A DNA stretch of 64,000 nt from Corynebacterium lizhenjunii (GTDB taxonomy: Bacteria > Actinomycetota > Actinomycetes > Mycobacteriales > Mycobacteriaceae), in assembly GCF_011038655.2 (NCBI RefSeq), contig NZ_CP064954.1, forward strand, positions 372,001-436,000, read 5' to 3'. Below, in pieces: positions 1 through 64,000 of this stretch. Under the pieces are notes generated by a model. It saw only the letters and a program-made list of their open reading frames with translations. It did no database searches and had not been told where the DNA came from. Position 1 is the stretch's first letter, and the number at the start of each line of letters is the position of its first letter. A program made the position numbers and the translations under genes.

Positions 1-410
1 GGGCCCGGCCCAGCCCAAGGCGCCGTTGGTTCAAAGAGCGTGGCGGTGGCGGTCGTCCGCGAACCATCGGCGCGCGTGGTGGGGTAGTGCACCAGTTGCG
101 CGCGGGAGTTGAATTCGAGAGCATGCGGTATGGCCGTGGCTGTAGGCGCCTCCGGTACCGGTGCGCTGATGGTACTTGGAGCTTCGCCGGGTTCGGCAGC
201 TGCAACGGGCGCGGGGGTAAGCGCCCACAATCCCGCCGCTGCCACTGCCGTTAGCGTTGCCGCTGCCACCGCGGATCTTGCTGCCGCTACCGTGGCTCGC
301 ACCGCTGCGATGGCTTTTGCCGCCGATGCCGCCGATGCCGCTAATGTTGCCGCTGGTGCTACTGGTGCTACTGCTGCCGTTGGTGGTTTTACTGGTGAGA
401 GTTGAAACAT
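1..410 (-). CDS. Secreted lipase-like protein, N-terminal part (runs off left edge)
   Basis: The minus strand is open from an ATG at 410 to the window edge with no stop, giving 136 residues of a longer protein. It begins MFQLSPVKPP, continues with an Ala-rich, weakly positive stretch and a hydrophobic run (AATLTAVAAAGLWAL), then a likely signal cleavage after PAPVAAA near residue 73. The mature start (RAQLVHYPTTRADGS, then TATATLFEPTAPW) resembles the beginning of actinobacterial secretory lipases (LIP family); the catalytic part lies outside the window. Codons 21-30 hold two tandem copies of the dispersed GCCGATGCC word, read on this strand as Ala-Ser-Ala. Opposing frames here are shadows. 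The reading frame is firm; the family call is moderate, resting on the N-terminus only. Confidence 0.65.
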   Translation of the reverse strand, partial: MFQLSPVKPPTAAVAPVAPAATLAASAASAAKAIAAVRATVAAARSAVAAATLTAVAAAGLWALTPAPVAAAEPGEAPSTISAPVPEAPTATAIPHALEFNSRAQLVHYPTTRADGSRTTATATLFEPTAPWAGPG

Positions 411-413
411 AGG

Positions 414-431
414 CATAGCGTAGACGCTATG
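414..431. promoter_or_regulatory. Perfect 7-bp inverted repeat between divergent genes
   Basis: CATAGCG-TAGA-CGCTATG lies between the divergent lipase (start 410) and DUF4236 (start 441) genes. The right arm overlaps a -10-like TATGAT at 428-433, which would place transcription about at the ATG of the DUF4236 gene (leaderless). This fits a shared operator; no regulator is identified. Confidence 0.45.
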
Positions 432-440
432 ATTCCCCTC

Positions 441-611
441 ATGGGCATTTATTATCGCTCCCGCAAGAAGGTGGGAAAGAACAGCTGGTTGAACTTCTCT
501 AAGTCAGGAGCTTCGGCGTCGACGAAGATCGGGCCGGTGACGCTGAACTCGCGCGGAGGGGTGTGGGTCAAACTCCCTGGCGGCCTGAACCTGCGTGGCC
601 GCTGGCGCTAA
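441..611 (+). CDS. DUF4236-like small protein
   Basis: A 56-residue protein starting MGIYYRSRKKVGKNSW. The N-terminal FRKS-like segment, the NFSKSGASAS core and the closing VKLPGGLNLRGR resemble DUF4236, a small basic, beta-rich domain of unknown function. I chose the ATG at 441 because family similarity begins there and a TATGAT -10 box sits 8 bases upstream, typical of leaderless corynebacterial mRNAs; an in-frame ATG at 402 is possible but adds an unrelated tail. The last bases of the gene (CGCTGGCGCTAACC, 599-612) recur just after the stop near 633-646. Function unknown. Confidence 0.6.
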   Translation: MGIYYRSRKKVGKNSWLNFSKSGASASTKIGPVTLNSRGGVWVKLPGGLNLRGRWR

Positions 612-679
612 CCAGGCGCTAGCTCTATTCGGACGCTGGCGCTAACCGACCAGCAGCACGCCAACCGGAGTGAGCATGC

Positions 680-1555
680 TTAAGCCGGCAGGTGAAAGCG
701 CTGCTGGGCGTCTTGTTCGGCGAGGCCATCGGCAAGCAGGGAGGCCAACGCACGGGAGCGCTGCGCAGCATCCGGCCACACGACATCGATGGCGCTGCGG
801 GACACGGGGGTATCGGCACGCCGGAGCACGTCCATGATGAGGCCGCGCACCTGTCGGTCAGTGCCGGTGAACTTCTGCACCCGCATCTTTGCCGCAGCCA
901 GCTCGTGGCTAGCAGGCTCCGGGCAGCCGGCTAGCTGCCAGGCGCACGTGTCCAGCAAGGGACAGCGCTGGCATTGCGGCGAGCGCGCGGTGCACACTAG
1001 GGCTCCCAGTTCCATCACTGCCACGGAATATAGTGGGCCGTCTTTGGCTGGCAGCAGCTCGGCGGCACGGACAAGCTCGCGTGCTCGCGGCGGTGGCGCC
1101 AGAAAGTCGCCGTCTAGGGCGCGGGCATAGACACGGCGCACGTTGGTATCAACCACCGGCACGTTGCGCCCGTAGTGGAAGCACGCCACCGCGGCGGCGG
1201 TGTACTGGCCGATGCCGGGCAGGGCCTGGAGCTCTTCGATGGTGGAGGGGATGGGGGCATCGGCAAGCTGTTGGGCGCATTCCCATAGCCGCAGGGCGCG
1301 GCGCGGGTAGCCCAGCTTGCCCCAGGCACGCAAGACTTCCGCTTTGCTGGCGGTGGCGAAGTCCGCGGGGGTGGGCCAGCGCTGCATCCATTCCTCCCAC
1401 ACCGGGGCCACCCGCGCGACGGGGGTTTGCTGGCTCATGACTTCGCTAACCAAGACTCCCCACGCGGTTGTTCCGGGCCGCCGCCAAGGCAAGTCGCGGC
1501 GCGCACCGCGGAACCACTCCACAATTTTTTGTGTGTCAATTGCCTGCGTATCCAT
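680..1555 (-). CDS. mutY: A/G-specific adenine DNA glycosylase MutY
   Basis: A 291-residue base-excision repair enzyme that removes adenine mispaired with 8-oxoguanine. Visible are the glycosylase start VSEVMSQQTPV, the helix-hairpin-helix LPGIGQYTAAAV followed by the catalytic-Asp segment VVDTNVRR, and the 4Fe-4S ligands C-x6-C-x2-C-x5-C in CTARSPQCQRCPLLDTC. The MutT-like C-terminal domain is short, as in other actinobacterial forms. The ATG at 1555 gives MDTQ and the family N-terminus; longer forms would overlap the divergent carbonic anhydrase. The QLADAP segment is encoded by a perfect copy of the dispersed 15-base word (1253-1267). Confidence 0.93.
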   Translation of the reverse strand: MDTQAIDTQKIVEWFRGARRDLPWRRPGTTAWGVLVSEVMSQQTPVARVAPVWEEWMQRWPTPADFATASKAEVLRAWGKLGYPRRALRLWECAQQLADAPIPSTIEELQALPGIGQYTAAAVACFHYGRNVPVVDTNVRRVYARALDGDFLAPPPRARELVRAAELLPAKDGPLYSVAVMELGALVCTARSPQCQRCPLLDTCAWQLAGCPEPASHELAAAKMRVQKFTGTDRQVRGLIMDVLRRADTPVSRSAIDVVWPDAAQRSRALASLLADGLAEQDAQQRFHLPA

Positions 1556-1580
1556 CGCAGGTAGCTTAGACTTTGAATTT

Positions 1581-2207
1581 GTGGAACCAGACATTGAGCA
1601 CGTCACGCCGCAGCAGGTGTGGGACACACTGCTGGACGGCAATCGCCGCTACGCCGCGGATAAAGCCGAACACCCCAATACTGACATCGCCCGCCGTGAT
1701 TCTCTGCGCACCGGCCAGGCGCCACGCGTAGCTATCTTTTCTTGCGGGGATTCCCGGGTTCCCGCGGAGTTTGTTTTTGATTTGGGCTTCGGGGACGCCT
1801 TCATTATCCGCAACGCTGGCCATATTGTGGATGACTCCATTTTGGCTTCGGTCCAGTTTGCTATTGATGATCTGGGCTGTTCGCTGCTGGTGGTCATGGG
1901 CCATCAACATTGTGGCGCCATCAAGGCCACAGCCCAGTTCTTGGATGAGGACGCCGTGATCCCTTCTGGTTTCCAGCGCGCGATTGTAGAAAAGGTCTCC
2001 CTGGCGGTTTCGGCGGCGAAGGCGGAGGGCAAGGACACGCTGGCTGATTTTGAGCGCCGCAATACTATTGAGACCGTCCGCCAGCTGATGGCGCGTATTC
2101 CGCACCTGGAGGACAAAGTGGCGGATGGCTCCTTGGGGATTGCCGGTTTGCGCTATTTGCTGGATACGGGCCATGTGGAACCGGTGGTTTTGTGCGGCGT
2201 TTCTTAA
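1581..2207 (+). CDS. Beta-carbonic anhydrase
   Basis: A 208-residue protein that interconverts CO2 and bicarbonate. Zinc ligands fit Cys55 (CGDSR), His108 and Cys111 (GHQHCGA), with the Asp-Arg pair Asp57/Arg59 after the first ligand, diagnostic for beta-class enzymes. I chose GTG 1581 (VEPDIEHVTPQQVW), where family similarity starts; upstream in-frame sequence lies inside mutY on the other strand. It is divergent from mutY with a 25-base gap, and the following membrane protein gene starts 34 bases downstream, matching the Rv3589-Rv3588c-Rv3587c order. Confidence 0.9.
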   Translation: MEPDIEHVTPQQVWDTLLDGNRRYAADKAEHPNTDIARRDSLRTGQAPRVAIFSCGDSRVPAEFVFDLGFGDAFIIRNAGHIVDDSILASVQFAIDDLGCSLLVVMGHQHCGAIKATAQFLDEDAVIPSGFQRAIVEKVSLAVSAAKAEGKDTLADFERRNTIETVRQLMARIPHLEDKVADGSLGIAGLRYLLDTGHVEPVVLCGVS

Positions 2208-2241
2208 GGGCCCCGCGCGCCTAGCGCTTTAGGATGGGTTC

Positions 2242-2955
2242 ATGTCCACTCCGCGTAAGCCGCTGCCGCCGCAGATTTATGCCCGCCGCCGCGTGGCGGC
2301 CCTGCTGGCCATTTTGCTGCTGGTCATTATCCTGATTTCCGCTTGGGCGTTGCTGCGTGGCGGCGCCGAGCCTGAGCCCGCAAACACTGCGCAGACGAGC
2401 ACTGCGCAGACGAGCTCCGCCCCGAGCACTACTGCCCCGGCCAGCAGCGTGGTGGAGCAGACGGCGGCCACGGAGACATCGGCAGATTCGGCGACATCGG
2501 CAGACTCGGCTTCGGCCCAGGCTTCGGACACTGAGCTTGCCAGTGCCCCCGAGCCAGGCAAGGACACCTGCGTGTTGGATGACTTGATTGTGGAGGCCGG
2601 CTCGGACAAGCCGACGTACCAGCCGGGGGAGCAGCCGCGCTTCATTATGACGGTGAGCAACCCCACGGCAGCGGACTGCAAGATTGACCTGGAGGAGCAG
2701 AAGCTGCGCTTTGAGGTTTATATGCTCAAGGATGCCGCAAAGATGTGGACGGATACTGACTGCAATCTGCCGGAGCAAACTGGGGTGAAGACGTTCCCGG
2801 CGGGGCAGACGGTGGTCTTTGACGCGGTGTGGTCGCGTGCGGGTTCGGCCCCGCAGCAGTGCGATGCCCGGCAGCCGGTGGAGCCGGGGGCGTATTTCTT
2901 GCACACGGTGATTGGCACCAACCACTCTTCCCCGCACACGTTTAATCTGATTTAG
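2242..2955 (+). CDS. Membrane-anchored extracytoplasmic protein, Rv3587c-like
   Basis: A 237-residue protein. It has a short basic cytoplasmic tail (to about residue 18), one transmembrane helix (about 19-38, AALLAILLLVIILISAWALL), a Ser/Thr/Ala-rich linker with degenerate TSADSA repeats, and an outer domain with three or four cysteines (DTCVLDDL, ADCKID, DCNLP, QQCDA) that could form disulfides. This is the position of the conserved membrane protein Rv3587c in M. tuberculosis; the function is not known. Its 3' end overlaps the convergent radA gene by 14 bases. Confidence 0.75.
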   Translation: MSTPRKPLPPQIYARRRVAALLAILLLVIILISAWALLRGGAEPEPANTAQTSTAQTSSAPSTTAPASSVVEQTAATETSADSATSADSASAQASDTELASAPEPGKDTCVLDDLIVEAGSDKPTYQPGEQPRFIMTVSNPTAADCKIDLEEQKLRFEVYMLKDAAKMWTDTDCNLPEQTGVKTFPAGQTVVFDAVWSRAGSAPQQCDARQPVEPGAYFLHTVIGTNHSSPHTFNLI

Positions 2956-4345
2956 GTTGGCGTGAGCCGGGCTGGCGTTGGCGTGCGGGTGGCGAGGCCA
3001 CGGCGGCGATCGCCTCGACGAGCGTGCCTACTTCCTGGACGTGCATCCCGCTTACATCCGTGGCCTGGGTGCCGGTGGGCACTAGTGCGTGGCGGTAGCC
3101 CAGGCGCGCGGCTTCTGCGAGGCGGCGCTGGGTGCCGGGGACGCGGCGCAGTTCGCCGGCCAGGCCGACTTCCCCAATGACCACCAGCCGGGGCGGCAGG
3201 GGTTGTTCGTGGAGGGAGGACCAGGTGGCTAGCGCTACGGCTAAGTCAGTGGCAGTTTCTTGGATCCGCATGCCGCCCACGGTGGCAACGTAGGCGTCTT
3301 TTTCATTGGTGCGCTGGCCTGCGCGGGCCTGGAGGACTGCCAGCACCATGGGCACGCGCCCGGCATCCAGGCCGGTGACTACCCGGCGGGGGTTCTTGGC
3401 CACGGGCTCAACGGTTAGGGCCTGGACTTCCGCCACGATGGGGCGCACGCCGTCCATGGCTACCGTCACGGCAGAGCCATCGGGAGTGGTGCCGCGGTGG
3501 GAAAGAAATAGCCCGGAGGGGTCGGGGACTTCGCGGATACCGGTGGCGGTTTGTTCAAAGCAGCCCACCTCATCGGTGGCGCCGAAGCGATTTTTGATGC
3601 CGCGCAGCATGCGCAGGCTGGACTGTTTATCGCCCTCAAAGCCCAGTACCACGTCCACAAGGTGTTCTAGCACCCGCGGTCCGGCTACGTTGCCGTCCTT
3701 GGTCACGTGGCCCACCAGGAGGATGGGGATGCCGGTGCTTTTGGCTAGGGTGGTCAGCGCGGCGGTCACTGCGCGCGATTGCGCCACCCCGCCGGCCACG
3801 CCCTCGACGCCGGGGGCGTGCATGGTTTGTACTGAGTCCACGATGATTAGCGATGGCCGAGCCTGCTCCACGTGCCCAAAGACCACGTCCAGGTTGGATT
3901 CGGCGACTAACAGCAGGGTCTCATGTAACGCCCCGGTGCGTTCGGCCCGGGCGCGCACCTGCCCGGCGGATTCCTCCGCAGTGACGTAGAGAGCCGTGCG
4001 GCCTTGGCGCGCCCACTGGGAAGCCACTTCGAGTAACAGCGTGGATTTACCCACCCCTGGCTCCCCAGCCATGAGTACTACGGAACCGGGAACTATGCCA
4101 TTGCCTAGAACACGGTCTAGTTCGCTAATGCCGGTGCCTATGCTGCGGGTGGACGCGGCGGGGACATTGGTAATCGGCGTAGCCGGGGTAGCGGGCGTGA
4201 GCCCCTGGACGGACTTCTCTGCCACCACGGGCGCGGATTCTTGCAGCGTGCCCCACGCCCCACAGTCTGGACACCGGCCTAGCCATTTGGGCGAGCTATA
4301 GCCGCACTCGGTGCAGGTGTGCAGCGGACGTTGTTTCTTAGCCAT
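2942..4345 (-). CDS. radA: DNA repair protein RadA (Sms)
   Basis: A 467-residue RecA-like helicase that promotes branch migration during recombination. In order: an N-terminal C4 zinc finger (CTECGYSSPKWLGRCPDC), Walker A GEPGVGKST, the RadA-specific KNRFG motif (IKNRFGATDEVG), and a Lon-protease-like C-terminal domain. ATG 4345 gives MAKKQRPLHTC, the usual start; 42 upstream in-frame codons are non-homologous. In many actinobacteria radA adjoins disA, but here it abuts the Rv3587c-like gene directly. Confidence 0.95.
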   Translation of the reverse strand: MAKKQRPLHTCTECGYSSPKWLGRCPDCGAWGTLQESAPVVAEKSVQGLTPATPATPITNVPAASTRSIGTGISELDRVLGNGIVPGSVVLMAGEPGVGKSTLLLEVASQWARQGRTALYVTAEESAGQVRARAERTGALHETLLLVAESNLDVVFGHVEQARPSLIIVDSVQTMHAPGVEGVAGGVAQSRAVTAALTTLAKSTGIPILLVGHVTKDGNVAGPRVLEHLVDVVLGFEGDKQSSLRMLRGIKNRFGATDEVGCFEQTATGIREVPDPSGLFLSHRGTTPDGSAVTVAMDGVRPIVAEVQALTVEPVAKNPRRVVTGLDAGRVPMVLAVLQARAGQRTNEKDAYVATVGGMRIQETATDLAVALATWSSLHEQPLPPRLVVIGEVGLAGELRRVPGTQRRLAEAARLGYRHALVPTGTQATDVSGMHVQEVGTLVEAIAAVASPPARQRQPGSRQPKSD

Positions 4346-4557
4346 GTCTCTAACCATAAAGGCAGGGGTGGACATGGTGCCCGCGCGGTTCGAACACCCC
4401 GCCTGAGCACCGAATACAAGGCACCCGATACAAGGAACCCGATACAAGGCGCGCGCATACCCCACGCACAAGACGCCACCTCGCTATGCTCACGCAAAAG
4501 GCGCCCCCGCTAGCAGAATCTCTGCCAGCTGGGGCGTCAGTGAAGGCCAGGTTTGTC

Positions 4558-5142
4558 CTAGTGGGAGTGAGCCTCCGGGGCCTTGGTGGTGTAGCCATCG
4601 GTGGACTGGGCGTCGCGGTTGTACTTGCCGGACTTCAGCGGGGAGGCGGAGACAGGGGCATCGACCTGCACGGTGCCGTTGGAGAAGGTAAAGGTGACCG
4701 GGCGGGTGCCAGAGTAAGCAAAGTCATCGTTGCGCAGGGTGGTGGCTAGGTAAGCGCGGCCATCCTGCTTGGGCAGGTTCTGCAGGTTTTCTGCAGAGTT
4801 GCCGATGATGGACTGGTCGCGGCCGATAGCCGGGGCGCCTGCAACGGCCACGGGCTGGCCGTCGACGTCGATGGCCTCCAGGGTTACCTGGTCCGAGGAG
4901 TAGCCCTTGTTGATTGCGCTGAACTTCAAAGCAGCAGTAGCGCTGCCGGGCTCGAGCAAGATGGTGACATCCTGCACGGCAACCTGCTCGTCCTCGGTGG
5001 TGGCGTTGGCGCCGTCTACGGCAACGACCTTGTCCGAGGTCTGGGTGATTTGCCCCGCAGAGCATGAAGCCAGGGCCAGCGCGGACAATGCGGTGACGGA
5101 GATGATGGCACCGCGGCGTGCGGCAAACTTCAGGGACTTCAC
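4558..5142 (-). CDS. LpqE-like lipoprotein
   Basis: A 194-residue predicted lipoprotein with a signal peptide and lipobox ALAS-C near residue 27. The following domain looks like a beta-sandwich (DVTILLEPGSATAALKFSAINKG), and the end is His/Ser-rich (PEAHSH), which could touch metal. It occupies the lpqE position between radA and carD, as in M. tuberculosis. Function unknown; lpqE relatives are reported in copper/zinc-linked contexts, which I cannot confirm from sequence. The gene is divergent from carD, with about 300 bases between the two starts. Confidence 0.75.
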   Translation of the reverse strand: MKSLKFAARRGAIISVTALSALALASCSAGQITQTSDKVVAVDGANATTEDEQVAVQDVTILLEPGSATAALKFSAINKGYSSDQVTLEAIDVDGQPVAVAGAPAIGRDQSIIGNSAENLQNLPKQDGRAYLATTLRNDDFAYSGTRPVTFTFSNGTVQVDAPVSASPLKSGKYNRDAQSTDGYTTKAPEAHSH

Positions 5143-5277
5143 TGTGAGCGTCCTCCAATTATCTGTTCAGGCGTTTATCAAACTTGTAGCCTAGTCGCTT
5201 CCGGCGTTAAGTACACAGTTTTCGCCCTGTTGGGGGTGCAACGCCACACCGGCGTAAGGGGCATCCGGGGGTAAACT

Positions 5278-5303
5278 TTGCCGCTGGTGGCCCGTGGTAG
5301 AAT
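5278..5303 (+). promoter_or_regulatory. Candidate promoter of carD
   Basis: A TAGAAT -10 hexamer at 5298-5303 with only a weak -35 (ACTTTG or TTGCCG around 5275-5283) would give a leader of about 130 bases before carD. The rest of 5143-5439 shows no gene. Confidence 0.4.
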
Positions 5304-5439
5304 GCTAGCTTGGTCTTTCTTTCGCAATCGTTGCCGTGTCCGCCCGGCGGTGCACCCGCGCGATGTTTCCCGCCCGTTGCCCTGCGGCGTGGGCAGACGC
5401 GATTGACTTCAACCAGCTGGAAGAACGCTAGGAGTGTAG

Positions 5440-6027
5440 ATGGATTTCAAGGTCGGCGAGGTAGTTGTGTACCCGCACCACGGCGCTGCGGAAATTACCG
5501 CACTGGAGCAGCGTGAGATGGGCGGCGAGCTGCTGGACTTCCTGGTGCTCAAGATTAATCACTCCGATCTGGTCGTCCGCGTGCCTGCTAAGAATGCTGA
5601 GCATGTAGGCGTTCGTGACGTCGTGGGCAAGCAAGGCCTGGAAAAGGTTTTCTCTGTCTTGCGCGAGACTGACGTGGAAGAGGCTGGTAACTGGTCCCGC
5701 CGCTTCAAGGCGAACCAGGAGCGTCTGGCTTCTTCCGACATTAATAAGGTGGCGGAGGTAGTCCGCGATTTGTGGCGCCGTGATCAGGATCGTGGACTTT
5801 CGGCGGGTGAAAAGCGCATGCTGGCCAAGGCCCGCCAAATTTTGGTGGGGGAGTTGGCGCTGGCTCAGCCGGTGGATGAGGCTAAGGCGGACAAGCTGGA
5901 GGCCGACATCAATGCCACTATTGAGCGCCATCGTGCTGCCGGTTTGGTTGATGATAAGCCGGTAGAGACTGACACTATTGATGATGATGTGGATCTAGAG
6001 GGCCTGTCTTTCGACGACGAGGACTAG
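5440..6027 (+). CDS. carD: RNA polymerase-binding regulator CarD (CdnL)
   Basis: A 195-residue essential actinobacterial transcription factor that binds the RNA polymerase beta subunit and stabilises open promoter complexes, notably at rRNA promoters. The N-terminal RNAP-interaction domain starts [19 protein letters not shown], a hallmark of the family; a basic helical DNA-binding domain follows ([40 protein letters not shown]). The C-terminus is strongly acidic ([15 protein letters not shown]), longer than in mycobacteria. SD AGGAG at 5430. It heads the carD-ispD-ispF run. Confidence 0.95.
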
Positions 6028-6033
6028 CCCGCC

Positions 6034-6774
6034 ATGCCAGCGTCGCCAATAACTGCCGTTGTGGTTGCCGCGGGCCAGGGGACTCGCCTGGGCGCGCCGG
6101 TGCCTAAGGCTTTTGTGGAGCTTGAGGGCGTGAGCCTCCTGGCCCGCTCGGTGGGCATGTTGTGCGCGTGCGGTCTGGTGGATGAGATTGTGGTGGTGGT
6201 CCATCCTGACATGGAGGCTTTGGCGCGCACACAGCTTGTCGATGCCCCCTCCACCTCCCCGTCTGCCAGTTCCCCGGCGCCGGTCCGCTTTGTTCACGGC
6301 GGGGCGGAGCGGGTGGATTCCGTGTGGGCGGCTTTGCAAACCATCAATCAGCGCGGATTGGTGCTGGTCCATGACGCGGCCCGGGCATTGACCCCACCGG
6401 AGTTGGTGGCGCGTTTGTTGCAGGAGGCCCACGCTGGTGCCATAGGTGTGGTTCCTGTGCTCCCGGTTGCAGATACTATTAAGCGCCTGCATGGCTCGAC
6501 TGTGTTGGAGACTGTAGACCGCTCGCAGTTGGGCGCGGTGCAAACGCCGCAGGTATTCGATGCCGCGCTACTCTACGCGTGCTACCAGGACTACTACCAG
6601 CAGCGCCCGGATTTTGTGGCGACTGATGATGCCAGCCTGGTGGAATGGCACGGCCACACTGTGACTGCGGTCCGCGGGGATTCGCGGGCGTTTAAAATTA
6701 CCAATCCCATCGATTTGACCCTGGCCCGCGCCTTGCTGGCCGAGTCTGCGGCTGAGGTCGAGGCCAAGTCCTAG
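6034..6774 (+). CDS. ispD: 2-C-methyl-D-erythritol 4-phosphate cytidylyltransferase
   Basis: A 246-residue MEP-pathway enzyme that couples MEP to CTP. The nucleotide-binding signature [16 protein letters not shown] lies at residues 13-28; [16 protein letters not shown] and [13 protein letters not shown] are the later conserved blocks. It starts 6 bases after carD and precedes ispF, the usual actinobacterial arrangement linking isoprenoid (menaquinone, decaprenyl phosphate) synthesis to the carD transcript. Confidence 0.94.
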
Positions 6775-6833
6775 CTGCAGTCTGTCTTGAAGTCCCTTTG
6801 CCCACAGTCCGTACCGCACCACAAGGAGTCCTC

Positions 6834-7316
6834 ATGTCCCAGCCCATTATTCCGCGCGTCGGTGTTGCCACGGACGCCCACCAGATTGAGCCGGGGAAGC
6901 CCTGCTGGATCGCCGGATTGCTCTTTGAGGGCGTGGACGGCTGCGAGGGTCATTCTGATGGGGACGTGGTCAGCCATGCGCTTGTCGATGCCCTCTTATC
7001 CGCCGCCCAGCTAGGCGATCTGGGTTCCTTTGTGGGGGTTGGCCGCGCGGAGTATGACAATGTTTCCGGGGCGCGTTTGCTGCGCGAGTGCCGCCAGTTG
7101 CTGGAGTCTCATGGTTTTAGTATTGGAAATGCTGCGGCACAGTTGGTGGGCCAAAGCCCCAAGCTGGGCCCGCGCCGTGAGGAGGCCCAGGCGGTGCTCA
7201 GCGAGGTCCTGGCCGCACCGGTGTCTATTTCCGCCACTACCACCGACCACTTGGGTTTTACTGGCCGTTCCGAAGGTCGCGCGGCCATCGCCACCGCCGT
7301 GGTCTGGAAGGCCTAG
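6834..7316 (+). CDS. ispF: 2-C-methyl-D-erythritol 2,4-cyclodiphosphate synthase
   Basis: A 160-residue enzyme forming the cyclodiphosphate intermediate of the MEP pathway. Metal ligands are visible as Asp14-x-His16 (VATDAHQ) and His48 ([10 protein letters not shown]); [14 protein letters not shown] is the C-terminal active-site segment. ATG 6834 with SD AAGGAG at 6823-6828 gives [10 protein letters not shown], matching family length; the upstream in-frame ATG at 6798 lacks an SD. Confidence 0.95.
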
Positions 7317-7400
7317 CCCAAACTTTCCCAAACCCCTCACGCGCCGCCGCCAAGTGGTCTAGGATGAGCACACAATAGCGTGACCTGATTTGGGAGAGGC

Positions 7401-7754
7401 ATGGATTGGATTGGGTATATTTACCTGCTGGTCGGCGTGACACCAGCGGTGCCACTGTTCGTGGGCGCGGCGGTGGCGAGTGCCCTCGCGGTGGCCGTAC
7501 GCGGCGGACAGGGCCCCTCCGTTGCACACACCACGTTGCTTGTCTTCGGTTTCTTTGGGTCTCAGTACGCGATTTGGGCGGCGTTTCTTGATGATGACGT
7601 CCCGCTAAATCTCTGGACGCTGGGCAGCTTCATTGTGGCTGGCGGGGTACTGAGCCTTATTTGTGCAGCGGCTGAAATAGCGCTGCGTGGTCCTGATTCG
7701 GCCCAAGTCTCGGCTGGCAGCGATACCCCTCAGGAGTCGGAGGAGGCACTGTGA
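7401..7754 (+). CDS. Small membrane protein of unknown function
   Basis: A 117-residue protein with about three predicted membrane segments (residues 6-34, 46-62 and 72-96) and a polar, acidic C-terminus. I do not recognise a family. SD GGGAGAGG lies just upstream of the ATG. Its stop overlaps the start of the next membrane-protein gene, so the two are probably translated together and may form one complex. The pair sits between ispF and cysS, adjacent genes in M. tuberculosis. Confidence 0.6.
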   Translation: MDWIGYIYLLVGVTPAVPLFVGAAVASALAVAVRGGQGPSVAHTTLLVFGFFGSQYAIWAAFLDDDVPLNLWTLGSFIVAGGVLSLICAAAEIALRGPDSAQVSAGSDTPQESEEAL

Positions 7755-8428
7755 GTATTGTGCTGTGGCTGTTGTTGGGTGCTGCCCTGGGGGCGGCGGT
7801 GTACCGGGCAATTGAGTATGGACAGCGGAGGCTCATGAAGTCCCGTGCGGGCGCCTACCCGCTTCCTGCGTACTATGCCTTATTTGTTTTCTTCATGGTT
7901 TCCTACTTGTTCGTCGTGGCTTCCTGGTGGCTAGATGTTGGTAGCCTGACGGCCTTGTATTCGTTGATGGGCGCTTACCTGCTCGTCGGTTGTGTGCTTA
8001 GTTTGTTCAGCGCTAACCGGCAGCGGGCTGCGGCCGCGCAACGCCAGTCGGCAGGGGCGGTAGGGGCGGTAGTGGCAGCTCCCACGGATAATCTGCCGGT
8101 GTCTGAGACGTCCAAGGCGCCCAAGGTGGCCACAGGGATTCGCATGGTGGGGCTGTGTTGTGCTGTGGCGGCCCTGGCAATTGCCATCGTGGCGGCCGCC
8201 CAGCTCAATCATTGGGTGCAGCTCGAGTGGGCGATCACGGCAGTGGTGGCATGCGCGGGTCTCGCGCTAAGCCTGCTTGGCTTTGCCAGGGTATTAGTCA
8301 AGCAGCCGCAGCGCGCAAAGGCTATGGCGGTTGTTTCACTGGCAGCAACCTTCTTCGCTACGGCGATCGCTTTGTGGGTGGCGTTGGCTTATGGCCCCGG
8401 CTTGATAGAAGGCGCGGCTGGCGGGTAG
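7751..8428 (+). CDS. Multi-pass membrane protein of unknown function
   Basis: A 225-residue protein starting with GTG, overlapping the preceding stop by 4 bases. Predicted helices lie near residues 3-21, 40-60, 66-86, 130-150, 155-175 and 190-215, with a polar Ala/Gln-rich loop (QRAAAAQRQSAGAVGA) between the two halves. No catalytic motif or family recognised. Coupled to the small membrane protein before it and followed after 25 bases by cysS. Confidence 0.6.
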   Translation: MSIVLWLLLGAALGAAVYRAIEYGQRRLMKSRAGAYPLPAYYALFVFFMVSYLFVVASWWLDVGSLTALYSLMGAYLLVGCVLSLFSANRQRAAAAQRQSAGAVGAVVAAPTDNLPVSETSKAPKVATGIRMVGLCCAVAALAIAIVAAAQLNHWVQLEWAITAVVACAGLALSLLGFARVLVKQPQRAKAMAVVSLAATFFATAIALWVALAYGPGLIEGAAGG

Positions 8429-8453
8429 GGATTGAGCCGGGTGGTGTCATAGA

Positions 8454-9845
8454 ATGGCAGGGGTGAGTACCCTACGCATTTTTGATACCAGCACCCGTTC
8501 GCAGCGTGATTTTGAGCCCATTGAGCCCGGCAAGGTTTCCATGTACTTGTGTGGGGCTACTCCGCAGGCTCAGCCCCACATTGGGCACCTGCGCTCTGGG
8601 GTGGCGTTTGATATTGTGCGCCGCTGGTTGCTGGCGCAGGGATTCGACGTGGCGTTTGTGCGCAACGTGACGGATATTGATGACAAGATCCTGGCCAAGG
8701 CTGCAGAGAATAACCGCCCGTGGTGGGAGTGGGTTTCCACCTATGAGCGGGAGTTTAGTCGGGCTTACGCCACCCTGGGCGTGCTGCCACCTTCGGTAGA
8801 GCCCCGTGCAACTGGGTTTGTCACGCAGATGGTGGAGTATATGCAGCGGCTTATTGATGCCGGCTTTGCCTACCCTTCTGCTGGCTCCGTCTACTTCGAT
8901 GTGGCTGCGTGGTCTCAAGCGGAAGGCTCTGACTATGGGGCACTGTCCGGCAACCGTCTAGAGGATATGGAGCAGGGGGAGTCTGATAATAGCGCCAAGC
9001 GCTCCCCGCAGGACTTCGCATTGTGGAAGGCCGCTAAGCCGGGGGAGCCCTCGTGGCCTACGCCGTGGGGTGCGGGCCGGCCGGGCTGGCACTTGGAGTG
9101 TTCGGCGATGTCCACCTACTACCTGGGCGGTAATTTTGATATTCACTGCGGCGGCCTGGATTTGCAGTTCCCGCACCATGAAAATGAAATCGCCCAGTCG
9201 CATGCGGCGGGCGATAAGTTTGCCAATTATTGGATGCACAACCACTGGGTGACCATGGCGGGGGAGAAGATGTCCAAGTCCTTGGGCAATGTGCTCTCCG
9301 TGGCGAATATGTTGGAGCTGGTGCGACCGGTGGAGCTGCGCTACTACCTGGGTTCGGCACATTATCGTTCGGTGCTGGAGTACTCGGAGGCGGCGCTGAA
9401 GGAGGCCGCGGCAGGCTACCGGCGCATCGAGGACTTTGTTACGCGCTTTGCAGACGTGGAGCTAGGGCAGTGGACTGAAGGCTTTGCAGAGGCGATGAAT
9501 GATGACATAGCGGTGCCCAAGGCATTGGCGGAAATCCACACCACAGTGCGGGCGGGAAATAAGGCACTGGCCAGTGGCCAGGAGCAGCAGGCGCGCGAGC
9601 TGGCAGCTAGTGTGCGGGCCATGGCTTCGGTGTTGGGCTTCGACCCCGTAGAGTGGTCTGGGAACACTGGCAGCGGCCAGGCGGAGTCCGCCCTGGAAGT
9701 CCTGGTGGCTGCGGAGCTGGAGCGGCGCACGGCTGCCCGCGCGGCAAAGGATTGGGCTACTGCGGATGAGGTCCGTGACCGTCTGGCTGCCGCTGGCATA
9801 ACTATTACAGATACTGCCGATGGCCCCACCTGGTCCTTGAGTTAG
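8454..9845 (+). CDS. cysS: Cysteinyl-tRNA synthetase
   Basis: A 463-residue class I aminoacyl-tRNA synthetase charging tRNA-Cys. The HIGH motif is in [13 protein letters not shown] with the zinc-binding Cys in front; GWHLECSAM and [14 protein letters not shown] are the zinc/substrate blocks; KMSKS is in [10 protein letters not shown]. Its opening is close to M. tuberculosis CysS1, which separates it from the related mycothiol ligase MshC. GTG 8463 is an alternative start. Just after the stop begins a 13-bp tandem repeat. Confidence 0.95.
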
Positions 9846-9896
9846 CAGTGTGAGCTTGCAGTGTGAGCTTGCACTGTGAGCTTGCACTGTGAACTA
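9845..9896. repeat. 13-bp tandem repeat, four copies
   Basis: Four units of GCAGTGTGAGCTT (9845-9857, 9858-9870, 9871-9883, 9884-9896) with one to a few changes in units 3 and 4, starting at the last base of cysS. GCTAG-containing inverted pieces follow to 9925. Likely slippage-generated; could affect cysS mRNA ends or expression of the methyltransferase downstream. Confidence 0.8.
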
Positions 9897-9975
9897 GCAA
9901 CGCTAGTTGGCAGTGCGCTAGCAACTTGAGTCAAAACCCCGGTGAGCTTTTGGTACTAGAGGAGACACAACACTA

Positions 9976-10923
9976 ATGGCACGAATTCACGGCCGCGGCG
10001 GCGCGGGCGCGCGCAAGACGAATAAGAAGGGCGCTACCAAAGGCAGTGGTGGGCAGCGTCGCAAGGGCTTGGAGGGCAAGGGCCCCACGCCTAAGGCAGA
10101 GGACCGTATCTACCACGCCAAGCACAAGGCCAAGTTGGAGCGCGAGCGCCGCAATTCCGGCCGCCACGTCAAGGAAACCGCAGAGATGGTGGTGGGGCGC
10201 AACCCGGTGGTGGAGTGCTTGCACGCCAAGGTCCCGGCCACCTCGCTCTATATTGTGCAGGGCACGCGTAACGATGAGCGCCTGTCAGAGGCCGTGGCCA
10301 TGGCCAACACCCGCAGCATTCCGGTGTTGGAAATCCCCCGGCATGAGATGGACCGGATGACGGGCAATGGAATGCACCAGGGGATCGGGCTGCAGATACC
10401 GCCCTATAAGTACGCCGATGTGCACCAGTTGATGGAGCGTGCGCGAGATTCCGCAGAGCCGGGCCTGTTCGTCATCCTGGATAACATCACGGACCCGCGC
10501 AATTTGGGTGCGGTGATCCGCTCGGTGGCGGCTTTTGGCGGCCACGGGGTAATTATCCCGGAGCGGCGTTCGGCTTCCGTCACGGCGGTGGCGTGGCGTA
10601 CCTCGGCGGGCACGGCCGCGCGCCTGCCGGTGGCGCGCGCAACCAACCTCACCCGCACTGTGCAGGACTTTCAGAAGGCCGGCTATCAGGTGGTGGGCCT
10701 TGATGCTGGCGGGGAACACACCCTGGACACCTACCGTGGCGGCGCGGAGCCGGTTGTTATCGTCATCGGTTCTGAGGGCAAGGGCATTTCCCGCCTGGTG
10801 CGGGAGAATTGCGACGTCATCATGTCCATCCCCATGGTGCCGTGGGTGGAATCCCTCAATGCTTCCGTGGCAGCAGGGGCGGTGCTTTCCGAGTTCGCCC
10901 GCCAGCGCCGCCAGCAGTCCTAG
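9976..10923 (+). CDS. SpoU-family 2'-O-ribose methyltransferase (RlmB/TrmH type)
   Basis: A 315-residue knotted (SPOUT) methyltransferase, probably acting on 23S rRNA G2251-type guanosine. A basic, Gly/Lys-rich N-terminal tail (about 65 residues) precedes the substrate-binding domain ([14 protein letters not shown]). SPOUT motifs: [30 protein letters not shown], and [17 protein letters not shown]. It lies after cysS as Rv3579c does. The call to RlmB rather than a tRNA enzyme rests on context and length. Confidence 0.88.
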
Positions 10924-10931
10924 CCCGCGCG

Positions 10932-11765
10932 TTAAGGCGTGCGCACACGCCGGAAGAACTCTGCCACTAGGTCCGCGGCGATAAAAGAGTTGGTATTGCG
11001 CCCCAGGCGGGCGTCGAGCACGTTGCCCGAAGGGATAAGGTGCCCCATGCCTGCAACGCGCAGCAGCTCCACGGGGGCAGGGCCCTCCCACCGAAAGCGG
11101 GTGGTATCCCCAAAAATCTGCTCGCTCACCGGCTCCGGATGAGCCCCATTGAGCTCAGCCAACCGCGCAGCAGTCTCCATGGCGCCGAGTACCGGGCCCC
11201 GGGTGCGCTGCGCATCCAGGCCCGCCGTGCCACCTTCATAAGGGGCTAGAGGATCAGCGGTGCCGTGCATGAGCAGCACCGGGGTGGGGAGAAAAGCACT
11301 ATCGGGGTTGGTGGGCGCGTGATTGGAACCGGCACCGAGGGTGGAGGCGAAGACAACGGCGGCATCGGCAAGCCTAGGGGCATCAAACAGCAAGCGTAGC
11401 ACCATCTGCCCACCATTAGAAAAGCCTGCCAGGAACACCCGCCGGGGTGCTAGCTCGCGGATCAAGGCGCGGGTAAAGCCGACATCATCAATGCCCAGCT
11501 CGCGCGCGGCAACCGGCAAGGTGGCGCGGGCATCATTAAAGTGCTGCTCCACGCCGTAGGGGTACGCCACCTGCATCCCATCCAGTGCGTCAAAGGTCCC
11601 TGCAGTAAAGCGGCGGATGACGTTGCCGGACTGCAGGGAGCCGTGGAAGAAAATCAACAAATCATGCGGGCCTGGTGCACCCTGCGGGGTGACCAAGACG
11701 TATTTGCGCTGGCGGCCTTGGTGCTCCAGGCGACGGTGTTCGACGGTGGTTTCGCGGGCATTCAC
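10932..11765 (-). CDS. Alpha/beta-hydrolase, PHB-depolymerase/LpqC-like esterase
   Basis: A 277-residue esterase-like protein. It shows LLIFFHGSLQSG (oxyanion region), the nucleophile elbow GFSNGG (Ser), an acid in MHGTADPLAPYEG and a His in GMGHLIPSG, forming a complete triad. There is no signal peptide, so it is probably cytosolic, unlike secreted LpqC or feruloyl esterases. Substrate unknown. RLADAAV is encoded over a copy of the dispersed word (11358-11372). Convergent with the methyltransferase, 8 bases apart. Confidence 0.75.
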   Translation of the reverse strand: MNARETTVEHRRLEHQGRQRKYVLVTPQGAPGPHDLLIFFHGSLQSGNVIRRFTAGTFDALDGMQVAYPYGVEQHFNDARATLPVAARELGIDDVGFTRALIRELAPRRVFLAGFSNGGQMVLRLLFDAPRLADAAVVFASTLGAGSNHAPTNPDSAFLPTPVLLMHGTADPLAPYEGGTAGLDAQRTRGPVLGAMETAARLAELNGAHPEPVSEQIFGDTTRFRWEGPAPVELLRVAGMGHLIPSGNVLDARLGRNTNSFIAADLVAEFFRRVRTP

Positions 11766-11786
11766 GGCTTCACAGTCTAGCCGGGC

Positions 11787-12692
11787 CTAGTTGGTGGCGT
11801 GGTGGGCCTCGCCCTCTGGGAAGTGTTCGCGGTGAGTACGCCGGGCGGCAACATCATCGCGCACCGCCCGGCGCCCGCGCAGCCACCCCACCAGGCGGCA
11901 GACCAGATAAATCACAAAGGAAATGGTGGTCACAAACACTGATACCGGCAAACCCGGCGCCAGGGAAGCCAGCAGCCCACCCACGGCGGCGACCTCCGCA
12001 AACAACGTAGACCAGAGCACCGCGCGCACAGGGGAGGAAGTAATCTGTACCGCGGCGGCACCGGGGGTAATCAGCAGCGCCATCACCAGCAGAGAGCCCA
12101 CAATCTGCACCGACTGCGCCGCAGCCAAACCCACCAGTACCGCAAAAACTACGGAGAGCAGGCGCACCCGCACGCCTGCGGCCTGGGCCATAACCGGGTC
12201 CGCGAACGCAAATAGCATGGGGCGCCACAGCACAAAGACGGTGACCACGATGATGACAGTGGTGGCCGCCAGCAGCCACACCGATGCCCCAGATACCCCC
12301 ACAATCTGGCCCGTGAGCAGCGTCATGGCCGTGGAAGAATTGCCGGGGTAGAGGTGCAAGAAGAGCACCGACAGGCCCAGGCCGAAGCTCATCACCACCC
12401 CAATGGCAGAATCCTGCTGGCCTTTGAAACCCAGCACTGCCAGCACAATTGCCGCCACAATCGCCCCCGCCACCGCGCCAAAGCCGATGTTGAATCCAAA
12501 GAGCAGCGCTGCGGCCGCGCCCATTAGTGCCAACTCTGAGGTAGCGTGCACCGAAAAAGACATCTGGCGCAGCACAATTAGGGTAGTAATGACCCCGGAG
12601 AGGATACCCAACAGCGCGCACGCCAGCAGGGACTGCTGGACGAAGTCGACGCTGATGAGGTAGCGGGTATCGGCAAGATAGTCAGACAACAA
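11787..12692 (-). CDS. znuB: Zinc/manganese-type ABC transporter permease
   Basis: A 301-residue ABC-3 family membrane permease with about eight or nine hydrophobic helices (for example QSLLACALLGILSGVITTLIV and LVGLAAAQSVQIVGSLLVMALLI). The His-rich C-terminus (RRTHREHFPEGEAHHATN) may bind metal. It overlaps the ATPase gene by 11 bases, so the three genes form a binding protein-ATPase-permease operon. Position beside otsB/ipsA matches the Zur-controlled zinc importer of C. glutamicum. Zinc is inferred from context; manganese cannot be excluded. Confidence 0.85.
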   Translation of the reverse strand: MLSDYLADTRYLISVDFVQQSLLACALLGILSGVITTLIVLRQMSFSVHATSELALMGAAAALLFGFNIGFGAVAGAIVAAIVLAVLGFKGQQDSAIGVVMSFGLGLSVLFLHLYPGNSSTAMTLLTGQIVGVSGASVWLLAATTVIIVVTVFVLWRPMLFAFADPVMAQAAGVRVRLLSVVFAVLVGLAAAQSVQIVGSLLVMALLITPGAAAVQITSSPVRAVLWSTLFAEVAAVGGLLASLAPGLPVSVFVTTISFVIYLVCRLVGWLRGRRAVRDDVAARRTHREHFPEGEAHHATN

Positions 12693-13374
12693 TGAGCCTT
12701 CCCTCGACGTTGAGCACTGTGACCTTGGAGCCGTAGAGCTCGCTTAACACTTCTGAGCGCATGACTTCCTCTACCGGGCCCAGCATGTGCCCGTGCGGCG
12801 CCAGGTAGAGCACGCGGTCCACCACGTGTAGCACGGGGTTAATGCCGTGGGTGACAAAAAGAACCGACAAGTCCCTTTCCCGGCGCCAGGTGTCCAGCTT
12901 GTCCACCGTGGCGGCCTGGCGAGCGGGGTCCAGGGAGAGCAGGGGTTCATCGGCAAGCAAGAGCTGCGGGTCGTGCGCCAGGGCTTGCGCTTGGCGCACC
13001 AGCTGTTGTTGCCCGCCGGAGAGTTGGCCCACGCGACGGCCGGCAATGCCCGTCGCCCCGACCTCTGCCAGCAGCTGGTCCACCCGCCCGCGCGGGGGCC
13101 GCCGAAAACCGGGAGCAACGGCCAGGGAGACCAAATCCCGGGCGCGCATGGGCAGCTCCGGCGGAAACATGCGTTGCTGGGGGATAAACCCCACCCGGGC
13201 CTGGCAGCTCACCGTCCCGGACGTTAGCGCCCGCGTGCCCAAGATGGTGCCCAACAGCGTGGACTTGCCCACACCATTGGGCCCCAGCACTGCCACAAAT
13301 TCACCCGCGCCTACGTCCAGGTTAAGCCCGGACCACAGTGGGTCTACTGCGGCGTCGCGAAAGCTTAGCAGCAT
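12682..13374 (-). CDS. znuC: Zinc/manganese-type ABC transporter ATPase
   Basis: A 230-residue nucleotide-binding subunit with Walker A GPNGVGKST, signature QLSGGQQQL, Walker B LLLADEPLLSLD and switch VTHG. The usual Glu after Walker B is present (DEP). The start ATG shares its last bases with the stop of the upstream binding-protein gene, showing translational coupling. It energises import of a divalent metal with the flanking ZnuA and ZnuB. Confidence 0.88.
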   Translation of the reverse strand: MLLSFRDAAVDPLWSGLNLDVGAGEFVAVLGPNGVGKSTLLGTILGTRALTSGTVSCQARVGFIPQQRMFPPELPMRARDLVSLAVAPGFRRPPRGRVDQLLAEVGATGIAGRRVGQLSGGQQQLVRQAQALAHDPQLLLADEPLLSLDPARQAATVDKLDTWRRERDLSVLFVTHGINPVLHVVDRVLYLAPHGHMLGPVEEVMRSEVLSELYGSKVTVLNVEGRLIVV

Positions 13375-14402
13375 TACGCGCCGGGCTTTCTTGCTGAGTC
13401 TGCCGATGCCGCCTGCCCCGCCGGGTCTGCCCCGGCCTGGCTCGCCGGGTCTGCCCCGGCCTGGCTCGCCGCCTTCTCCAGGGCACCGAGCACCTGCTCG
13501 TAGTAGTCAAAGAAGTTCTCCCCGCCCACGGGGGTCTCGCCAATTTCTACGATGGGCATTCCGGCGGCCTCGGCGGCGTCATGGATGCGCTGGGTCAGGT
13601 CGGTTTGGGTCTGCGGATTGTAGATGAGCAGGTCAAAGTCCCTGGCCTGCACGGCTTGGAGGAAGCGCGCCAGGTCTGCAGCTGCCGGTTCGCCTTCGCT
13701 CAAGGTCACGGCCCGGTACTTCTCCGGGGTCTTGTCTGTCCAGGGGGCGGGGGCTAGTAGGTAATCTGCAATCGGCTCGGTTTGGGCATAGGTGCGCGCG
13801 GGCAGGGCGGCCAGGCGGTCGCGCACGCTGGTGGTTTTGGCCACGACCGTTTCGGCAGATGCACCTGCATCCGGGTCTAGGGCATTGATGGCGCTGGCAA
13901 CGTCTTTGGCCACAAGCGTGATGGCGTCGATGTCGTACCAGACATGCTCATTGCCGTCGATGACTTCCACCCGCGATTGCGCGGCGTTGCCCGCGTCTGG
14001 GTTGCGCAGCCCGCCGTGGTCTACCAGCGGCAGTGCGGAGATGATGGCGTCCTGGTTGCTCATGGCCTGGTAGAGCCAAGCGTCATAGCCGCCGCCACCG
14101 ACGACGGCAATGTCAGCGTCGTTCGCGCGCGCCACATCTGCGGCGGTGGGCTCGAAGTGGTGGGGGTCTACGTCCGGGTTGGTGATAACGGAGGTGACAG
14201 TAACCGGCGTGTCAGAGGCCACGGTGTCCGCGACTTCCTGCGCGATGTGGGCCCAAATCGGCGTGGAGGCCACGATGTTGATGCCCTCCTCGCCAGCGCC
14301 GCCCCCGGCCCCGCTGCTTGCTGCGGGCTGCCCGCTGGAGGAACACGAGCTAAGCGTTAATGCCAACAAGGTTGCGGCGGCAAGCCGGGCCAAATTTGTC
14401 AT
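13374..14402 (-). CDS. znuA: Zinc-type ABC transporter substrate-binding lipoprotein
   Basis: A 342-residue cluster A-I metal-binding lipoprotein. Signal peptide with lipobox TLSS-C near residue 20; metal-site segments DPHHFEPTAAD (His) and NEHVWYD (His), with later acidic ligands. I chose ATG 14402 because it puts the signal peptide at the N-terminus; a longer form would need a TTG at 14438. The C-terminal tail repeats ASQAGADP and ends over a copy of the dispersed word (13399-13413), read here as AASAD. First gene of the znuACB operon, divergent from the LacI-type regulator. Confidence 0.87.
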   Translation of the reverse strand: MTNLARLAAATLLALTLSSCSSSGQPAASSGAGGGAGEEGINIVASTPIWAHIAQEVADTVASDTPVTVTSVITNPDVDPHHFEPTAADVARANDADIAVVGGGGYDAWLYQAMSNQDAIISALPLVDHGGLRNPDAGNAAQSRVEVIDGNEHVWYDIDAITLVAKDVASAINALDPDAGASAETVVAKTTSVRDRLAALPARTYAQTEPIADYLLAPAPWTDKTPEKYRAVTLSEGEPAAADLARFLQAVQARDFDLLIYNPQTQTDLTQRIHDAAEAAGMPIVEIGETPVGGENFFDYYEQVLGALEKAASQAGADPASQAGADPAGQAASADSARKPGA

Positions 14403-14473
14403 GCGCTCTAGTTTCCTGTTGTTGGAAATCGATGTCAAATGAAAAGCTATTGAAAAACGGTACAGTGGAATCC

Positions 14474-15544
14474 ATGTCTTCTCGCAGCCCGCACCGCAAA
14501 ACCCTGGCCTGGTTGGCTGCAGAATTAGGGGTATCCGCCACCACAGTCTCTAACGCCTATAACCGCCCGGACCAGCTGGCACCCGCCACCCGGGAGCGCA
14601 TTTTGCGCGCCGCCCAGGAGCTCGGTTACGCGGGCCCGGACCCCACCGCGCGAAACCTGCGCACCCGCCATGCCGGAACGGTGGGGGTGTTGCTGACGGA
14701 GCACCTGTCTTATGCCTTCGAGGATTTGGCCTCCGTGGACTTCTTGGCCGGAATGGCGGAGTCTACAGAGTCGTCGTTGACCTTGATTCCTGCAGGTCCT
14801 GATGCCGCCGCTCGCCCCGGCAAGATTGCCGACATGGTGGGTGGCGCTGCCGTGGATGGCTTTGTGGTCTACTCCGTGGCTGCGGGGGATCCTTACTTGG
14901 AGGCCGCGCGCGCCCGCAACCTTCCGCTGGTGGTGTGCGACCAGCCCAAGGACACCGGGGCGCCCTTTGTGGGGATTGATGATCACCTCGCCATCCAGCC
15001 CGCCGCCCAGGCCTTGGTGGCCGCCGGGCACCGTCGCATTGGCATCCTGGCTATCCGCTTGTTTCGCCAGCGCCGCGATGGCCCGGTGTCTGTACCCCAG
15101 CTTGCCGATGCCCCCCTCCACGTCCAGCGTGCCCGCGTCCAAGGTGCGTTGGAGGTTTTTGGTGCGGCGGGTATTGGGGAGGTCCCGATTATCACCCGGC
15201 ACCTTAATACTCCGGAGACTGCCCGCGCGGCTGCGGCGCAGCTTCTCGATGCCCACCCGGACATCACCGCAGTGTTATGCACCACGGACTCTATGGCCTT
15301 GGGCGTGCTGGCCCTGGCGCAGGAGCGCGGCTGGGACGTCCCGGGGGATCTGTCCGTGACCGGTTTCGATGGGATTGCCCCCGCCCTGGCGCGGGGGTTG
15401 AGCACCGTGGTGCAGCCCAACAAGGACAAGGGCGTAGCTGCTGGCCGCATGCTGAGCCAATTCATTGCCACTGGTTCACCCGTGCCCAGCCAGCAACTCG
15501 AGACCACGTTTATGTTGGGAACCACGCTGGGCCCACCCCGCTGA
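14474..15544 (+). CDS. ipsA: LacI-family transcriptional regulator, IpsA-like
   Basis: A 356-residue repressor or activator. The helix-turn-helix is typical LacI type (TLAWLAAELGVSATTVSNAYNRPDQL), followed by a periplasmic-binding-protein-like effector domain. The neighbours (zinc transporter one side, otsB/otsA other side) are those of C. glutamicum IpsA, the inositol-responsive regulator of inositol-1-phosphate synthase and mycothiol genes; the symbol rests on that synteny. ATG 14474 has a TACAGT -10-like box 7 bases upstream, suggesting a leaderless mRNA. A variable loop PQLADAPLH carries a perfect copy of the dispersed 15-base word (15101-15115). Confidence 0.75.
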   Translation: MSSRSPHRKTLAWLAAELGVSATTVSNAYNRPDQLAPATRERILRAAQELGYAGPDPTARNLRTRHAGTVGVLLTEHLSYAFEDLASVDFLAGMAESTESSLTLIPAGPDAAARPGKIADMVGGAAVDGFVVYSVAAGDPYLEAARARNLPLVVCDQPKDTGAPFVGIDDHLAIQPAAQALVAAGHRRIGILAIRLFRQRRDGPVSVPQLADAPLHVQRARVQGALEVFGAAGIGEVPIITRHLNTPETARAAAAQLLDAHPDITAVLCTTDSMALGVLALAQERGWDVPGDLSVTGFDGIAPALARGLSTVVQPNKDKGVAAGRMLSQFIATGSPVPSQQLETTFMLGTTLGPPR

Positions 15545-15619
15545 CGCTTATGCTGCCCCGCCTCCTAGTTCCGCTGGCGTCGGCACGGGAACGGGTCACA
15601 TTAGGTGGGGCCGCACAGT

Positions 15620-15658
15620 GCTAGGTGCGCGGGCTTAAGAGCTAGGCGCGCGGGCTTA
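15620..15658. repeat. Direct repeat duplicating the otsB 3' end
   Basis: GCTAGGYGCGCGGGCTTA occurs at 15620-15637 and 15641-15658. The right copy is the end of otsB (codons for ISPRA and the stop); the left copy lies just beyond the stop. Confidence 0.75.
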
Positions 15659-16403
15659 TGAAGTCGGCGCGCGCGGTGGCTAGGTCGTGGAGGAATTGGG
15701 CCACTGCGTCGACATCGGCCAGACGGTGTGCGGCAGTAGTGGGGCCGTCGCCGACTTTGATGGCGGCATCGGCAGTAGGGTCAAGGACGGCAAAGCCTTG
15801 CTCATCGGTGACATCATCGCCAAGGAAGACAACGGTGGTTGCGCCCACGCGCTCACGGAATTGCTCAATCCAGGTGCCCTTGGTGGCGTGGACGGCGGAG
15901 AACTCCACCACCATCTTGCCCAGGGTCTTGGGGTAGGACCCGGCCTCGATCTGCATGGCGGCAGCCAACGCGGCCTGCGCTGCCTCGGGGTCTACCCGGT
16001 GCAATGCTAGGACGTGGAGCACCCGCTGGAAGGGCTTGACCTCTATTTCTGTGCCGGGAAAACGCGCGACTATTGCCTCCAGCTCCCGCTCCACGTGGTC
16101 CAGGTGCGCCTGGGCGCCGGCGTCCAAGGGCAGCACGGCTTGGGAGGACTCCGCCCCGTGGGAGCCACCAAAGACCACCGGGTGTGCCAGCGGGCAGACC
16201 TGCTCCAGGCCGTCGAGGTGACGCCCGGAAAGCACCGCCGCGGTGGTATGTGGCAGGCCCGCCAGCAAGGTTAGCGCGGCCATGGACTGGGGGTGGGCCT
16301 TGACGGAGTAGGGGTCCGTGGCGAACTCGGCCAAGGTGCCATCGAAGTCACTGACTACTGCCAGGTGAGGGGCGCGCGCCAGGGTTTGTACTAAAGAATC
16401 CAT
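15642..16403 (-). CDS. otsB: Trehalose-6-phosphate phosphatase
   Basis: A 253-residue HAD-superfamily phosphatase converting trehalose-6-phosphate to trehalose, the sugar carrier of corynomycolates and an osmoprotectant. HAD motif I is VVSDFDGTLAEF (nucleophile Asp); motif II SGRHLDGL; motif IV VFLGDDVTDEQGF. ATG 16403 (MDSLVQTLARAP) is the first ATG; extending further needs a TTG. It ends a minus-strand run with otsA and a lipoprotein, so both trehalose steps are probably co-expressed. Confidence 0.93.
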   Translation of the reverse strand: MDSLVQTLARAPHLAVVSDFDGTLAEFATDPYSVKAHPQSMAALTLLAGLPHTTAAVLSGRHLDGLEQVCPLAHPVVFGGSHGAESSQAVLPLDAGAQAHLDHVERELEAIVARFPGTEIEVKPFQRVLHVLALHRVDPEAAQAALAAAMQIEAGSYPKTLGKMVVEFSAVHATKGTWIEQFRERVGATTVVFLGDDVTDEQGFAVLDPTADAAIKVGDGPTTAAHRLADVDAVAQFLHDLATARADFISPRA

Positions 16404-16415
16404 GCACAAAGCCTT

Positions 16416-16985
16416 CTACTTGGACAAAGAGACAAAACGAATTGCTGGCGAGTCTACCCGCTCGTCTTGCAAAGTCAGCACTAATTCGGAGTTTTTATCC
16501 ATGCGCAGGTCAAAGGTGTTGTCTGCGCGCAGCAGGCGTTCGAGCTGATTGTGGGCCCACAGGGACTCATGCGCACAGTCTTCGCGAGGCGCAGCAAAGT
16601 CAATGCTGCTAATGCGCAGCGTGTTTGCGGTGTCTACCGCGGCTGGCTGGCCGTCGTGGGTGTAGTCTGCGCGCCCGCGAAATTGCGCGCAGCCAGTGGT
16701 TCCCACCAGCCCCGCGGTGCCAAGCGTGAGGGAAGGCGCCGGGTTGACTGTATCTGGGATTGTGCTAGGGGAGTCCGGGGAGGTATAGATCCCCACCACC
16801 TGCCAGGAGCGGTCTTGCACCACTTCGGGGCTGCTGCATGCGGCCAAGGGCAGTGCCAGCGCCAGGGCTCCAGCCAGTCCGCCCACCCGCGCCCGCCGGG
16901 GCGCAGTGCCCGCCCGGGTCCGCCGGGGCGCAGCGCCCAACCTGGCACGCCCGGCCACAGCACCCGCCCGCGCCCGCGCGGTCAT
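16416..16985 (-). CDS. META/HslJ-like lipoprotein between otsA and otsB
   Basis: A 189-residue predicted lipoprotein with a long, Arg/Ala-rich, repetitive N-terminus (three RTRAG/RRARVG-like units), a hydrophobic segment, and lipobox PLAA-C near residue 49. The domain GTTGCAQFRGRADY with a later acidic core resembles META (HslJ) folds. Start ATG 16985 overlaps the otsA stop by 4 bases (ATGA), strongly supporting this start and coupling. Function unknown; the context suggests envelope or osmotic stress. Confidence 0.7.
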   Translation of the reverse strand: MTARARAGAVAGRARLGAAPRRTRAGTAPRRARVGGLAGALALALPLAACSSPEVVQDRSWQVVGIYTSPDSPSTIPDTVNPAPSLTLGTAGLVGTTGCAQFRGRADYTHDGQPAAVDTANTLRISSIDFAAPREDCAHESLWAHNQLERLLRADNTFDLRMDKNSELVLTLQDERVDSPAIRFVSLSK

Positions 16986-18418
16986 TGCGCCTGCCTGTCT
17001 GCCCCGGCGGTGCTCAAACACTCCAGGAAGGTTGATGCCCACAGATCCACGTCATGGGCCATCACATGCTCGTGCATGGCGCGCATGCGTTGCGCCAAGA
17101 CGTCTGGTTGTTGCTTGAGCCCCACCACGGCGTCGCGTAGCGCCTTCTTCATCGACTCGATGTCGAAGGGGTTGCATTGATAGGCCTGGGTCAGCTCGGC
17201 GGCGGCACCGGCGAACTCGGAGAGTACTAGCGCCCCGGAGTTATCCCCGTGGCAGGCAACATACTCCTTGGCCACCAAGTTCATGCCGTCTTTAAAGGGG
17301 GTGACCAGCATGACGTCTGCCATTCGGTAGTAGCGGCGCAGGATGGTCTTATTGACGCTGGTGTGCTGGTAATGCACCACTGGTTGGCCTATACGCCCAA
17401 AGCGCCCATTAATCCTTCCTACCGCCTCTTCCACCGTCGAGCGCGTGGTGCGGTAGTGCTCCAAACGCTCCCGCGACGGCGTGGCCAGCTGCACCAGGCA
17501 CACCTGATCCGGGTCCAACGCGCCGGTTTCTAGCAGTTCCTCAAAGGCGATCAGCCGCTGGTGGATGCCCTTGGTGTAATCCAGCCGGTCGACGCCCAGA
17601 ATCACGGTGCGCTCTTTGCCCAGTTCTGCGTGTAGGCGCTCTGCCCCGCCCAGGTCTGCGGGTGTGAGGTCCGCCATCGCGGCGGCCGCAATGGAGATGG
17701 GGAATGCGCCTATGCCGCTGCGCCGGCCATCGCCCGCACTGACCCACGTGCCGATGCCCCGTGTGCGCACACTACCAGTAACCTCCAGGCCCTGCCTGCG
17801 CGCAAGTTCAGCGAAGTTGCGGGCGTTGGACTCCAGCTGGAAACCGATGATGTCCGCGCCCAACAAGCCCCGCACCAACTCGGTGCGCCACGGCAGTTGA
17901 GCAAACAAGTCAGGGGAGGGGAAGGGGATGTGTAAAAAGAACCCGATGGTCAAGTCGGGGCGCAGCTGGCGCAAGATACCGGGCAGTAGCTGTAGCTGGT
18001 AGTCCTGCACCCACACGGTGGCCCCAGGGGCGGCAACAGCGGCGACCTCATTGGCAAAGCGCAGGTTAACTTCCCGGTATGCCTGCCACCAGTCGCGGCT
18101 ATAGATCGGAGTGACAATCAGATCGTGGTACAGCGGCCACAACGTTGCATTAGAAAAGCCTTCATAAAAGCCCTCAAAATCCGCCTGAGTGAGCTTGACG
18201 GGGTGCAACAACACGCCGCCTTCGGTACGGAAGGGCTCCGGGGCGTCCCCCACTACCCCAGGCCAGCCCACCCAACAGCCCTGGTGCTTTTCTAGCACCG
18301 GAGTCAGGGCACTGACCAATCCACCCGGGGAAGGCGCCCAGGTGCGGGTGCCATCCGGGGCAGTGTGCGTATCCACCGGCAGCCGGTTGGCCACCACCAC
18401 AAAGCTGTTGTCGCTCAT
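16982..18418 (-). CDS. otsA: Trehalose-6-phosphate synthase
   Basis: A 478-residue GT20 glycosyltransferase joining UDP-glucose and glucose-6-phosphate. Family blocks: VVANRLPV at the N-terminus, [43 protein letters not shown], and [18 protein letters not shown] near the C-terminus. Length is normal for OtsA. Downstream, the lipoprotein gene overlaps its stop; upstream, the Lys-rich protein gene ends 10 bases before it, so all probably share a transcript. Confidence 0.95.
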
Positions 18419-18428
18419 GGGGCGCCCC

Positions 18429-18782
18429 TTAGGCCTTCTTAGTGGCTTTCTTCGTAGCCTTGGTGGACTTCTTGGTGGCCTTCGTAGACTTCTTTGTAGC
18501 TTTCTTGGTGGCCTTCTTCGTTGCCTTTTTAGTGGCCTTCTTAGAAGCCTTCTTCGAGGCCTTCTTGCTAGACTTCTTCGGCGCTAGCTCTTCTTGCTCC
18601 GCCAGAACTTTCTTGTGTACCAGGCCTGCAGGCTCCACGCCCAGCATGGACATCAGCGTCACGCCGTCAAGGAAGTCCTGCGCATATGTGGCCACAATTC
18701 GCCGCGCCGCCTGGGCGGTCTCTTCCTCCAGGACATGCGCATTATCCGCATTAGGCTGAATATCAGTGACCTTTGGTGGCAC
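18429..18782 (-). CDS. Small protein with histone-H1-like Lys/Ala/Thr tail
   Basis: A 117-residue protein. The first 65 residues look helical (VLEEETAQAARRIVATYAQDFLDGVTLMSMLGV); from about residue 68 there are some ten near-perfect KKATKKS-type repeats to the end, without acidic residues. Such tails occur in actinobacterial HupB-like and other nucleoid- or RNA-binding proteins. The N-terminus is not a HU fold, so this is not HupB. Located 10 bases before otsA and 62 bases after thrE. Function unknown; nucleic-acid binding is inference from charge. Confidence 0.7.
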   Translation of the reverse strand: MPPKVTDIQPNADNAHVLEEETAQAARRIVATYAQDFLDGVTLMSMLGVEPAGLVHKKVLAEQEELAPKKSSKKASKKASKKATKKATKKATKKATKKSTKATKKSTKATKKATKKA

Positions 18783-18843
18783 GGAGGGCTCCTTTAAGCT
18801 CGAACTAGGAAATATGAAGCGTCAAGCGTCCAATTCTACGCTA

Positions 18844-20634
18844 TTATCCCTGCCTAGGGCTAACTCCGGGATCATCTGGGGAGGACGAGCCCTCCGCCAA
18901 CGGCAGCGAGAGTGCCTCCCATGTATCGGTGACGGGATCCAACTGGTCCAGCACCTCCAAGACCTCTGTGGAATCCCATGCTTCCAGCTGCTCTTTGTAG
19001 GCCTCGTCCTGCTTGGAGCGCACGTCCGCACCTGCAAAGGACCCCGTGGGGGTCGCCGCCGCAGGGGTGTTCCGGTCCGGCTGTGGGCCTTGCACCGGTG
19101 GCGGCACCGGCCGGGTGAGCTTGGGGGCAAACGGGGATAGCGGAACGCGGGGAATCCGTGGCGCCCGTGTGGCCAAGTTGCGGGCCTGTTGGAAGGAAAA
19201 CCGGCCCAAGCGCTTAAAGGCAGAGTACGGCCGGAAGTGCTGCGGGCGGCGCAGTCGGCGTGCACCGCGCTCGCCTAAGACCACCCCGGCCGCCACCGCG
19301 CCGGCAATAGCCAATGCCGTAGCCAGGTTGCTAAACCCGGTGATGATTTGCTCGTTAATAGTGGCATACATCCCGCGGTACAACGTCACGCCCGGCAGCA
19401 TGGGCGTATAGCCAATAATCATGGTGATCAGTGGCGGAATGTAGTACCTGCGGGCCAGCAAACCGCCGGCCAAGCCCACTGCAATAGCCGCAATGCCGCA
19501 GGCAATCACCGTACCCACCCCAAAGGGAATGACCACAAAGTAATAAAACACCATGCCAGCAGCCGCTGTCAGCCCGGAGATGATTACTTCCTTCCACGTG
19601 GCATAGACCGCATAAGCAAACGCAGCCGAACCAATGGATCCCGTCAAAATCAGCAGCGGAACCTGGTGGTAGACGGGAGGGGCGGTGGTCTCCAGGGGAG
19701 GCAGGGGGACTCCGAGGGCATCGGCAAGCTGAATGCCAATGCCCACCCCGCCCACAATGGCACCTGTAGCCATCATGGCCTCGAAGAAGCGCGCGGAAGA
19801 AGTCACCGGGGCGCGCGTGATGCCGTCCACCAGACACTGCACCAGTGTCAGGCCCGCCACCAGCACAATAATGCCTGAACCAATAATCTGCGAAGGGATT
19901 AGAGTTACGCCCATGTGCGCGGCCACGTTATATAACGCCGCGGCCGGCAACACCGCAATCACCCCGCCCACAATGTTCTGGTAGAACGTGGGCACCCGCA
20001 GCCGCGCCAGGTAGGCATTCACACCCATCACTGTCAGTGCGATGAGGAAGGTGACCACCGCTGTCAGCGCCCCGCCGCCCAGCATCACCGAAAATCCCGC
20101 GCCCATAACGCCCCAACCCACCAAGGTCGGGCCCACCGAACGCGGCGGCGGCATGCGGTCAATCTCATCCAAAATGCGCTCCGCCAACGCCGGGGGAGTA
20201 GAACCGGAATGGATGGAGCGAATCAGCTTATCTACGGCCGAGAGCTTAGAGAAGTTCACGTCTATACCCGGCGCCACCCTAAAGACGTGCAGTGGCCTGC
20301 GGTCTGCGCCCGTACCCACGTTGGTGTGGATGGTGATGGTGTTCATCATGATATCCACGTGGCAGTAATGCAGACCGTACGATGCCGCCGCCAAATACAC
20401 CTGTGCCCGCGCGTCCGCATTGGACGTGCCCGCGCAAATCAGCAGCTCCCCAATGCGCGCCGCAATCTCCATCACGCCGGTGACCTGCGCTGGGTCCGTC
20501 AAGTCCACCGGCGCCAGCGGGGAGGGTGGCGGGGCGGCCCGGGCCGTATCAATAGTGGCAATCCGGTGGCGCGAACTCGCAAATACCGCGCTCAACTTAT
20601 CTTTCCAAGAACCCACTGGTGGTACTTTCTCCAC
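18844..20634 (-). CDS. thrE: Threonine/serine exporter ThrE
   Basis: A 596-residue inner-membrane exporter of threonine and serine. An N-terminal cytoplasmic DUF1212 region (VMEIAARIGELLICAGTSNADAR, then HVDIMMNTITIHTN) is followed by about ten helices spanning DUF1212 and DUF3815. The ~120-residue Pro/Arg-rich C-terminal extension after the last helix is longer than in C. glutamicum ThrE. Position upstream of the otsA region matches C. glutamicum. QLADALGV covers a copy of the dispersed word (19714-19728). Confidence 0.9.
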   Translation of the reverse strand: MEKVPPVGSWKDKLSAVFASSRHRIATIDTARAAPPPSPLAPVDLTDPAQVTGVMEIAARIGELLICAGTSNADARAQVYLAAASYGLHYCHVDIMMNTITIHTNVGTGADRRPLHVFRVAPGIDVNFSKLSAVDKLIRSIHSGSTPPALAERILDEIDRMPPPRSVGPTLVGWGVMGAGFSVMLGGGALTAVVTFLIALTVMGVNAYLARLRVPTFYQNIVGGVIAVLPAAALYNVAAHMGVTLIPSQIIGSGIIVLVAGLTLVQCLVDGITRAPVTSSARFFEAMMATGAIVGGVGIGIQLADALGVPLPPLETTAPPVYHQVPLLILTGSIGSAAFAYAVYATWKEVIISGLTAAAGMVFYYFVVIPFGVGTVIACGIAAIAVGLAGGLLARRYYIPPLITMIIGYTPMLPGVTLYRGMYATINEQIITGFSNLATALAIAGAVAAGVVLGERGARRLRRPQHFRPYSAFKRLGRFSFQQARNLATRAPRIPRVPLSPFAPKLTRPVPPPVQGPQPDRNTPAAATPTGSFAGADVRSKQDEAYKEQLEAWDSTEVLEVLDQLDPVTDTWEALSLPLAEGSSSPDDPGVSPRQG

Positions 20635-20751
20635 GCCCTTGTGCCTACGCTCTCATGCCAACAAACTCACTCGCTGCGACTCCCGCAGCCTGACTGCAAC
20701 TCTAGCCATCGCCTGGCCGTGCGCGCACATGGGTGCTCTAGCTTGCCTTAG

Positions 20752-20766
20752 CTTGCCGATGCCCCC
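20752..20766 (+). repeat. Intergenic perfect copy of the dispersed 15-base word
   Basis: CTTGCCGATGCCCCC between thrE and tRNA-Thr, outside any gene. Five exact copies of this 15-mer occur in the window (others at 1253-1267 and 37786-37800 on the minus strand, 15101-15115 and 35786-35800 on the plus). The rest of 20635-20906 shows no gene. Confidence 0.85.
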
Positions 20767-20906
20767 TATCGTCCCTCTGGCATCTGCGCAGCCCGGCGCC
20801 GGAGCTTGCCCTGCTGCGCGCTGACGCTTGCGCAGCCGGGCGCTGGGAAGTAGGAAAACTGCGTGACGGTGTTGTAGCATGTGGTGGTTGTGCCCGTGGG
20901 CACCGC

Positions 20907-20982
20907 GCTGGAGTGGCGCAATTGGTAGCGCAACGCACTTGTAATGCGTAGGTTGCGAGTTCAAGTCTCGTCTCCAGCCCCA
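20907..20982 (+). tRNA. tRNA-Thr (anticodon TGT)
   Basis: A complete cloverleaf: acceptor arms GCTGGAG/CTCCAGC (20907-20913 with 20972-20978), D arm with AATTGGTA loop, anticodon stem ACGCA/TGCGT with loop CTTGTAA (anticodon TGT at 20940-20942), T loop GTTCAAGTC, and an encoded CCA at 20980-20982. Reads ACA codons. The accessory ncRNA/rloB block begins directly after it, as is common for insertions next to tRNA genes, though I found no repeat of the tRNA 3' end or integrase. Confidence 0.95.
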
Positions 20983-20992
20983 TTCTTAGACC

Positions 20993-21020
20993 TTGCGATT
21001 TTTACTAGCCACGTTATACT
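20993..21020 (+). promoter_or_regulatory. Strong sigma-A-type promoter after tRNA-Thr
   Basis: TTGCGA (20993-20998), 16-base spacer, TATACT (21015-21020). It would start transcription near 21027, just ahead of the hairpin-rich segment. Confidence 0.6.
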
Positions 21021-21026
21021 GGGATC

Positions 21027-21222
21027 AACAGTTTGGTTGCCGGTCGCGACCAGGCTGGAAAATGAAAGGCTCCCCAGCCAGGGGCAAACTGACTGAGGAG
21101 CCTCGGACCTAGCGGCCCTAGAGGAGTTCCTTTATAAACTCCACTATCGCGGTCGCGAACCGCGTTAACTCGCTCGCCAGCTTCACCTTTGCCGGATCGC
21201 TGGGGGCGAGTTTCTTTTTTCG
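21027..21222 (+). ncRNA. Candidate structured small RNA upstream of the ATPase/RloB pair
   Basis: A ~195-base unit bounded by a good promoter and a T-rich terminator. It contains a GGTCGCGACC palindrome (21042-21051), a stem AGGCTCC/GGAGCCT (21067-21073 with 21097-21103) with an inner CCCC/GGGG option, a hairpin GGAGTT/AACTCC (21123-21142), a hairpin CGCGGT/ACCGCG with a 5-base loop (21148-21164), and a closing long-range stem AACTCGC/GCGAGTT (21167-21173 with 21206-21212) followed by TTTCTTTTTT. The only ORF is a 16-codon frame at 21062 with no SD. It could be a free ncRNA or a leader/attenuator for the downstream pair. Confidence 0.5.
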
Positions 21223-21314
21223 GGCGTTGTCCGAATGTCCGACAGTGGCGACTTAAGTTCGGGTATTGCGTAAATTTTAACCAAATTGCTGGTTTCTCTA
21301 GTAGGGTTTGGTGA

Positions 21315-22727
21315 ATGAAGCCTGATGAGAATCGTTGGCACTCGGATGACCGGGGTCTAAGCCTGTTGTCTTTTACGGCAGCAAATCATCGCAGCATTCT
21401 TGAGGCGCAAACATTGACGCTGATGAGCGGGCATAATGTGGCGAAAGCTCCCGAAAAGGGCTGGATCTCGGTTATTCATCCGGTTACTGTCCTTATGGGA
21501 CCGAACGGTGCGGGAAAGAGCAATCTGCTAGACGCGCTGCATTTTGCGCTACATGTGATACGTCTTTCGGCCACATCTTGGCAGTCGATAGGCGCTGGCG
21601 CGCCGAAGCCAAATAGGCCTTTTCGGTTGGGGAATGAATCCGGCACTGTCCCCAGTACATATGAGTTTGAATTTGTCTTGGACGGAATGCGTTATGTCTA
21701 CGGCTTCGAATGGCGCTATGACGGCATGCACCGGGAGTGGTTAAGTAGGGTGCCGGGCTCTCGATGGACTGTGTGCTTTGACCGGTTACGTGGCGAAGTG
21801 ATTGATTGGAATAAGTCTTTTATGCCTGCATCGGCCGTTAGAGAGCTGGGAAAGGTGATGGACACTGAGCTGGTGATGTCCGTCGCTCTGCGCAGTGAGC
21901 ATTCAGTCTTGGGTGGGATTGCTCGCGGTCTGGTCAAGGGGTGTGCGTTTATCCCGGTGGGAGAGAGCTCTCAAAGGCATCGTGAGCGCCAGCTGGCAGC
22001 GTTGATTCGGTCAGGAGATTTGAATCTCGATGATGTCTCTCAGCTCTTGATTGCTGCGGACACCGGAATTCGTGAGGTGACACTGGAGCATCGTAGGCTC
22101 CCGCCCGAAGACTTTGAGCGCTTGCAGAACGTTGCGGCTGCGCTTACTGGGGCATCGGGATCGGGTGACCGGGGGGCAGTGGAAATTGCCAAGGTATCCG
22201 ATGATGATTTGGCTACTTTGGTCCACACGTTTCAATTCCTTCATGAAGGAGAAGGCGATGCAGAAGACCGCAAGATTTCACTTGGCGATGAGTCCACTGG
22301 AACCCGGGCTTGGCTGTCCATAGCGCCCACTGTGCTCAAAACGCTACGGGCTGGTTCAGTACTGATAGCTGACGAACTGGATTCCAGCCTTCATCAGTCG
22401 CTGGTCGAAATGCTCATCCGAGCTTTTACTGATGAGGCCACTAATCCGCATGGAGCCCAGCTACTCTTTAGCTCTCATAACACCAATTTTTTGGAGCATT
22501 CCCGGGAGCTTGGGATCCGCCCTGGTTGTATTTGGTTTATCGAAAAGCAGCCCAACGGTAGTTCTGACTTGTTTAGCCTTGCAGATTTCCCAAATCACGA
22601 GGCAGCGAATTATGAGCGGCGCTATCTCAGTGGGCGCTATGCGGCGTTGCCGCGGGTTTCGCCTTCGATTTTGCGTGGTCTGGTACTCGCTGAAGGTGAT
22701 GGCGGAGAGGAGGTGAATCGTGGCTAA
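21315..22727 (+). CDS. AAA-family ATPase (RloA-/AbiEii-like, SMC/OLD-type) of a candidate defence pair
   Basis: A 470-residue ABC/SMC-like ATPase without transmembrane segments. Walker A GPNGAGKSN at residues 62-70 follows an N-terminal FTAANHRSI strand typical of AAA_15/AAA_21 proteins; Walker B with catalytic Glu is VLIADELDSSLH; the switch His is in LLFSSHNTNFLE. It lacks its own Toprim nuclease domain. The partner RloB gene overlaps its end by 8 bases. ATPase + separate Toprim-like protein resembles the plan of PARIS (AriA/AriB) and OLD-type anti-phage systems; a defence role is inference. Codon use is visibly less GC-rich than the neighbours, and the block lacks the dispersed word, suggesting transfer. 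Confidence 0.85.
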   Translation: MKPDENRWHSDDRGLSLLSFTAANHRSILEAQTLTLMSGHNVAKAPEKGWISVIHPVTVLMGPNGAGKSNLLDALHFALHVIRLSATSWQSIGAGAPKPNRPFRLGNESGTVPSTYEFEFVLDGMRYVYGFEWRYDGMHREWLSRVPGSRWTVCFDRLRGEVIDWNKSFMPASAVRELGKVMDTELVMSVALRSEHSVLGGIARGLVKGCAFIPVGESSQRHRERQLAALIRSGDLNLDDVSQLLIAADTGIREVTLEHRRLPPEDFERLQNVAAALTGASGSGDRGAVEIAKVSDDDLATLVHTFQFLHEGEGDAEDRKISLGDESTGTRAWLSIAPTVLKTLRAGSVLIADELDSSLHQSLVEMLIRAFTDEATNPHGAQLLFSSHNTNFLEHSRELGIRPGCIWFIEKQPNGSSDLFSLADFPNHEAANYERRYLSGRYAALPRVSPSILRGLVLAEGDGGEEVNRG

Positions 22728-23373
22728 AGGCGCTAGGGCTGCCGGACCGCGTGCTCGCAGGCTGCGGCAAAGTCGGAGCGAGATCAAAGATAGATATTTG
22801 GTCGTCACTGAGGGCTTAGTGACTGAGCCCCGCTACTTTGAAGGGATCCAGCGGCAACTCGAACGCGTGCAGATTGTGGTTGATCCTAAACCTGGGCGGA
22901 AGCAGTGGGAATCAAATCCACGAGCCGTGGTGGAGCACTGTGTGGAACGGCGTAATAACGACTTAAAAGATTGTGGAAAGGGGACCAGGGACAAGGACCC
23001 ATTCCGGGCAGTATTTGCCGTAGTTGACGTTGATCAGTGGGATCTTCCCCCAAAGGGTGGTGGGCCAAGTCAACTACAACAAGCGATTTCGCTTGCGCAA
23101 GCGGAAGGCGTGAACCTGATTATCTCGAATTGCAAATTCGAAGTCTGGTTGCTGTACCACGTACGCGAGAAGATTGGGGTTGGGTGTTCGAGCCTGTCTA
23201 GTAGTTGTGAGAGTAGTGGGTTGCTCGAGGGCAAGAATTTGTCAAAGTCCTTTCCATTCGGGGACTATAAAGTTGCTTGTCAACGAGCGGATTCGCAGAG
23301 CTTATCTGAGTTTGGGAATGTGGGCTCTTACCCCTCAACTGCTATGCCGCGTTTCTTTGACATAGTCGCATAG
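22720..23373 (+). CDS. rloB: RloB-family Toprim-like protein
   Basis: A 217-residue protein starting at GTG 22720 with SD GGAGAGGAGG, overlapping the ATPase stop. RloB hallmarks: LVVTEGLVTEPRYFEGI (Glu31 in the Toprim-like E motif), FAVVDVDQWD (Asp103-x-Asp105), and LIISNCKFEVWLLYHV. These residues fit a metal-dependent Toprim nuclease core. RloA/RloB genes were first noted within restriction-modification loci, and related ATPase-Toprim pairs abort phage infection; here no restriction genes are present. It ends about 60 bases before the groEL2 control region. Confidence 0.8.
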   Translation: MAKGARAAGPRARRLRQSRSEIKDRYLVVTEGLVTEPRYFEGIQRQLERVQIVVDPKPGRKQWESNPRAVVEHCVERRNNDLKDCGKGTRDKDPFRAVFAVVDVDQWDLPPKGGGPSQLQQAISLAQAEGVNLIISNCKFEVWLLYHVREKIGVGCSSLSSSCESSGLLEGKNLSKSFPFGDYKVACQRADSQSLSEFGNVGSYPSTAMPRFFDIVA

Positions 23374-23432
23374 CCACTCGCTCCTCCACGTCCGTCAGCA
23401 CCCCTCCCGCCACGCCGAGAGCGAACAATCTT

Positions 23433-23490
23433 GCACTCACCCCAGGGGAGTGCCAGAATGGACGCTAGCACTCGGCAACCCCCAGTGCTA
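23433..23490 (+). promoter_or_regulatory. groEL2 promoter with two CIRCE (HrcA) operators
   Basis: CIRCE 1: TTGCACTC-N9-GAGTGCCA (23433-23457). CIRCE 2: TAGCACTC-N9-CAGTGCTA (23466-23490). A promoter is interleaved: -35 TTGCAC (23433-23438), 17-base spacer, -10 CAGAAT (23456-23461). HrcA bound to either site would block RNA polymerase. 23374-23621 holds no gene. Confidence 0.85.
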
Positions 23491-23615
23491 GAAATTTCCC
23501 TCCTTTGGAGTTGAGGTTGGTCCCACACTCGCCAGCCGTGCCGTCGCGGGCGTCTTCGAAGGATAGGCGTTGAGTGTCGTCTACAGACAAATCATTACGC
23601 TTTAAGGAGTACTGA

Positions 23616-25262
<1,647 letters not shown>

Positions 25263-25277
25263 TCTGCCGATGCCCCC
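25263..25277 (+). repeat. Copy of the dispersed word just after groEL2 stop
   Basis: TCTGCCGATGCCCCC begins one base after the groEL2 stop, outside coding sequence. Confidence 0.85.
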
Positions 25278-25394
25278 TTAAAGGCCCTTCTCTGCCCCTA
25301 CCGCGCCTTATGCGCGCGTGTGGCAGTCCCAAGGGCCGCACTCAGGCTCCTTCTTGGCCCCAGCGGGCTTGCTCGTCTCCTTCGGGGCCTTGCT

Positions 25395-25434
25395 AGCTCC
25401 CCAGTGTGCCTTTTAGGCCTCTAGGGGAGCTTTT
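25395..25434 (+). terminator. Probable groEL2 terminator
   Basis: AGCTCCCC (25395-25402) pairs with GGGGAGCT (25424-25431) and is followed by TTTT. Confidence 0.55.
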
Positions 25435-25937
25435 GCCGTGTTTGGGGGCGTGTCGCAACGGCTGGAGCGCGCAGGCATGGTCTATAAGGCTTGATTCGTT
25501 TCGGGTTTCCTGGATTGCGGGCCGTGGATGGTGACAGGGAATGTCGCCTAGATTCCTGCTCAACTCGATGCTGGCGGGCGCCGGTGATTTGAAAACTGCC
25601 GCTGCGACAGTTGTTAATTTCTGGGGTTTGGTTCGACTCATGTGGCTCTTGAGGGGGGGGCAAGGGCTGCCGCCGGGCTTCCAATACCCCCGGAATGGGG
25701 TAACTGGCGTGTCGTCTGGAGAAAAACTTTTCAAGCATTTTCGCTGCTGTGACCAGTGAACATCGCGCTGTATTTCATGGCCGTTACACAATTGTTGCCA
25801 TTTTCTCGGCGTTGCCGCTGACCAGCGCGAAAACCGCCAGGTCCAGGGGTTTCTGGCAAAACCCTGCCTGGTTCCGGTGAGTCGGCCTACGCTAGCGACG
25901 GTTTGTGAGCTCGCTGTGAGTGTGACGGATTTCCGGC
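25435..25937. other. Intergenic region without a convincing gene
   Basis: About 500 bases between groEL2 and the porH promoter. Short open frames exist on both strands but lack family resemblance and good start signals. A run of eight G lies near 25653. Probably a long upstream regulatory region for the abundant porins. Confidence 0.5.
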
Positions 25938-25965
25938 TTGATCTTTGGCGAGCGCATGGCATGAT
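25938..25965 (+). promoter_or_regulatory. Candidate porH-porA promoter
   Basis: TTGATC (25938-25943), 16-base spacer, CATGAT (25960-25965), giving a leader of about 80 bases ending in AAGGAG 8 bases before the porH ATG. Confidence 0.45.
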
Positions 25966-26049
25966 AGTTGTCTGTGACGCCCTGCAGGGTGTCTGCATAA
26001 CACGCAAACCCCTCGGGCTTTATGCTCGACCTATTCAAGGAGTTCACGT

Positions 26050-26256
26050 ATGGACCTCTCCACCATCCAGATGCACCTGGACAACTTTGCTACCACCTGG
26101 GACAACTGGGCTAAGCTGTTCAAGGGTGTTGTCAGCGCCTTCACCAACGTCGACAATGCCGTTAACTTCCTGTCTTCTAAGGGTGACTTCGCTGACAAGG
26201 GTGCTGACACCGCTGCTGGCTGGTTCCCGAAGACCGTAGAGGCTGCTAAGAAGTAA
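26050..26256 (+). CDS. porH: Outer-membrane channel subunit PorH
   Basis: A 68-residue acidic helical peptide, MDLSTIQMHLDNFATTWDNW at its start, without a signal peptide, like the PorH subunit that forms heteromeric channels with PorA in the corynebacterial mycomembrane. The SD is AAGGAG at 26037-26042. Identification rests on size, amphipathic helix pattern and conserved position groEL2-porH-porA-ppk2; sequences of these porins vary strongly among species. In C. glutamicum both subunits carry O-linked mycolate on Ser; several Ser are available here. Confidence 0.8.
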   Translation: MDLSTIQMHLDNFATTWDNWAKLFKGVVSAFTNVDNAVNFLSSKGDFADKGADTAAGWFPKTVEAAKK

Positions 26257-26272
26257 GCTATCTCTGGCCCTG

Positions 26273-26299
26273 GTGTGAAGGCGAAAGGCACCTTCACAC
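26273..26299 (+). terminator. Stem-loop between porH and porA
   Basis: A perfect 9-bp stem GTGTGAAGG/CCTTCACAC (26273-26281 with 26291-26299) and 9-base loop, with no T-run. More likely a processing or stability element tuning porH versus porA levels than a full terminator. Confidence 0.55.
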
Positions 26300-26332
26300 T
26301 TCTCACTACATCTTCCACTTTAAGGAGTAAAA

Positions 26333-26482
26333 ATGGATAACAACACTGCAGCTGCTGGCTGGGGCAATTTCGTTACCGGTTCTTCCGGCTTCGCTGCTGA
26401 CCTAGGCCGCATTGCTGACTGGTTCTCCCCGTTCACCTCTATTGCTTCCGCAATCTCCAAGCTGATCGGCCTGATCAACTAG
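26333..26482 (+). CDS. porA: Outer-membrane channel subunit PorA
   Basis: A 49-residue peptide, MDNNTAAAGWGNFVTGSSGF at its start, ending ISKLIGLIN. It has no signal peptide and forms one amphipathic helix, as expected for the main mycomembrane channel peptide PorA (45 residues in C. glutamicum, which ends similarly in DLIGLLG). A strong SD (TTTAAGGAG) lies 8 bases upstream. Paired with PorH 76 bases before it, under one promoter. Too short for routine ORF calling. Confidence 0.82.
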   Translation: MDNNTAAAGWGNFVTGSSGFAADLGRIADWFSPFTSIASAISKLIGLIN

Positions 26483-26504
26483 TCTGAACGGCTCAGAAGC
26501 TGCT

Positions 26505-26531
26505 AGACCTCACCTCCGGGTGGGGTCTTTT
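26505..26531 (+). terminator. Rho-independent terminator after porA
   Basis: AGACCTCACC-TCCG-GGTGGGGTCT followed by TTTT, a strong terminator for the porin transcript. Confidence 0.85.
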
Positions 26532-26596
26532 GCATGTGGGGGAGGGTCGGGGGTTATGGTGGCTGGCTTTGCTGGCCAGGGGGCTAAAATGGGGTT

Positions 26597-27496
26597 ATGG
26601 CTGATATTAAAGAAGATGACCTTCCCGAAATTGACCTGGCTAAAACCGAGGGCTACGTCGTTGACGATACGGATGAGGATGATCCGGCGCTGATTATGCC
26701 GGATGGCTCGCCCATCAACACGTGGCGGGAAAATTACCCTTATGCGGAGCGTATGACGCGCGATGAGTATGAGGCCACCAAGCGTGCGCTGCAGATTGAG
26801 CTACTGAAATGGCAGAACTGGACCAAGGAAACCGGCCAGCGCCACATCATTCTCTTTGAGGGGCGCGACGCTGCCGGTAAGGGCGGTACTATCAAGCGTT
26901 TCAATGAGCATCTCAATCCGCGCGGTGCGCGTACTGTGGCACTGGAAAAACCCTCCCCGCGCGAGTCCACCTCCTGGTACTTCCAGCGCTATATTCAGCA
27001 TTTCCCGGCCGGTGGAGAGATTGTGTTCTTTGACCGCTCCTGGTACAACCGCTCCGGCGTGGAGCGCGTGATGGGCTTTTGTACGGAATCCCAGCACGCG
27101 GAGTTCCTGCGCGAGGTCCCCATGCTGGAAAACATGATCCTGGGCTCCGGTATTAGTCTGACCAAGCTGTGGTTCTCTGTGACGCGCAAGGAGCAGCGCA
27201 CCCGCTTTGCTATCCGGCAGATTGATCCAGTGCGCCAGTGGAAGCTCTCGCCCATGGATTTGGCCTCGCTGGATAAGTGGGACGACTACACCCGTGCTAA
27301 GGAAGAGCAGTTCCGCTACACGGATACCGACGAGTCCCCCTGGATCACCATTAAGTCCAACGATAAGAAGCGGGCCCGCATCAACGCCATGCGCTACGTC
27401 TTGTCCAAGTTTGAATACACCAACAAGGATTATGACGTGGTGGGGGAGCCGGACGAGAACATCGTTAAGCGCGGTCGGGACCAGATAGGGGACTAG
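26597..27496 (+). CDS. ppk2: Polyphosphate kinase 2
   Basis: A 299-residue P-loop kinase using polyphosphate to phosphorylate nucleoside diphosphates (or the reverse). Walker A EGRDAAGKGG, lid KPSPRESTSWYFQRY, and Walker B FFDRSWYNRSGVERVMGF are intact in a one-domain protein of standard size. The N-terminus is acidic. Gene order with porA is that of C. glutamicum ppk2B. A terminator follows the stop. Confidence 0.95.
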   Translation: MADIKEDDLPEIDLAKTEGYVVDDTDEDDPALIMPDGSPINTWRENYPYAERMTRDEYEATKRALQIELLKWQNWTKETGQRHIILFEGRDAAGKGGTIKRFNEHLNPRGARTVALEKPSPRESTSWYFQRYIQHFPAGGEIVFFDRSWYNRSGVERVMGFCTESQHAEFLREVPMLENMILGSGISLTKLWFSVTRKEQRTRFAIRQIDPVRQWKLSPMDLASLDKWDDYTRAKEEQFRYTDTDESPWITIKSNDKKRARINAMRYVLSKFEYTNKDYDVVGEPDENIVKRGRDQIGD

Positions 27497-27513
27497 CCGC
27501 ACACCGCTTTCTG

Positions 27514-27565
27514 CGCCCTCTTAGCTGCGCGAGCCACGCGCTCGCAGTCTGCTAAGGGGGCGTTT
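27514..27565 (+). terminator. Terminator after ppk2
   Basis: CGCCCTCTTAGC (27514-27525) pairs with GCTAAGGGGGCG (27551-27562), enclosing an inner GCGAGC/GCTCGC hairpin, followed by TTT. The remaining 27566-27933 shows no gene, only the upstream control region of the acyl-CoA synthetase. Confidence 0.7.
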
Positions 27566-27849
27566 GTTGTGTTCGGGGGCGCTCGGTGCGCTTGTGGTGG
27601 TGCCTGTGGGTGGTTTTGTGCTTCTGGGGTGCGCGTGGGGCAGGCTTGAAGCGCGCTCAGGAAGGCGAATAGTAATTAGCTTTATTCGCGGTCCGTCGGT
27701 GTCATGTGTTTGAGCCGGGGAGGTGGCGTGGAAAGATTCCCCTTGGCGGTTGCAAATTTTTCAGCTGAATGTGCAGGCAGGCGGATAGAAAGGTGCGGTG
27801 CACGTCGTGTCCTGTTTGATCTGTGAGGGGTATCACGCTAGCATTTCAG

Positions 27850-27868
27850 GCTAATTAGCATTCGCTAA
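27850..27868. promoter_or_regulatory. Overlapping palindromes upstream of the acyl-CoA synthetase
   Basis: GCTAATTAGC (27850-27859, perfect palindrome) overlaps TTAGC-ATTC-GCTAA (27855-27868). A plausible operator for a TetR/GntR-type regulator not encoded here. Confidence 0.45.
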
Positions 27869-27933
27869 TCCGGTGGCGTTGGTGTGCAGCAGCCGCACCC
27901 GCCGCAGGTTCTACTACCGCTACAGGAGACACC

Positions 27934-29679
27934 ATGACTTCAGTAACCGAGCAGTACCGCGCTGCCAGGGACTTCTTACTGGCCCCGGAACGCACCTACG
28001 CCGAAGCCTATGAGGGCTTCGACTGGCCGCGTTTTGAACACTTCAATTTCGCGCTGGACTGGTTCGACCACCTGGCCAAAGATCCGGAGGTAAGCCAGCG
28101 CAACGCTTTGGTCATTCGCGAAGAGGATGACTCGCGGACTGAGCGAACTTATGGTGACCTCAGCCGTGCGTCTAACCAGGTGGCTAATTGGCTGCGCGAG
28201 CAGGGTGCACAGCGCGGCGACCGTGTCATGTTGATGCTCGATAATCGGGTAGAGCTGTGGGAGGCCATTCTTGGCTGCATGAAGCTAGGGCTAGTGGTGT
28301 GTCCAACTACCACCATGCTGGGGCGCTACGAGGTCCAAGACCGTATCGACCGTGCAGAGATTCCCTGGGTGGTGGTGGCCAGTGAGCACGCGGGCACTTT
28401 CGCGGAGGTCACCGGAGACTACACGCTGATTTTGGTTGATGATGGCACCCCGGAGGTAGGCGAGCGCACAGTGCTGCGCTTTGCGCACGCGTACGAGGCT
28501 GCCGATGAGTTCACCCCGGACCAGCCGACCAAGGCCGATGAGCTCTTCTTGATCTACTTCACCTCCGGGACCACCTCGCTGCCGAAGATGGTGGGCCATA
28601 CCCACACCACCTACCCGGTAGGGCATTTGTCGTCTACGTACATGACCGGCTGCCGGGAGGGAGACATCTTCCTCAATATCTCCGCGCCGGGCTGGGTGGC
28701 GTGGGCGTACTCCTGCTTCTTCTCCGAGTTCATCTCCGGTGGCACGGTGTTCATCTACAACTATCGGCGTTTCGATGCCGCCAAGACCCTCCAGGTGATG
28801 GCGGAAGAAGGGGTCACGGTCTTCCAGGCCCCGGCTACGGTCTACCGGATGATGATCCGGGCGGGCCTAGAACTGAACACCAACCCGCCGCGCTCGGCGG
28901 TCTCTGGCGGTGAGCCCTTGGATACCTTCATTTTGAAGTCCGTGCGGGAGGCCTGGGGCATTGATGTGCGTGACATCTTTGGTCAGACGGAAAGCACGGT
29001 CATCCTGGGCACGCCGCTGGGGATTGAATCGCAGCCGGGAATTACTGGCCGGCCGGTACCGGGCTATGAGGTCAAATTGGTAGACCCTGCCACGGGCGAA
29101 GAAGGCGACTTGGGCGAACTGTGTGTCAAGCTCAAGGAGGGCGGCGCGGGCATTACTTCAGGCTATGTCGGGGACCCGGATAAGACGGCGGAGGCGTTCC
29201 GGGATGGCTACTACCATGTGGGAGACATCTTCAGCCGCAACGAGGAGGGGCTGTATAGCTACGTAGGCCGCGCGGACGAGGTCTTTAAGTCCTCCGATTA
29301 TCGCCTTTCGCCCTTTGAGTTGGAGACGGTCTTGATTGAGCACCCGGCGGTTTTGGAGGTGGCTGTAGTGCCCTCACCAGACCCGATCCGCTTGACGGTG
29401 CCCAAAGCATATGTGGTGGTGGCGCCGGACCACGAGGCCTCAGCGGAAACCGCAGAGAGCATCCTGCGTTTTGGCAACGAGCGCCTGGCGCCCTATAAGC
29501 GTATTCGCCGACTGGAGTTCTCTGAGGGCTTCCCCAAGACCGTCTCCGGCAAGATCCGCCGTGTGGAGTTGCGCAACCGCGAAAGCGAGCTGCGCCCCGC
29601 CGGCCAGGACGTGCCCTCGGTTCACGGCGAGTTCACCGAGGATGACTTCCCCGGCCTGCGCCCACAAAAGAAGGGCTAG
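27934..29679 (+). CDS. AMP-binding acyl-CoA synthetase (medium-chain/acetyl type)
   Basis: A 581-residue adenylate-forming ligase that activates a carboxylic acid to its CoA thioester. Motifs: YFTSGTTSLPKM (P-loop-like A3), DIFGQTES (A5), DGYYHVGDIFSRNEEG (A7), and C-terminal catalytic Lys in PKTVSGKIRRVELR (A10). The pattern with YGDLS and APGWVAWAYSCFFS is closest to medium-chain/acetyl-CoA synthetase-like proteins; the substrate cannot be read. SD AGGAG is 7 bases before the ATG. Convergent with a CaiB-type gene, suggesting a shared acid/CoA pathway. Confidence 0.85.
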   Translation: MTSVTEQYRAARDFLLAPERTYAEAYEGFDWPRFEHFNFALDWFDHLAKDPEVSQRNALVIREEDDSRTERTYGDLSRASNQVANWLREQGAQRGDRVMLMLDNRVELWEAILGCMKLGLVVCPTTTMLGRYEVQDRIDRAEIPWVVVASEHAGTFAEVTGDYTLILVDDGTPEVGERTVLRFAHAYEAADEFTPDQPTKADELFLIYFTSGTTSLPKMVGHTHTTYPVGHLSSTYMTGCREGDIFLNISAPGWVAWAYSCFFSEFISGGTVFIYNYRRFDAAKTLQVMAEEGVTVFQAPATVYRMMIRAGLELNTNPPRSAVSGGEPLDTFILKSVREAWGIDVRDIFGQTESTVILGTPLGIESQPGITGRPVPGYEVKLVDPATGEEGDLGELCVKLKEGGAGITSGYVGDPDKTAEAFRDGYYHVGDIFSRNEEGLYSYVGRADEVFKSSDYRLSPFELETVLIEHPAVLEVAVVPSPDPIRLTVPKAYVVVAPDHEASAETAESILRFGNERLAPYKRIRRLEFSEGFPKTVSGKIRRVELRNRESELRPAGQDVPSVHGEFTEDDFPGLRPQKKG

Positions 29680-29719
29680 CCCGAACTGGGCTAGCAGGGC
29701 TTGAGCTCGCGGGGAAGAA

Positions 29720-30757
29720 CTAATCAGCCTGCGCTGCGGGAATAAACCGCGGTGCAGGCGCTGGCTCATAGTGTCCGGGCACGCTCGGGTCTGCGAGACG
29801 GTAGACCCCGCGGGCGGCCAGGTGCGGGTGGTCCAGGACCTCGGCGGGGGCCACAACTTCGCTTACGCAGGCATCACTGCCGGCGAAGTGGCGCGCCCAC
29901 TGCTCCTGGGTACGGGTGGCAAACACGCGGGCAAACGCCGCGCGGACAACCGGCCAATGCTTCTGCGCGTACTGCGGGTAGGCGCCGAGCTCTTCAGTCA
30001 GCCCCAAGCGCTCAAGCAGCTGGGCATAGAATTGCGGCTCAATGGCGCCAACGGCCATGTAGCGGGTATCGGCGGTCTGGTAGACGCGGTAGAAGGGCGC
30101 ACCGCCGTCGAGCAGATTGCTCCCGCGCGGGCCCCACTGGCCGGCGTTGCGGAAAGAATGCAACATCGCAGTCAGGTGCGCGGTGCCATCGACAATCGCG
30201 GCATCGACTACGCAACCGCGCCCAGTACTGCGCGCCTGCAACAACCCGCCCAGCAGGCCCGCTACCAGGTACATGGAGCCACCGCCGAAGTCGCCCATGA
30301 AATTAATCGGCGGCACCGGGGTGCCATCCGCACCCGCAATGGGCTCCAACGCCCCCGCGACCGCAATGTAGTTGATGTCATGGCCCGCCGTGTGTGCCAG
30401 GGGGCCGTCCTGGCCCCAGCCGGTCATACGACAGTAGGCCAGGGCGGGGTTGGCGGCGTGGGCATCGGCAGGCCCCAGCCCTAAACGCTCCGCAACGCCG
30501 GGACGGAAGCCTTCGATGAGGGCATCGGCATGCTCTAGCAGCTCCAGCACCTGCGCCCGGCCTTCCGGGGACTTCAGATCCGCCACCAGGGTGTCCTGGC
30601 CGCGGTAGAGGATGTCATGGGGGATGTCGCTATCGCCTTCGGGGCGGATAATGCGGGTGACGTGGGCGCCCATATCGGCAAGCACCATGGCGGCGAAAGG
30701 CCCAGGGCCAATGCCGCCAAGAAACACCACGCGCACGTCTTGCAAGGGAGTCTGCAT
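29720..30757 (-). CDS. CaiB/BaiF-family protein, alpha-methylacyl-CoA racemase-like
   Basis: A 345-residue class III CoA-transferase-fold protein. Family blocks: DVRVVFLGGIGPGPFAAMVL, GFRPGVAERLGLG, CRMTGWGQDGPLAHTAGHDINY and NFMGDFGGGSMYLVAG. The racemase-type catalytic His (AGHDINY) and Asp (GDFGGG) match AMACR/MCR rather than transferases such as FRC. Likely epimerises 2-methylacyl-CoAs for beta-oxidation of branched acids. The SD AGGAGG lies inside a perfect inverted repeat (30764-30799). Two copies of the dispersed word occur 60 bases apart (30471, 30531). Confidence 0.85.
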   Translation of the reverse strand: MQTPLQDVRVVFLGGIGPGPFAAMVLADMGAHVTRIIRPEGDSDIPHDILYRGQDTLVADLKSPEGRAQVLELLEHADALIEGFRPGVAERLGLGPADAHAANPALAYCRMTGWGQDGPLAHTAGHDINYIAVAGALEPIAGADGTPVPPINFMGDFGGGSMYLVAGLLGGLLQARSTGRGCVVDAAIVDGTAHLTAMLHSFRNAGQWGPRGSNLLDGGAPFYRVYQTADTRYMAVGAIEPQFYAQLLERLGLTEELGAYPQYAQKHWPVVRAAFARVFATRTQEQWARHFAGSDACVSEVVAPAEVLDHPHLAARGVYRLADPSVPGHYEPAPAPRFIPAAQAD

Positions 30758-30763
30758 ACAAAA

Positions 30764-30799
30764 CCTCCTGTACGATTTTGGGTGTAATCGTACAGGAGG
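30764..30799 (-). promoter_or_regulatory. Perfect 14-bp inverted repeat covering the CaiB-gene SD
   Basis: CCTCCTGTACGATT (30764-30777), 8-base spacer, AATCGTACAGGAGG (30786-30799). Read toward the gene, the proximal arm contains the SD AGGAGG 6 bases before the ATG, and TACGAT in the distal arm could serve as a -10. It fits a TetR-type operator or an SD-sequestering hairpin. Confidence 0.75.
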
Positions 30800-30926
30800 C
30801 TGCTGGCCTGCGGGGCCGGTTTTGTGCGGCTGGGGTACGCGGGGTGTGGGGTGGGACGCGTTGGCCAGGCGTGCCTGAGGCTAGTGGGATGGAAGAAAAC
30901 GGCGTGCAACGGCCCCGCCCCGCAAG

Positions 30927-31220
30927 CTAGCGTACGACAGGCAGTCCCTGGGCTCCCCACTCGTCCATGCCGCCGAGCACATTGATGGTCTCCCACCCCA
31001 GGGAGGCCTCAAGGTATTCGCACACCCGCTGGCTGCGCCCACCCAGGTGGCAGATGACGTAGATGTCGCGGTCGGGGTCAATTTCGCCAACGCGCTGCGC
31101 CAGCTCGCTCATGGGAATGAGGGTGGCGCCGGGGGCGTGCTCGGCGTCCCATTCGTGCTGCTCGCGCACGTCGATAAGCTGGGCGCCGGCCGGAACTTCT
31201 GTGGGCTGTACGTTTCGCAT
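30927..31220 (-). CDS. Rhodanese-domain protein
   Basis: A 97-residue single-domain rhodanese. Start ATG 31220 gives MRNVQPTEVPAGAQLIDVRE, the usual beginning; the active-site loop is ICHLGGRS with Cys near residue 65, capable of carrying a persulfide. The C-terminus NVLGGMDEWGAQGLPV is typical. Sulfur donor/acceptor unknown. Stand-alone between the CaiB gene and the response regulator. Confidence 0.88.
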   Translation of the reverse strand: MRNVQPTEVPAGAQLIDVREQHEWDAEHAPGATLIPMSELAQRVGEIDPDRDIYVICHLGGRSQRVCEYLEASLGWETINVLGGMDEWGAQGLPVVR

Positions 31221-31333
31221 GGCCACCAGCCTAGAGCAGCAAGCCCGGCGCAGCTTACCCGGCGAAGCTAACCTAGCGCGGCGCGGCCGGGGCAACCAGC
31301 GCAGCCAGTACTGCCAGCCCAGCCAGGACAGTC

Positions 31334-32080
31334 TCAGCGCGATAGGTACTCCAGGATGGCCTTGACGCGTCGGTTATCCTCGCTGGGGTCCAAGCGGAGT
31401 TTGCTAAAGATATTGGATACATGCTTGGCCACCGCAGCCCCGGAAAGCACCAGGTTGGTCGCTATCTCTTTGTTGGATTGCCCGCGAGACATCAGCTCCA
31501 GGACCTCGCGCTCGCGTGGGGTGAGTTCCGCCAGGCCGCTGCGCCCCGAGCGCATCAACGCTTGGGCCACCGTGGGGTCTACCACCGTGCCGCCCTGGGC
31601 CACTACTTGCAGGCTGGATAGAAAGTCCACCACCTCGCTAACGCGGTCTTTGAGCAGGTAGCCGGTGCCAGCCGTAGTGGTGTCAAACAGTTCTACCGCA
31701 TACGCCGGGGCCACGTATTGTGATAGCACCATCACCGCCAAGTGCGGGAACTCCTCGCGCAGGGATACGGCGGCTTTGAGGCCATCATCGGCCATGCCCG
31801 GGGGCATGCGTACATCGGTAATCACCACGTCCGGCAATCCGGGCCCGGTCCCTGAACCCCCGCCCGCCCCCGAAGTCCCAGCGCACGCCCGCACCACCTC
31901 TACCAGCTCTTCGGCAGTGGCAGCTTGGCCAATTACCCGGTGGCCTTGGCGCTCCAACAAACCAGCCACGCCCTCGCGCAGCAAAGCAGAATCATCCGCT
32001 ATAACCAACGTCAATCCCGTGTGTTCACTGCCCACTACGCTACTGCTCCCTACGCCACTGCCCACTACGCCACTGCTCAC
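31334..32080 (-). CDS. NarL/LuxR-family response regulator
   Basis: A 248-residue two-component regulator. The receiver domain (from about residue 22, TLVIADDSALLREG) has the phospho-Asp in PDVVITDVRMPPG; the LuxR helix-turn-helix is LTPREREVLELMSRGQSNKEIATNL near the C-terminus. Start GTG 32080 overlaps the kinase stop (GTGA), favouring translational coupling, though the first 20 residues are low-complexity Ser/Gly/Val encoded by short repeats. Together with the kinase it probably controls the divergent ABC exporter. Confidence 0.9.
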   Translation of the reverse strand: MSSGVVGSGVGSSSVVGSEHTGLTLVIADDSALLREGVAGLLERQGHRVIGQAATAEELVEVVRACAGTSGAGGGSGTGPGLPDVVITDVRMPPGMADDGLKAAVSLREEFPHLAVMVLSQYVAPAYAVELFDTTTAGTGYLLKDRVSEVVDFLSSLQVVAQGGTVVDPTVAQALMRSGRSGLAELTPREREVLELMSRGQSNKEIATNLVLSGAAVAKHVSNIFSKLRLDPSEDNRRVKAILEYLSR

Positions 32081-32766
32081 TGCACCACCGCCGTTTCTCC
32101 GCGTTCTAACAACAAAGGAATGCTACCCGCCACCCGCGTAGGCCCACCGTTGGGGGAGGAGACCTCCACGCTCCCGCCGAAAGCCTCCAGGCGCTGCGCC
32201 ATCCCCGCCAGCCCATGGCCGGGAATCAGATGCGCGCCGCCGGGGCCCTCATCGACAACGGTGATGTGGAGGGCGGCATCGGCAGTCACCAGCACACTAA
32301 CCGGCGCGTCAGGAGCATATTTCAGCGCATTCGTCACCGCCTCCGTGGCAAAGAAGTAGCCCGCCGCCAGCACGCTGGGGGAAAGCTGCGGCAAGGGGTG
32401 CGGGGCGTGGATGCGCACGTTGGGGAAGGCGGCATCGGCAAGCGCGGCCACCAACCCATGGTCAGCCAGCACCTGCGGGTGGATGCCATGGACCGTGGTG
32501 CGCAGGGCCCGCAGGCCAGCATCAATGTTGTCCTTCGCCGCGGCAATCAACTCTGCGGTAGGACCCGTGGCAGTAAGCTGGGCCTCGCCCAACTTGATGC
32601 TGGCTGCGACCAGGTACTGCTGGGCGCCATCATGCAGATCTCGCTCAATGCGGGCCCGCTCGACCTCATAGGCGTCTGCAATCGCGCGCCGAGAGGCGGT
32701 GAGCTGGGCAATAATCTCCGCCTGGCGGGCCTCATTACTGCGCGTATCGCGCTTGCGCTTCCACAT
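32077..32766 (-). CDS. Sensor histidine kinase (NarL-partner type), possibly soluble
   Basis: A 229-residue HisKA_3/HATPase kinase. The phospho-His is in ERARIERDLHDGAQQYLV; ATP-binding blocks ATEAVTNALKYA, VDEGPGGAH and GHGLAGMAQRLEAFGG follow. ATG 32766 has SD GGGAG 8 bases upstream. No membrane segment is in frame; a hydrophobic stretch (TALALIFSVVLALPWVFLG) exists just upstream but in another frame, so either the kinase is cytosolic or its sensor end was lost by a frameshift. Two dispersed-word copies (32272-32286, 32429-32443) encode TADAAL and LADAAF. Confidence 0.85.
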   Translation of the reverse strand: MWKRKRDTRSNEARQAEIIAQLTASRRAIADAYEVERARIERDLHDGAQQYLVAASIKLGEAQLTATGPTAELIAAAKDNIDAGLRALRTTVHGIHPQVLADHGLVAALADAAFPNVRIHAPHPLPQLSPSVLAAGYFFATEAVTNALKYAPDAPVSVLVTADAALHITVVDEGPGGAHLIPGHGLAGMAQRLEAFGGSVEVSSPNGGPTRVAGSIPLLLERGETAVVQ

Positions 32767-32771
32767 AGGCT

Positions 32772-32826
32772 CCCAGGGTAGTGCCTGCACGACCCCAAAA
32801 ATACCCAGGGTAGTGCCAGCACTACC
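32772..32826. promoter_or_regulatory. Direct and inverted repeats in the kinase/ABC divergent promoter
   Basis: CCCAGGGTAGTGCC occurs at 32772-32785 and 32804-32817, 32 bases (about three helical turns) apart; the second copy continues into GGTAGTG-CCAG-CACTACC (32809-32826). This is a plausible binding site for the adjacent response regulator. Confidence 0.55.
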
Positions 32827-32883
32827 GAAAAGATCAGTGCCAGGGCTGTAGCGCGCCGGGCGCCCGCGCGGTGAAATGGAGCC

Positions 32884-33576
32884 ATGACACTTTCCGTTCA
32901 AGACATCACGAAAGACTTTGGCGGCGGACCCGTGCTGGCGGGCATCACCCTGGACATTGCCCCGGGGGAGCTGGTGGCTGTGATGGGGCCCTCCGGCTCC
33001 GGCAAGTCCACTCTGCTGCATTGCATGTCCGGGGTGCTTACCCCCACCGATGGCACTGTGCGCTACCGCGACCTGGAGCTTTCTTCGCTTGCCGATGCCG
33101 CCCGTTCCCGCACCCGCCTGCACCACTTCGGGTTTGTCTTCCAAGACGGTCAGCTGCTGCCGGAGCTGACCAACCTGGACAACGTGGCGCTGCCTGCCAT
33201 GCTGTGCGGTACCAGCCGGGCCAAGGCGCGCCGCAAGGCGCAGCAGCTGCTAGACCAGCTGGGGCTGGGGCCATTGGCGGGGCGGCGCCCGGGGGAGATT
33301 TCTGGCGGCCAAGCCCAGCGCGTGGCCATTGCCCGGGCGCTGGCCGCAGACCCGGACGTGGTGTTTGCCGATGAACCCACCGGCGCCCTAGACCAATCCA
33401 CCGGCCATGAAGTCATGCAGCTGCTGACCAGCGTGGTACGCCAATCCGGGGCCAGCCTGATTATGGTCACCCATGATCCGAAGGTGGCCGAGTGGATGGG
33501 GCGCAGGGTTGAAATCCGCGATGGCCTTATCCATGCCGATAGCCGCCAGCCGGGCCGCAGCGGCGCCGAGAGCTAG
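32884..33576 (+). CDS. MacB/LolD-type ABC transporter ATPase
   Basis: A 230-residue ATPase: Walker A GPSGSGKST, Q-loop FQDGQLLPELT, signature ISGGQAQRVAIARALA, Walker B VVFADEPTGALD, switch VTHD. The LD-Q-S-TG continuation is characteristic of the LolD/MacB/BceA group that pairs with FtsX-like permeases, and the permease gene follows after 15 bases. Divergent from the two-component genes, a layout used for antimicrobial-peptide or envelope-stress efflux; that role is inference. Confidence 0.9.
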   Translation: MTLSVQDITKDFGGGPVLAGITLDIAPGELVAVMGPSGSGKSTLLHCMSGVLTPTDGTVRYRDLELSSLADAARSRTRLHHFGFVFQDGQLLPELTNLDNVALPAMLCGTSRAKARRKAQQLLDQLGLGPLAGRRPGEISGGQAQRVAIARALAADPDVVFADEPTGALDQSTGHEVMQLLTSVVRQSGASLIMVTHDPKVAEWMGRRVEIRDGLIHADSRQPGRSGAES

Positions 33577-33591
33577 AGAGGAGAGTAAGCA

Positions 33592-34959
33592 ATGCTTGAG
33601 TTAGCCCTGCGCGGGCGCACCGGCGTGGTCAGTGCCCTGGCGGTATTGAGCATGGCAGTGTGCTCGGCGATTGCCTTTTTGGTTGCCGGCGGGACCTGGA
33701 TGTTCTGGCAGCGCGCCCAACACGTCGAAGACGCCTCCCCGGCGCTGCATGAATACTTAGAGCGCTACGGTGGCGTCCTGGACTTTTGGCTTTACCTGGC
33801 CGTTTTTGCGTGCGCGTTCCTGGTTCCGGCGGTGTTTAACCTCACCGCGCAGTCTGCGGTGCTGGGAGCCTCTGGGCGCGAGCGCCGCCTGGCCACCTTG
33901 CGCCTGCTGGGGCTGAGCTCCCGGCAAGTGGTGCGCCTGGCCGTAGTAGAAACTGCGGTGCAGTCGGTAGTGGGCATCGGGCTGGGATGCGCGGCCAGTG
34001 CGCTAGCCGCCCCGCTGTTTACGCACCTGAGTTTCCAAGACCGGCCCATTCGCTTAAGCGAAATCCTCTTGCCTTGGTGGGGATACCTCGCGGTGGCCGG
34101 GGTGCTCTTCGCACTGTCGCTGGCCGCAGCTTTTGCCGGTATGCAGCGCGTGCGAGTCAGCCCCCTGGGGGTGGCGCGCCGGGAAATGCCCAAGGCGCTG
34201 CGGTGGTGGCGCTTGGCAGCCTTCGTTGCAGCGGTGGCGGTAGGCGGGGTGGTGCTGAGCGGGTTCAGCATCACTGGGGAAACCATTGGGGTGCTGTTTA
34301 TGCTGGGCATTCTGGCCACACTTGTGCTGCTGATTAACCTGGTCGCACCCTTCTTGCTGCAGGCCGGCGCCTACCTGGCTGCGCTATTGCCCGGGACCGC
34401 GCATCTGGTGGCATGCCAGCGCATTGGTGCGAATGCGCGTGTGGCCTGGCGGCGCGTGGGCGCGATTGCCTTCTTTGGTTTCCTGGCCGGCTACCTGGTG
34501 GCCGCACCCCTGGGCGAGGACGGCCTGACCCTGGCCATGCGCGAGGAAGCAACCACGCTGATCATCTTCACAGACGTTTCCACCGGCGCGCTTCTGACCC
34601 TGGCCTTTGGGTTTATCCTGGCCGCGATGTCTATCTTCCTGGGCCAGGTCAGTGCGGTCTATGAGGACGCCAACCTGCACCGCAGCCTGAGCCTGATGGG
34701 TCTGCCGCGCGGCTTCCTTACCCGGGTGTCCGCCTTGGAGGTCATGGGCCCGGCCATCGCTTTGAGCCTGTTTGGCTTTGCCTTTGGTGCTCTGATGGTT
34801 ACCGTCATGTTCGACAATGCCGGGGACATCGACCTCGGCCACCGCATTGCCACCGCCCTGAGCATCTTGGCCGTGGGTTGGGTGGTCTCCGCCGGCGCAG
34901 TCTTGGCCGCGGAGCCCCTGCGCTCCCGCGTGCTGCGCCAGGGGGTGCGCCGCGAATAA
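33592..34959 (+). CDS. FtsX-like ABC permease
   Basis: A 455-residue membrane protein with about eight to ten helices, including GVVSALAVLSMAVCSAIAFLVAG at the start, the FtsX-core segment near LRLLGLSSRQVVRLAVVETAVQ, and a duplicated half with SLMGLPRGFLTRVSALEVMGPAI. No large extracellular domain is evident. SD AGAGGAGAG lies before the ATG. Partner of the preceding ATPase. Substrate not predictable. Confidence 0.85.
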   Translation: MLELALRGRTGVVSALAVLSMAVCSAIAFLVAGGTWMFWQRAQHVEDASPALHEYLERYGGVLDFWLYLAVFACAFLVPAVFNLTAQSAVLGASGRERRLATLRLLGLSSRQVVRLAVVETAVQSVVGIGLGCAASALAAPLFTHLSFQDRPIRLSEILLPWWGYLAVAGVLFALSLAAAFAGMQRVRVSPLGVARREMPKALRWWRLAAFVAAVAVGGVVLSGFSITGETIGVLFMLGILATLVLLINLVAPFLLQAGAYLAALLPGTAHLVACQRIGANARVAWRRVGAIAFFGFLAGYLVAAPLGEDGLTLAMREEATTLIIFTDVSTGALLTLAFGFILAAMSIFLGQVSAVYEDANLHRSLSLMGLPRGFLTRVSALEVMGPAIALSLFGFAFGALMVTVMFDNAGDIDLGHRIATALSILAVGWVVSAGAVLAAEPLRSRVLRQGVRRE

Positions 34960-35014
34960 GCTCCGACCTGGCGCTTCACCTGTGAGGCCAATTGCCCGGC
35001 CCCAATCGTCCGGG

Positions 35015-35041
35015 GCGCTCTCAACCCCCAGCAGAGAGCGC
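35015..35041. terminator. Hairpin between convergent permease and ppa genes
   Basis: GCGCTCT (35015-35021) pairs with AGAGCGC (35035-35041); no clear T-run. Possibly a bidirectional 3'-end element. Confidence 0.35.
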
Positions 35042-35077
35042 TCCCAACCCCCGGCGGCGGGCGCTACTGACGCCCGT

Positions 35078-35551
35078 TTACTGGTAGCGCGCGACGGCGT
35101 CGGCGTGAATCTGCTCCGCTTCTGCCTTGTTGCCCCAACCAGAGCCGGTGACTTCCTTGTTGGGCTCCAGGTCCTTATAACGGGTAAAGAAGTGCTCGAT
35201 TTCGTCCTTGAGGTGCTGCTCCACGTCCTCGATGTCCTGGTAGCGCTCCCAGCGCGGGTCATCGACCACGCACAGCAGCTTGTCATCCCCGCCGGCCTCA
35301 TCCGTCATCTTGAACACGCCCACAATGCGGGCCTTGACCACCACGCCCGGGAAAACCGGCTCCGGCAGGATGACCAGGGCATCGAGCGGGTCGCCGTCTT
35401 CACCCAGGGTGTGGTCAATAAAGCCGTAGTCAGCCGGGTAGGCCATGGGGGTAAACAGGTAGCGGTCCAGGTAGACCTTGCCGGTCTCATGGTCCACCTC
35501 GTACTTATTGCGCGAACCCTTAGGAATCTCGATGGTTACTTCAACGCTCAC
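35078..35551 (-). CDS. ppa: Inorganic pyrophosphatase
   Basis: A 157-residue family I pyrophosphatase hydrolysing PPi from biosynthetic reactions. Active-site blocks [40 protein letters not shown] (the D-G-D-P-L-D metal motif) and VVDDPRW are intact; length is standard for actinobacteria. Divergent from dacB, as in M. tuberculosis (Rv3628/Rv3627c). Confidence 0.96.
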
Positions 35552-35617
35552 AGCGCTTACCTCCAGTTAGTGGTGCAATGACTTTCCCGCAACAGCATAC
35601 CCGCTAGGGTAGACACG

Positions 35618-36907
35618 ATGAATAACAAGCGCGTGTGGTGGGCAACCGCCCTCCTCCTTAGTGGTGCCGTGGCTGCCACCGCGACTGCCGGGGTGGTCTC
35701 CCAGCGCGATGTTTCCCGCGCCCCGGCCTTCGAGGTGCCCACCCCGCCGCCGTTGCTGGCTCCCGCTGAGCCTGCCGATACCGCGCTTGCCGATGCCCCC
35801 CTCGACTCCGCCTTCCAGCCCGACAAGCTGGGCACCTTTGGGGGGCTGGTGATTAATACGCATACTGGCCAGGTGGTCTGGGAGCGCGACGGTGGGCGCC
35901 CCTTAGTGCCGGCGTCGGCTACCAAGGTGCTCACTTTGGCTGCCGCGACGTGGGAGCTGGCGCAAGATGCGGTTATTCGTACCCCGATCTTCATCGGGGA
36001 CGATGGCGTGGTGGTCGTTCGCGCCGCCGGTGATGTGTGGATGACTCCGGAGGCACTGGACCGCGCTGCAGCGCAACTAGCCGCCACCGGAAAGACAATG
36101 ACCGCCGTGCACGTGGACACCTCCGCCTGGAGTGGCCCAGCGCAGGCTAGAGGGTGGGATCCGGACAATGTGGACGAGGGCTTTGTCGCGCCCCTCGAAC
36201 CGGCGATGATCCACGGTGGGCGCCTGGGGGAGTCCACCGGCGATGTGCCGCGCAGCCATACCCCGGCCGCCGATGTGGCCCGGGAGTTGGCCGCGCGCCT
36301 GGGCGTGGCGGAGGCAGCCGCGTCTGCCGGCGAGCAGGCGGGCGCAGGCGACGGCGCGCCCGCCCCGGACGCGACCATCGTGTCGCCGCCGTTGTGGCAG
36401 CGCGCACAGGAGGCGATGAAGCACTCCGATAACGTCATGGCAGAGGCCATCGGCCGGGAGCTGGCCACCGCGCGCGGCGCGGAGGCGAGCTTTGCCGGGT
36501 CAGCGGCAGAAACGCTGGCGGTGTTGAACAGCCACGGTATCGACACCGCTGGCGTGCACCTGGAGGATAACTCTGGGCTCTCGCCCGATAATCGCATCCC
36601 ACCAGCGGTGCTAGCCCGCGTGATCGCGGCGGCGGTTGCCGATCCGGCCGCGCGCCCCGTGTTGGGCTACCTGCCCGTTGCCGGTGGGGAGGGCACCTTA
36701 TATTCGCGCTACGGTCAGCTACCCGGGCGCGGCTGGGTGCGGGCCAAGACCGGCACGCTCACCGATACCTCCGCCCTGGTGGGCACCGCCGTTGGCGAAA
36801 GCGGCACGGTTTATGCCTTCGCGTTTTTGAGCAACGACTCCGACATCCTGCTCGCGCGCGCAGCCCTAGACCGCCTGGCCAGCGCGCTGGTCACCGATAG
36901 GCCATAG
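35618..36907 (+). CDS. dacB: D-Ala-D-Ala carboxypeptidase/endopeptidase (PBP4, S13)
   Basis: A 429-residue penicillin-binding protein trimming peptidoglycan. An N-terminal signal/anchor (ATALLLSGAVAATATAGVV) is followed by a Pro/Ala linker. Catalytic motifs: SATK (Ser100, Lys103), SDN in KHSDNVMAEAIG, and KTG at Lys377 (AKTGTLTDTSALVG). The linker ALADAPLDS is encoded over a perfect dispersed-word copy (35786-35800). tilS starts 2 bases after its stop. Confidence 0.93.
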   Translation: MNNKRVWWATALLLSGAVAATATAGVVSQRDVSRAPAFEVPTPPPLLAPAEPADTALADAPLDSAFQPDKLGTFGGLVINTHTGQVVWERDGGRPLVPASATKVLTLAAATWELAQDAVIRTPIFIGDDGVVVVRAAGDVWMTPEALDRAAAQLAATGKTMTAVHVDTSAWSGPAQARGWDPDNVDEGFVAPLEPAMIHGGRLGESTGDVPRSHTPAADVARELAARLGVAEAAASAGEQAGAGDGAPAPDATIVSPPLWQRAQEAMKHSDNVMAEAIGRELATARGAEASFAGSAAETLAVLNSHGIDTAGVHLEDNSGLSPDNRIPPAVLARVIAAAVADPAARPVLGYLPVAGGEGTLYSRYGQLPGRGWVRAKTGTLTDTSALVGTAVGESGTVYAFAFLSNDSDILLARAALDRLASALVTDRP

Positions 36908-36909
36908 CT

Positions 36910-37914
36910 ATGAGCACGGGAAACGCCATGTGTAGCGGGAATTCTATGCACAGCGGGAATGCACTGCGCGGAGCTACAGCTGCGCGCAGTGGTCAACCCT
37001 TCTGGCCGCGGCGCAGCCCGCACTTCGCCCGCCTGCGCGCCCTGGTACGCCCGGTGCTCGCACACGCCCTGGACCAGTATCCGCGTGTGGGCATTGGGCT
37101 CTCCGGGGGCCCAGACTCCCTGGCCCTGACCGCCGCCGTGGCCGCCGAGACCTCCCGCGCCATAGCGCTGTGCGTGGACCATCAACTCCAGCCCGGATCG
37201 CGTGCGGTGGCCGAAGCCGCCGCGAACCAAGCCCAGCAGTGGGGGATAGACGCCCGCGTCATTACCATCGACGCCGGCAATAGCGAAGCCACCGCGCGCA
37301 CCGCCCGCTACCGCGCCCTGGGCGCAGCAGGCATCCCCGTACTCGTGGCACACACCGCCGAGGACCAAGCCGAAACCCTGTTGCTGTCCGCCCTGCGCGG
37401 GCACGCCACCGGCATGGGCTCGCGCGCCCACATCGAAGGCTGCACCGTGCTGCGCCCGCTGCTTTCCGCCCGTCGCGCCGATACCCTCGGCGCCTGCGCC
37501 GAATTGGGCCTACGACCCTGGCACGACCCCCACAACCAGGCCGCCAACTTCCGCCGCGTGCGCATCCGCCGCGACGTCATCCCGCTGCTCGGCGAAATCC
37601 TGGGAGGCGACGCAGTAGCCCCCCTGGCCCAGGCCGCCACCGATATGGCCGCTGACCACGACACTTTGGCCACTGCCGCCACCAACGACTGCGCCCAACT
37701 CGCCGCCATGGCCGAACCCCACCGGCGGCGCGCCATCATCGCCTGGCTGGAAACCCAGGGGGTAGAGCCATCGCGGGAGGCGATAGGGGGCATCGGCAAG
37801 CTGTGCACCCACTGGCACGGGCAAGGAGGCGTGGCAGTAGCCGGGCAGGCAGGGGGCGCAAGGTTGGAAGTAGCCCGCATTGGTGGCAAACTGGCACTGC
37901 GAACACAACACTAA
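36910..37914 (+). CDS. tilS: tRNA(Ile)-lysidine synthase
   Basis: A 334-residue enzyme converting the wobble C of the tRNA-Ile CAT anticodon to lysidine. The PP-loop [11 protein letters not shown] lies near residue 60; [17 protein letters not shown] and the [12 protein letters not shown] block follow. The first 18 residues repeat Ser-Gly-Asn and contain several Met, so translation may begin at a later ATG. The C-terminal domain is short and carries IGGIGKL, encoded by an antisense-oriented perfect copy of the dispersed word (37786-37800). Confidence 0.92.
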
Positions 37915-37924
37915 AGGAGCAGGC

Positions 37925-38506
37925 ATGCATGACTCTAAAGACTTCAACGTTCCCGCCAACCCCTACGGCAGCGATGTTGAAGCCGTCCTCATCAGCGAAG
38001 AACAGATAGCCGCCCGCATCCAAGAAATGGCAGACGCCGTCTCCGAGCGCTACCGCGACAGCGGGGACCTCATCCTAGTCTGCGTGCTCAAGGGTGCCGT
38101 ATTCTTCCTCTCTGACTTCGCGCGTGCGCTGTCTATCCCCTCCCAACAAGAATTTATGGCCGTGTCCTCCTACGGCAACGCCGCGTCCTCCTCCGGCGTG
38201 GTGCGCATCCTCAAAGACCTCGACCGCGACATTGAGGGCAAGCATGTGCTCATTGTCGAAGACATCATTGACTCCGGCCTGACGCTGAGCTGGCTCATCC
38301 GCAACCTAGAAGGCCGCCGGCCCGCCAGCCTGGAAGTCGTGTCCCTGCTGCGCAAGCCGGAAGTAGTCAAAGCCGACATTGACCTGCTGGAAGTTGGCTT
38401 TGATATTCCGCACGAATTCGTGGTGGGCTACGGTCTCGACTACGCAGAAAATTACCGCGACCTACCCTTCGTGGGCACCCTGAAGCCGGAGATTTACGCA
38501 GACTAG
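37925..38506 (+). CDS. hpt: Hypoxanthine phosphoribosyltransferase
   Basis: A 193-residue purine salvage enzyme. The PRPP-binding signature [13 protein letters not shown] and the flap/purine segments ([31 protein letters not shown]) are complete. Start ATG 37925 follows SD AAAGGAG; the upstream in-frame ATG lies inside tilS. tilS-hpt-ftsH is a widely conserved gene order. Confidence 0.95.
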
Positions 38507-38508
38507 TA

Positions 38509-40680
38509 ATGAAGAACTCCAACATTGTGCGCTACGGCGCCATCGGCGCACTGGCGCTGGTGATGCTCTACGTCTTTACCTTCTTTAACAACGACGCCCG
38601 CAGCTACACCCCCGTAGAGACCTCCGTGGCGCTGAGCCAACTCAGCGAAGGCAACGTCGAAGAAGCCCAGATTGATGACCGCGAACAACGCGTCCGTCTA
38701 AAGCTGCGCGAGCCAATCACGGTGGAAGAGCGCGACGGCGTAGAAGAAATCATGGCCAAGTACCCGGCCCGGGCCACCGCGGAGGTCTTTACCGCGGTCA
38801 AGGACTCCGGGGCGGAGAAATACCAGACCAAGGTCACCCAGGAGTCCTTCCTGGGCTCCATGCTCAGCTTCATCCTGCCGATGTTGATCGTCTTCGGCTT
38901 GCTGTTCTTTATGATGTCGCGCATGCAGCAAGGGGGCATGTTTGGCATCGGGGCATCGAAGGCCAAAGAACTGACCAAGGACATGCCCACTAACACCTTT
39001 GCCGACGTCGCAGGCGCCGACGAGGCCGTAGAAGAACTCATGGAAATCAAGGAGTTCCTCGAAGACCCCAGCCGCTACCACGAGCTAGGCGCCAAGATCC
39101 CGCGCGGCGTGCTGCTCTACGGCCCGCCCGGTACAGGTAAAACGCTGCTGGCACGCGCCGTGGCGGGGGAGGCCGGAGTACCGTTCTTCTCCATCTCCGG
39201 TTCCGACTTTGTGGAGATGTTCGTGGGCGTGGGTGCCTCCCGCGTGCGCGACCTGTTCAAACAAGCCAAGGCGCAATCGCCGTGCATTATCTTTGTCGAT
39301 GAGATCGATGCCGTGGGCCGCCAGCGCGGCTCCGGCACCGGCGGCGGGCACGACGAGCGCGAACAAACCCTCAACCAGCTGCTGGTGGAAATGGACGGCT
39401 TTGGCGACCGCGAAGGCGTTATTCTCATTGCCGCCACCAACCGGCCGGACATCTTGGACCCCGCACTGCTGCGCCCCGGGCGTTTCGACCGCCAAATCCC
39501 CGTGACCAACCCGGACCTGGCCGGGCGCGAGAAGATCCTCGAAGTTCACTCCAAGAACAAGCCGCTGGCCAAGCACGTGGATGTGCGCGAACTGGCCAAG
39601 CGCACCGCCGGCATGTCCGGCGCGGACCTGGCCAACGTGCTCAACGAGGCCGCGCTGCTCACCGCCCGCGTGGGTGGCAACGTCATTACTGCCGATGCCC
39701 TCGAAGAAGCCACCGACCGCGTAGTCGGCGGCCCGCGCCGGCAGTCCAAGATCATCTCCGAGCATGAAAAGAAAGTCACCGCCTACCACGAAGGCGGCCA
39801 CACCCTAGCCGCGTGGGCCCTAAAAGACATTGAGCGGGTCTACAAGGTCACCATCCTTGCGCGTGGGCGCACCGGCGGACACGCCATGACCTCCCAAGAA
39901 GACGACAAAGGCATGTACACGCGGGAAGAACTCTTCGCCCGCATAGTCTTTGCCATGGGTGGGCGCGCCGCAGAGGAACTAGTCTTCGGGGCGCCGACCA
40001 CGGGGGCATCGTCAGACATTGAGCAAGCCACCAAAATTGCGCGCGCCATGCTCACCGAATACGGCTTTAGCCCCGACCTGGGCACCGTCAAGTACGGCCA
40101 GGAGCAAGGCGACCCCTTCGGCTACGGTGGCATGGGTGGCAGCATCGACTACTCCGATGCCGTGGCGGCGCGCATTGATGAGCAGCTGCGCTACCTGCTC
40201 GACCGCGCGCACGAAGAGGCCTACTCCATCCTGGCCGAATACCGGGACTACCTCGATGCGCTGGTTGAGCTGCTGTTGGAGAAAGAGACCCTGCGCCGGC
40301 CCGACCTGGAGGGCGTGTTCGACGGGATTGTCCCGCGCGCTGCTACCGCAGTCTTTGATAACGCGCGCTTCCCGCGCCAAGCCGGCCGCGAGCCCGTGCT
40401 GACCCCCGTGGAACAAGCCCAAGCCCGTGGCGAAGAACTGCCCAAGCGTGTGACCCTTTTGGACGCCACCCGCGCCGCACGTGAACGCCGCCTGGCTGGC
40501 CAACAGGTCGAAGGCGAGTATGGCTTTAACTTTGGCCAGCACGCCGGCGACAACACCAGCGACGACACCGGCGACGCTGACGCCCGCCCGGCCGCCCCCG
40601 CTGGCGGCGGCGCTTCTGACGTTGACTCCGCCCGCCCCACCGGCGGCGCCCCCGCCCGCCCCGAAGACAGGGAGATCTGA
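38509..40680 (+). CDS. ftsH: ATP-dependent zinc metalloprotease FtsH
   Basis: A 723-residue membrane-anchored AAA protease for quality control. Two N-terminal helices (about residues 8-24 and 114-135) flank a small extracytoplasmic domain; Walker A GPPGTGKT at 205-212; Walker [15 protein letters not shown] region [12 protein letters not shown]; zinc site HEGGH at 427-431. The C-terminal ~50 residues are disordered Ala/Pro/Asp-rich. Adjacent genes overlap or nearly touch (hpt 2 bases before; folE start shares the stop). Confidence 0.97.
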
Positions 40681-41246
40681 TGACTTTTGATCAAGCCCGC
40701 GCGGAAGCGGCCGTGCGCGAATTGCTATTGGCGGTGGGGGAGGACCCGGACCGCGAAGGACTGGCAGACACCCCGGCCCGCGTGGCGCGCGCCTACAAGG
40801 AAGTCTTCGCCGGCCTGCACACGGACCCAACGGAAGTCCTAGCCAAGACCTTCGCGGAGGACCACCAGGAGCTGGTGCTGGTGCGCGACATTCCCATTTA
40901 CTCCACCTGCGAACACCACCTGGTGCCGTTCTACGGCATGGCGCATATCGGCTACATTCCCGGCAAGGACGGCCACGTAACGGGGCTGTCGAAGCTGGCC
41001 CGCCTGGCAGACATGTACGCCAAGCGGCCGCAGGTCCAGGAGCGGCTGACGTCCCAGATTGCCGATGCCCTCGTAGAAAAACTCCACGCCCAGTCCGTCA
41101 TTGTGGTCATTGAGTGCGAGCACTTGTGTATGGCTATGCGGGGTATCCGCAAGCCGGGCGCGACCACCACCACGTCAGCCGTACGGGGTGGGTTCAAGAC
41201 CAACGCGGCATCGCGCGCGGAGGTCATCAGCCTCATCCGCGGCTAG
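40680..41246 (+). CDS. folE: GTP cyclohydrolase I
   Basis: A 188-residue enzyme opening folate biosynthesis (GTP to dihydroneopterin triphosphate). Zinc ligands are in [12 protein letters not shown] (Cys, His) and ECEHLCM (Cys); [18 protein letters not shown] is the conserved core. ATG overlaps the ftsH TGA by one base. First of four consecutive folate genes. QIADALVEK covers a dispersed-word copy (41058-41072). Confidence 0.97.
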
Positions 41247-41298
41247 TCCCGCCGCGTGTGCCGGATGCCCGCCCAACTCACCTCCCAAGGAGCTCGTT

Positions 41299-42303
41299 TT
41301 GTCTCACACCCGCGTCATGGGAATCCTCAACGTCACTGCTGATTCTTTCTCCGATGGCGGCCGCTGGCTGGACCCCGATGCCGCCCTGGAACACGCCCGC
41401 CGGCTGATGGCCGCGGGGGCGGACATCATTGATGTGGGCGGGGAGTCCACCCGCCCGGGCGCAGCCCGCGTGGACGCCGAGGTGGAAATCCAGCGCGTGG
41501 TGCCCATCATCGCGGCGCTGCATGCTGAGGGCATCCCGACCTCTGTGGACACCATGCGCGCGGCCACCGCGGCTGCGGCAGTCGAAGCCGGGGTCGGTCT
41601 GATCAACGATGTTTCCGGCGGCCTGGCAGACCCAGACATGTTCGCCGTGATGGCGCAGTCCCAGCTGCCTGTGTGCCTGATGCACTGGCGCACCAGCGTC
41701 TTCGAGTCCGCCGCAGGTGCTGCCGATCACGGCGGCGATGTGGTGGCGGATGTACGCGCTACGCTGGCCGATTTGGCCGCCCGCGCCCAGGCCGCCGGGG
41801 TGGACCGTAGCAACATCATCGTTGACCCCGGCCTGGGCTTTGCCAAGACCCCGGCGGAGAATTGGGCCCTGCTGCGCGCCCTGCCCAGCCTCAGCGACCT
41901 GCCGATTCTCGTTGGCGCCTCCCGCAAGCGCTTCGTCACCGCCCTGCGCGCCCCCGTGTCTGCCGATGCCGCCATTCCCGCCATCTCCGCCGATGCCCCG
42001 GCCCACACCCCCGTGGCTTCGGCCGACACCCCGGCGCCTGCCGCCGTGGCCTCGCCTAGTGGGACTACCCACCCGGCGGACCCGGCGACCGCGGCCATTA
42101 GTGCGCTATCGGCGCATTATGGCGCGTGGGCGGTGCGCGTGCACGACGTTGCCAGCTCCCGCGCGGCGGTAGATGTCGCCGCCGCGTGGGCCGGTGCCGT
42201 GCCCGGAACAACCTCGGCACTGGGGGCTACGGCGGCACCCGCAAACACGGCATCGGCAAGCACGGCTGCACAGAGAACTACAAAGGAGGAACCATGCGCA
42301 TAG
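41299..42303 (+). CDS. folP: Dihydropteroate synthase with a low-complexity insert
   Basis: A 334-residue enzyme (sulfonamide target) joining the pterin and p-aminobenzoate. Motifs: VMGILNVTADSFSDGG, DIIDVGGESTRPGA, INDVSGG, DPGLGFAKT, and VGASRKRF near the C-terminus. I chose TTG 41299: SD AAGGAG at 41287-41292 is correctly spaced and homology starts there. Between SRKRF and the closing AAISALSAHYGAWAVRVHDV is an Ala/Pro/Ser/Asp-rich insert of about 45 residues carrying two dispersed-word copies, and an Ala/Thr/Ser-rich tail carries a third in the other orientation. The 3' end overlaps folB by 10 bases. Confidence 0.93.
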   Translation: MSHTRVMGILNVTADSFSDGGRWLDPDAALEHARRLMAAGADIIDVGGESTRPGAARVDAEVEIQRVVPIIAALHAEGIPTSVDTMRAATAAAAVEAGVGLINDVSGGLADPDMFAVMAQSQLPVCLMHWRTSVFESAAGAADHGGDVVADVRATLADLAARAQAAGVDRSNIIVDPGLGFAKTPAENWALLRALPSLSDLPILVGASRKRFVTALRAPVSADAAIPAISADAPAHTPVASADTPAPAAVASPSGTTHPADPATAAISALSAHYGAWAVRVHDVASSRAAVDVAAAWAGAVPGTTSALGATAAPANTASASTAAQRTTKEEPCA

Positions 42304-42635
42304 AACTCAACGGGCTTGAATGCTACGGCTACCACGGCGTTTTCGCGGAAGAAAAGCGCACCGGCCAACCCTTCATCGTCGATATAGTCTGCCAGCTGCC
42401 GGACGCGGTCGATGATGACCTGGCCACCACCGTCAACTACGCCGAGTTGGCGGATGTGGCCGCGAATATCGTGGAGGGCCCAGCCCGCGACCTGATCGAA
42501 ACGGTCGCCGCAGAGATCGCCACCGCCGCCCGCGTGGCGTTCCCCCTGCTGGAATCCATCGAGGTCACCGTCCATAAGCCTCAGGCGCCCATCCCGCGCA
42601 CCTTTGCGGACGTCTCTGTGACGGCGAGGCGATGA
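42294..42635 (+). CDS. folB: Dihydroneopterin aldolase
   Basis: A 113-residue folate enzyme yielding 6-hydroxymethyl-dihydropterin. It begins MRIELNGLECYGYHGVF (the catalytic Tyr/His region) and has VNYAELAD and the pterin-anchoring Glu plus Lys in TVHKPQAPI. ATG 42294 with SD AAAGGAGG fits the family start; folP and folK overlap on either side. Confidence 0.95.
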   Translation: MRIELNGLECYGYHGVFAEEKRTGQPFIVDIVCQLPDAVDDDLATTVNYAELADVAANIVEGPARDLIETVAAEIATAARVAFPLLESIEVTVHKPQAPIPRTFADVSVTARR

Positions 42636-43108
42636 TGCGCGCCGTACTTTCCATCGGATCCAACATGGGCAACCGCCGCGCATTGCTGCAGACGGTGTTG
42701 GATGACTTTGCCGCTGAGACGGTTGCGGTCTCGCCCTTTTACACCACCGCGCCGTGGGGAGTGGAGGACCAGGAGGATTTCCTCAACGCGGTGCTCATCG
42801 TGGACGTGGACCTTACGCCGCTGGAGTTGTTGCACCGCGCGCAGGCGTTAGAGCAGGCTGCCGAGCGCGTGCGCCAGCGCCGCTGGGGGCCGCGCACCCT
42901 TGACGTCGACATCGTGGACATTGAGGGCTATAGCTCGCAAGACCCAGTGCTCACCGTGCCCCACCCGCACGCCCATGAGCGGGCCTTCGTCCTGGTGCCG
43001 TGGCTGGCCATCGACCCGGACGCCACCCTGGCGGGCGTGCCCATAGCAACCCTGGCCGCACAGCTGGATGATGCCGTGGAGGTCTCAGACCCCCTGGAGG
43101 AAGCATGA
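42632..43108 (+). CDS. folK: 2-amino-4-hydroxy-6-hydroxymethyldihydropteridine pyrophosphokinase
   Basis: A 158-residue kinase activating the pterin for FolP. Signature LSIGSNMGNR at the start and the HPPK motif RRWGPRTLDVDIV with the metal-binding Asp pair; PHPHAHERAFVLVPW closes the active site. The start ATG (or the ATG directly after) overlaps the folB stop. Confidence 0.95.
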   Translation: MMRAVLSIGSNMGNRRALLQTVLDDFAAETVAVSPFYTTAPWGVEDQEDFLNAVLIVDVDLTPLELLHRAQALEQAAERVRQRRWGPRTLDVDIVDIEGYSSQDPVLTVPHPHAHERAFVLVPWLAIDPDATLAGVPIATLAAQLDDAVEVSDPLEEA

Positions 43109-43509
43109 AACGCACCCCCATCCTGGGCCTAGCCGCGGCCTTCGGCTTCATGTTTGCCGCGTCGTACATTGTCATGCCGGTGCTCTATTCGCGCCTACCG
43201 GAACCAGTCTCCTTTACTATGTGGGCCATGACGGTGGTGTGCGCCGTACTGGCCTGGCGGGTCAAGCGCGCCGGTGAGCACGGCATCGGGCTGGATAACT
43301 CGCAACTTAACCCCATCACTGTCGCTAACTTCATGCTGGTCGGCCGGGCTTCTGCCTGGACGGGGGCGCTGGTTGGCGGGGCAAGCGGGGGCATCGTCAT
43401 GTATGCAGGACTGCAGTCAGGCGCACTGAGCAGCGTGCTGGGCGGGGTGGCCATGGCCATTGCCGGTGTGGTCCTGGAGCGCGCGTGCGAAGTGCCTCCG
43501 GTACATTAG
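43105..43509 (+). CDS. DUF3180 membrane protein
   Basis: A 134-residue protein with four predicted helices (residues 5-22, 30-47, 77-97, 102-124), overlapping folK by 4 bases. The sequence between helices (LNPITVANFMLVGRASAWTGALVGG) and the position after folK match DUF3180 (Rv3605c in M. tuberculosis). No known activity. Confidence 0.88.
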   Translation: MKRTPILGLAAAFGFMFAASYIVMPVLYSRLPEPVSFTMWAMTVVCAVLAWRVKRAGEHGIGLDNSQLNPITVANFMLVGRASAWTGALVGGASGGIVMYAGLQSGALSSVLGGVAMAIAGVVLERACEVPPVH

Positions 43510-43514
43510 TGAAC

Positions 43515-44375
43515 ATGAGAAACGATCGCGGCCTTGTTGCCTTGGTAGTGCTGGCGATGGTGGCCAGCATCATCATGCTCATTTCCGGCTCCGCAATCGC
43601 CATGAAGTTGGCGCTCGTGGCGGCGCTGTGGGCCGCCGTTCTGGGGCTCTTCCTCGCCACCCGCTACCGGCGCGAGGCTCAGGAGCAGCGCCGCCAATTT
43701 GCTCTTGAACGTGAGCACTTTGAGCAGCAGCAGGAGCCTTCCGATGCCCTCGCCGACATCAAGCGCGAACTCGACGCCATCCGCACCCAGCTTGAAGATC
43801 TCTCCGGCCGCGACTTCACCTACGAGCCCGCCGCGCTCTACGCCCAGGCCCGGCGCATTGAGGAGCTGGAGTTCACCCAGACCTCCAGTGGCGCGCCGTC
43901 TGCGGATGCCATCGCCGGGCGCATCGGCTCCCAAGACCCCGCCCCGGTGAACTACATTCCAGAGCCTGCCGATACCCCCGTGCCCGACTCCTTCCCTGGC
44001 CCGTCCGCAGCCCCTTCCGCAGCCCCGTCTGCAGCCTCCGCGCCTGAACCCACGTCAGACTCCACGCCTGACTTTGCGTCTGGGGCCGAACCTAGTCTGG
44101 CTGCTGCGGTACACCCCGCGCCCGGGGCCGATGCTAACCCAGCTGCTGCGGTTCACCCCGCGCCCGGGGCCGATACTAACCCAGCTGCTGCGGCTCACCC
44201 CGCGCCCGGGGCCGCACCCGCCGCACGCGACTCTGCCCCCGCTGCGCCGCGCTTCGATACCGGCTCTTTCCAAGCCGTCAAGTGGGACGAGGGCGGTCGC
44301 CGCCGCAGCGACTCCCACCGGGAGGGCAGCGTCTCCGTCGCAGAGCTCATGGCCAACCTAAAGAAGGAGAAGTAG
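43515..44375 (+). CDS. Membrane-anchored coiled-coil protein with Ala/Pro repeats
   Basis: A 286-residue protein: two N-terminal helices (LVALVVLAMVASIIMLISGSAIAM and the following ALWAAVLGLFLATRY), a charged coiled-coil stretch (REAQEQRRQFALEREHFEQQQ), a conserved block DFTYEPAALYAQARRIEELEF, then a Pro/Ala/Ser tail with three 14-residue repeats (AAAVHPAPGADANP), ending VSVAELMANLKKEK. Position corresponds to Rv3604c. A GTG at 43509 is an alternative start. Function unknown; divisome or envelope scaffolding would be a guess. Confidence 0.75.
   Translation: MRNDRGLVALVVLAMVASIIMLISGSAIAMKLALVAALWAAVLGLFLATRYRREAQEQRRQFALEREHFEQQQEPSDALADIKRELDAIRTQLEDLSGRDFTYEPAALYAQARRIEELEFTQTSSGAPSADAIAGRIGSQDPAPVNYIPEPADTPVPDSFPGPSAAPSAAPSAASAPEPTSDSTPDFASGAEPSLAAAVHPAPGADANPAAAVHPAPGADTNPAAAAHPAPGAAPAARDSAPAAPRFDTGSFQAVKWDEGGRRRSDSHREGSVSVAELMANLKKEK
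44101..44215. repeat. 42-bp in-frame tandem repeat, nearly three copies
   Basis: Units start at 44101, 44143 and 44185, encoding AAAVHPAPGADANP-type repeats. The period is a multiple of three, so length changes keep the frame. Confidence 0.85.
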
Positions 44376-45001
44376 TGCGCATAGCCACTGTCGGTGGTTC
44401 AGCTTTGGCGTATGTTCTGCTCAATAGCGGCCATGAGTTGGTAGAGGACCTGGATTCGGCGGAGTGCATTATCCTCCAGGCTGATCATGATGAACTGCCA
44501 ACTCTGGTAGAAGAGGTAGCCCCGCACGTGTCCAAGGGCGACATCGTGATCCATACGTCGCTCACTCATGGGCCGCAGGTCTTAGACCCGGTGGAGGTGC
44601 GTGGGGCGGTGGTGGCCTCGGCGGCGCAGTTGCGGCCGGACACGTGGGGTGTTGAGGCGCTCGACGAGGTCGGCCTGACCGTGGCGCAGGTGCTGATTTC
44701 TGATTCCGGCGGCAATGTCATCGAGCTTTCCGGTGATACTCGCGGCCCCCTTATCGCCCGCGTCGCCTATTCCAATATCACCTGGTATCTGGCCGCATGG
44801 GCAGAGATGGACGTGGTACAAGAAATTAGAGGAGTAGACGTTCCGCTTTTGCCGGAAGTGTTGCCGGGGGAGATCCGGGAGGCGTACCGCTACATTGAGG
44901 ACATCGGCCAGCAACAAGCCTATTCGGATGTGGTGCGCTTGCTCACGGAGCGTGGAAAGTTGCCGGATTTTAGGTGGACAGGGATGGAATGGCAGGAGTG
45001 A
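44375..45001 (+). CDS. Rossmann-like/DUF2520-type protein
   Basis: A 208-residue protein starting at GTG 44375, which overlaps the previous stop by one base and follows SD AAGGAG. The N-terminal RIATVGGSALAYVLLNSGH is a Rossmann-type start lacking the full GxGxxG, and DSAECIILQADHDELPTLVEEVAPH with IVIHTSLTHGPQVL resembles ketopantoate-reductase/6PGDH-like folds. The position before panC and after the folK genes is that of Rv3603c. It is shorter than its mycobacterial relative (about 300 residues), so the C-terminal domain is reduced. Likely role near pantothenate metabolism, by context only. Confidence 0.7.
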   Translation: MRIATVGGSALAYVLLNSGHELVEDLDSAECIILQADHDELPTLVEEVAPHVSKGDIVIHTSLTHGPQVLDPVEVRGAVVASAAQLRPDTWGVEALDEVGLTVAQVLISDSGGNVIELSGDTRGPLIARVAYSNITWYLAAWAEMDVVQEIRGVDVPLLPEVLPGEIREAYRYIEDIGQQQAYSDVVRLLTERGKLPDFRWTGMEWQE

Positions 45002-45003
45002 GT

Positions 45004-45708
45004 ATGAGCGTTGAGGTGGTGCATGACGTTGAGCGCATGCGGATGATTTCTTCGGCGTACCGGAAGTTGGGCAAGCCGGTGCATGTGGTGCCCCTGGGTG
45101 CCGGGATTCATGCGGGGCATTTGAGCATGCTCCACGCTGCCGGGCGCACACCGGGCGCGGTGGTGGTTGCCACTGTCGATGCCCCTCTGGACACCCCGCC
45201 GCAAGGCGCAGACGTGGTCTTCGTGGTCCCGCGCGTTGCTGGTAGTACCCGCGTGGTCCCGGAGCCTGGACTGGAGCCGGACCTGACCGCGGACCTGACG
45301 CACATTCTGCGGGTGGTGAACTTGGTCTCGCCTACGGGTGTCTTTGTGGGGGAGAAGGACTACGAGCTGCTCAAGGCCCTCCATGTGGCGTGCCGGGATT
45401 TAGGTCTGGCGGTGCGGGTCTTCGGCGTGCCCACTGTGCGTATGCCCGATGGTGTGGCCATGAGCTTGCGTAATGCCCGCGTTTCTCCCGATGCCCGCCC
45501 CCAAGCCACCGCGCTTTCCGCCGCCTTGACTGCCGGGGCCCACGCGGGTGTAGATGCCGCACGCGCTGTCCTGGAGGCCGCCGGTGTCGAACCGGAATAC
45601 GTTGAAGTCCGCGATGGCCGCTTGATGGTTGCCGCGAATATCGGCGGGGTGCGGCTTATCGACAATGCCGCCATCGACCCAGAGCAGTACCCCTCCCTCG
45701 CCGACTAA
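45004..45708 (+). CDS. Divergent PanC-like protein (pantoate-beta-alanine ligase family)
   Basis: A 234-residue relative of pantothenate synthetase. Retained: the HIGH-like HAGHLSML, VGEKDYELLKAL, VPTVRMPDGVAMSLRNA and SPDARPQA. Altered or lost: the family start PTMGALHEGHL reads PLGAGIHAGHL here, and the following ATP/pantoate region is shortened by 40-50 residues relative to normal ~280-residue PanC. It may be a catalytically changed paralogue; corynebacteria usually also carry panBC elsewhere. The start ATG 45004 is 2 bases after the upstream stop. Confidence 0.7.
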   Translation: MSVEVVHDVERMRMISSAYRKLGKPVHVVPLGAGIHAGHLSMLHAAGRTPGAVVVATVDAPLDTPPQGADVVFVVPRVAGSTRVVPEPGLEPDLTADLTHILRVVNLVSPTGVFVGEKDYELLKALHVACRDLGLAVRVFGVPTVRMPDGVAMSLRNARVSPDARPQATALSAALTAGAHAGVDAARAVLEAAGVEPEYVEVRDGRLMVAANIGGVRLIDNAAIDPEQYPSLAD

Positions 45709-45875
45709 TCCTTGCTCCGCAACGCCTCCCTGCGCGCCACCGCGACACTCCGCCGCTGTGTTTTGGTGCGGATTTGGCTCCGTGCAGGTGCGCTCGCACG
45801 TCTGGCCCCTTCCGCGCGCTTTTTCGTCGTCGCGGTTGGGGCTGTGTGCTTTCCGATGCCGCCAGCTTCCTACCT

Positions 45876-47027
45876 TCAGCTTTCCGGTGGCGGCGTTGCC
45901 TGTCCGTAGGCTTCCGGTGGCGGCGTTGCCTGGTGGTGGGCATCTGGCGGGGAGTTGGTGGGTGTGGCTGATGGTGGTGCCGCTGTGGGCCGGGTTTGTA
46001 TTGGTGGGGCGCCACCGGGTGCTTGCCACCCAACCCCGGTACCCATGCGTACCATCCGGCCTCGGGTTATTGGTATGCCGTCTGGCGGGTGGTCCTCATT
46101 GGCACCGTTATGATGCGGACACAACGGGGTCAGATTTGACATGTTGGTCTGGCCACCCTGGTTCCAGGGGTGGATGTGGTGGATCTGGCACTTATCAAAC
46201 GGCAAGTGACAGCCTATCCAGGAGCATTCGGCACCTTCGGCGAGTAGCAATAAGCGTTGCTTAGAGTTAGCGCTACGCGAATAACGGTACAAATCCAGAG
46301 GACCATGCTCACGCGATAGCGCTGCGATAAACCCATAGTCCAGACACAGGCGTTCCAGGAGGTCTTTGCCGGTGAGGATGGCGCCGTTGGAGGCGCGGAC
46401 GCGGATATCGGCATCGGTAGGATAGCGGCCGGGGTTGTGCATCCGGTCGACGAACTCACAAATCTGATCAATGTAGATGGGGATGATTGGGATGTAGCGT
46501 TGTTTGCCAGCACCCCCGCCCCTGAAGGCTGCCAGGAAGCTTTCTACTTGGTCTTGAGGGTCAACCACGGCGTGGACGTCCATAATGTCGACAGACTTGC
46601 CCGTAGCTTTCAGCGTGGCTAGCCCATTAGCGTGATGGGTAAGGCTTACGCCTTCTTTAACCTCGCGCGGCTTGGCTAGTTTCTTCAACTGCTCGCGGGC
46701 AACGGCCTCGATTTGTGCGGCAGGCGTCTTGCAGAGTTTGACGCGCAGTTTCCATTTGCCGAGCTTGTCACTAACCCGCTTGGTTTTGGACTCGATGAAG
46801 TCTAAGGCTTCAGCAGAATGGCCTTGGCTGCGGGCAGCGGTTAGGGCTTTGTATTGCAAGCCGGTAAACGAGGTCTGTCCGTAGTAGGTGTTGTACAGCG
46901 TGACGTACTTGCGTGCGACAAACGGGCACAGCCCATTTGCGGTGAGGTCTTCGACGCTGTGGCCGGCGAATCCGGCCAGGGCGTCGATGACGGGGCCTTG
47001 GCCCGCAAGTAGTGTCTCGAAGTTCAT
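45876..47027 (-). CDS. HNH endonuclease, 13E12-repeat type
   Basis: A 383-residue protein typical of the DUF222/13E12 families multiplied in actinobacterial genomes. An N-terminal helical region is followed near residue 270 by the HNH nuclease CSWIGCHLPFDKCQIHHIHPW with NLTPLCPHHN (Cys pairs for zinc, His-His, Asn, His). The C-terminus is Pro/Thr-rich with two copies of GQATPPPE from a 30-bp DNA repeat. ATG 47027 is used; an in-frame GTG at 47045 is possible. Biological role unknown; these genes behave as selfish or recombination-prone repeats. 45709-45875 contains only repeat-like sequence. Confidence 0.82.
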   Translation of the reverse strand: MNFETLLAGQGPVIDALAGFAGHSVEDLTANGLCPFVARKYVTLYNTYYGQTSFTGLQYKALTAARSQGHSAEALDFIESKTKRVSDKLGKWKLRVKLCKTPAAQIEAVAREQLKKLAKPREVKEGVSLTHHANGLATLKATGKSVDIMDVHAVVDPQDQVESFLAAFRGGGAGKQRYIPIIPIYIDQICEFVDRMHNPGRYPTDADIRVRASNGAILTGKDLLERLCLDYGFIAALSREHGPLDLYRYSRSANSKQRLLLLAEGAECSWIGCHLPFDKCQIHHIHPWNQGGQTNMSNLTPLCPHHNGANEDHPPDGIPITRGRMVRMGTGVGWQAPGGAPPIQTRPTAAPPSATPTNSPPDAHHQATPPPEAYGQATPPPES

Positions 47028-47190
47028 GCCACCGAGAATAAGCACTCTCGCGGGAGGTTCGCAAGGGTTATCGGAAAATTGTCCACTCGAGTGTGCAATG
47101 AGGGTAAACTTTGGGACGATTTACCGATGGTAATGGGGGCACCCACACGGGGGTAGCGCACTTACGGCGCACATGCGGGATTGTGGTCGG

Positions 47191-47295
47191 GGTGTCGGCG
47201 CCAGGTCGCGGAAATGGGTCACGCGTAGGCTCCAGGTGATCGGGATGGCGGCCAGGGTGTCGGCGCCGGGTCGCGGAAACGGGCCACGCGTAGGC
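47191..47295. repeat. 40-bp imperfect direct repeat in a gene-free gap
   Basis: GGTGTCGGCGCC... at 47191-47230 recurs at 47256-47295 with three differences, ending ACGCGTAGGC in both. The gap 47046-47449 between the HNH gene and the DUF3068 gene shows no supported gene; it also holds a dispersed-word copy at 47435-47449. Confidence 0.75.
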
Positions 47296-47434
47296 CGGCC
47301 GGCGACCGTCATGTTCGGTCGGGCCTGGGAGACAGTCGGTAGGGATGGTGGGCCCGGTGCAAGCGTCAGATGGCGGGGATGGCGCGCTGGGTGTGGGCAC
47401 CGGATGCCGGGGTGGGGTGCCGGCGTTGGGCGGC

Positions 47435-47449
47435 GGGGGCATCGGCAGA
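47435..47449 (-). repeat. Intergenic copy of the dispersed word
   Basis: The complement of TCTGCCGATGCCCCC ends right at the stop of the DUF3068 gene, a position like that after groEL2. Confidence 0.85.
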
Positions 47450-48262
47450 CTAGGACTTGGGATGTTTGGGGATGGCCAGGCCAAGAAGGAAAAGCAGCAC
47501 ACCGGCGCCGAGCAGCCACCAGCGCCACGGCGCGGTGCTGGGGAACTGGGAGGTCTGCGCCAGGAGATTGGCGGTGTCTTCCTCGGAAAGGGAGCCGGCG
47601 AAGCGGAGGATGTCGCCGGAGTCATCAAAATCGCGGATTTGCACGTCCAAGTCCACCAGCAGGCCGGTGGCCTGGTCCACGTAAAAGTCGCGGGTGGCGG
47701 AGTGCTGCATGGTGCCGATGGGGGTGGGCTCGATGGCCTGGTGGTAGCGGTAGACGGTGCGGCCACCCAGCTCGAGTTCCTCCTCGAAGACGGCGGGAGC
47801 GGTGCGCCGGATGGTCTCGTCGAAGACATCGTAGGAGGTCTTTTGGGCGTCGGCGGGGAACTTCCACCACAGGCCGTCTATGGCGACCTTGCTGGTAGGG
47901 GTGGCCAGAGTGTGGCTCAGCGACGCGGGCCCGTGCGCGGTGCCGTCCACACGGTCGAGGGGATAGCTCCAGACACTGGCGGTAATCAGGCGGTCGGCCT
48001 CTGCTTGCATGCTTGAACGCATGAAGCTGGAGCCGACGCGGAGGGTGACCGAGGTGGTATCGGCAGGCTCTTGGAAGCTTAAGTGCCACTGGGCGGTGAC
48101 AGGGACGTCAAGCTGGCGGTCCAGGACGCGGGTATGGGCCTGGGCGTCTGTGATGGTATAAGTAGTGTGCTCGAGATCGAGTGGCAGGACGGGCTGGGGG
48201 GTTGGCGCGGCAATGCCGGCCGCGATGCACGCGGCGCCCACGCCGATCAGAACGGGCAACAT
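47450..48262 (-). CDS. DUF3068 (PorA-family) membrane-anchored protein
   Basis: A 270-residue protein with an N-terminal signal-anchor (MLPVLIGVGAACIAAGIAAP), a large extracytoplasmic beta-rich domain, and a C-terminal helix (WWLLGAGVLLFLLGLAIP) before a short basic tail. The blocks DGLWWKFPADAQKTSYDVFDE and PIGTMQHSATRDFYVDQATGLLVDLD are typical of DUF3068, found in mycolate-containing actinobacteria; despite one database family name it is unrelated to the small PorA channel. Divergent from rpoB. ATG 48262 is the first that yields a proper anchor. Confidence 0.8.
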   Translation of the reverse strand: MLPVLIGVGAACIAAGIAAPTPQPVLPLDLEHTTYTITDAQAHTRVLDRQLDVPVTAQWHLSFQEPADTTSVTLRVGSSFMRSSMQAEADRLITASVWSYPLDRVDGTAHGPASLSHTLATPTSKVAIDGLWWKFPADAQKTSYDVFDETIRRTAPAVFEEELELGGRTVYRYHQAIEPTPIGTMQHSATRDFYVDQATGLLVDLDVQIRDFDDSGDILRFAGSLSEEDTANLLAQTSQFPSTAPWRWWLLGAGVLLFLLGLAIPKHPKS

Positions 48263-48490
48263 AATGGTCCATCGTACCTGGACTTTTCGCGGCTTTTGTA
48301 ATAAGCTAGTTTGTTGCGCTGGAATCGCGTCCGTACACCGTCTATACACCTTGGCCAAAACCCCATTTGACAAGGTGATTTTGTGGTCTCTACGTGGTTC
48401 CACAGCAGACCGAATTCTACCAGCGGTTTCGGGCCAGTCGCAAAAAGTGGCTGTTCCCCGGTTCCGCGTGAGGTGCTGGAAGGACCCATC

Positions 48491-51958
<3,468 letters not shown>

Positions 51959-52011
51959 GAAACTTATTAAGCCATCAATTCCTCACTGCGAGGATGAAAG
52001 GGAGACGTTAC

Positions 52012-55000
52012 GTGTTTGACGTAAATCTCTTTGACGAGCTCCGGATTGGCCTGGCCACCGCGGACGACATTCGCCGTTGGTCCAAGGGCGAGGTGAAGAA
52101 GCCGGAGACCATCAATTACCGTACTCTCAAGCCGGAGAAGGACGGTCTGTTCTGCGAGCGCATCTTCGGCCCTACCCGCGACTGGGAGTGCCAGTGCGGT
52201 AAGTACAAGCGTGTGCGCTTCAAGGGCATCATCTGTGAACGCTGCGGTGTGGAGGTGACCAAGTCCAAGGTTCGCCGCGAGCGCATGGGCCACATTGAGC
52301 TGGCTGCGCCGGTGACGCACATTTGGTACTTCAAGGGTGTTCCTTCCCGACTGGGCTACCTGCTGGACTTGGCGCCGAAGGACCTGGAGCGCATCATTTA
52401 CTTCGCGGCCAACATCATCACCTCGGTGGATGAGGAAGCCCGCCATAATGATCAGTCCACGCTGGAAGCAGAGATGCTGCTGGAGAAGAAGGACGTCGAA
52501 GATGACGCCAACTCCGAGATCGCAGAGCGCGCTGCCAAGCTGGAAGAGGACCTGGCGGAGTTGGAGGCTGCAGGCGCGGACGCCGCTGCCCGCCGCAAGG
52601 TGCAAAATGCTGCCGATAAGGACATGCAGCGCCTACGCGAGGAAGCCGAGCGCGAGATCGCCCGTCTGGATGAAATCTGGAACACCTTCCTCAAGCTGTC
52701 CCCGAAGCAGATGATCATTGATGACACCATCTATGAAGAGCTGGTGGACCGCTACGAGGATTACTTCACGGGCGGTATGGGCGCGGAGGCTATCCAGACC
52801 CTGATCCGCAACTTCGACCTGGAGGCCGAGGCGGAGAACCTGCGCGAGATCATCAACAACGGCAAGGGCCAGAAGAAGGTCCGCGCACTCAAGCGCTTGA
52901 AGGTGGTGGCCGCCTTCCTGCGTTCCGGTAATGATCCGGCAGGCATGGTGCTCGACGCCATTCCGGTGATCCCGCCGGAGCTGCGCCCGATGGTGCAGCT
53001 CGACGGTGGTCGCTTTGCCACCTCCGACCTCAATGACCTTTACCGTCGCGTGATTAACCGCAACAATCGCCTCAAGCGCATGATCGACCTGGGCGCCCCG
53101 GAGATCATCGTTAATAATGAGAAGCGCATGTTGCAGGAGTCCGTGGACGCGCTGTTCGACAACGGCCGCCGTGGCCGTCCGGTCACGGGTCCGGGCACCC
53201 GCCCGCTGAAGTCGCTGTCTGACTTGCTCAAGGGTAAGCAGGGCCGTTTCCGCCAGAACCTGCTGGGTAAGCGTGTAGACTACTCGGGCCGTTCGGTGAT
53301 TATTGTGGGCCCGCAGCTCAAGCTGCATGAGTGTGGCCTGCCCAAGCTGATGGCCCTTGAGCTGTTTAAGCCTTTTGTGATGAAGCGCCTGGTGGAAAAC
53401 GACTACGCGCAAAACATCAAGTCCGCTAAGCGCATGGTGGAGCGCCAGAGCCCTGAGGTGTGGGACGTGCTCGAAGAGGCTATTTCTGAGCACCCGGTGC
53501 TGCTTAACCGCGCACCGACCCTGCACCGCCTGGGTATCCAGGCCTTCGAGCCGAAGCTGGTGGAGGGCAAGGCTATTCAGCTGCACCCGTTGGCGTGTGA
53601 GGCGTTCAACGCAGACTTCGACGGTGACCAGATGGCTGTGCACCTGCCGCTTTCGGCAGAGGCACAGGCTGAGGCCCGCGTGCTGATGCTGGCTTCCAAC
53701 AACATTTTGTCCCCGGCGTCCGGTAAGCCGCTGGCCATGCCGCGTCTGGACATGGTTACCGGCCTGTACTACCTGACCATGGATAAGGCTGAGGGTGAAA
53801 TTGGCGGTGCGGGCCGTTACACTGCCGCGTCTGCCGATGCCCCCGCTACCGGCATCTACTCCTCTTACGGTGAGGCCATCATGGCCTACGACCGTGGGGT
53901 ACTGGGCCTGCAGGCGCCGATCAAGGTGCGGATTTCCCACCTGCGCCCGCCGGCGGACATTGAGGCCGAGCAGTTCCCGGATGGTTGGGAGAAGGGCCAG
54001 CCGTGGCTGGCGGACACCACCTTGGGCCGCATCATGTTCAACGAGCTACTGCCGTGGAACTACCCGTACCTTGAGGGCGTGATGGTCCGCAAGGGCGGTG
54101 CTGGTAACAAGGTGCTGCTGGGTGATGTGATTAATGATCTGGCCGCGAAGTATCCGATGATCACCGTGGCCCAGGTGCTGGACAAGATGAAGGATGCCGG
54201 TTTCTACTGGGCAACCCGTTCCGGCGTGACCATCACCATGCATGACGTGCTGGTGCTTCCGAATAAGACGGAGATTCTGGAGTCTTATGAGAAGGAAGCT
54301 ACCCGCATCGAGCGCAAGTACTGGGAGCAGGGCGCGCTGACTGAGCGTGAGCGCTACGACCGCCTGGTGGAGCTGTGGAAGAACGCTACTGACGAGGTCG
54401 GTAATGCGGTGGAGCAGCTGTACCCGGATGACAACCCGATTCCGATGATCGTGAAGTCGGGTGCAGCCGGTAACATGCGCCAGATCTGGACCCTGGCCGG
54501 CATGAAGGGCATGGTGGTGAACTCGCACGGTGAGTACATCACCCGTCCGATTAAGACCTCCTTCCGTGAGGGCCTGTCCGTGTTGGAGTACTTCAACAAC
54601 TCGCACGGTTCCCGTAAGGGCCTGGCCGATACCGCGCTGCGTACCGCAGACTCGGGCTACCTGACTCGCCGTCTGGTGGACGTGGCCCAGGACGTTATTG
54701 TCCGCGAAGAGGACTGTGGCACCCGCCAGGGTGTGCGCGTGCCCATTGGCCAGGATGGCGCTATCCACGAGCTGTGGGAGACCTCCGCTTCTGGCCGCGT
54801 GGTGGCTACCGATGTTAAGGACGCCGAGGGCACCGTGATTGCGGCAGCCGGCGCGGACCTGGACGAGGAGCTGACGGCCAAGCTGTTGGCGGCGGGCATC
54901 GGCGAGCTCAAGGTTCGCTCCGTGCTGACCTGCCAGACTCCGGCGGGCGTGTGCGCGAAGTGCTACGGCAAGTCCATGGCCTCCGGCCAGCTGGTGGATA

Positions 55001-55992
55001 TTGGCGAGGCCGTGGGTATTGTGGCCGCCCAGTCCATTGGCGAGCCGGGTACCCAGCTGACCATGCGTACCTTCCACCAGGGTGGTGTCGGTGGCGACAT
55101 TACCGGTGGTCTGCCCCGTGTGCAGGAGCTGTTTGAGGCCCGTAACCCGAAGAACCGCGCGCCGATTGCCTCGGTGGACGGCACGATTTCGCTGGCTGAT
55201 GAGGGCAACTTCTGGACGCTGACCATTACTCCGGACGATGGTTCGGACAACGTGGTCTACGAGAAGCTGTCCAAGCGCCAGGGCTTGGCGCAGGTGCGCC
55301 GCCCGATGGAGTCCAACCCGGAGGCCATGATTGAGCGTTCGCTGCGCGATGGTGACCACGTCACCACCGGTGAGCGCCTGATGCGTGGTGCTGCTGACCC
55401 GCACGACGTGCTGGAGGTGCTGGGCCGCCGCGGTGTGGAAAAGCACCTGATTGATGAGGTTCAGGCGGTCTACCGCGCTCAGGGTGTGGCTATCCACGAT
55501 AAGCACATCGAGATCATCATTCGCCAGATGCTGCGTCGCGGCACGGTGATTGAGGCTGGCTCTACGGAGTTCCTGCCGGGCACCTTGGTGGATCTGTCCG
55601 AGGCGAAGCAGGTTAATGCCAAGGCCGTCGCGGAGGGCCAGGATCCGGCTCAGCTGCGTTCGGAGATTATGGGCATTACCAAGGCCTCCCTGGCTACGGA
55701 GTCTTGGCTGTCTGCTGCTTCCTTCCAGGAGACCACGCGTGTGCTTACCGATGCCGCAATTAATAAGCGCTCCGATCAGCTCATTGGTCTGAAGGAGAAC
55801 GTGATTATCGGTAAGCTGATCCCGGCTGGTACGGGTATCTCGCGCTACCGCAACATCACCGTCAAGCCGACCGAGGCCGCGCGTAACGCCGCGTACTCGA
55901 TTCCGACCTACGGCGACTCCATTTATGGTGACGACGGCTTTGGTGAGTTCACCGGCGCCTCTGTCCCGTTGGATGAGGACTTCAGCTACTAG
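52012..55992 (+). CDS. rpoC: RNA polymerase beta' subunit
   Basis: A 1326-residue catalytic subunit. GTG 52012 ([20 protein letters not shown]) has SD GGGAG with 7-base spacing; ATG 51994 would add six residues and has poor spacing. Zinc finger 1 [20 protein letters not shown], active-site [12 protein letters not shown], and the C-terminal zinc site (CGTRQG... [13 protein letters not shown]) are intact. In a surface loop after GAGRYTAA the sequence SADAPATG, over a dispersed-word copy (53830-53844), replaces DENGPASG as I recall it from C. glutamicum, at equal length. Confidence 0.97.
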
Positions 55993-56006
55993 TAGCTGTT
56001 GCTAGA

Positions 56007-56037
56007 GCCCCGGGCCCTGTGTGGGTCCGGGGCCTTT
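56007..56037 (+). terminator. rpoBC terminator
   Basis: GCCCCGG (56007-56013) pairs with CCGGGGC (56027-56033) through an inner GCCC/GGGT extension, followed by CTTTC. Confidence 0.75.
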
Positions 56038-56220
56038 CGCGTTTTCTGGGCGTCTGTCAGCGGCCCGCGGCGTGGGTCTGAGGTAGGCAGCTACGTTGGC
56101 TTCGGCCGCCGCTGATGGGCGGGGGGAGCGGCCTTGGTGCCCTTTCGCGTGGGATTGGCGAATGAGCGGTTATGGTGCCTCGTTTCGGTCTGTGACAGCA
56201 GTGGGAGCGACCAGGGGGAG

Positions 56221-56316
56221 TAAGCCGGCGGACGCGCGGGGTCGGATACCCCGTGGCCGGCCTGCTGGCCCATGTAGCCGCTAAGCCGGCGGACGCGCGG
56301 GGCCGGATACCCCGTG
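56221..56316. repeat. 35-bp direct repeats at the pilus-island edge
   Basis: Two copies beginning TAAGCCGGCGGACGCGCGGG (56221-56255 and 56282-56316) differ at one base; each contains a GGGGT/ACCCC hairpin. The wider gap 56038-56530 shows no supported gene; from about 56320 the sequence turns clearly AT-rich. Confidence 0.8.
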
Positions 56317-56530
56317 AGGTGTTTGTCACATAATAAAAGGTCTAGTTTAACGGGAAATGTATATAAACCTTTTTGCCAGGGTGTTTAAGAAAATCCTGGG
56401 TAATTTAGTTCATTTTAAGACGCATCTCCCGGGCCTGGAACTTATCTAATTCTCAGGTTTATTTCATATTTGTCGATGTGGGGCCAATTGTTAAAAGGGC
56501 TTGTCAAATTGGATTTCGTTGAAAAGCGTC

Positions 56531-56596
56531 GGGGGGGGGGGGGTCGATTTTCTGCGCCAGTCTTAGATTTTTCAGTGAAAAATCATGTGCTACTAT
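56531..56596 (+). promoter_or_regulatory. Pilin promoter region with G13 tract and 19-bp palindrome
   Basis: A 13-G homopolymer (56531-56543) lies upstream of GATTTTTCA-G-TGAAAAATC (56566-56584), a perfect palindrome with one central base. A promoter fits TTTTCA (56568-56573), 17 bases, TACTAT (56591-56596), so the palindrome covers the -35 box. The leader to the pilin ATG is about 95 bases. Confidence 0.65.
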
Positions 56597-56696
56597 TAGC
56601 GCACATAACTGGAAACCTGGCATCTGCCTAAGAGTCTGGTTAGAGCTCCTGCGGGAGTAAGTCATTACATCCATTTCACTCTCCCATGAGGTACGA

Positions 56697-58319
56697 ATGA
56701 ACATTTTCACTAAAAGCCTGACCGCGGCTGTCGCCAGCGGTGTTCTCGTCGGAGGCGCTGGTGCCTTCGCTCCAGTGGCTTTCGCACAGGACACCCCTGC
56801 TGCACCGGCCGCCAACGTAGCCCAGCCTGTGGGCTCCTTGGATTCCCTGCCTAAGGATGGCGAGGTATCCCTGACTGTCCACAAGTTCTCCAACAACAAC
56901 CCGGGTGCGGCTGGTGACGGTACCCAGCGCGAAAGCACCGAGGGCCTGGGCGACGCACTGCCAGGTGCTGAGTTCCAGATCCAGCGTGTGACCAACGTGG
57001 ATCTGAAGACTCAGGCTGGCTGGCTCGCGGCTGAGAAGTTGGCTAAGGGTGCAGAAGACGCCATCACTCCGGAGCTCGGTGCTGCCGTGAAGCAGACCAC
57101 CAATGATCGCGGCATCGCCAACTTCGCTTCCCAGAACGTGGGCCTGTACCTCGTGACGGAGACCGCAGCTCCGGCTGGCCACTCCATCACCACCGCTCCG
57201 TTCTACGTCGCACTGCCGATGACCAACCCGGACGGCAACGGCTGGTTGCGCGACGTCCATGTCTACCCGAAGAACAGCAAGCAGTCTGACTTCGGTACCA
57301 AGACCGTCAATGACCAGGCCACCCGAGTCAATGGCAACGAGATCACCTACACCATCGCGCAGGACGTTCAGCAGCGTGCCCGCACCGCTCCGGCCCGCAA
57401 GTACTTCCAGATCAACGACCAGTACCCGACTGAGCGTCTGGAGTACAAGGACGTTAACATCGCGGGCTACGTGAAGAACTTCCACTACGTGGTCCAGGAT
57501 CAGGGTGCGAACGGCCTGAAGATTGTCTTCACCCAGAACGGCCTGAAAGCACTGGACATCGCCTCCCGTGCCGGCGCAGCGAAGATCGAAGCCCAGGTGA
57601 CCTTCACCGTCAAGGATGCTGCTGGCGAGGGCGCAAACGACGCCCTGGAGAACAAGTACACCTACACCGAGCAGTTCGAGTCCACTCCGCCAACCCCGCC
57701 GGAGAACCCGAACCAGCCGGAGACCCCGCCGACCCCGCCGGAGACCCCGCCGACCGAGCCCCCGACGGACGTTCCGCAGGAACCGACTCCGGAAGAAGTT
57801 CCGCCGGTTACCCCGCCCGAGACTCCGGAAAATCCGTTCCAGTGGCCGAAGTCCTACTTTGGCCAGGTGGACATCACCAAGACCAACACCAATGATGACG
57901 TGCTCACTGGTGCAATCTTCGATCTGTACACCTGTAATGCAAACGCCGAGCTGGGCCAGACCGCACTGCGTACCGGCATTGAGGCCAAGGAGGGCGTGGA
58001 GATCAACCAGCTGCGCGTGAACGACTGGCAGAACAACGCTGCCGTGGACGCACGCGACAGCTTCTACTGCCTGGTGGAAACCAAGGCCCCTGCGGGCTAC
58101 GAATTGAACGCTCAGCCGATTCGCTTCCAGGTTCTCAAGGGCGAGCAGGAAGCCAACATCGCCCTGACCTCTGTTGAGGTTAAGGACGTTCGGCGCAACG
58201 CTGGCTTCCAGCTGCCGCTGACCGGTGGCCAGGGCATCATGTTCCTGATCCTGGCTGGTGGCGCCGTCCTGATTCTGGGCCGTGGCTACGCCATCTACTC
58301 CCAGCGTCGCGCTAACTAA
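56697..58319 (+). CDS. Major pilin shaft subunit (SpaA/SpaD/SpaH type)
   Basis: A 540-residue sortase-polymerised pilin. Signal peptide ending near AFA-QD (about residue 30); pilin motif WLRDVHVYPK with the crosslinking Lys192; a Pro/Thr/Glu hinge of about 55 residues with PPETPPTPP-type repeats; a C-terminal Cna-B-like domain with E-box FYCLVETKAPAGY (Glu461); sorting signal LPLTG at 506-510, a hydrophobic helix and a basic tail. A Cys pair in the last domain (YTCNAN and FYCLVE) may form a disulfide. First gene of the pilus operon. The Spa-type assignment (D-like by gene order) is tentative. Confidence 0.92.
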   Translation: MNIFTKSLTAAVASGVLVGGAGAFAPVAFAQDTPAAPAANVAQPVGSLDSLPKDGEVSLTVHKFSNNNPGAAGDGTQRESTEGLGDALPGAEFQIQRVTNVDLKTQAGWLAAEKLAKGAEDAITPELGAAVKQTTNDRGIANFASQNVGLYLVTETAAPAGHSITTAPFYVALPMTNPDGNGWLRDVHVYPKNSKQSDFGTKTVNDQATRVNGNEITYTIAQDVQQRARTAPARKYFQINDQYPTERLEYKDVNIAGYVKNFHYVVQDQGANGLKIVFTQNGLKALDIASRAGAAKIEAQVTFTVKDAAGEGANDALENKYTYTEQFESTPPTPPENPNQPETPPTPPETPPTEPPTDVPQEPTPEEVPPVTPPETPENPFQWPKSYFGQVDITKTNTNDDVLTGAIFDLYTCNANAELGQTALRTGIEAKEGVEINQLRVNDWQNNAAVDARDSFYCLVETKAPAGYELNAQPIRFQVLKGEQEANIALTSVEVKDVRRNAGFQLPLTGGQGIMFLILAGGAVLILGRGYAIYSQRRAN

Positions 58320-58360
58320 GTCGCGCAAATCAAATCGCGCTAACTAGGTCGCGCAAATCA
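58307..58360. repeat. 26-bp direct repeat duplicating the pilin 3' end
   Basis: TCGCGCTAACTAAGTCGCGC and following bases (58307-58332) recur at 58335-58360 with one change; the first copy includes the last codons and stop of the pilin. Confidence 0.8.
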
Positions 58361-58485
58361 GGCCGACAACCTAGCCCCGCGTATTCCGAGTTGATCGGAT
58401 ACCGGCACCCTCACCACCACGCACCACACCCCGCGGGGTGGTGGGGGAGGAGCGGGCTAGACCATGGCGGCGTGCTCACATGGCC

Positions 58486-58551
58486 CAGGGGCTTGCCCGT
58501 AGGCAGGTACCTCCTGTCCTCTCGGTGCCAGCCCACGGGCAAGATACCTGG
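58486..58551 (+). other. Long stem-loop between pilin and sortase genes
   Basis: CTTGCCCGT (58492-58500) pairs with ACGGGCAAG (58535-58543); flanking CCAGG and CCTGG can extend the stem. No T-run. It may attenuate or process the transcript so that shaft pilin is made in excess of sortase. The rest of 58361-58653 shows no gene. Confidence 0.5.
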
Positions 58552-58653
58552 ATCACTGGCCGGAGTTGTCTTTCGACCGACATGTGGGCCGCCGCCCTGG
58601 TGTGGCTCGTATCCTTTGTAAACTTTTGCAGCAACCCACTGAGGTCCCACCCC

Positions 58654-59586
58654 ATGACTCACGTCGTTGACCGGCCTACGCCGGAGCCACAGCGCCCCGC
58701 AAAGCAGCGCAAGGCTAAGAAGCAATCCAAGCTGGCCGTCATCTTGACGATCATTGGCTTCCTCATCATCTTGTACCCGGTGGTAGCTACGGTGATTGAA
58801 AACAACCGCCAGTCCGGCCAGGTGGAGGCCTACACGCAGCGCCAGGCGGAGTTTAGTGAAGAAGAACTCGCTGAGGCTGTGGCCCGGGCACACGAGTGGA
58901 ATGATGTCCACCAAAACGGCCCCATGCTCGACCCCTGGCTAGCGCGCGTTGCGGAAGATAACGAGGAATATCAGGAATACCTGAACCAACTGAACCTCAC
59001 GGAGGTCATGGGCCGTGTATCCATTCCTTCCATTAACTCTGATCTCCCCATCTACCACGGCACTACGGAAGAGGTGCTGAAGAAGGGAATCGGCCACCTC
59101 TACGGAAGCGCACTGCCGGTAGGCGGCGAGGGCAAGCACACGGTGCTCACGGGCCACACCGGGCTGTCCACCTCCACGCTGTGGGATAACCTCACCGACG
59201 TCAAGGTCGGCGACGCCGTCTACATCGACGCCCACGGCCAAAAGATGAAGTACGAGGTCCGCGACATCCAGGTGGTGTTGCCCAACGAGACCGACTCGCT
59301 GCGCCCAGTCGCAGACAAGGACATGCTCACCCTCATCACTTGTACGCCCTACGCCGTGAACTCGCACCGCCTGCTAGTCCACGCGGAGCGCGTGCCCATG
59401 GATGAGGAAGAATCCCGCCAAATCTTCGACTCCGTGCGCACCCCCTGGCAATCCTGGATGACGTGGGTGTTGGTCTTCGCCGCACTCATCGCCGCCTGGA
59501 TTGTTCTGGAGTGGTGGGTCAAGAAGAAGCGCCGCCAACAAGAAGAAGAAGGCCAAACTCAGGAGAGCCAGGACCACAATGACTAA
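58654..59586 (+). CDS. Class C (pilin-specific) sortase
   Basis: A 310-residue transpeptidase that polymerises pilins and is membrane-bound at both ends (KLAVILTIIGFLIILYPVV and WMTWVLVFAALIAAWIVLEWWV). Catalytic His in LTGHTGLS, Cys in TLITCTPY and Arg in SHRLLVHAER form the sortase triad. ATG 58654 with SD GAGG is used because it gives the short basic tail before the first helix. It overlaps the next pilin gene by 8 bases. Order shaft-sortase-minor-tip resembles the C. diphtheriae spaD cluster. Confidence 0.92.
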   Translation: MTHVVDRPTPEPQRPAKQRKAKKQSKLAVILTIIGFLIILYPVVATVIENNRQSGQVEAYTQRQAEFSEEELAEAVARAHEWNDVHQNGPMLDPWLARVAEDNEEYQEYLNQLNLTEVMGRVSIPSINSDLPIYHGTTEEVLKKGIGHLYGSALPVGGEGKHTVLTGHTGLSTSTLWDNLTDVKVGDAVYIDAHGQKMKYEVRDIQVVLPNETDSLRPVADKDMLTLITCTPYAVNSHRLLVHAERVPMDEEESRQIFDSVRTPWQSWMTWVLVFAALIAAWIVLEWWVKKKRRQQEEEGQTQESQDHND

Positions 59587-60877
59587 AGTATCCGCAGCGC
59601 CCAAGCTCATTGCTGCGCTCCTTATCATGGCCCTGGTCTGCCTGGCCAGCGCCACCCATGCCGCAGCCGCCACGGCCAACCCGGCCCTGGTGGACGGCTC
59701 CCGGTCCGCCACACTGCACGTGCACAAAAACGCCGGCGACCCGGTTACCCAGTACGGCGACCCCACCAACCCGGACGCGCAGCGCAGCCGCGAGCCCATC
59801 CAGGGCGTGGAGTTCTTCGCCCAGCGCGTCGATAACGTGGACTTGACCACCAACGACGGCTGGCAGCAGGCCGAGGCCCTCAAGCCCACCCAGTTCTTCG
59901 AGGGCGGCGATCAGCGTGAACACCTGGGCCAGCGCTACATCGCCACCACCGGCGCCGATGGCGTGGCCACCTTCGCCGACCTGCCCCTGGGCCTGTACCT
60001 GGTAACCGAAAATCACGCCACCGCCCAGCGCCAGAACCTGTCTTTGGTAGCGCCCTTCCTCATCGCCCTGCCCGCCACAAACGAGACCGGCGACGCCTGG
60101 AACTACGACGTTACCGTTCAGGCCAAGGACCAGCTCATCACCGCCACCAAGCAAGCCAACCGCACCTGCGTGGCGCAAGGCCAAACAATTGAATACGGTG
60201 TCTCCACCACGCTTCCTGCCCCCGATGCCGACGGCAACATCACCAGCCTGTCCATCTCTGACCCGCTGGAGGCCGCCCAACGCTACGTGGAAGGCTCCAC
60301 GGAGGTGCTGGTGGGGGCATCGGAAAGCTCTTTGCAAGCAGACGACTACACCGTAAGCGTGCAAGACAACACCGTCACCCTGACCCTGACGGATAAGGGC
60401 CTGGCCACCCTGGCGCCTAAGCGACTGGGCAAGCCAGACCTGCAACTGACCTGGAAGTTCATCGTGGACGTGGTGGCCACACAAGACAAAATTCGCAACA
60501 AGGCCTACGTCACGCCCCCGGGGTACCCCGCTTTTGACCGCGAGCGCCTGACCGGCGTGCCCAGCAACCAGACCACCGTGCGCATGCCGTGCAAAGAGCC
60601 GCAGGACCCGAAGCCCATCCCCATCCCGGTGCCGGACCCCAATAATCCGTCCACCACCCCGCCCAAGCAGCCGGGCACCCCGACTGCGCCGGGCACCCCC
60701 ATCTCCCAGCAGACCCCGCCGGGCCAGTCCACGCCCGGCACCACCCCGCCCAAGGCCAACCAGCGCACCGGGCTGTCGAATACGGGTGCCTCCGTGTTCG
60801 GAATCCTGGGCCTGGCCGTCCTACTCATCGCTTTTGGTTTGTTCCTGCTCAGCCGTCGTAACGAAAGGGAAGCATAA
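59579..60877 (+). CDS. Minor/basal pilin (SpaE/SpaB-like)
   Basis: A 432-residue cell-wall protein with signal peptide (LIAALLIMALVCLASATHAAA), a Cna-B-like first domain ending LPLGLYLVTENHA, a pilin-like motif WNYDVTVQAKD with a candidate Lys, a second domain with AYVTPPGYPAF, a Pro/Thr/Gln-rich wall-spanning stretch, and the sorting signal LSNTG (a variant of LPxTG), helix and RRNEREA tail. ATG 59579 lies within the sortase end, so the two are coupled. Role as base or decorating subunit is by gene order. Confidence 0.87.
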   Translation: MTKVSAAPKLIAALLIMALVCLASATHAAAATANPALVDGSRSATLHVHKNAGDPVTQYGDPTNPDAQRSREPIQGVEFFAQRVDNVDLTTNDGWQQAEALKPTQFFEGGDQREHLGQRYIATTGADGVATFADLPLGLYLVTENHATAQRQNLSLVAPFLIALPATNETGDAWNYDVTVQAKDQLITATKQANRTCVAQGQTIEYGVSTTLPAPDADGNITSLSISDPLEAAQRYVEGSTEVLVGASESSLQADDYTVSVQDNTVTLTLTDKGLATLAPKRLGKPDLQLTWKFIVDVVATQDKIRNKAYVTPPGYPAFDRERLTGVPSNQTTVRMPCKEPQDPKPIPIPVPDPNNPSTTPPKQPGTPTAPGTPISQQTPPGQSTPGTTPPKANQRTGLSNTGASVFGILGLAVLLIAFGLFLLSRRNEREA

Positions 60878-63800
60878 ATGCTCAACACTTTCTCTAAGGC
60901 CATGCGCCGCATGCGCGTAGGCGTGGCATTGCCCGCCGTGGCCGCGATTGCCCTGGTGGCCACGCCGGTAGTGCAGGCGCAGGACGCCGAGGACCTGGCC
61001 ACCGCTGTTGCCGAGGTCGAGTCTGCTTCCGCCGATGACCCCGCTGCCGAGTCCGCCGATGCCCCTGCTGATACCGGGTCTGCCGATGCCGTCGTGGCGC
61101 CCGCTCCCGCTTCCAGGGAAGCCGAGGCTGGGGAGCCTGCTGCGGGCCAGGTCGCAGAGGGTGAGACTGACGAGGTTGCTTCGCTCATCGAGCCGGACAG
61201 CGTCAAGTACGAGGAGATCCGTTACAACGAGGAAACCGGCGCGTACGAGAACCGACTCACCTTCAAAGTGGCTGAGTTGGCGGACCCACAGCGGCTGAAC
61301 ACCATCACCCTGCTGCGCGAGAACTCTGACGTCTACATCGATGAGAAGATGAACGTGGTCGTGCAAGGCACCAAGTTCCGCATGCTGGGCGGCTACGCTG
61401 TGGACGACGACGGCCGCCATCTGCTCTCCGTTGATGGCCAGTTCTTCACCGCCAAAGGTGGGGAGACCATTGAAGTTGTCTATACCACTTTTGAGTCCGA
61501 TAAGGACGCCGCCTGGAAGCTCTATGACGGCGATGGCTCTGCCTTCGACATCCTGGAGTCCAACAACTACAACTACGGACCGTTCCGCATCCGGCAGGTC
61601 ACTAGAGGAACCGCCCCTGATATTTCAGAGGCACAGCCGGCGGGCGGCACCATTGTTGGGCCTTACTTAGATTCGTCCAATCGCCAGAATCCTGCTTGGC
61701 GCGGCGAGCTTAACACGCGACGCTACACCGGCCCGCTGGAGGACCCCACTTTCGAACGCGAGGGAGCCAACGAGCGGCAGAGCTATTTGGGCGTCGTTCC
61801 GTATCCCGTGCAAAACCGCAACTGGTACCTTGACCAGTATGCGGACACCGGGCACCGCACGGGAAACAGGCCAGTGTTGGGGCCGCCAAAGGAGGGGTTC
61901 CCGGCTTCGGCAGACCAGCGCGGTTTCATCTACATGATGGGTGAACAGGGCAAATGGTATTCGCGTTCCAATGTGCAGTACGCGTGGAAAGAAGAGGGCC
62001 CTAATCGCAACACGCCGCATAATTGGCGTGCGCAGGAATTCTTGGTAGGCGGCGGTGACGCTGATGCTGCGGTGTACAGTTTCTTCTACAGGGGCCTTGC
62101 TACTGGAGGGCATCGAATCCCGATTACCGCCGATTTCAACCGGACCGGTGATCCTTCGATCCGACTATTCATCGAGGGCATTATCAACACCGAAGACGGT
62201 CAGTGGACCGCAGAGCCGGGTGACAGCTCAGAGACGATTTATTTCTCTAGCCCGAACTCGCCCTATGGCGTTATGGTCCGCGATGAAGGCAGTCAGAAGG
62301 GCATTAACTTTAACTTTTACGATAACGCCCGTATGCAGCAGATTCGCGCCGGAAGGCCGCTCACCCACGCTGTGGTGAAGCAGCAAATGCCGCAGGCACA
62401 GGTTGGTGTGAATATCGGCGGTTGGCGCCGGGCAGTAGTGAGTTTTGCATCTCTGGGCGAACCTCGCACTGGAGAGCAGGTTGATGGGTCTTTGGAAATG
62501 TACCATTCCGGCCACTACAACAGCTACCGCAGCGCACGTGTGGGTGTGAACTGGTACCAGCCGGGGCCAACTGGACCTGCGGACCTGCAAGTAGCCAAAT
62601 CTGTGGTCAAGGCGCCCGCTGAGGGTGATAAGTACGTGGACTACACGCTGGAGGTCAAGAACCTCCCGCGTGATGGCCGCCAGCCGTCGACGCGCCTGTT
62701 TACTCTGAAGGACACCCCGCAGTTCCCGGCTTCGGCTGGGGTTACGGAGGTCAAGCTGGTAGAAAACGGCCGCGAGGTGGACCTACCGGTGGCTGATGAT
62801 GGTTTCACAGTCAACCCGGATGAGCCAGGCCACTTGATTGCCTACAAGGAGACCATTGCTCCGAACGAGACCAAGACCTTTACCGTCCGCGTGAAGTTCC
62901 AGCCGCAACAAGGCGGGGTAAATCCTGCCGATGCTAAGTGCGAAGCAGGCACACCGGGCAAGGGCGCCTTCAACACCGCAAAGGTCTACCAAGAATCTGA
63001 CCCGCGTCCGAAGGCTGAAGCTAACGCTTGTGCGGACTTCCCGTCCACACCCAAGCTGGAGTTTGCTAAGAATAACGCTCAAGTGACTGATGTTCAGGGT
63101 GATGAGGACAAGGCTTGGGTTTCCTACGATCTGGTAGTCACCAACCCTGCCGGTAGCCCGGCCACCACCTACACCAACCTGTTGGACACCCCGCAGTTCC
63201 CAGCGGGTGCACGGATCGAGCGCTTCGAGCTGCAGTCCGCGCGTGCAAGCAACAATCAGACGATTGCTGGAGTGCTCAACCCGCCTACGCAGGCAGGTAG
63301 CGGCTGGCGTATTACTCGCCAGGATGCGCAGGTGAATATCGCTGGCGGTGTGACGCATACCTATAAGGTGCGCATGCTGATTAATAAGCTTGACGCTACC
63401 GCGGCTGCGGGCGCGACCTGTGAGGCAGGGACCGCTGGCCGAGGCCTGTTGAACAAAGCCCAGCTATCTATGCCGGGTAAGCCGGAGCCCCTGACGGACG
63501 ACGAGTGTATCGACGCCCCGCTCAAGCCCGGCAAGCCGACTGTGGAAAAGGCTGTCGAAGGCACCGTGAACCAACTGCCTGACAACAAGGCAGAGGTTAA
63601 CTACGTGGTGCGCGTGCGCAATGATCAGCCGCAGGCCATCGACCGGACCTTGCGCGTGGTTGATACTCCGCGCTTTAGCCAGGCAGTGAGCCAGCCTTAC
63701 ACCGTCCAGGTGCAAAAGCCGGGTCAGACTGGGTTCACCACTGCGCAGGCAACTAACGGCAACTACGTTCTGGACACCGCGCGCACCGTGCGTGCCGGCC

Positions 63801-64000
63801 AGAACGCTGAGTACAAGGTGAAGGTGACCTTTACGCTCCCGCAGCCGGGTGCGCCGGTAAGCCAGCTGCAGTGTAACGGTGCAGGCACAGGTCTGTTCAA
63901 CCAAGCCACCGCGACCTTTAACGGCCAGAACCTGCAGGCTAGTGCGTGTGCCGCCGTCCCGCAGACTTTCTCGGACCCGGTGGTGGAGAAGACTGCTGAG
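60878..64000 (+). CDS. Large tip pilin/adhesin (SpaF/SpaC-like), 3' end outside window
   Basis: An open frame of 1041 codons from ATG 60878, directly after the previous stop, to the window edge. Signal peptide MRVGVALPAVAAIALVATPVVQA-QD, then an Ala/Glu/Asp-rich segment with two dispersed-word relatives (61054, 61081), an adhesin-like N-terminal domain of about 450 residues (GNRPVLGPPKEGF, YSRSNVQYAWKEEG), and then at least three ~150-residue DUF11-like repeats, each with VEK/VAK-type start, VV.TPRF/LKDTPQFP core and a Cys pair ending AGTPGKGAFNTA or like. The sorting signal is beyond the window. Expected to be the pilus tip that binds host surfaces. Confidence 0.88.
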   Translation, partial: MLNTFSKAMRRMRVGVALPAVAAIALVATPVVQAQDAEDLATAVAEVESASADDPAAESADAPADTGSADAVVAPAPASREAEAGEPAAGQVAEGETDEVASLIEPDSVKYEEIRYNEETGAYENRLTFKVAELADPQRLNTITLLRENSDVYIDEKMNVVVQGTKFRMLGGYAVDDDGRHLLSVDGQFFTAKGGETIEVVYTTFESDKDAAWKLYDGDGSAFDILESNNYNYGPFRIRQVTRGTAPDISEAQPAGGTIVGPYLDSSNRQNPAWRGELNTRRYTGPLEDPTFEREGANERQSYLGVVPYPVQNRNWYLDQYADTGHRTGNRPVLGPPKEGFPASADQRGFIYMMGEQGKWYSRSNVQYAWKEEGPNRNTPHNWRAQEFLVGGGDADAAVYSFFYRGLATGGHRIPITADFNRTGDPSIRLFIEGIINTEDGQWTAEPGDSSETIYFSSPNSPYGVMVRDEGSQKGINFNFYDNARMQQIRAGRPLTHAVVKQQMPQAQVGVNIGGWRRAVVSFASLGEPRTGEQVDGSLEMYHSGHYNSYRSARVGVNWYQPGPTGPADLQVAKSVVKAPAEGDKYVDYTLEVKNLPRDGRQPSTRLFTLKDTPQFPASAGVTEVKLVENGREVDLPVADDGFTVNPDEPGHLIAYKETIAPNETKTFTVRVKFQPQQGGVNPADAKCEAGTPGKGAFNTAKVYQESDPRPKAEANACADFPSTPKLEFAKNNAQVTDVQGDEDKAWVSYDLVVTNPAGSPATTYTNLLDTPQFPAGARIERFELQSARASNNQTIAGVLNPPTQAGSGWRITRQDAQVNIAGGVTHTYKVRMLINKLDATAAAGATCEAGTAGRGLLNKAQLSMPGKPEPLTDDECIDAPLKPGKPTVEKAVEGTVNQLPDNKAEVNYVVRVRNDQPQAIDRTLRVVDTPRFSQAVSQPYTVQVQKPGQTGFTTAQATNGNYVLDTARTVRAGQNAEYKVKVTFTLPQPGAPVSQLQCNGAGTGLFNQATATFNGQNLQASACAAVPQTFSDPVVEKTAE

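Follow-up and report, generated by a model that had tools for sequence, protein, structure and literature searches.

DNA uptake sequences are known only from the Neisseriaceae and the Pasteurellaceae. For the uptake sequences of the Neisseriaceae (DUS), published work describes thousands of genomic copies, intragenic ones included, along with family members that are free of the word, and dialects that differ by one or a few bases around a fixed core and are consistent with the core-genome tree (PMC3630211). For the Hin and Apl types of the Pasteurellaceae sequences (USS), one orientation is reported to be commoner in genes (PMC2346458).

The 64,000-nucleotide stretch of Corynebacterium lizhenjunii DNA analyzed here (the window) carries a dispersed ten-base word, TGCCGATGCC, originally predicted as the core of a 15-base, DUS-like sequence. 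That likeness remains the best fit to the sequence tests; however, the underlying unit is the gapped GCTT-NN-CGAYG rather than the 15-mer, which is the C. lizhenjunii form of this unit. The Corynebacterium word resembles the DUS in its many copies, its dialects, its fixed core, its intragenic copies and its word-less relatives. In contrast to the DUS, which has a CTG core, the word is gapped and its host is actinobacterial; the Neisseriaceae possess the receptor ComP, whereas no ComP-type receptor is known for the Corynebacterium word. Additionally, the genomes with the T dialect (defined below) do not form one clade, unlike the DUS dialects, which are reported to follow the core-genome tree, and the dialect changed at least four times on an rpoB tree. 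One orientation is commoner in genes, as described for the USS, but the sequences are unrelated; each USS type belongs to its own subclade, whereas the Corynebacterium dialects interleave, and the 52 of 201 Corynebacterium genomes that pass neither dialect cut set the word further apart. Within the open-access PMC literature, no paper contains the words as spelled out, and none of the matches listed describes uptake sequences in Corynebacterium or reports that a member of the genus is naturally transformed. The word looks like the tags with which Neisseria and Haemophilus tell their own DNA from foreign DNA.

Other iterated words offer partial parallels. Chi and KOPS/AIMS are short, overrepresented and genome-wide, all of which holds for the Corynebacterium word; however, they are strand-polarised, whereas the word is divided 97:88 between leading and lagging strands. 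HIP1 of cyanobacteria is highly iterated and its reader is unknown; the Corynebacterium word is likewise highly iterated but, unlike the palindromic HIP1, it is not a palindrome and it has dialects.

Abundance and arrangement in C. lizhenjunii

Exact counting re-found all 23 predicted copies of TGCCGATGCC in the window, 12 on the plus and 11 on the minus strand; the predicted coordinates were correct for 21 of them, and the other two were each ten off (Table 1). Dinucleotide shuffles of the window yielded 0.43 ± 0.59 copies per shuffle, with a maximum of three. The five exact copies of the 15-mer CTTGCCGATGCCCCC were also present as predicted, and 46 sites lie within three mismatches of it, against 5.2 ± 2.5 expected. 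Markov models fitted to the window gave a 22-fold excess of the word at order 4 and an 8-fold excess at order 5, values to be read with the knowledge that such models partly absorb the word itself. A search of the window with Rfam at gathering thresholds returned one tRNA and nothing else.

Table 1. Copies of the ten-base word TGCCGATGCC in the window, numbered from its first base
Feature	Position	Strand	Basis or context
Word copy, exact 15-mer CTTGCCGATGCCCCC	1256..1265	-	exact count and 15-mer match
Word copy, CTTGCCGATGCCGCC	11361..11370	-	exact count and 15-mer comparison
Word copy, GTCT form	13401..13410	+	exact count
Word copy, exact 15-mer	15103..15112	+	exact count and 15-mer match
Word copy	15765..15774	-	exact count
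Word copy	17749..17758	+	exact count
Word copy, GCTT form	19717..19726	-	exact count
Word copy, exact 15-mer	20754..20763	+	intergenic by script gene call
Word copy, GTCT form	25265..25274	+	intergenic by script gene call, directly past called gene 23622-25262
Word copy (predicted at 30471)	30461..30470	-	exact count
Word copy (predicted at 30531)	30521..30530	-	exact count
Word copy	32275..32284	-	exact count
Word copy, GCTT form	32431..32440	-	exact count
Word copy, GCTT form	33090..33099	+	exact count
Word copy, exact 15-mer	35788..35797	+	exact count and 15-mer match
Word copy, exact 15-mer	37789..37798	-	exact count and 15-mer match
Word copy	39690..39699	+	exact count
Word copy	41060..41069	+	exact count
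Word copy, GTCT form	41961..41970	+	exact count
Word copy, GCTT form	42249..42258	-	exact count
Word copy, GTCT form	47438..47447	-	intergenic by script gene call
Word copy, GTCT form	53832..53841	+	within called gene 52012-55992, presumably rpoC from its position after rpoB
Word copy, GTCT form	61081..61090	+	exact count

The 2.6-Mb genome contains 990 copies of the word, compared with 10 of the reversed word used as a control. The balanced orientation noted in the window (12:11) extends genome-wide (504:486 by strand), and the 185 copies within 504 kb show no replichore bias (97 leading, 88 lagging). A Chi- or KOPS-type site was rejected on this absence of polarity, as the original prediction had anticipated. 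The spacing of the copies is near random (gap CV 0.96), with 14 gaps below 100 bp against 7.2 expected and some tandem copies 15–18 bp apart. Convergent pairs within 100 bp are rare, numbering four among the 185 copies (two of them within called genes) alongside no divergent pair; the three that were folded all gave strong hairpins. In DUS genomes, by comparison, convergent or inverted pairs are common at terminators. The one prophage sampled, L011 (a 20-kb stretch), holds no copy of the 10-mer, where 7.6 were expected, and one GCTTNNCGATG.

Dialects and distribution across the genus

Comparison with related species, as first proposed, located the word in 149 of the 201 genomes sampled from Corynebacterium. 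It comes in two dialects, CGACG (C) and CGATG (T), around an otherwise fixed core. The C dialect, GCTTNNCGACG, occurs in 138 genomes with 280–1,964 copies each, and the T dialect, GCTTNNCGATG, in 11, C. lizhenjunii included, with 625–1,337 copies each; the cuts were set at no fewer than 250 copies for C and 600 for T, and the zones from 150 to 250 (C) and from 250 to 600 (T) copies are empty among the 201 genomes. Outside the genus, 185 genomes from 30 other genera lie near background; visual inspection of the tabulated count-to-control ratios gave no value above about 2.7. At least six changes of presence or absence are needed on an rpoB tree of 46 rows. The word is lost or absent in several Corynebacterium lineages, and the losses are repeated. 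The idea that low-count relatives are losers of the word proved mostly wrong, as counting the gapped word placed seven of the nine examined in the C dialect. When 40 kb from each of 10 word-less genomes was searched for other enriched words, none approached this level; the top one, TCGCCGAGG of G039, resembles an effect of codon bias in a genome of high GC content.

A codon or peptide effect, in which the excess would stem from a preferred Leu-x-Asp-Ala peptide always written in the same codons, agrees with the dominance of one sense frame as the commonest class of copy (117 of 236 in the C set, 219 of 308 in the T set and 74 of 130 in C. lizhenjunii) and with the scarcity of intergenic copies in nine T-dialect relatives (8 of 308 over 121 kb of noncoding DNA; 0.07 per kb noncoding versus 0.48 in genes). 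However, the other in-frame codings of Ala-Asp-Ala are rarer by a factor of about ten: over 464 kb of C. lizhenjunii, GCCGATGCC occurs 118 times, compared with 10 for GCCGACGCC, 7 for GCGGACGCC and 6 for GCGGATGCC. Nor are the copies confined to Ala-Asp-Ala codons, since the 169 in these 464 kb, 18% of which is noncoding, comprise 97 sense, 39 antisense and 33 intergenic ones, with gene positions taken from our own gene-calling script. In the same loci, antisense and intergenic copies exceed reversed words in the C set (84 and 25 versus 6 and 0) and in C. lizhenjunii (32 and 23 versus 1 and 0), and sense copies are likewise in excess. The intergenic density is 0.37 per kb noncoding versus 0.52 in genes for the C set (25 of 236 copies), and 0.28 versus 0.25 for C. 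lizhenjunii (23 of 130). The synonymous spellings and the antisense and intergenic copies contradict this explanation, which we regard as barely tenable; given the excess over the reversed word in all three classes, the signal acts at the DNA level.

Site-by-site conversion between sister genomes

The T sites of G006, when looked up in the C-dialect genome G004 (n = 19), read C at 15, T at 1 and otherwise at 3; reciprocally, 15 of 22 C sites of G004 have the other dialect in G006. Further pairs show the same T-to-C swap (18 of 23 from G152 to G004; 8 of 14 from G142 to G036). At the 16 T words of G006 whose CGAYG is otherwise intact in G004, the G004 base is C in 15 and T in 1, whereas the 121 CGATG outside the word correspond to 20 C and 97 T (Fisher P 1.8e-9); this switching of the silent third base of GAY inside the word, at 15:1 compared with 20:97 elsewhere, speaks further against a codon effect. 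Within the T trio G006, G152 and G104, the nine fixed bases persist at 95–100% of sites versus 63–64% of background windows. Pairs that share a dialect but are more distant keep fewer sites (e.g., 7 of 17 from G178 to G093). In the word-less sister G170, five C. lizhenjunii sites read T in none and C in one; the remaining comparisons with word-less sisters keep 0 of 7 (G137 to G170), 1 of 9 (G143 to G072) and 0 of 6 (G143 to G200).

The original prediction had also allowed for a mobile micro-repeat, and such an element could be argued from the hundreds of copies in C. lizhenjunii that are nearly identical and share conserved flanks, from the tandem copies and from the surplus of short gaps. 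This option is contradicted by the orthologous alignments, in which the same positions carry a one-base exchange: 48 of 51 are gap-free from T to C genomes (19/20, 14/14, 10/10 and 5/7), as are 55 of 60 from C to T genomes (22/24, 14/14 and 19/22). Most sites therefore show no insertion relative to an empty orthologous site, and because the alignments are gap-free at most sites, copies arise by point substitution, not insertion; we consider a mobile element extremely improbable.

A modification or restriction site, methylated for protection or marking and turned from C to T by deamination, would suit dialects that differ by C/T at a CpG. Also in favour of such a site, a D12 adenine methyltransferase adjoins comEC in 17 of 20 genomes inspected, and a restriction-type partner was matched in 16. 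However, the methyltransferase is common to T, C and word-less genomes, and deamination would produce scattered changes, not a switch at 15 of the 16 sites whose core is conserved. Genomes normally avoid restriction targets, whereas this word is enriched. A modification site is thus, in our estimate, very unlikely.

Competence genes and the reader of the word

The proposed check for com and pilin genes found Tad and ComEC present, with matches in the 201 Corynebacterium genomes for ComEC (200), TadA (198), Flp pilin (198) and prepilin peptidase (199). However, word-less species retain Tad and com genes, and therefore machinery content is no predictor of the word. The sole genome without a ComEC match, G200, has an assembly that is 90% complete, and its words have decayed. 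The word-rich G137 (625 T copies, 99% complete) seems deficient, with no prepilin-peptidase match, no ComEA call and a ComEC match spanning only 188 of 270 positions. Of two further word-rich genomes, both drafts, G112 (1,752 C copies) lacks a TadA match and G070 (1,535 C copies, 100% complete) a Flp match; ComEC is split into two pieces in the C-rich G001, G111 and G113. No gene was consistently missing from the Tad loci of eight word-less genomes compared with four C-rich ones, using crude gene calls that missed CpaE and TadA even in the C-rich G163. Among 27 proteins of the Tad/ComEC region, neighbours included, no distance tracked dialect across 15 genomes, and no candidate reader was found among the Tad/Com-locus proteins compared. 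The largest value in the distance comparison belonged to a cold-shock neighbour. Transformation of Micrococcus luteus is reported to need tad genes and comEC (PMC4322843).

The retention of every tested Tad/Com gene in word-less genomes is compatible with an intracellular reader, such as a chromosomal protein (a Chi-like recombination hotspot, nucleoid, segregation or repair factor) whose specificity drifts between CGACG and CGATG; the genome-wide copies, their near-random spacing and their conserved positions would fit as well. In contrast, the word lacks the strand and replichore polarity of Chi and KOPS, and at least six changes of presence and four of dialect sit poorly with a housekeeping site at 1,000 places. 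We consider such a protein rather unlikely.

The pattern of copies and dialects suggests instead that the word is probably a DNA uptake sequence, accumulated by molecular drive. The competence apparatus would bind the word as a self-recognition tag during DNA import; alleles that carry it would be imported and recombined more frequently than those that do not, and the word would thereby accumulate in the chromosome. The rarity of convergent pairs, the near-confinement of the word to genes in the T-dialect relatives, the weaker retention of sites in distant pairs and the competence genes of word-less species weigh against this reading. The reading may be performed by a Tad/Flp pilus with ComEA/ComEC uptake, in which a pilus-associated protein would bind the word; a shift in the preference of this binder from CGACG to CGATG may have driven the site-by-site conversion.

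On balance, we lean slightly toward a broader proposal, in which Corynebacterium would have independently evolved a DNA-uptake-sequence system, the third of its kind and the first beyond the Proteobacteria, with a Tad/Flp competence pilus reading the word at the surface of the mycolic-acid envelope. Most of the genus would then be, or recently have been, sexual, with two mutually discriminating dialects that switched at least four times, hundreds to a thousand sites being converted wholesale.

If true, this would be the first uptake-sequence system outside the Neisseriaceae (Neisseria) and Pasteurellaceae (Haemophilus). An unrelated third example in Actinomycetota, whose pilus and envelope differ, would show that DNA self-recognition has evolved convergently, and the uptake reading predicts natural transformation in Corynebacterium. 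Since sister species with the word, without it or with the other dialect are at hand, the question of whether such words are selected or driven becomes directly testable, and the same contrasts should aid in finding the reader of the word.

The word in the window and in the genome of C. lizhenjunii

The original prediction had counted 23 copies of the core TGCCGATGCC in the window, and this number stands, although two of the minus-strand coordinates were ten too high (correct: 30461 and 30521). Shuffles give an expectation of 0.43. The near-even orientation (12 plus, 11 minus) and the five exact 15-mers were recovered as described. The accumulation is genome-wide: the single contig of 2,607,882 bases, of which the window covers 372001-436000, holds 990 copies of the 10-mer (504 and 486 by strand) and 10 of its reversed form, which serves as the control.

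Copies were read in the window and in 20 stretches scattered over the genome (400 kb), later in 504 kb altogether. The consensus from 169 copies reads A-G-[CT]-[TC]-TGCCGATGCC-[CG]-C-C, with AGCTTGCCGATGCC as the main form and AGTCTGCCGATGCC as the second. Around 77 exact copies of GCTTGCCGATGCC, one-base variants are rare, at 0-3 per position, in CGAT and the second T, and more frequent elsewhere (for example 12 of T3 to C, 10 of C6 to T, 9 of C12 to G, 7 of G1 to C, and 6 each of G5 to T and G11 to T).

Restriction of the copies to Ala-Asp-Ala codons, named at the outset as a possible refutation, is not what is found: 97 of the 169 copies lie sense in called genes, 39 are antisense (phases 19, 18 and 2) and 33 are intergenic, in DNA that is 18% noncoding. 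In-frame Ala-Asp-Ala is spelled GCCGATGCC 118 times, versus 10 for GCCGACGCC, 7 for GCGGACGCC and 6 for GCGGATGCC; since the synonymous spellings are rare, the excess is that of a DNA word and not of a peptide. With the terminus placed at the switch of GC skew (between samples at 1.30 and 1.43 Mb) and the origin assumed near base 1, 97 copies are leading and 88 lagging in the 504 kb. Gaps between copies are nearly random (CV 0.96), with 14 below 100 bp against 7.2 expected; convergent pairs within 100 bp are few (four), and all three that were folded form strong hairpins. One 20 kb stretch, L011, contains one GCTTNNCGATG and no copy of the 10-mer, versus 7.6 expected from the genome mean. Judged by its protein matches it is a prophage, as all seven tested proteins fall into PHROG families, portal, terminase and major head among them.

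Dialects across the genus

The part common to relatives rich in TGCCGATGCC is GCTT-NN-CGATG (T dialect), in which the NN bases differ. Over a set of 201 Corynebacterium genomes its distribution is bimodal, with 625-1,337 copies in 11 genomes and 12-213 in the rest. In seven of nine 'low' relatives (G004, G198, G036, G181, G011, G105 and G026) the top gapped word is GCTTnnCGACG (C dialect); the same count in the other two, G170 and G200, gave nothing resembling it. At a cut of at least 250 copies in genomes that are not T-rich, the C dialect reaches 138 of the 201 (280 to 1,964 copies), and no genome falls between 150 and 250. Neither cut is passed by 52, including G072 and G200 with 213 and 211 T copies, and T-rich G142 carries 352 C copies besides. 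In a family-wide draw of 201 genomes, which also took in 16 of Corynebacterium, the 185 from 30 other genera stay near controls, at about 2.7-fold or less in a table read by eye. As for sub-dialects of the C form, A often follows CGACG in G088 (loci L241-L242) and NN is T-rich in G026; there may thus be more than two dialects.

In rpoB loci of 15 named species (17-24 kb each), the C dialect is evident in C. propinquum (18), halotolerans (16), tapiri (14), lowii (13), xerosis (12) and meitnerae (12), weaker in minutissimum (7), and near background in jeikeium (0), spheniscorum (1), sp. zg-331 (1), mastitidis (2), alimapuense (2) and glyciniphilum (3); C. pacaense (5) and sp. TAE3-ERU16 (3) were excluded from state counts as ambiguous. 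By its rpoB the window falls among named Corynebacterium species, with C. minutissimum first among the matches listed (92% amino-acid identity); the rpoB of the relative G003 equals that of C. glyciniphilum. The rpoB tree has 46 rows, 44 with a state, each named species being scored from a single locus; it requires at least six changes of presence/absence and at least four between T and C. Monophyly of the 11 T-dialect genomes is rejected on rpoB alone (AU p 1e-104). That C is so widely distributed points to it as the older form, the direction not being given by the counts alone.

Conserved sites with exchanged spelling

Orthologous loci (the rpoB, Tad and ComEC regions and the first samples) were aligned; they are shared between comparisons, and the site counts are therefore not independent of one another. 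Members of the T trio G006/G152/G104, which share 94-95% nucleotide identity, preserve 95-100% of words versus 63-64% of background windows, and the C genomes G004 and G198 keep 21/27 and 21/21. Between dialects, G006 is 81% identical to G004, in which C words occupy the sites of 15 of its 19 T words (one T, three other); 15/22 are switched in the reciprocal direction. Switches were likewise found from G152 to G004 (18/23), G104 to G198 (14/20) and G142 to G036 (8/14), and in small samples into G036 from C. lizhenjunii (3/5), G137 (3/6) and G143 (4/7). Core-conserved CGATG outside the word became CGACG at 20 of 121 sites (97 remain T), versus 15 of 16 within it (Fisher P 1.8e-9). Alignments at words are gap-free in 48/51 cases over four T-to-C pairs and 55/60 over three C-to-T pairs. 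The conserved sites, gap-free alignments and T/C exchange therefore indicate that positions are old, that copies arise by substitution and that spelling tracks the species.

Remoter pairs within a dialect keep fewer words (G178 to G093 7/17, the mean match there being lower than background; G036 to G181 4/12; C. lizhenjunii to G137 3/6). In word-less or word-poor sisters nearly all words are gone: none of five survives as T and one as C from C. lizhenjunii to G170, 0/7 from G137 to G170, 1/9 from G143 to G072 and 0/6 from G143 to G200.

Competence genes and a putative uptake tag

According to PMC4322843, transformation of Micrococcus luteus requires tad genes and comEC. Of the 201 genomes, 200 have a ComEC match (missing in G200), 198 one to TadA (missing in G024, G112, G118), 198 one to the Flp pilin DUF4244 (missing in G070, G072, G118) and 199 one to prepilin peptidase (missing in G057, G137); several of these exceptions are word-rich, among them the drafts G112 and G070 as well as G137. 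This last, a sister of C. lizhenjunii with 625 T copies, has a short or partial ComEC match and no ComEA call (L194), so that either uptake was lost recently or the uptake idea is wrong there. ComEC also appears as two matches in G111, G113 and C-rich G001 (1,618 copies). In C. lizhenjunii, TadA, Flp and ComEC are Pfam matches and one TadF-like protein has a Tad domain; the remaining Tad/Com labels are our assumption from gene order.

Coordinates of genes and loci noted
Feature	Location	Observation
Tad/Flp locus, C. lizhenjunii	G000:C1 ~222.1-227.2 kb	
comEA-comEC, C. lizhenjunii	~1.8756-1.8774 Mb	
Dam-family D12 adenine methyltransferase and DUF6997/DUF7226 protein	L193:5594-7637 (C. lizhenjunii ~1.8716-1.8736 Mb)	adjoin rpsT, comEC
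Flp pilin with DUF4244	L173:12158-12457	C. glutamicum sole match among 14 control genomes
ComEC domain of G001	G001:C4:524862-525658	split into two adjacent matches
Prophage genes	L011:1-20000 (C. lizhenjunii 1430001-1450000)	portal, terminase, head, tail, SSB, RecT-like
tRNA gene (Rfam)	window 20907-20979	144 bases past an exact copy of the word

The D12 methyltransferase occurs in 17 of 20 comEC loci (absent in G083, G105 and G026) and its partner, a type II restriction enzyme per PADLOC, in 16; the two are possibly a competence-linked restriction or transforming-DNA-protection pair. By eye, TadA (PF00437) matches of many word-less genomes (E 1e-39 to 1e-47) look weaker than those of most word-rich ones, probably a clade effect.

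Word-less genomes carry the same Tad/Com genes as word-bearing ones, and among 27 proteins tested none tracks the dialect; no reader is therefore named. The best rival explanation is that the word is the site of an intracellular DNA-binding protein. By gene calls of our own, which are crude, 236 words in C-dialect loci of 14 genomes divide into 127 sense, 84 antisense and 25 intergenic (reversed word 9, 6, 0), 308 in nine of ten T relatives into 232, 68 and 8 (0, 5, 0), and 130 in C. lizhenjunii into 75, 32 and 23 (0, 1, 0). The scarcity of intergenic copies in T relatives speaks against a tag wholly indifferent to position. Sense copies of the C set lie more often centrally and towards the 3' end of genes (quintiles 15, 14, 35, 32, 31), antisense copies towards the 5' end (26, 17, 15, 13, 13), a lean that recalls the Pasteurellaceae pattern reported in PMC2346458, in a set that includes repeated orthologs.

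Neisseriaceae and Pasteurellaceae are, per a 2025 paper (PMC12616744), the sole families known with such uptake words (DUS/USS), and the literature searched returned no description of uptake sequences in Corynebacterium among the matches listed. Five of the DUS/USS features tested were found: copies far above chance, no overall strand polarity, origin by point mutation, dialects sharing a fixed core, and occurrence in genes as well as between them. Two more gave no clear-cut result, depletion in foreign DNA being seen in one prophage stretch and inverted pairs at terminators being few. As the two features that define function, preferential uptake by a competent host and a receptor for the word, are putative, the word is DUS-like and not a proven DUS/USS member. 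An uptake tag is the best fit for GCTT-NN-CGAYG. The sequences show the word's accumulation, its conserved positions, its conversion and its loss; import, a reader and competence are inferred. Competent cells would bind the word on incoming DNA, and alleles bearing it would be imported and recombined more often, so that it builds up; if the reader came to prefer a different base at one position, the genome would be converted site by site, and once competence or discrimination is lost the words would decay, as in G170, G072 and G200.
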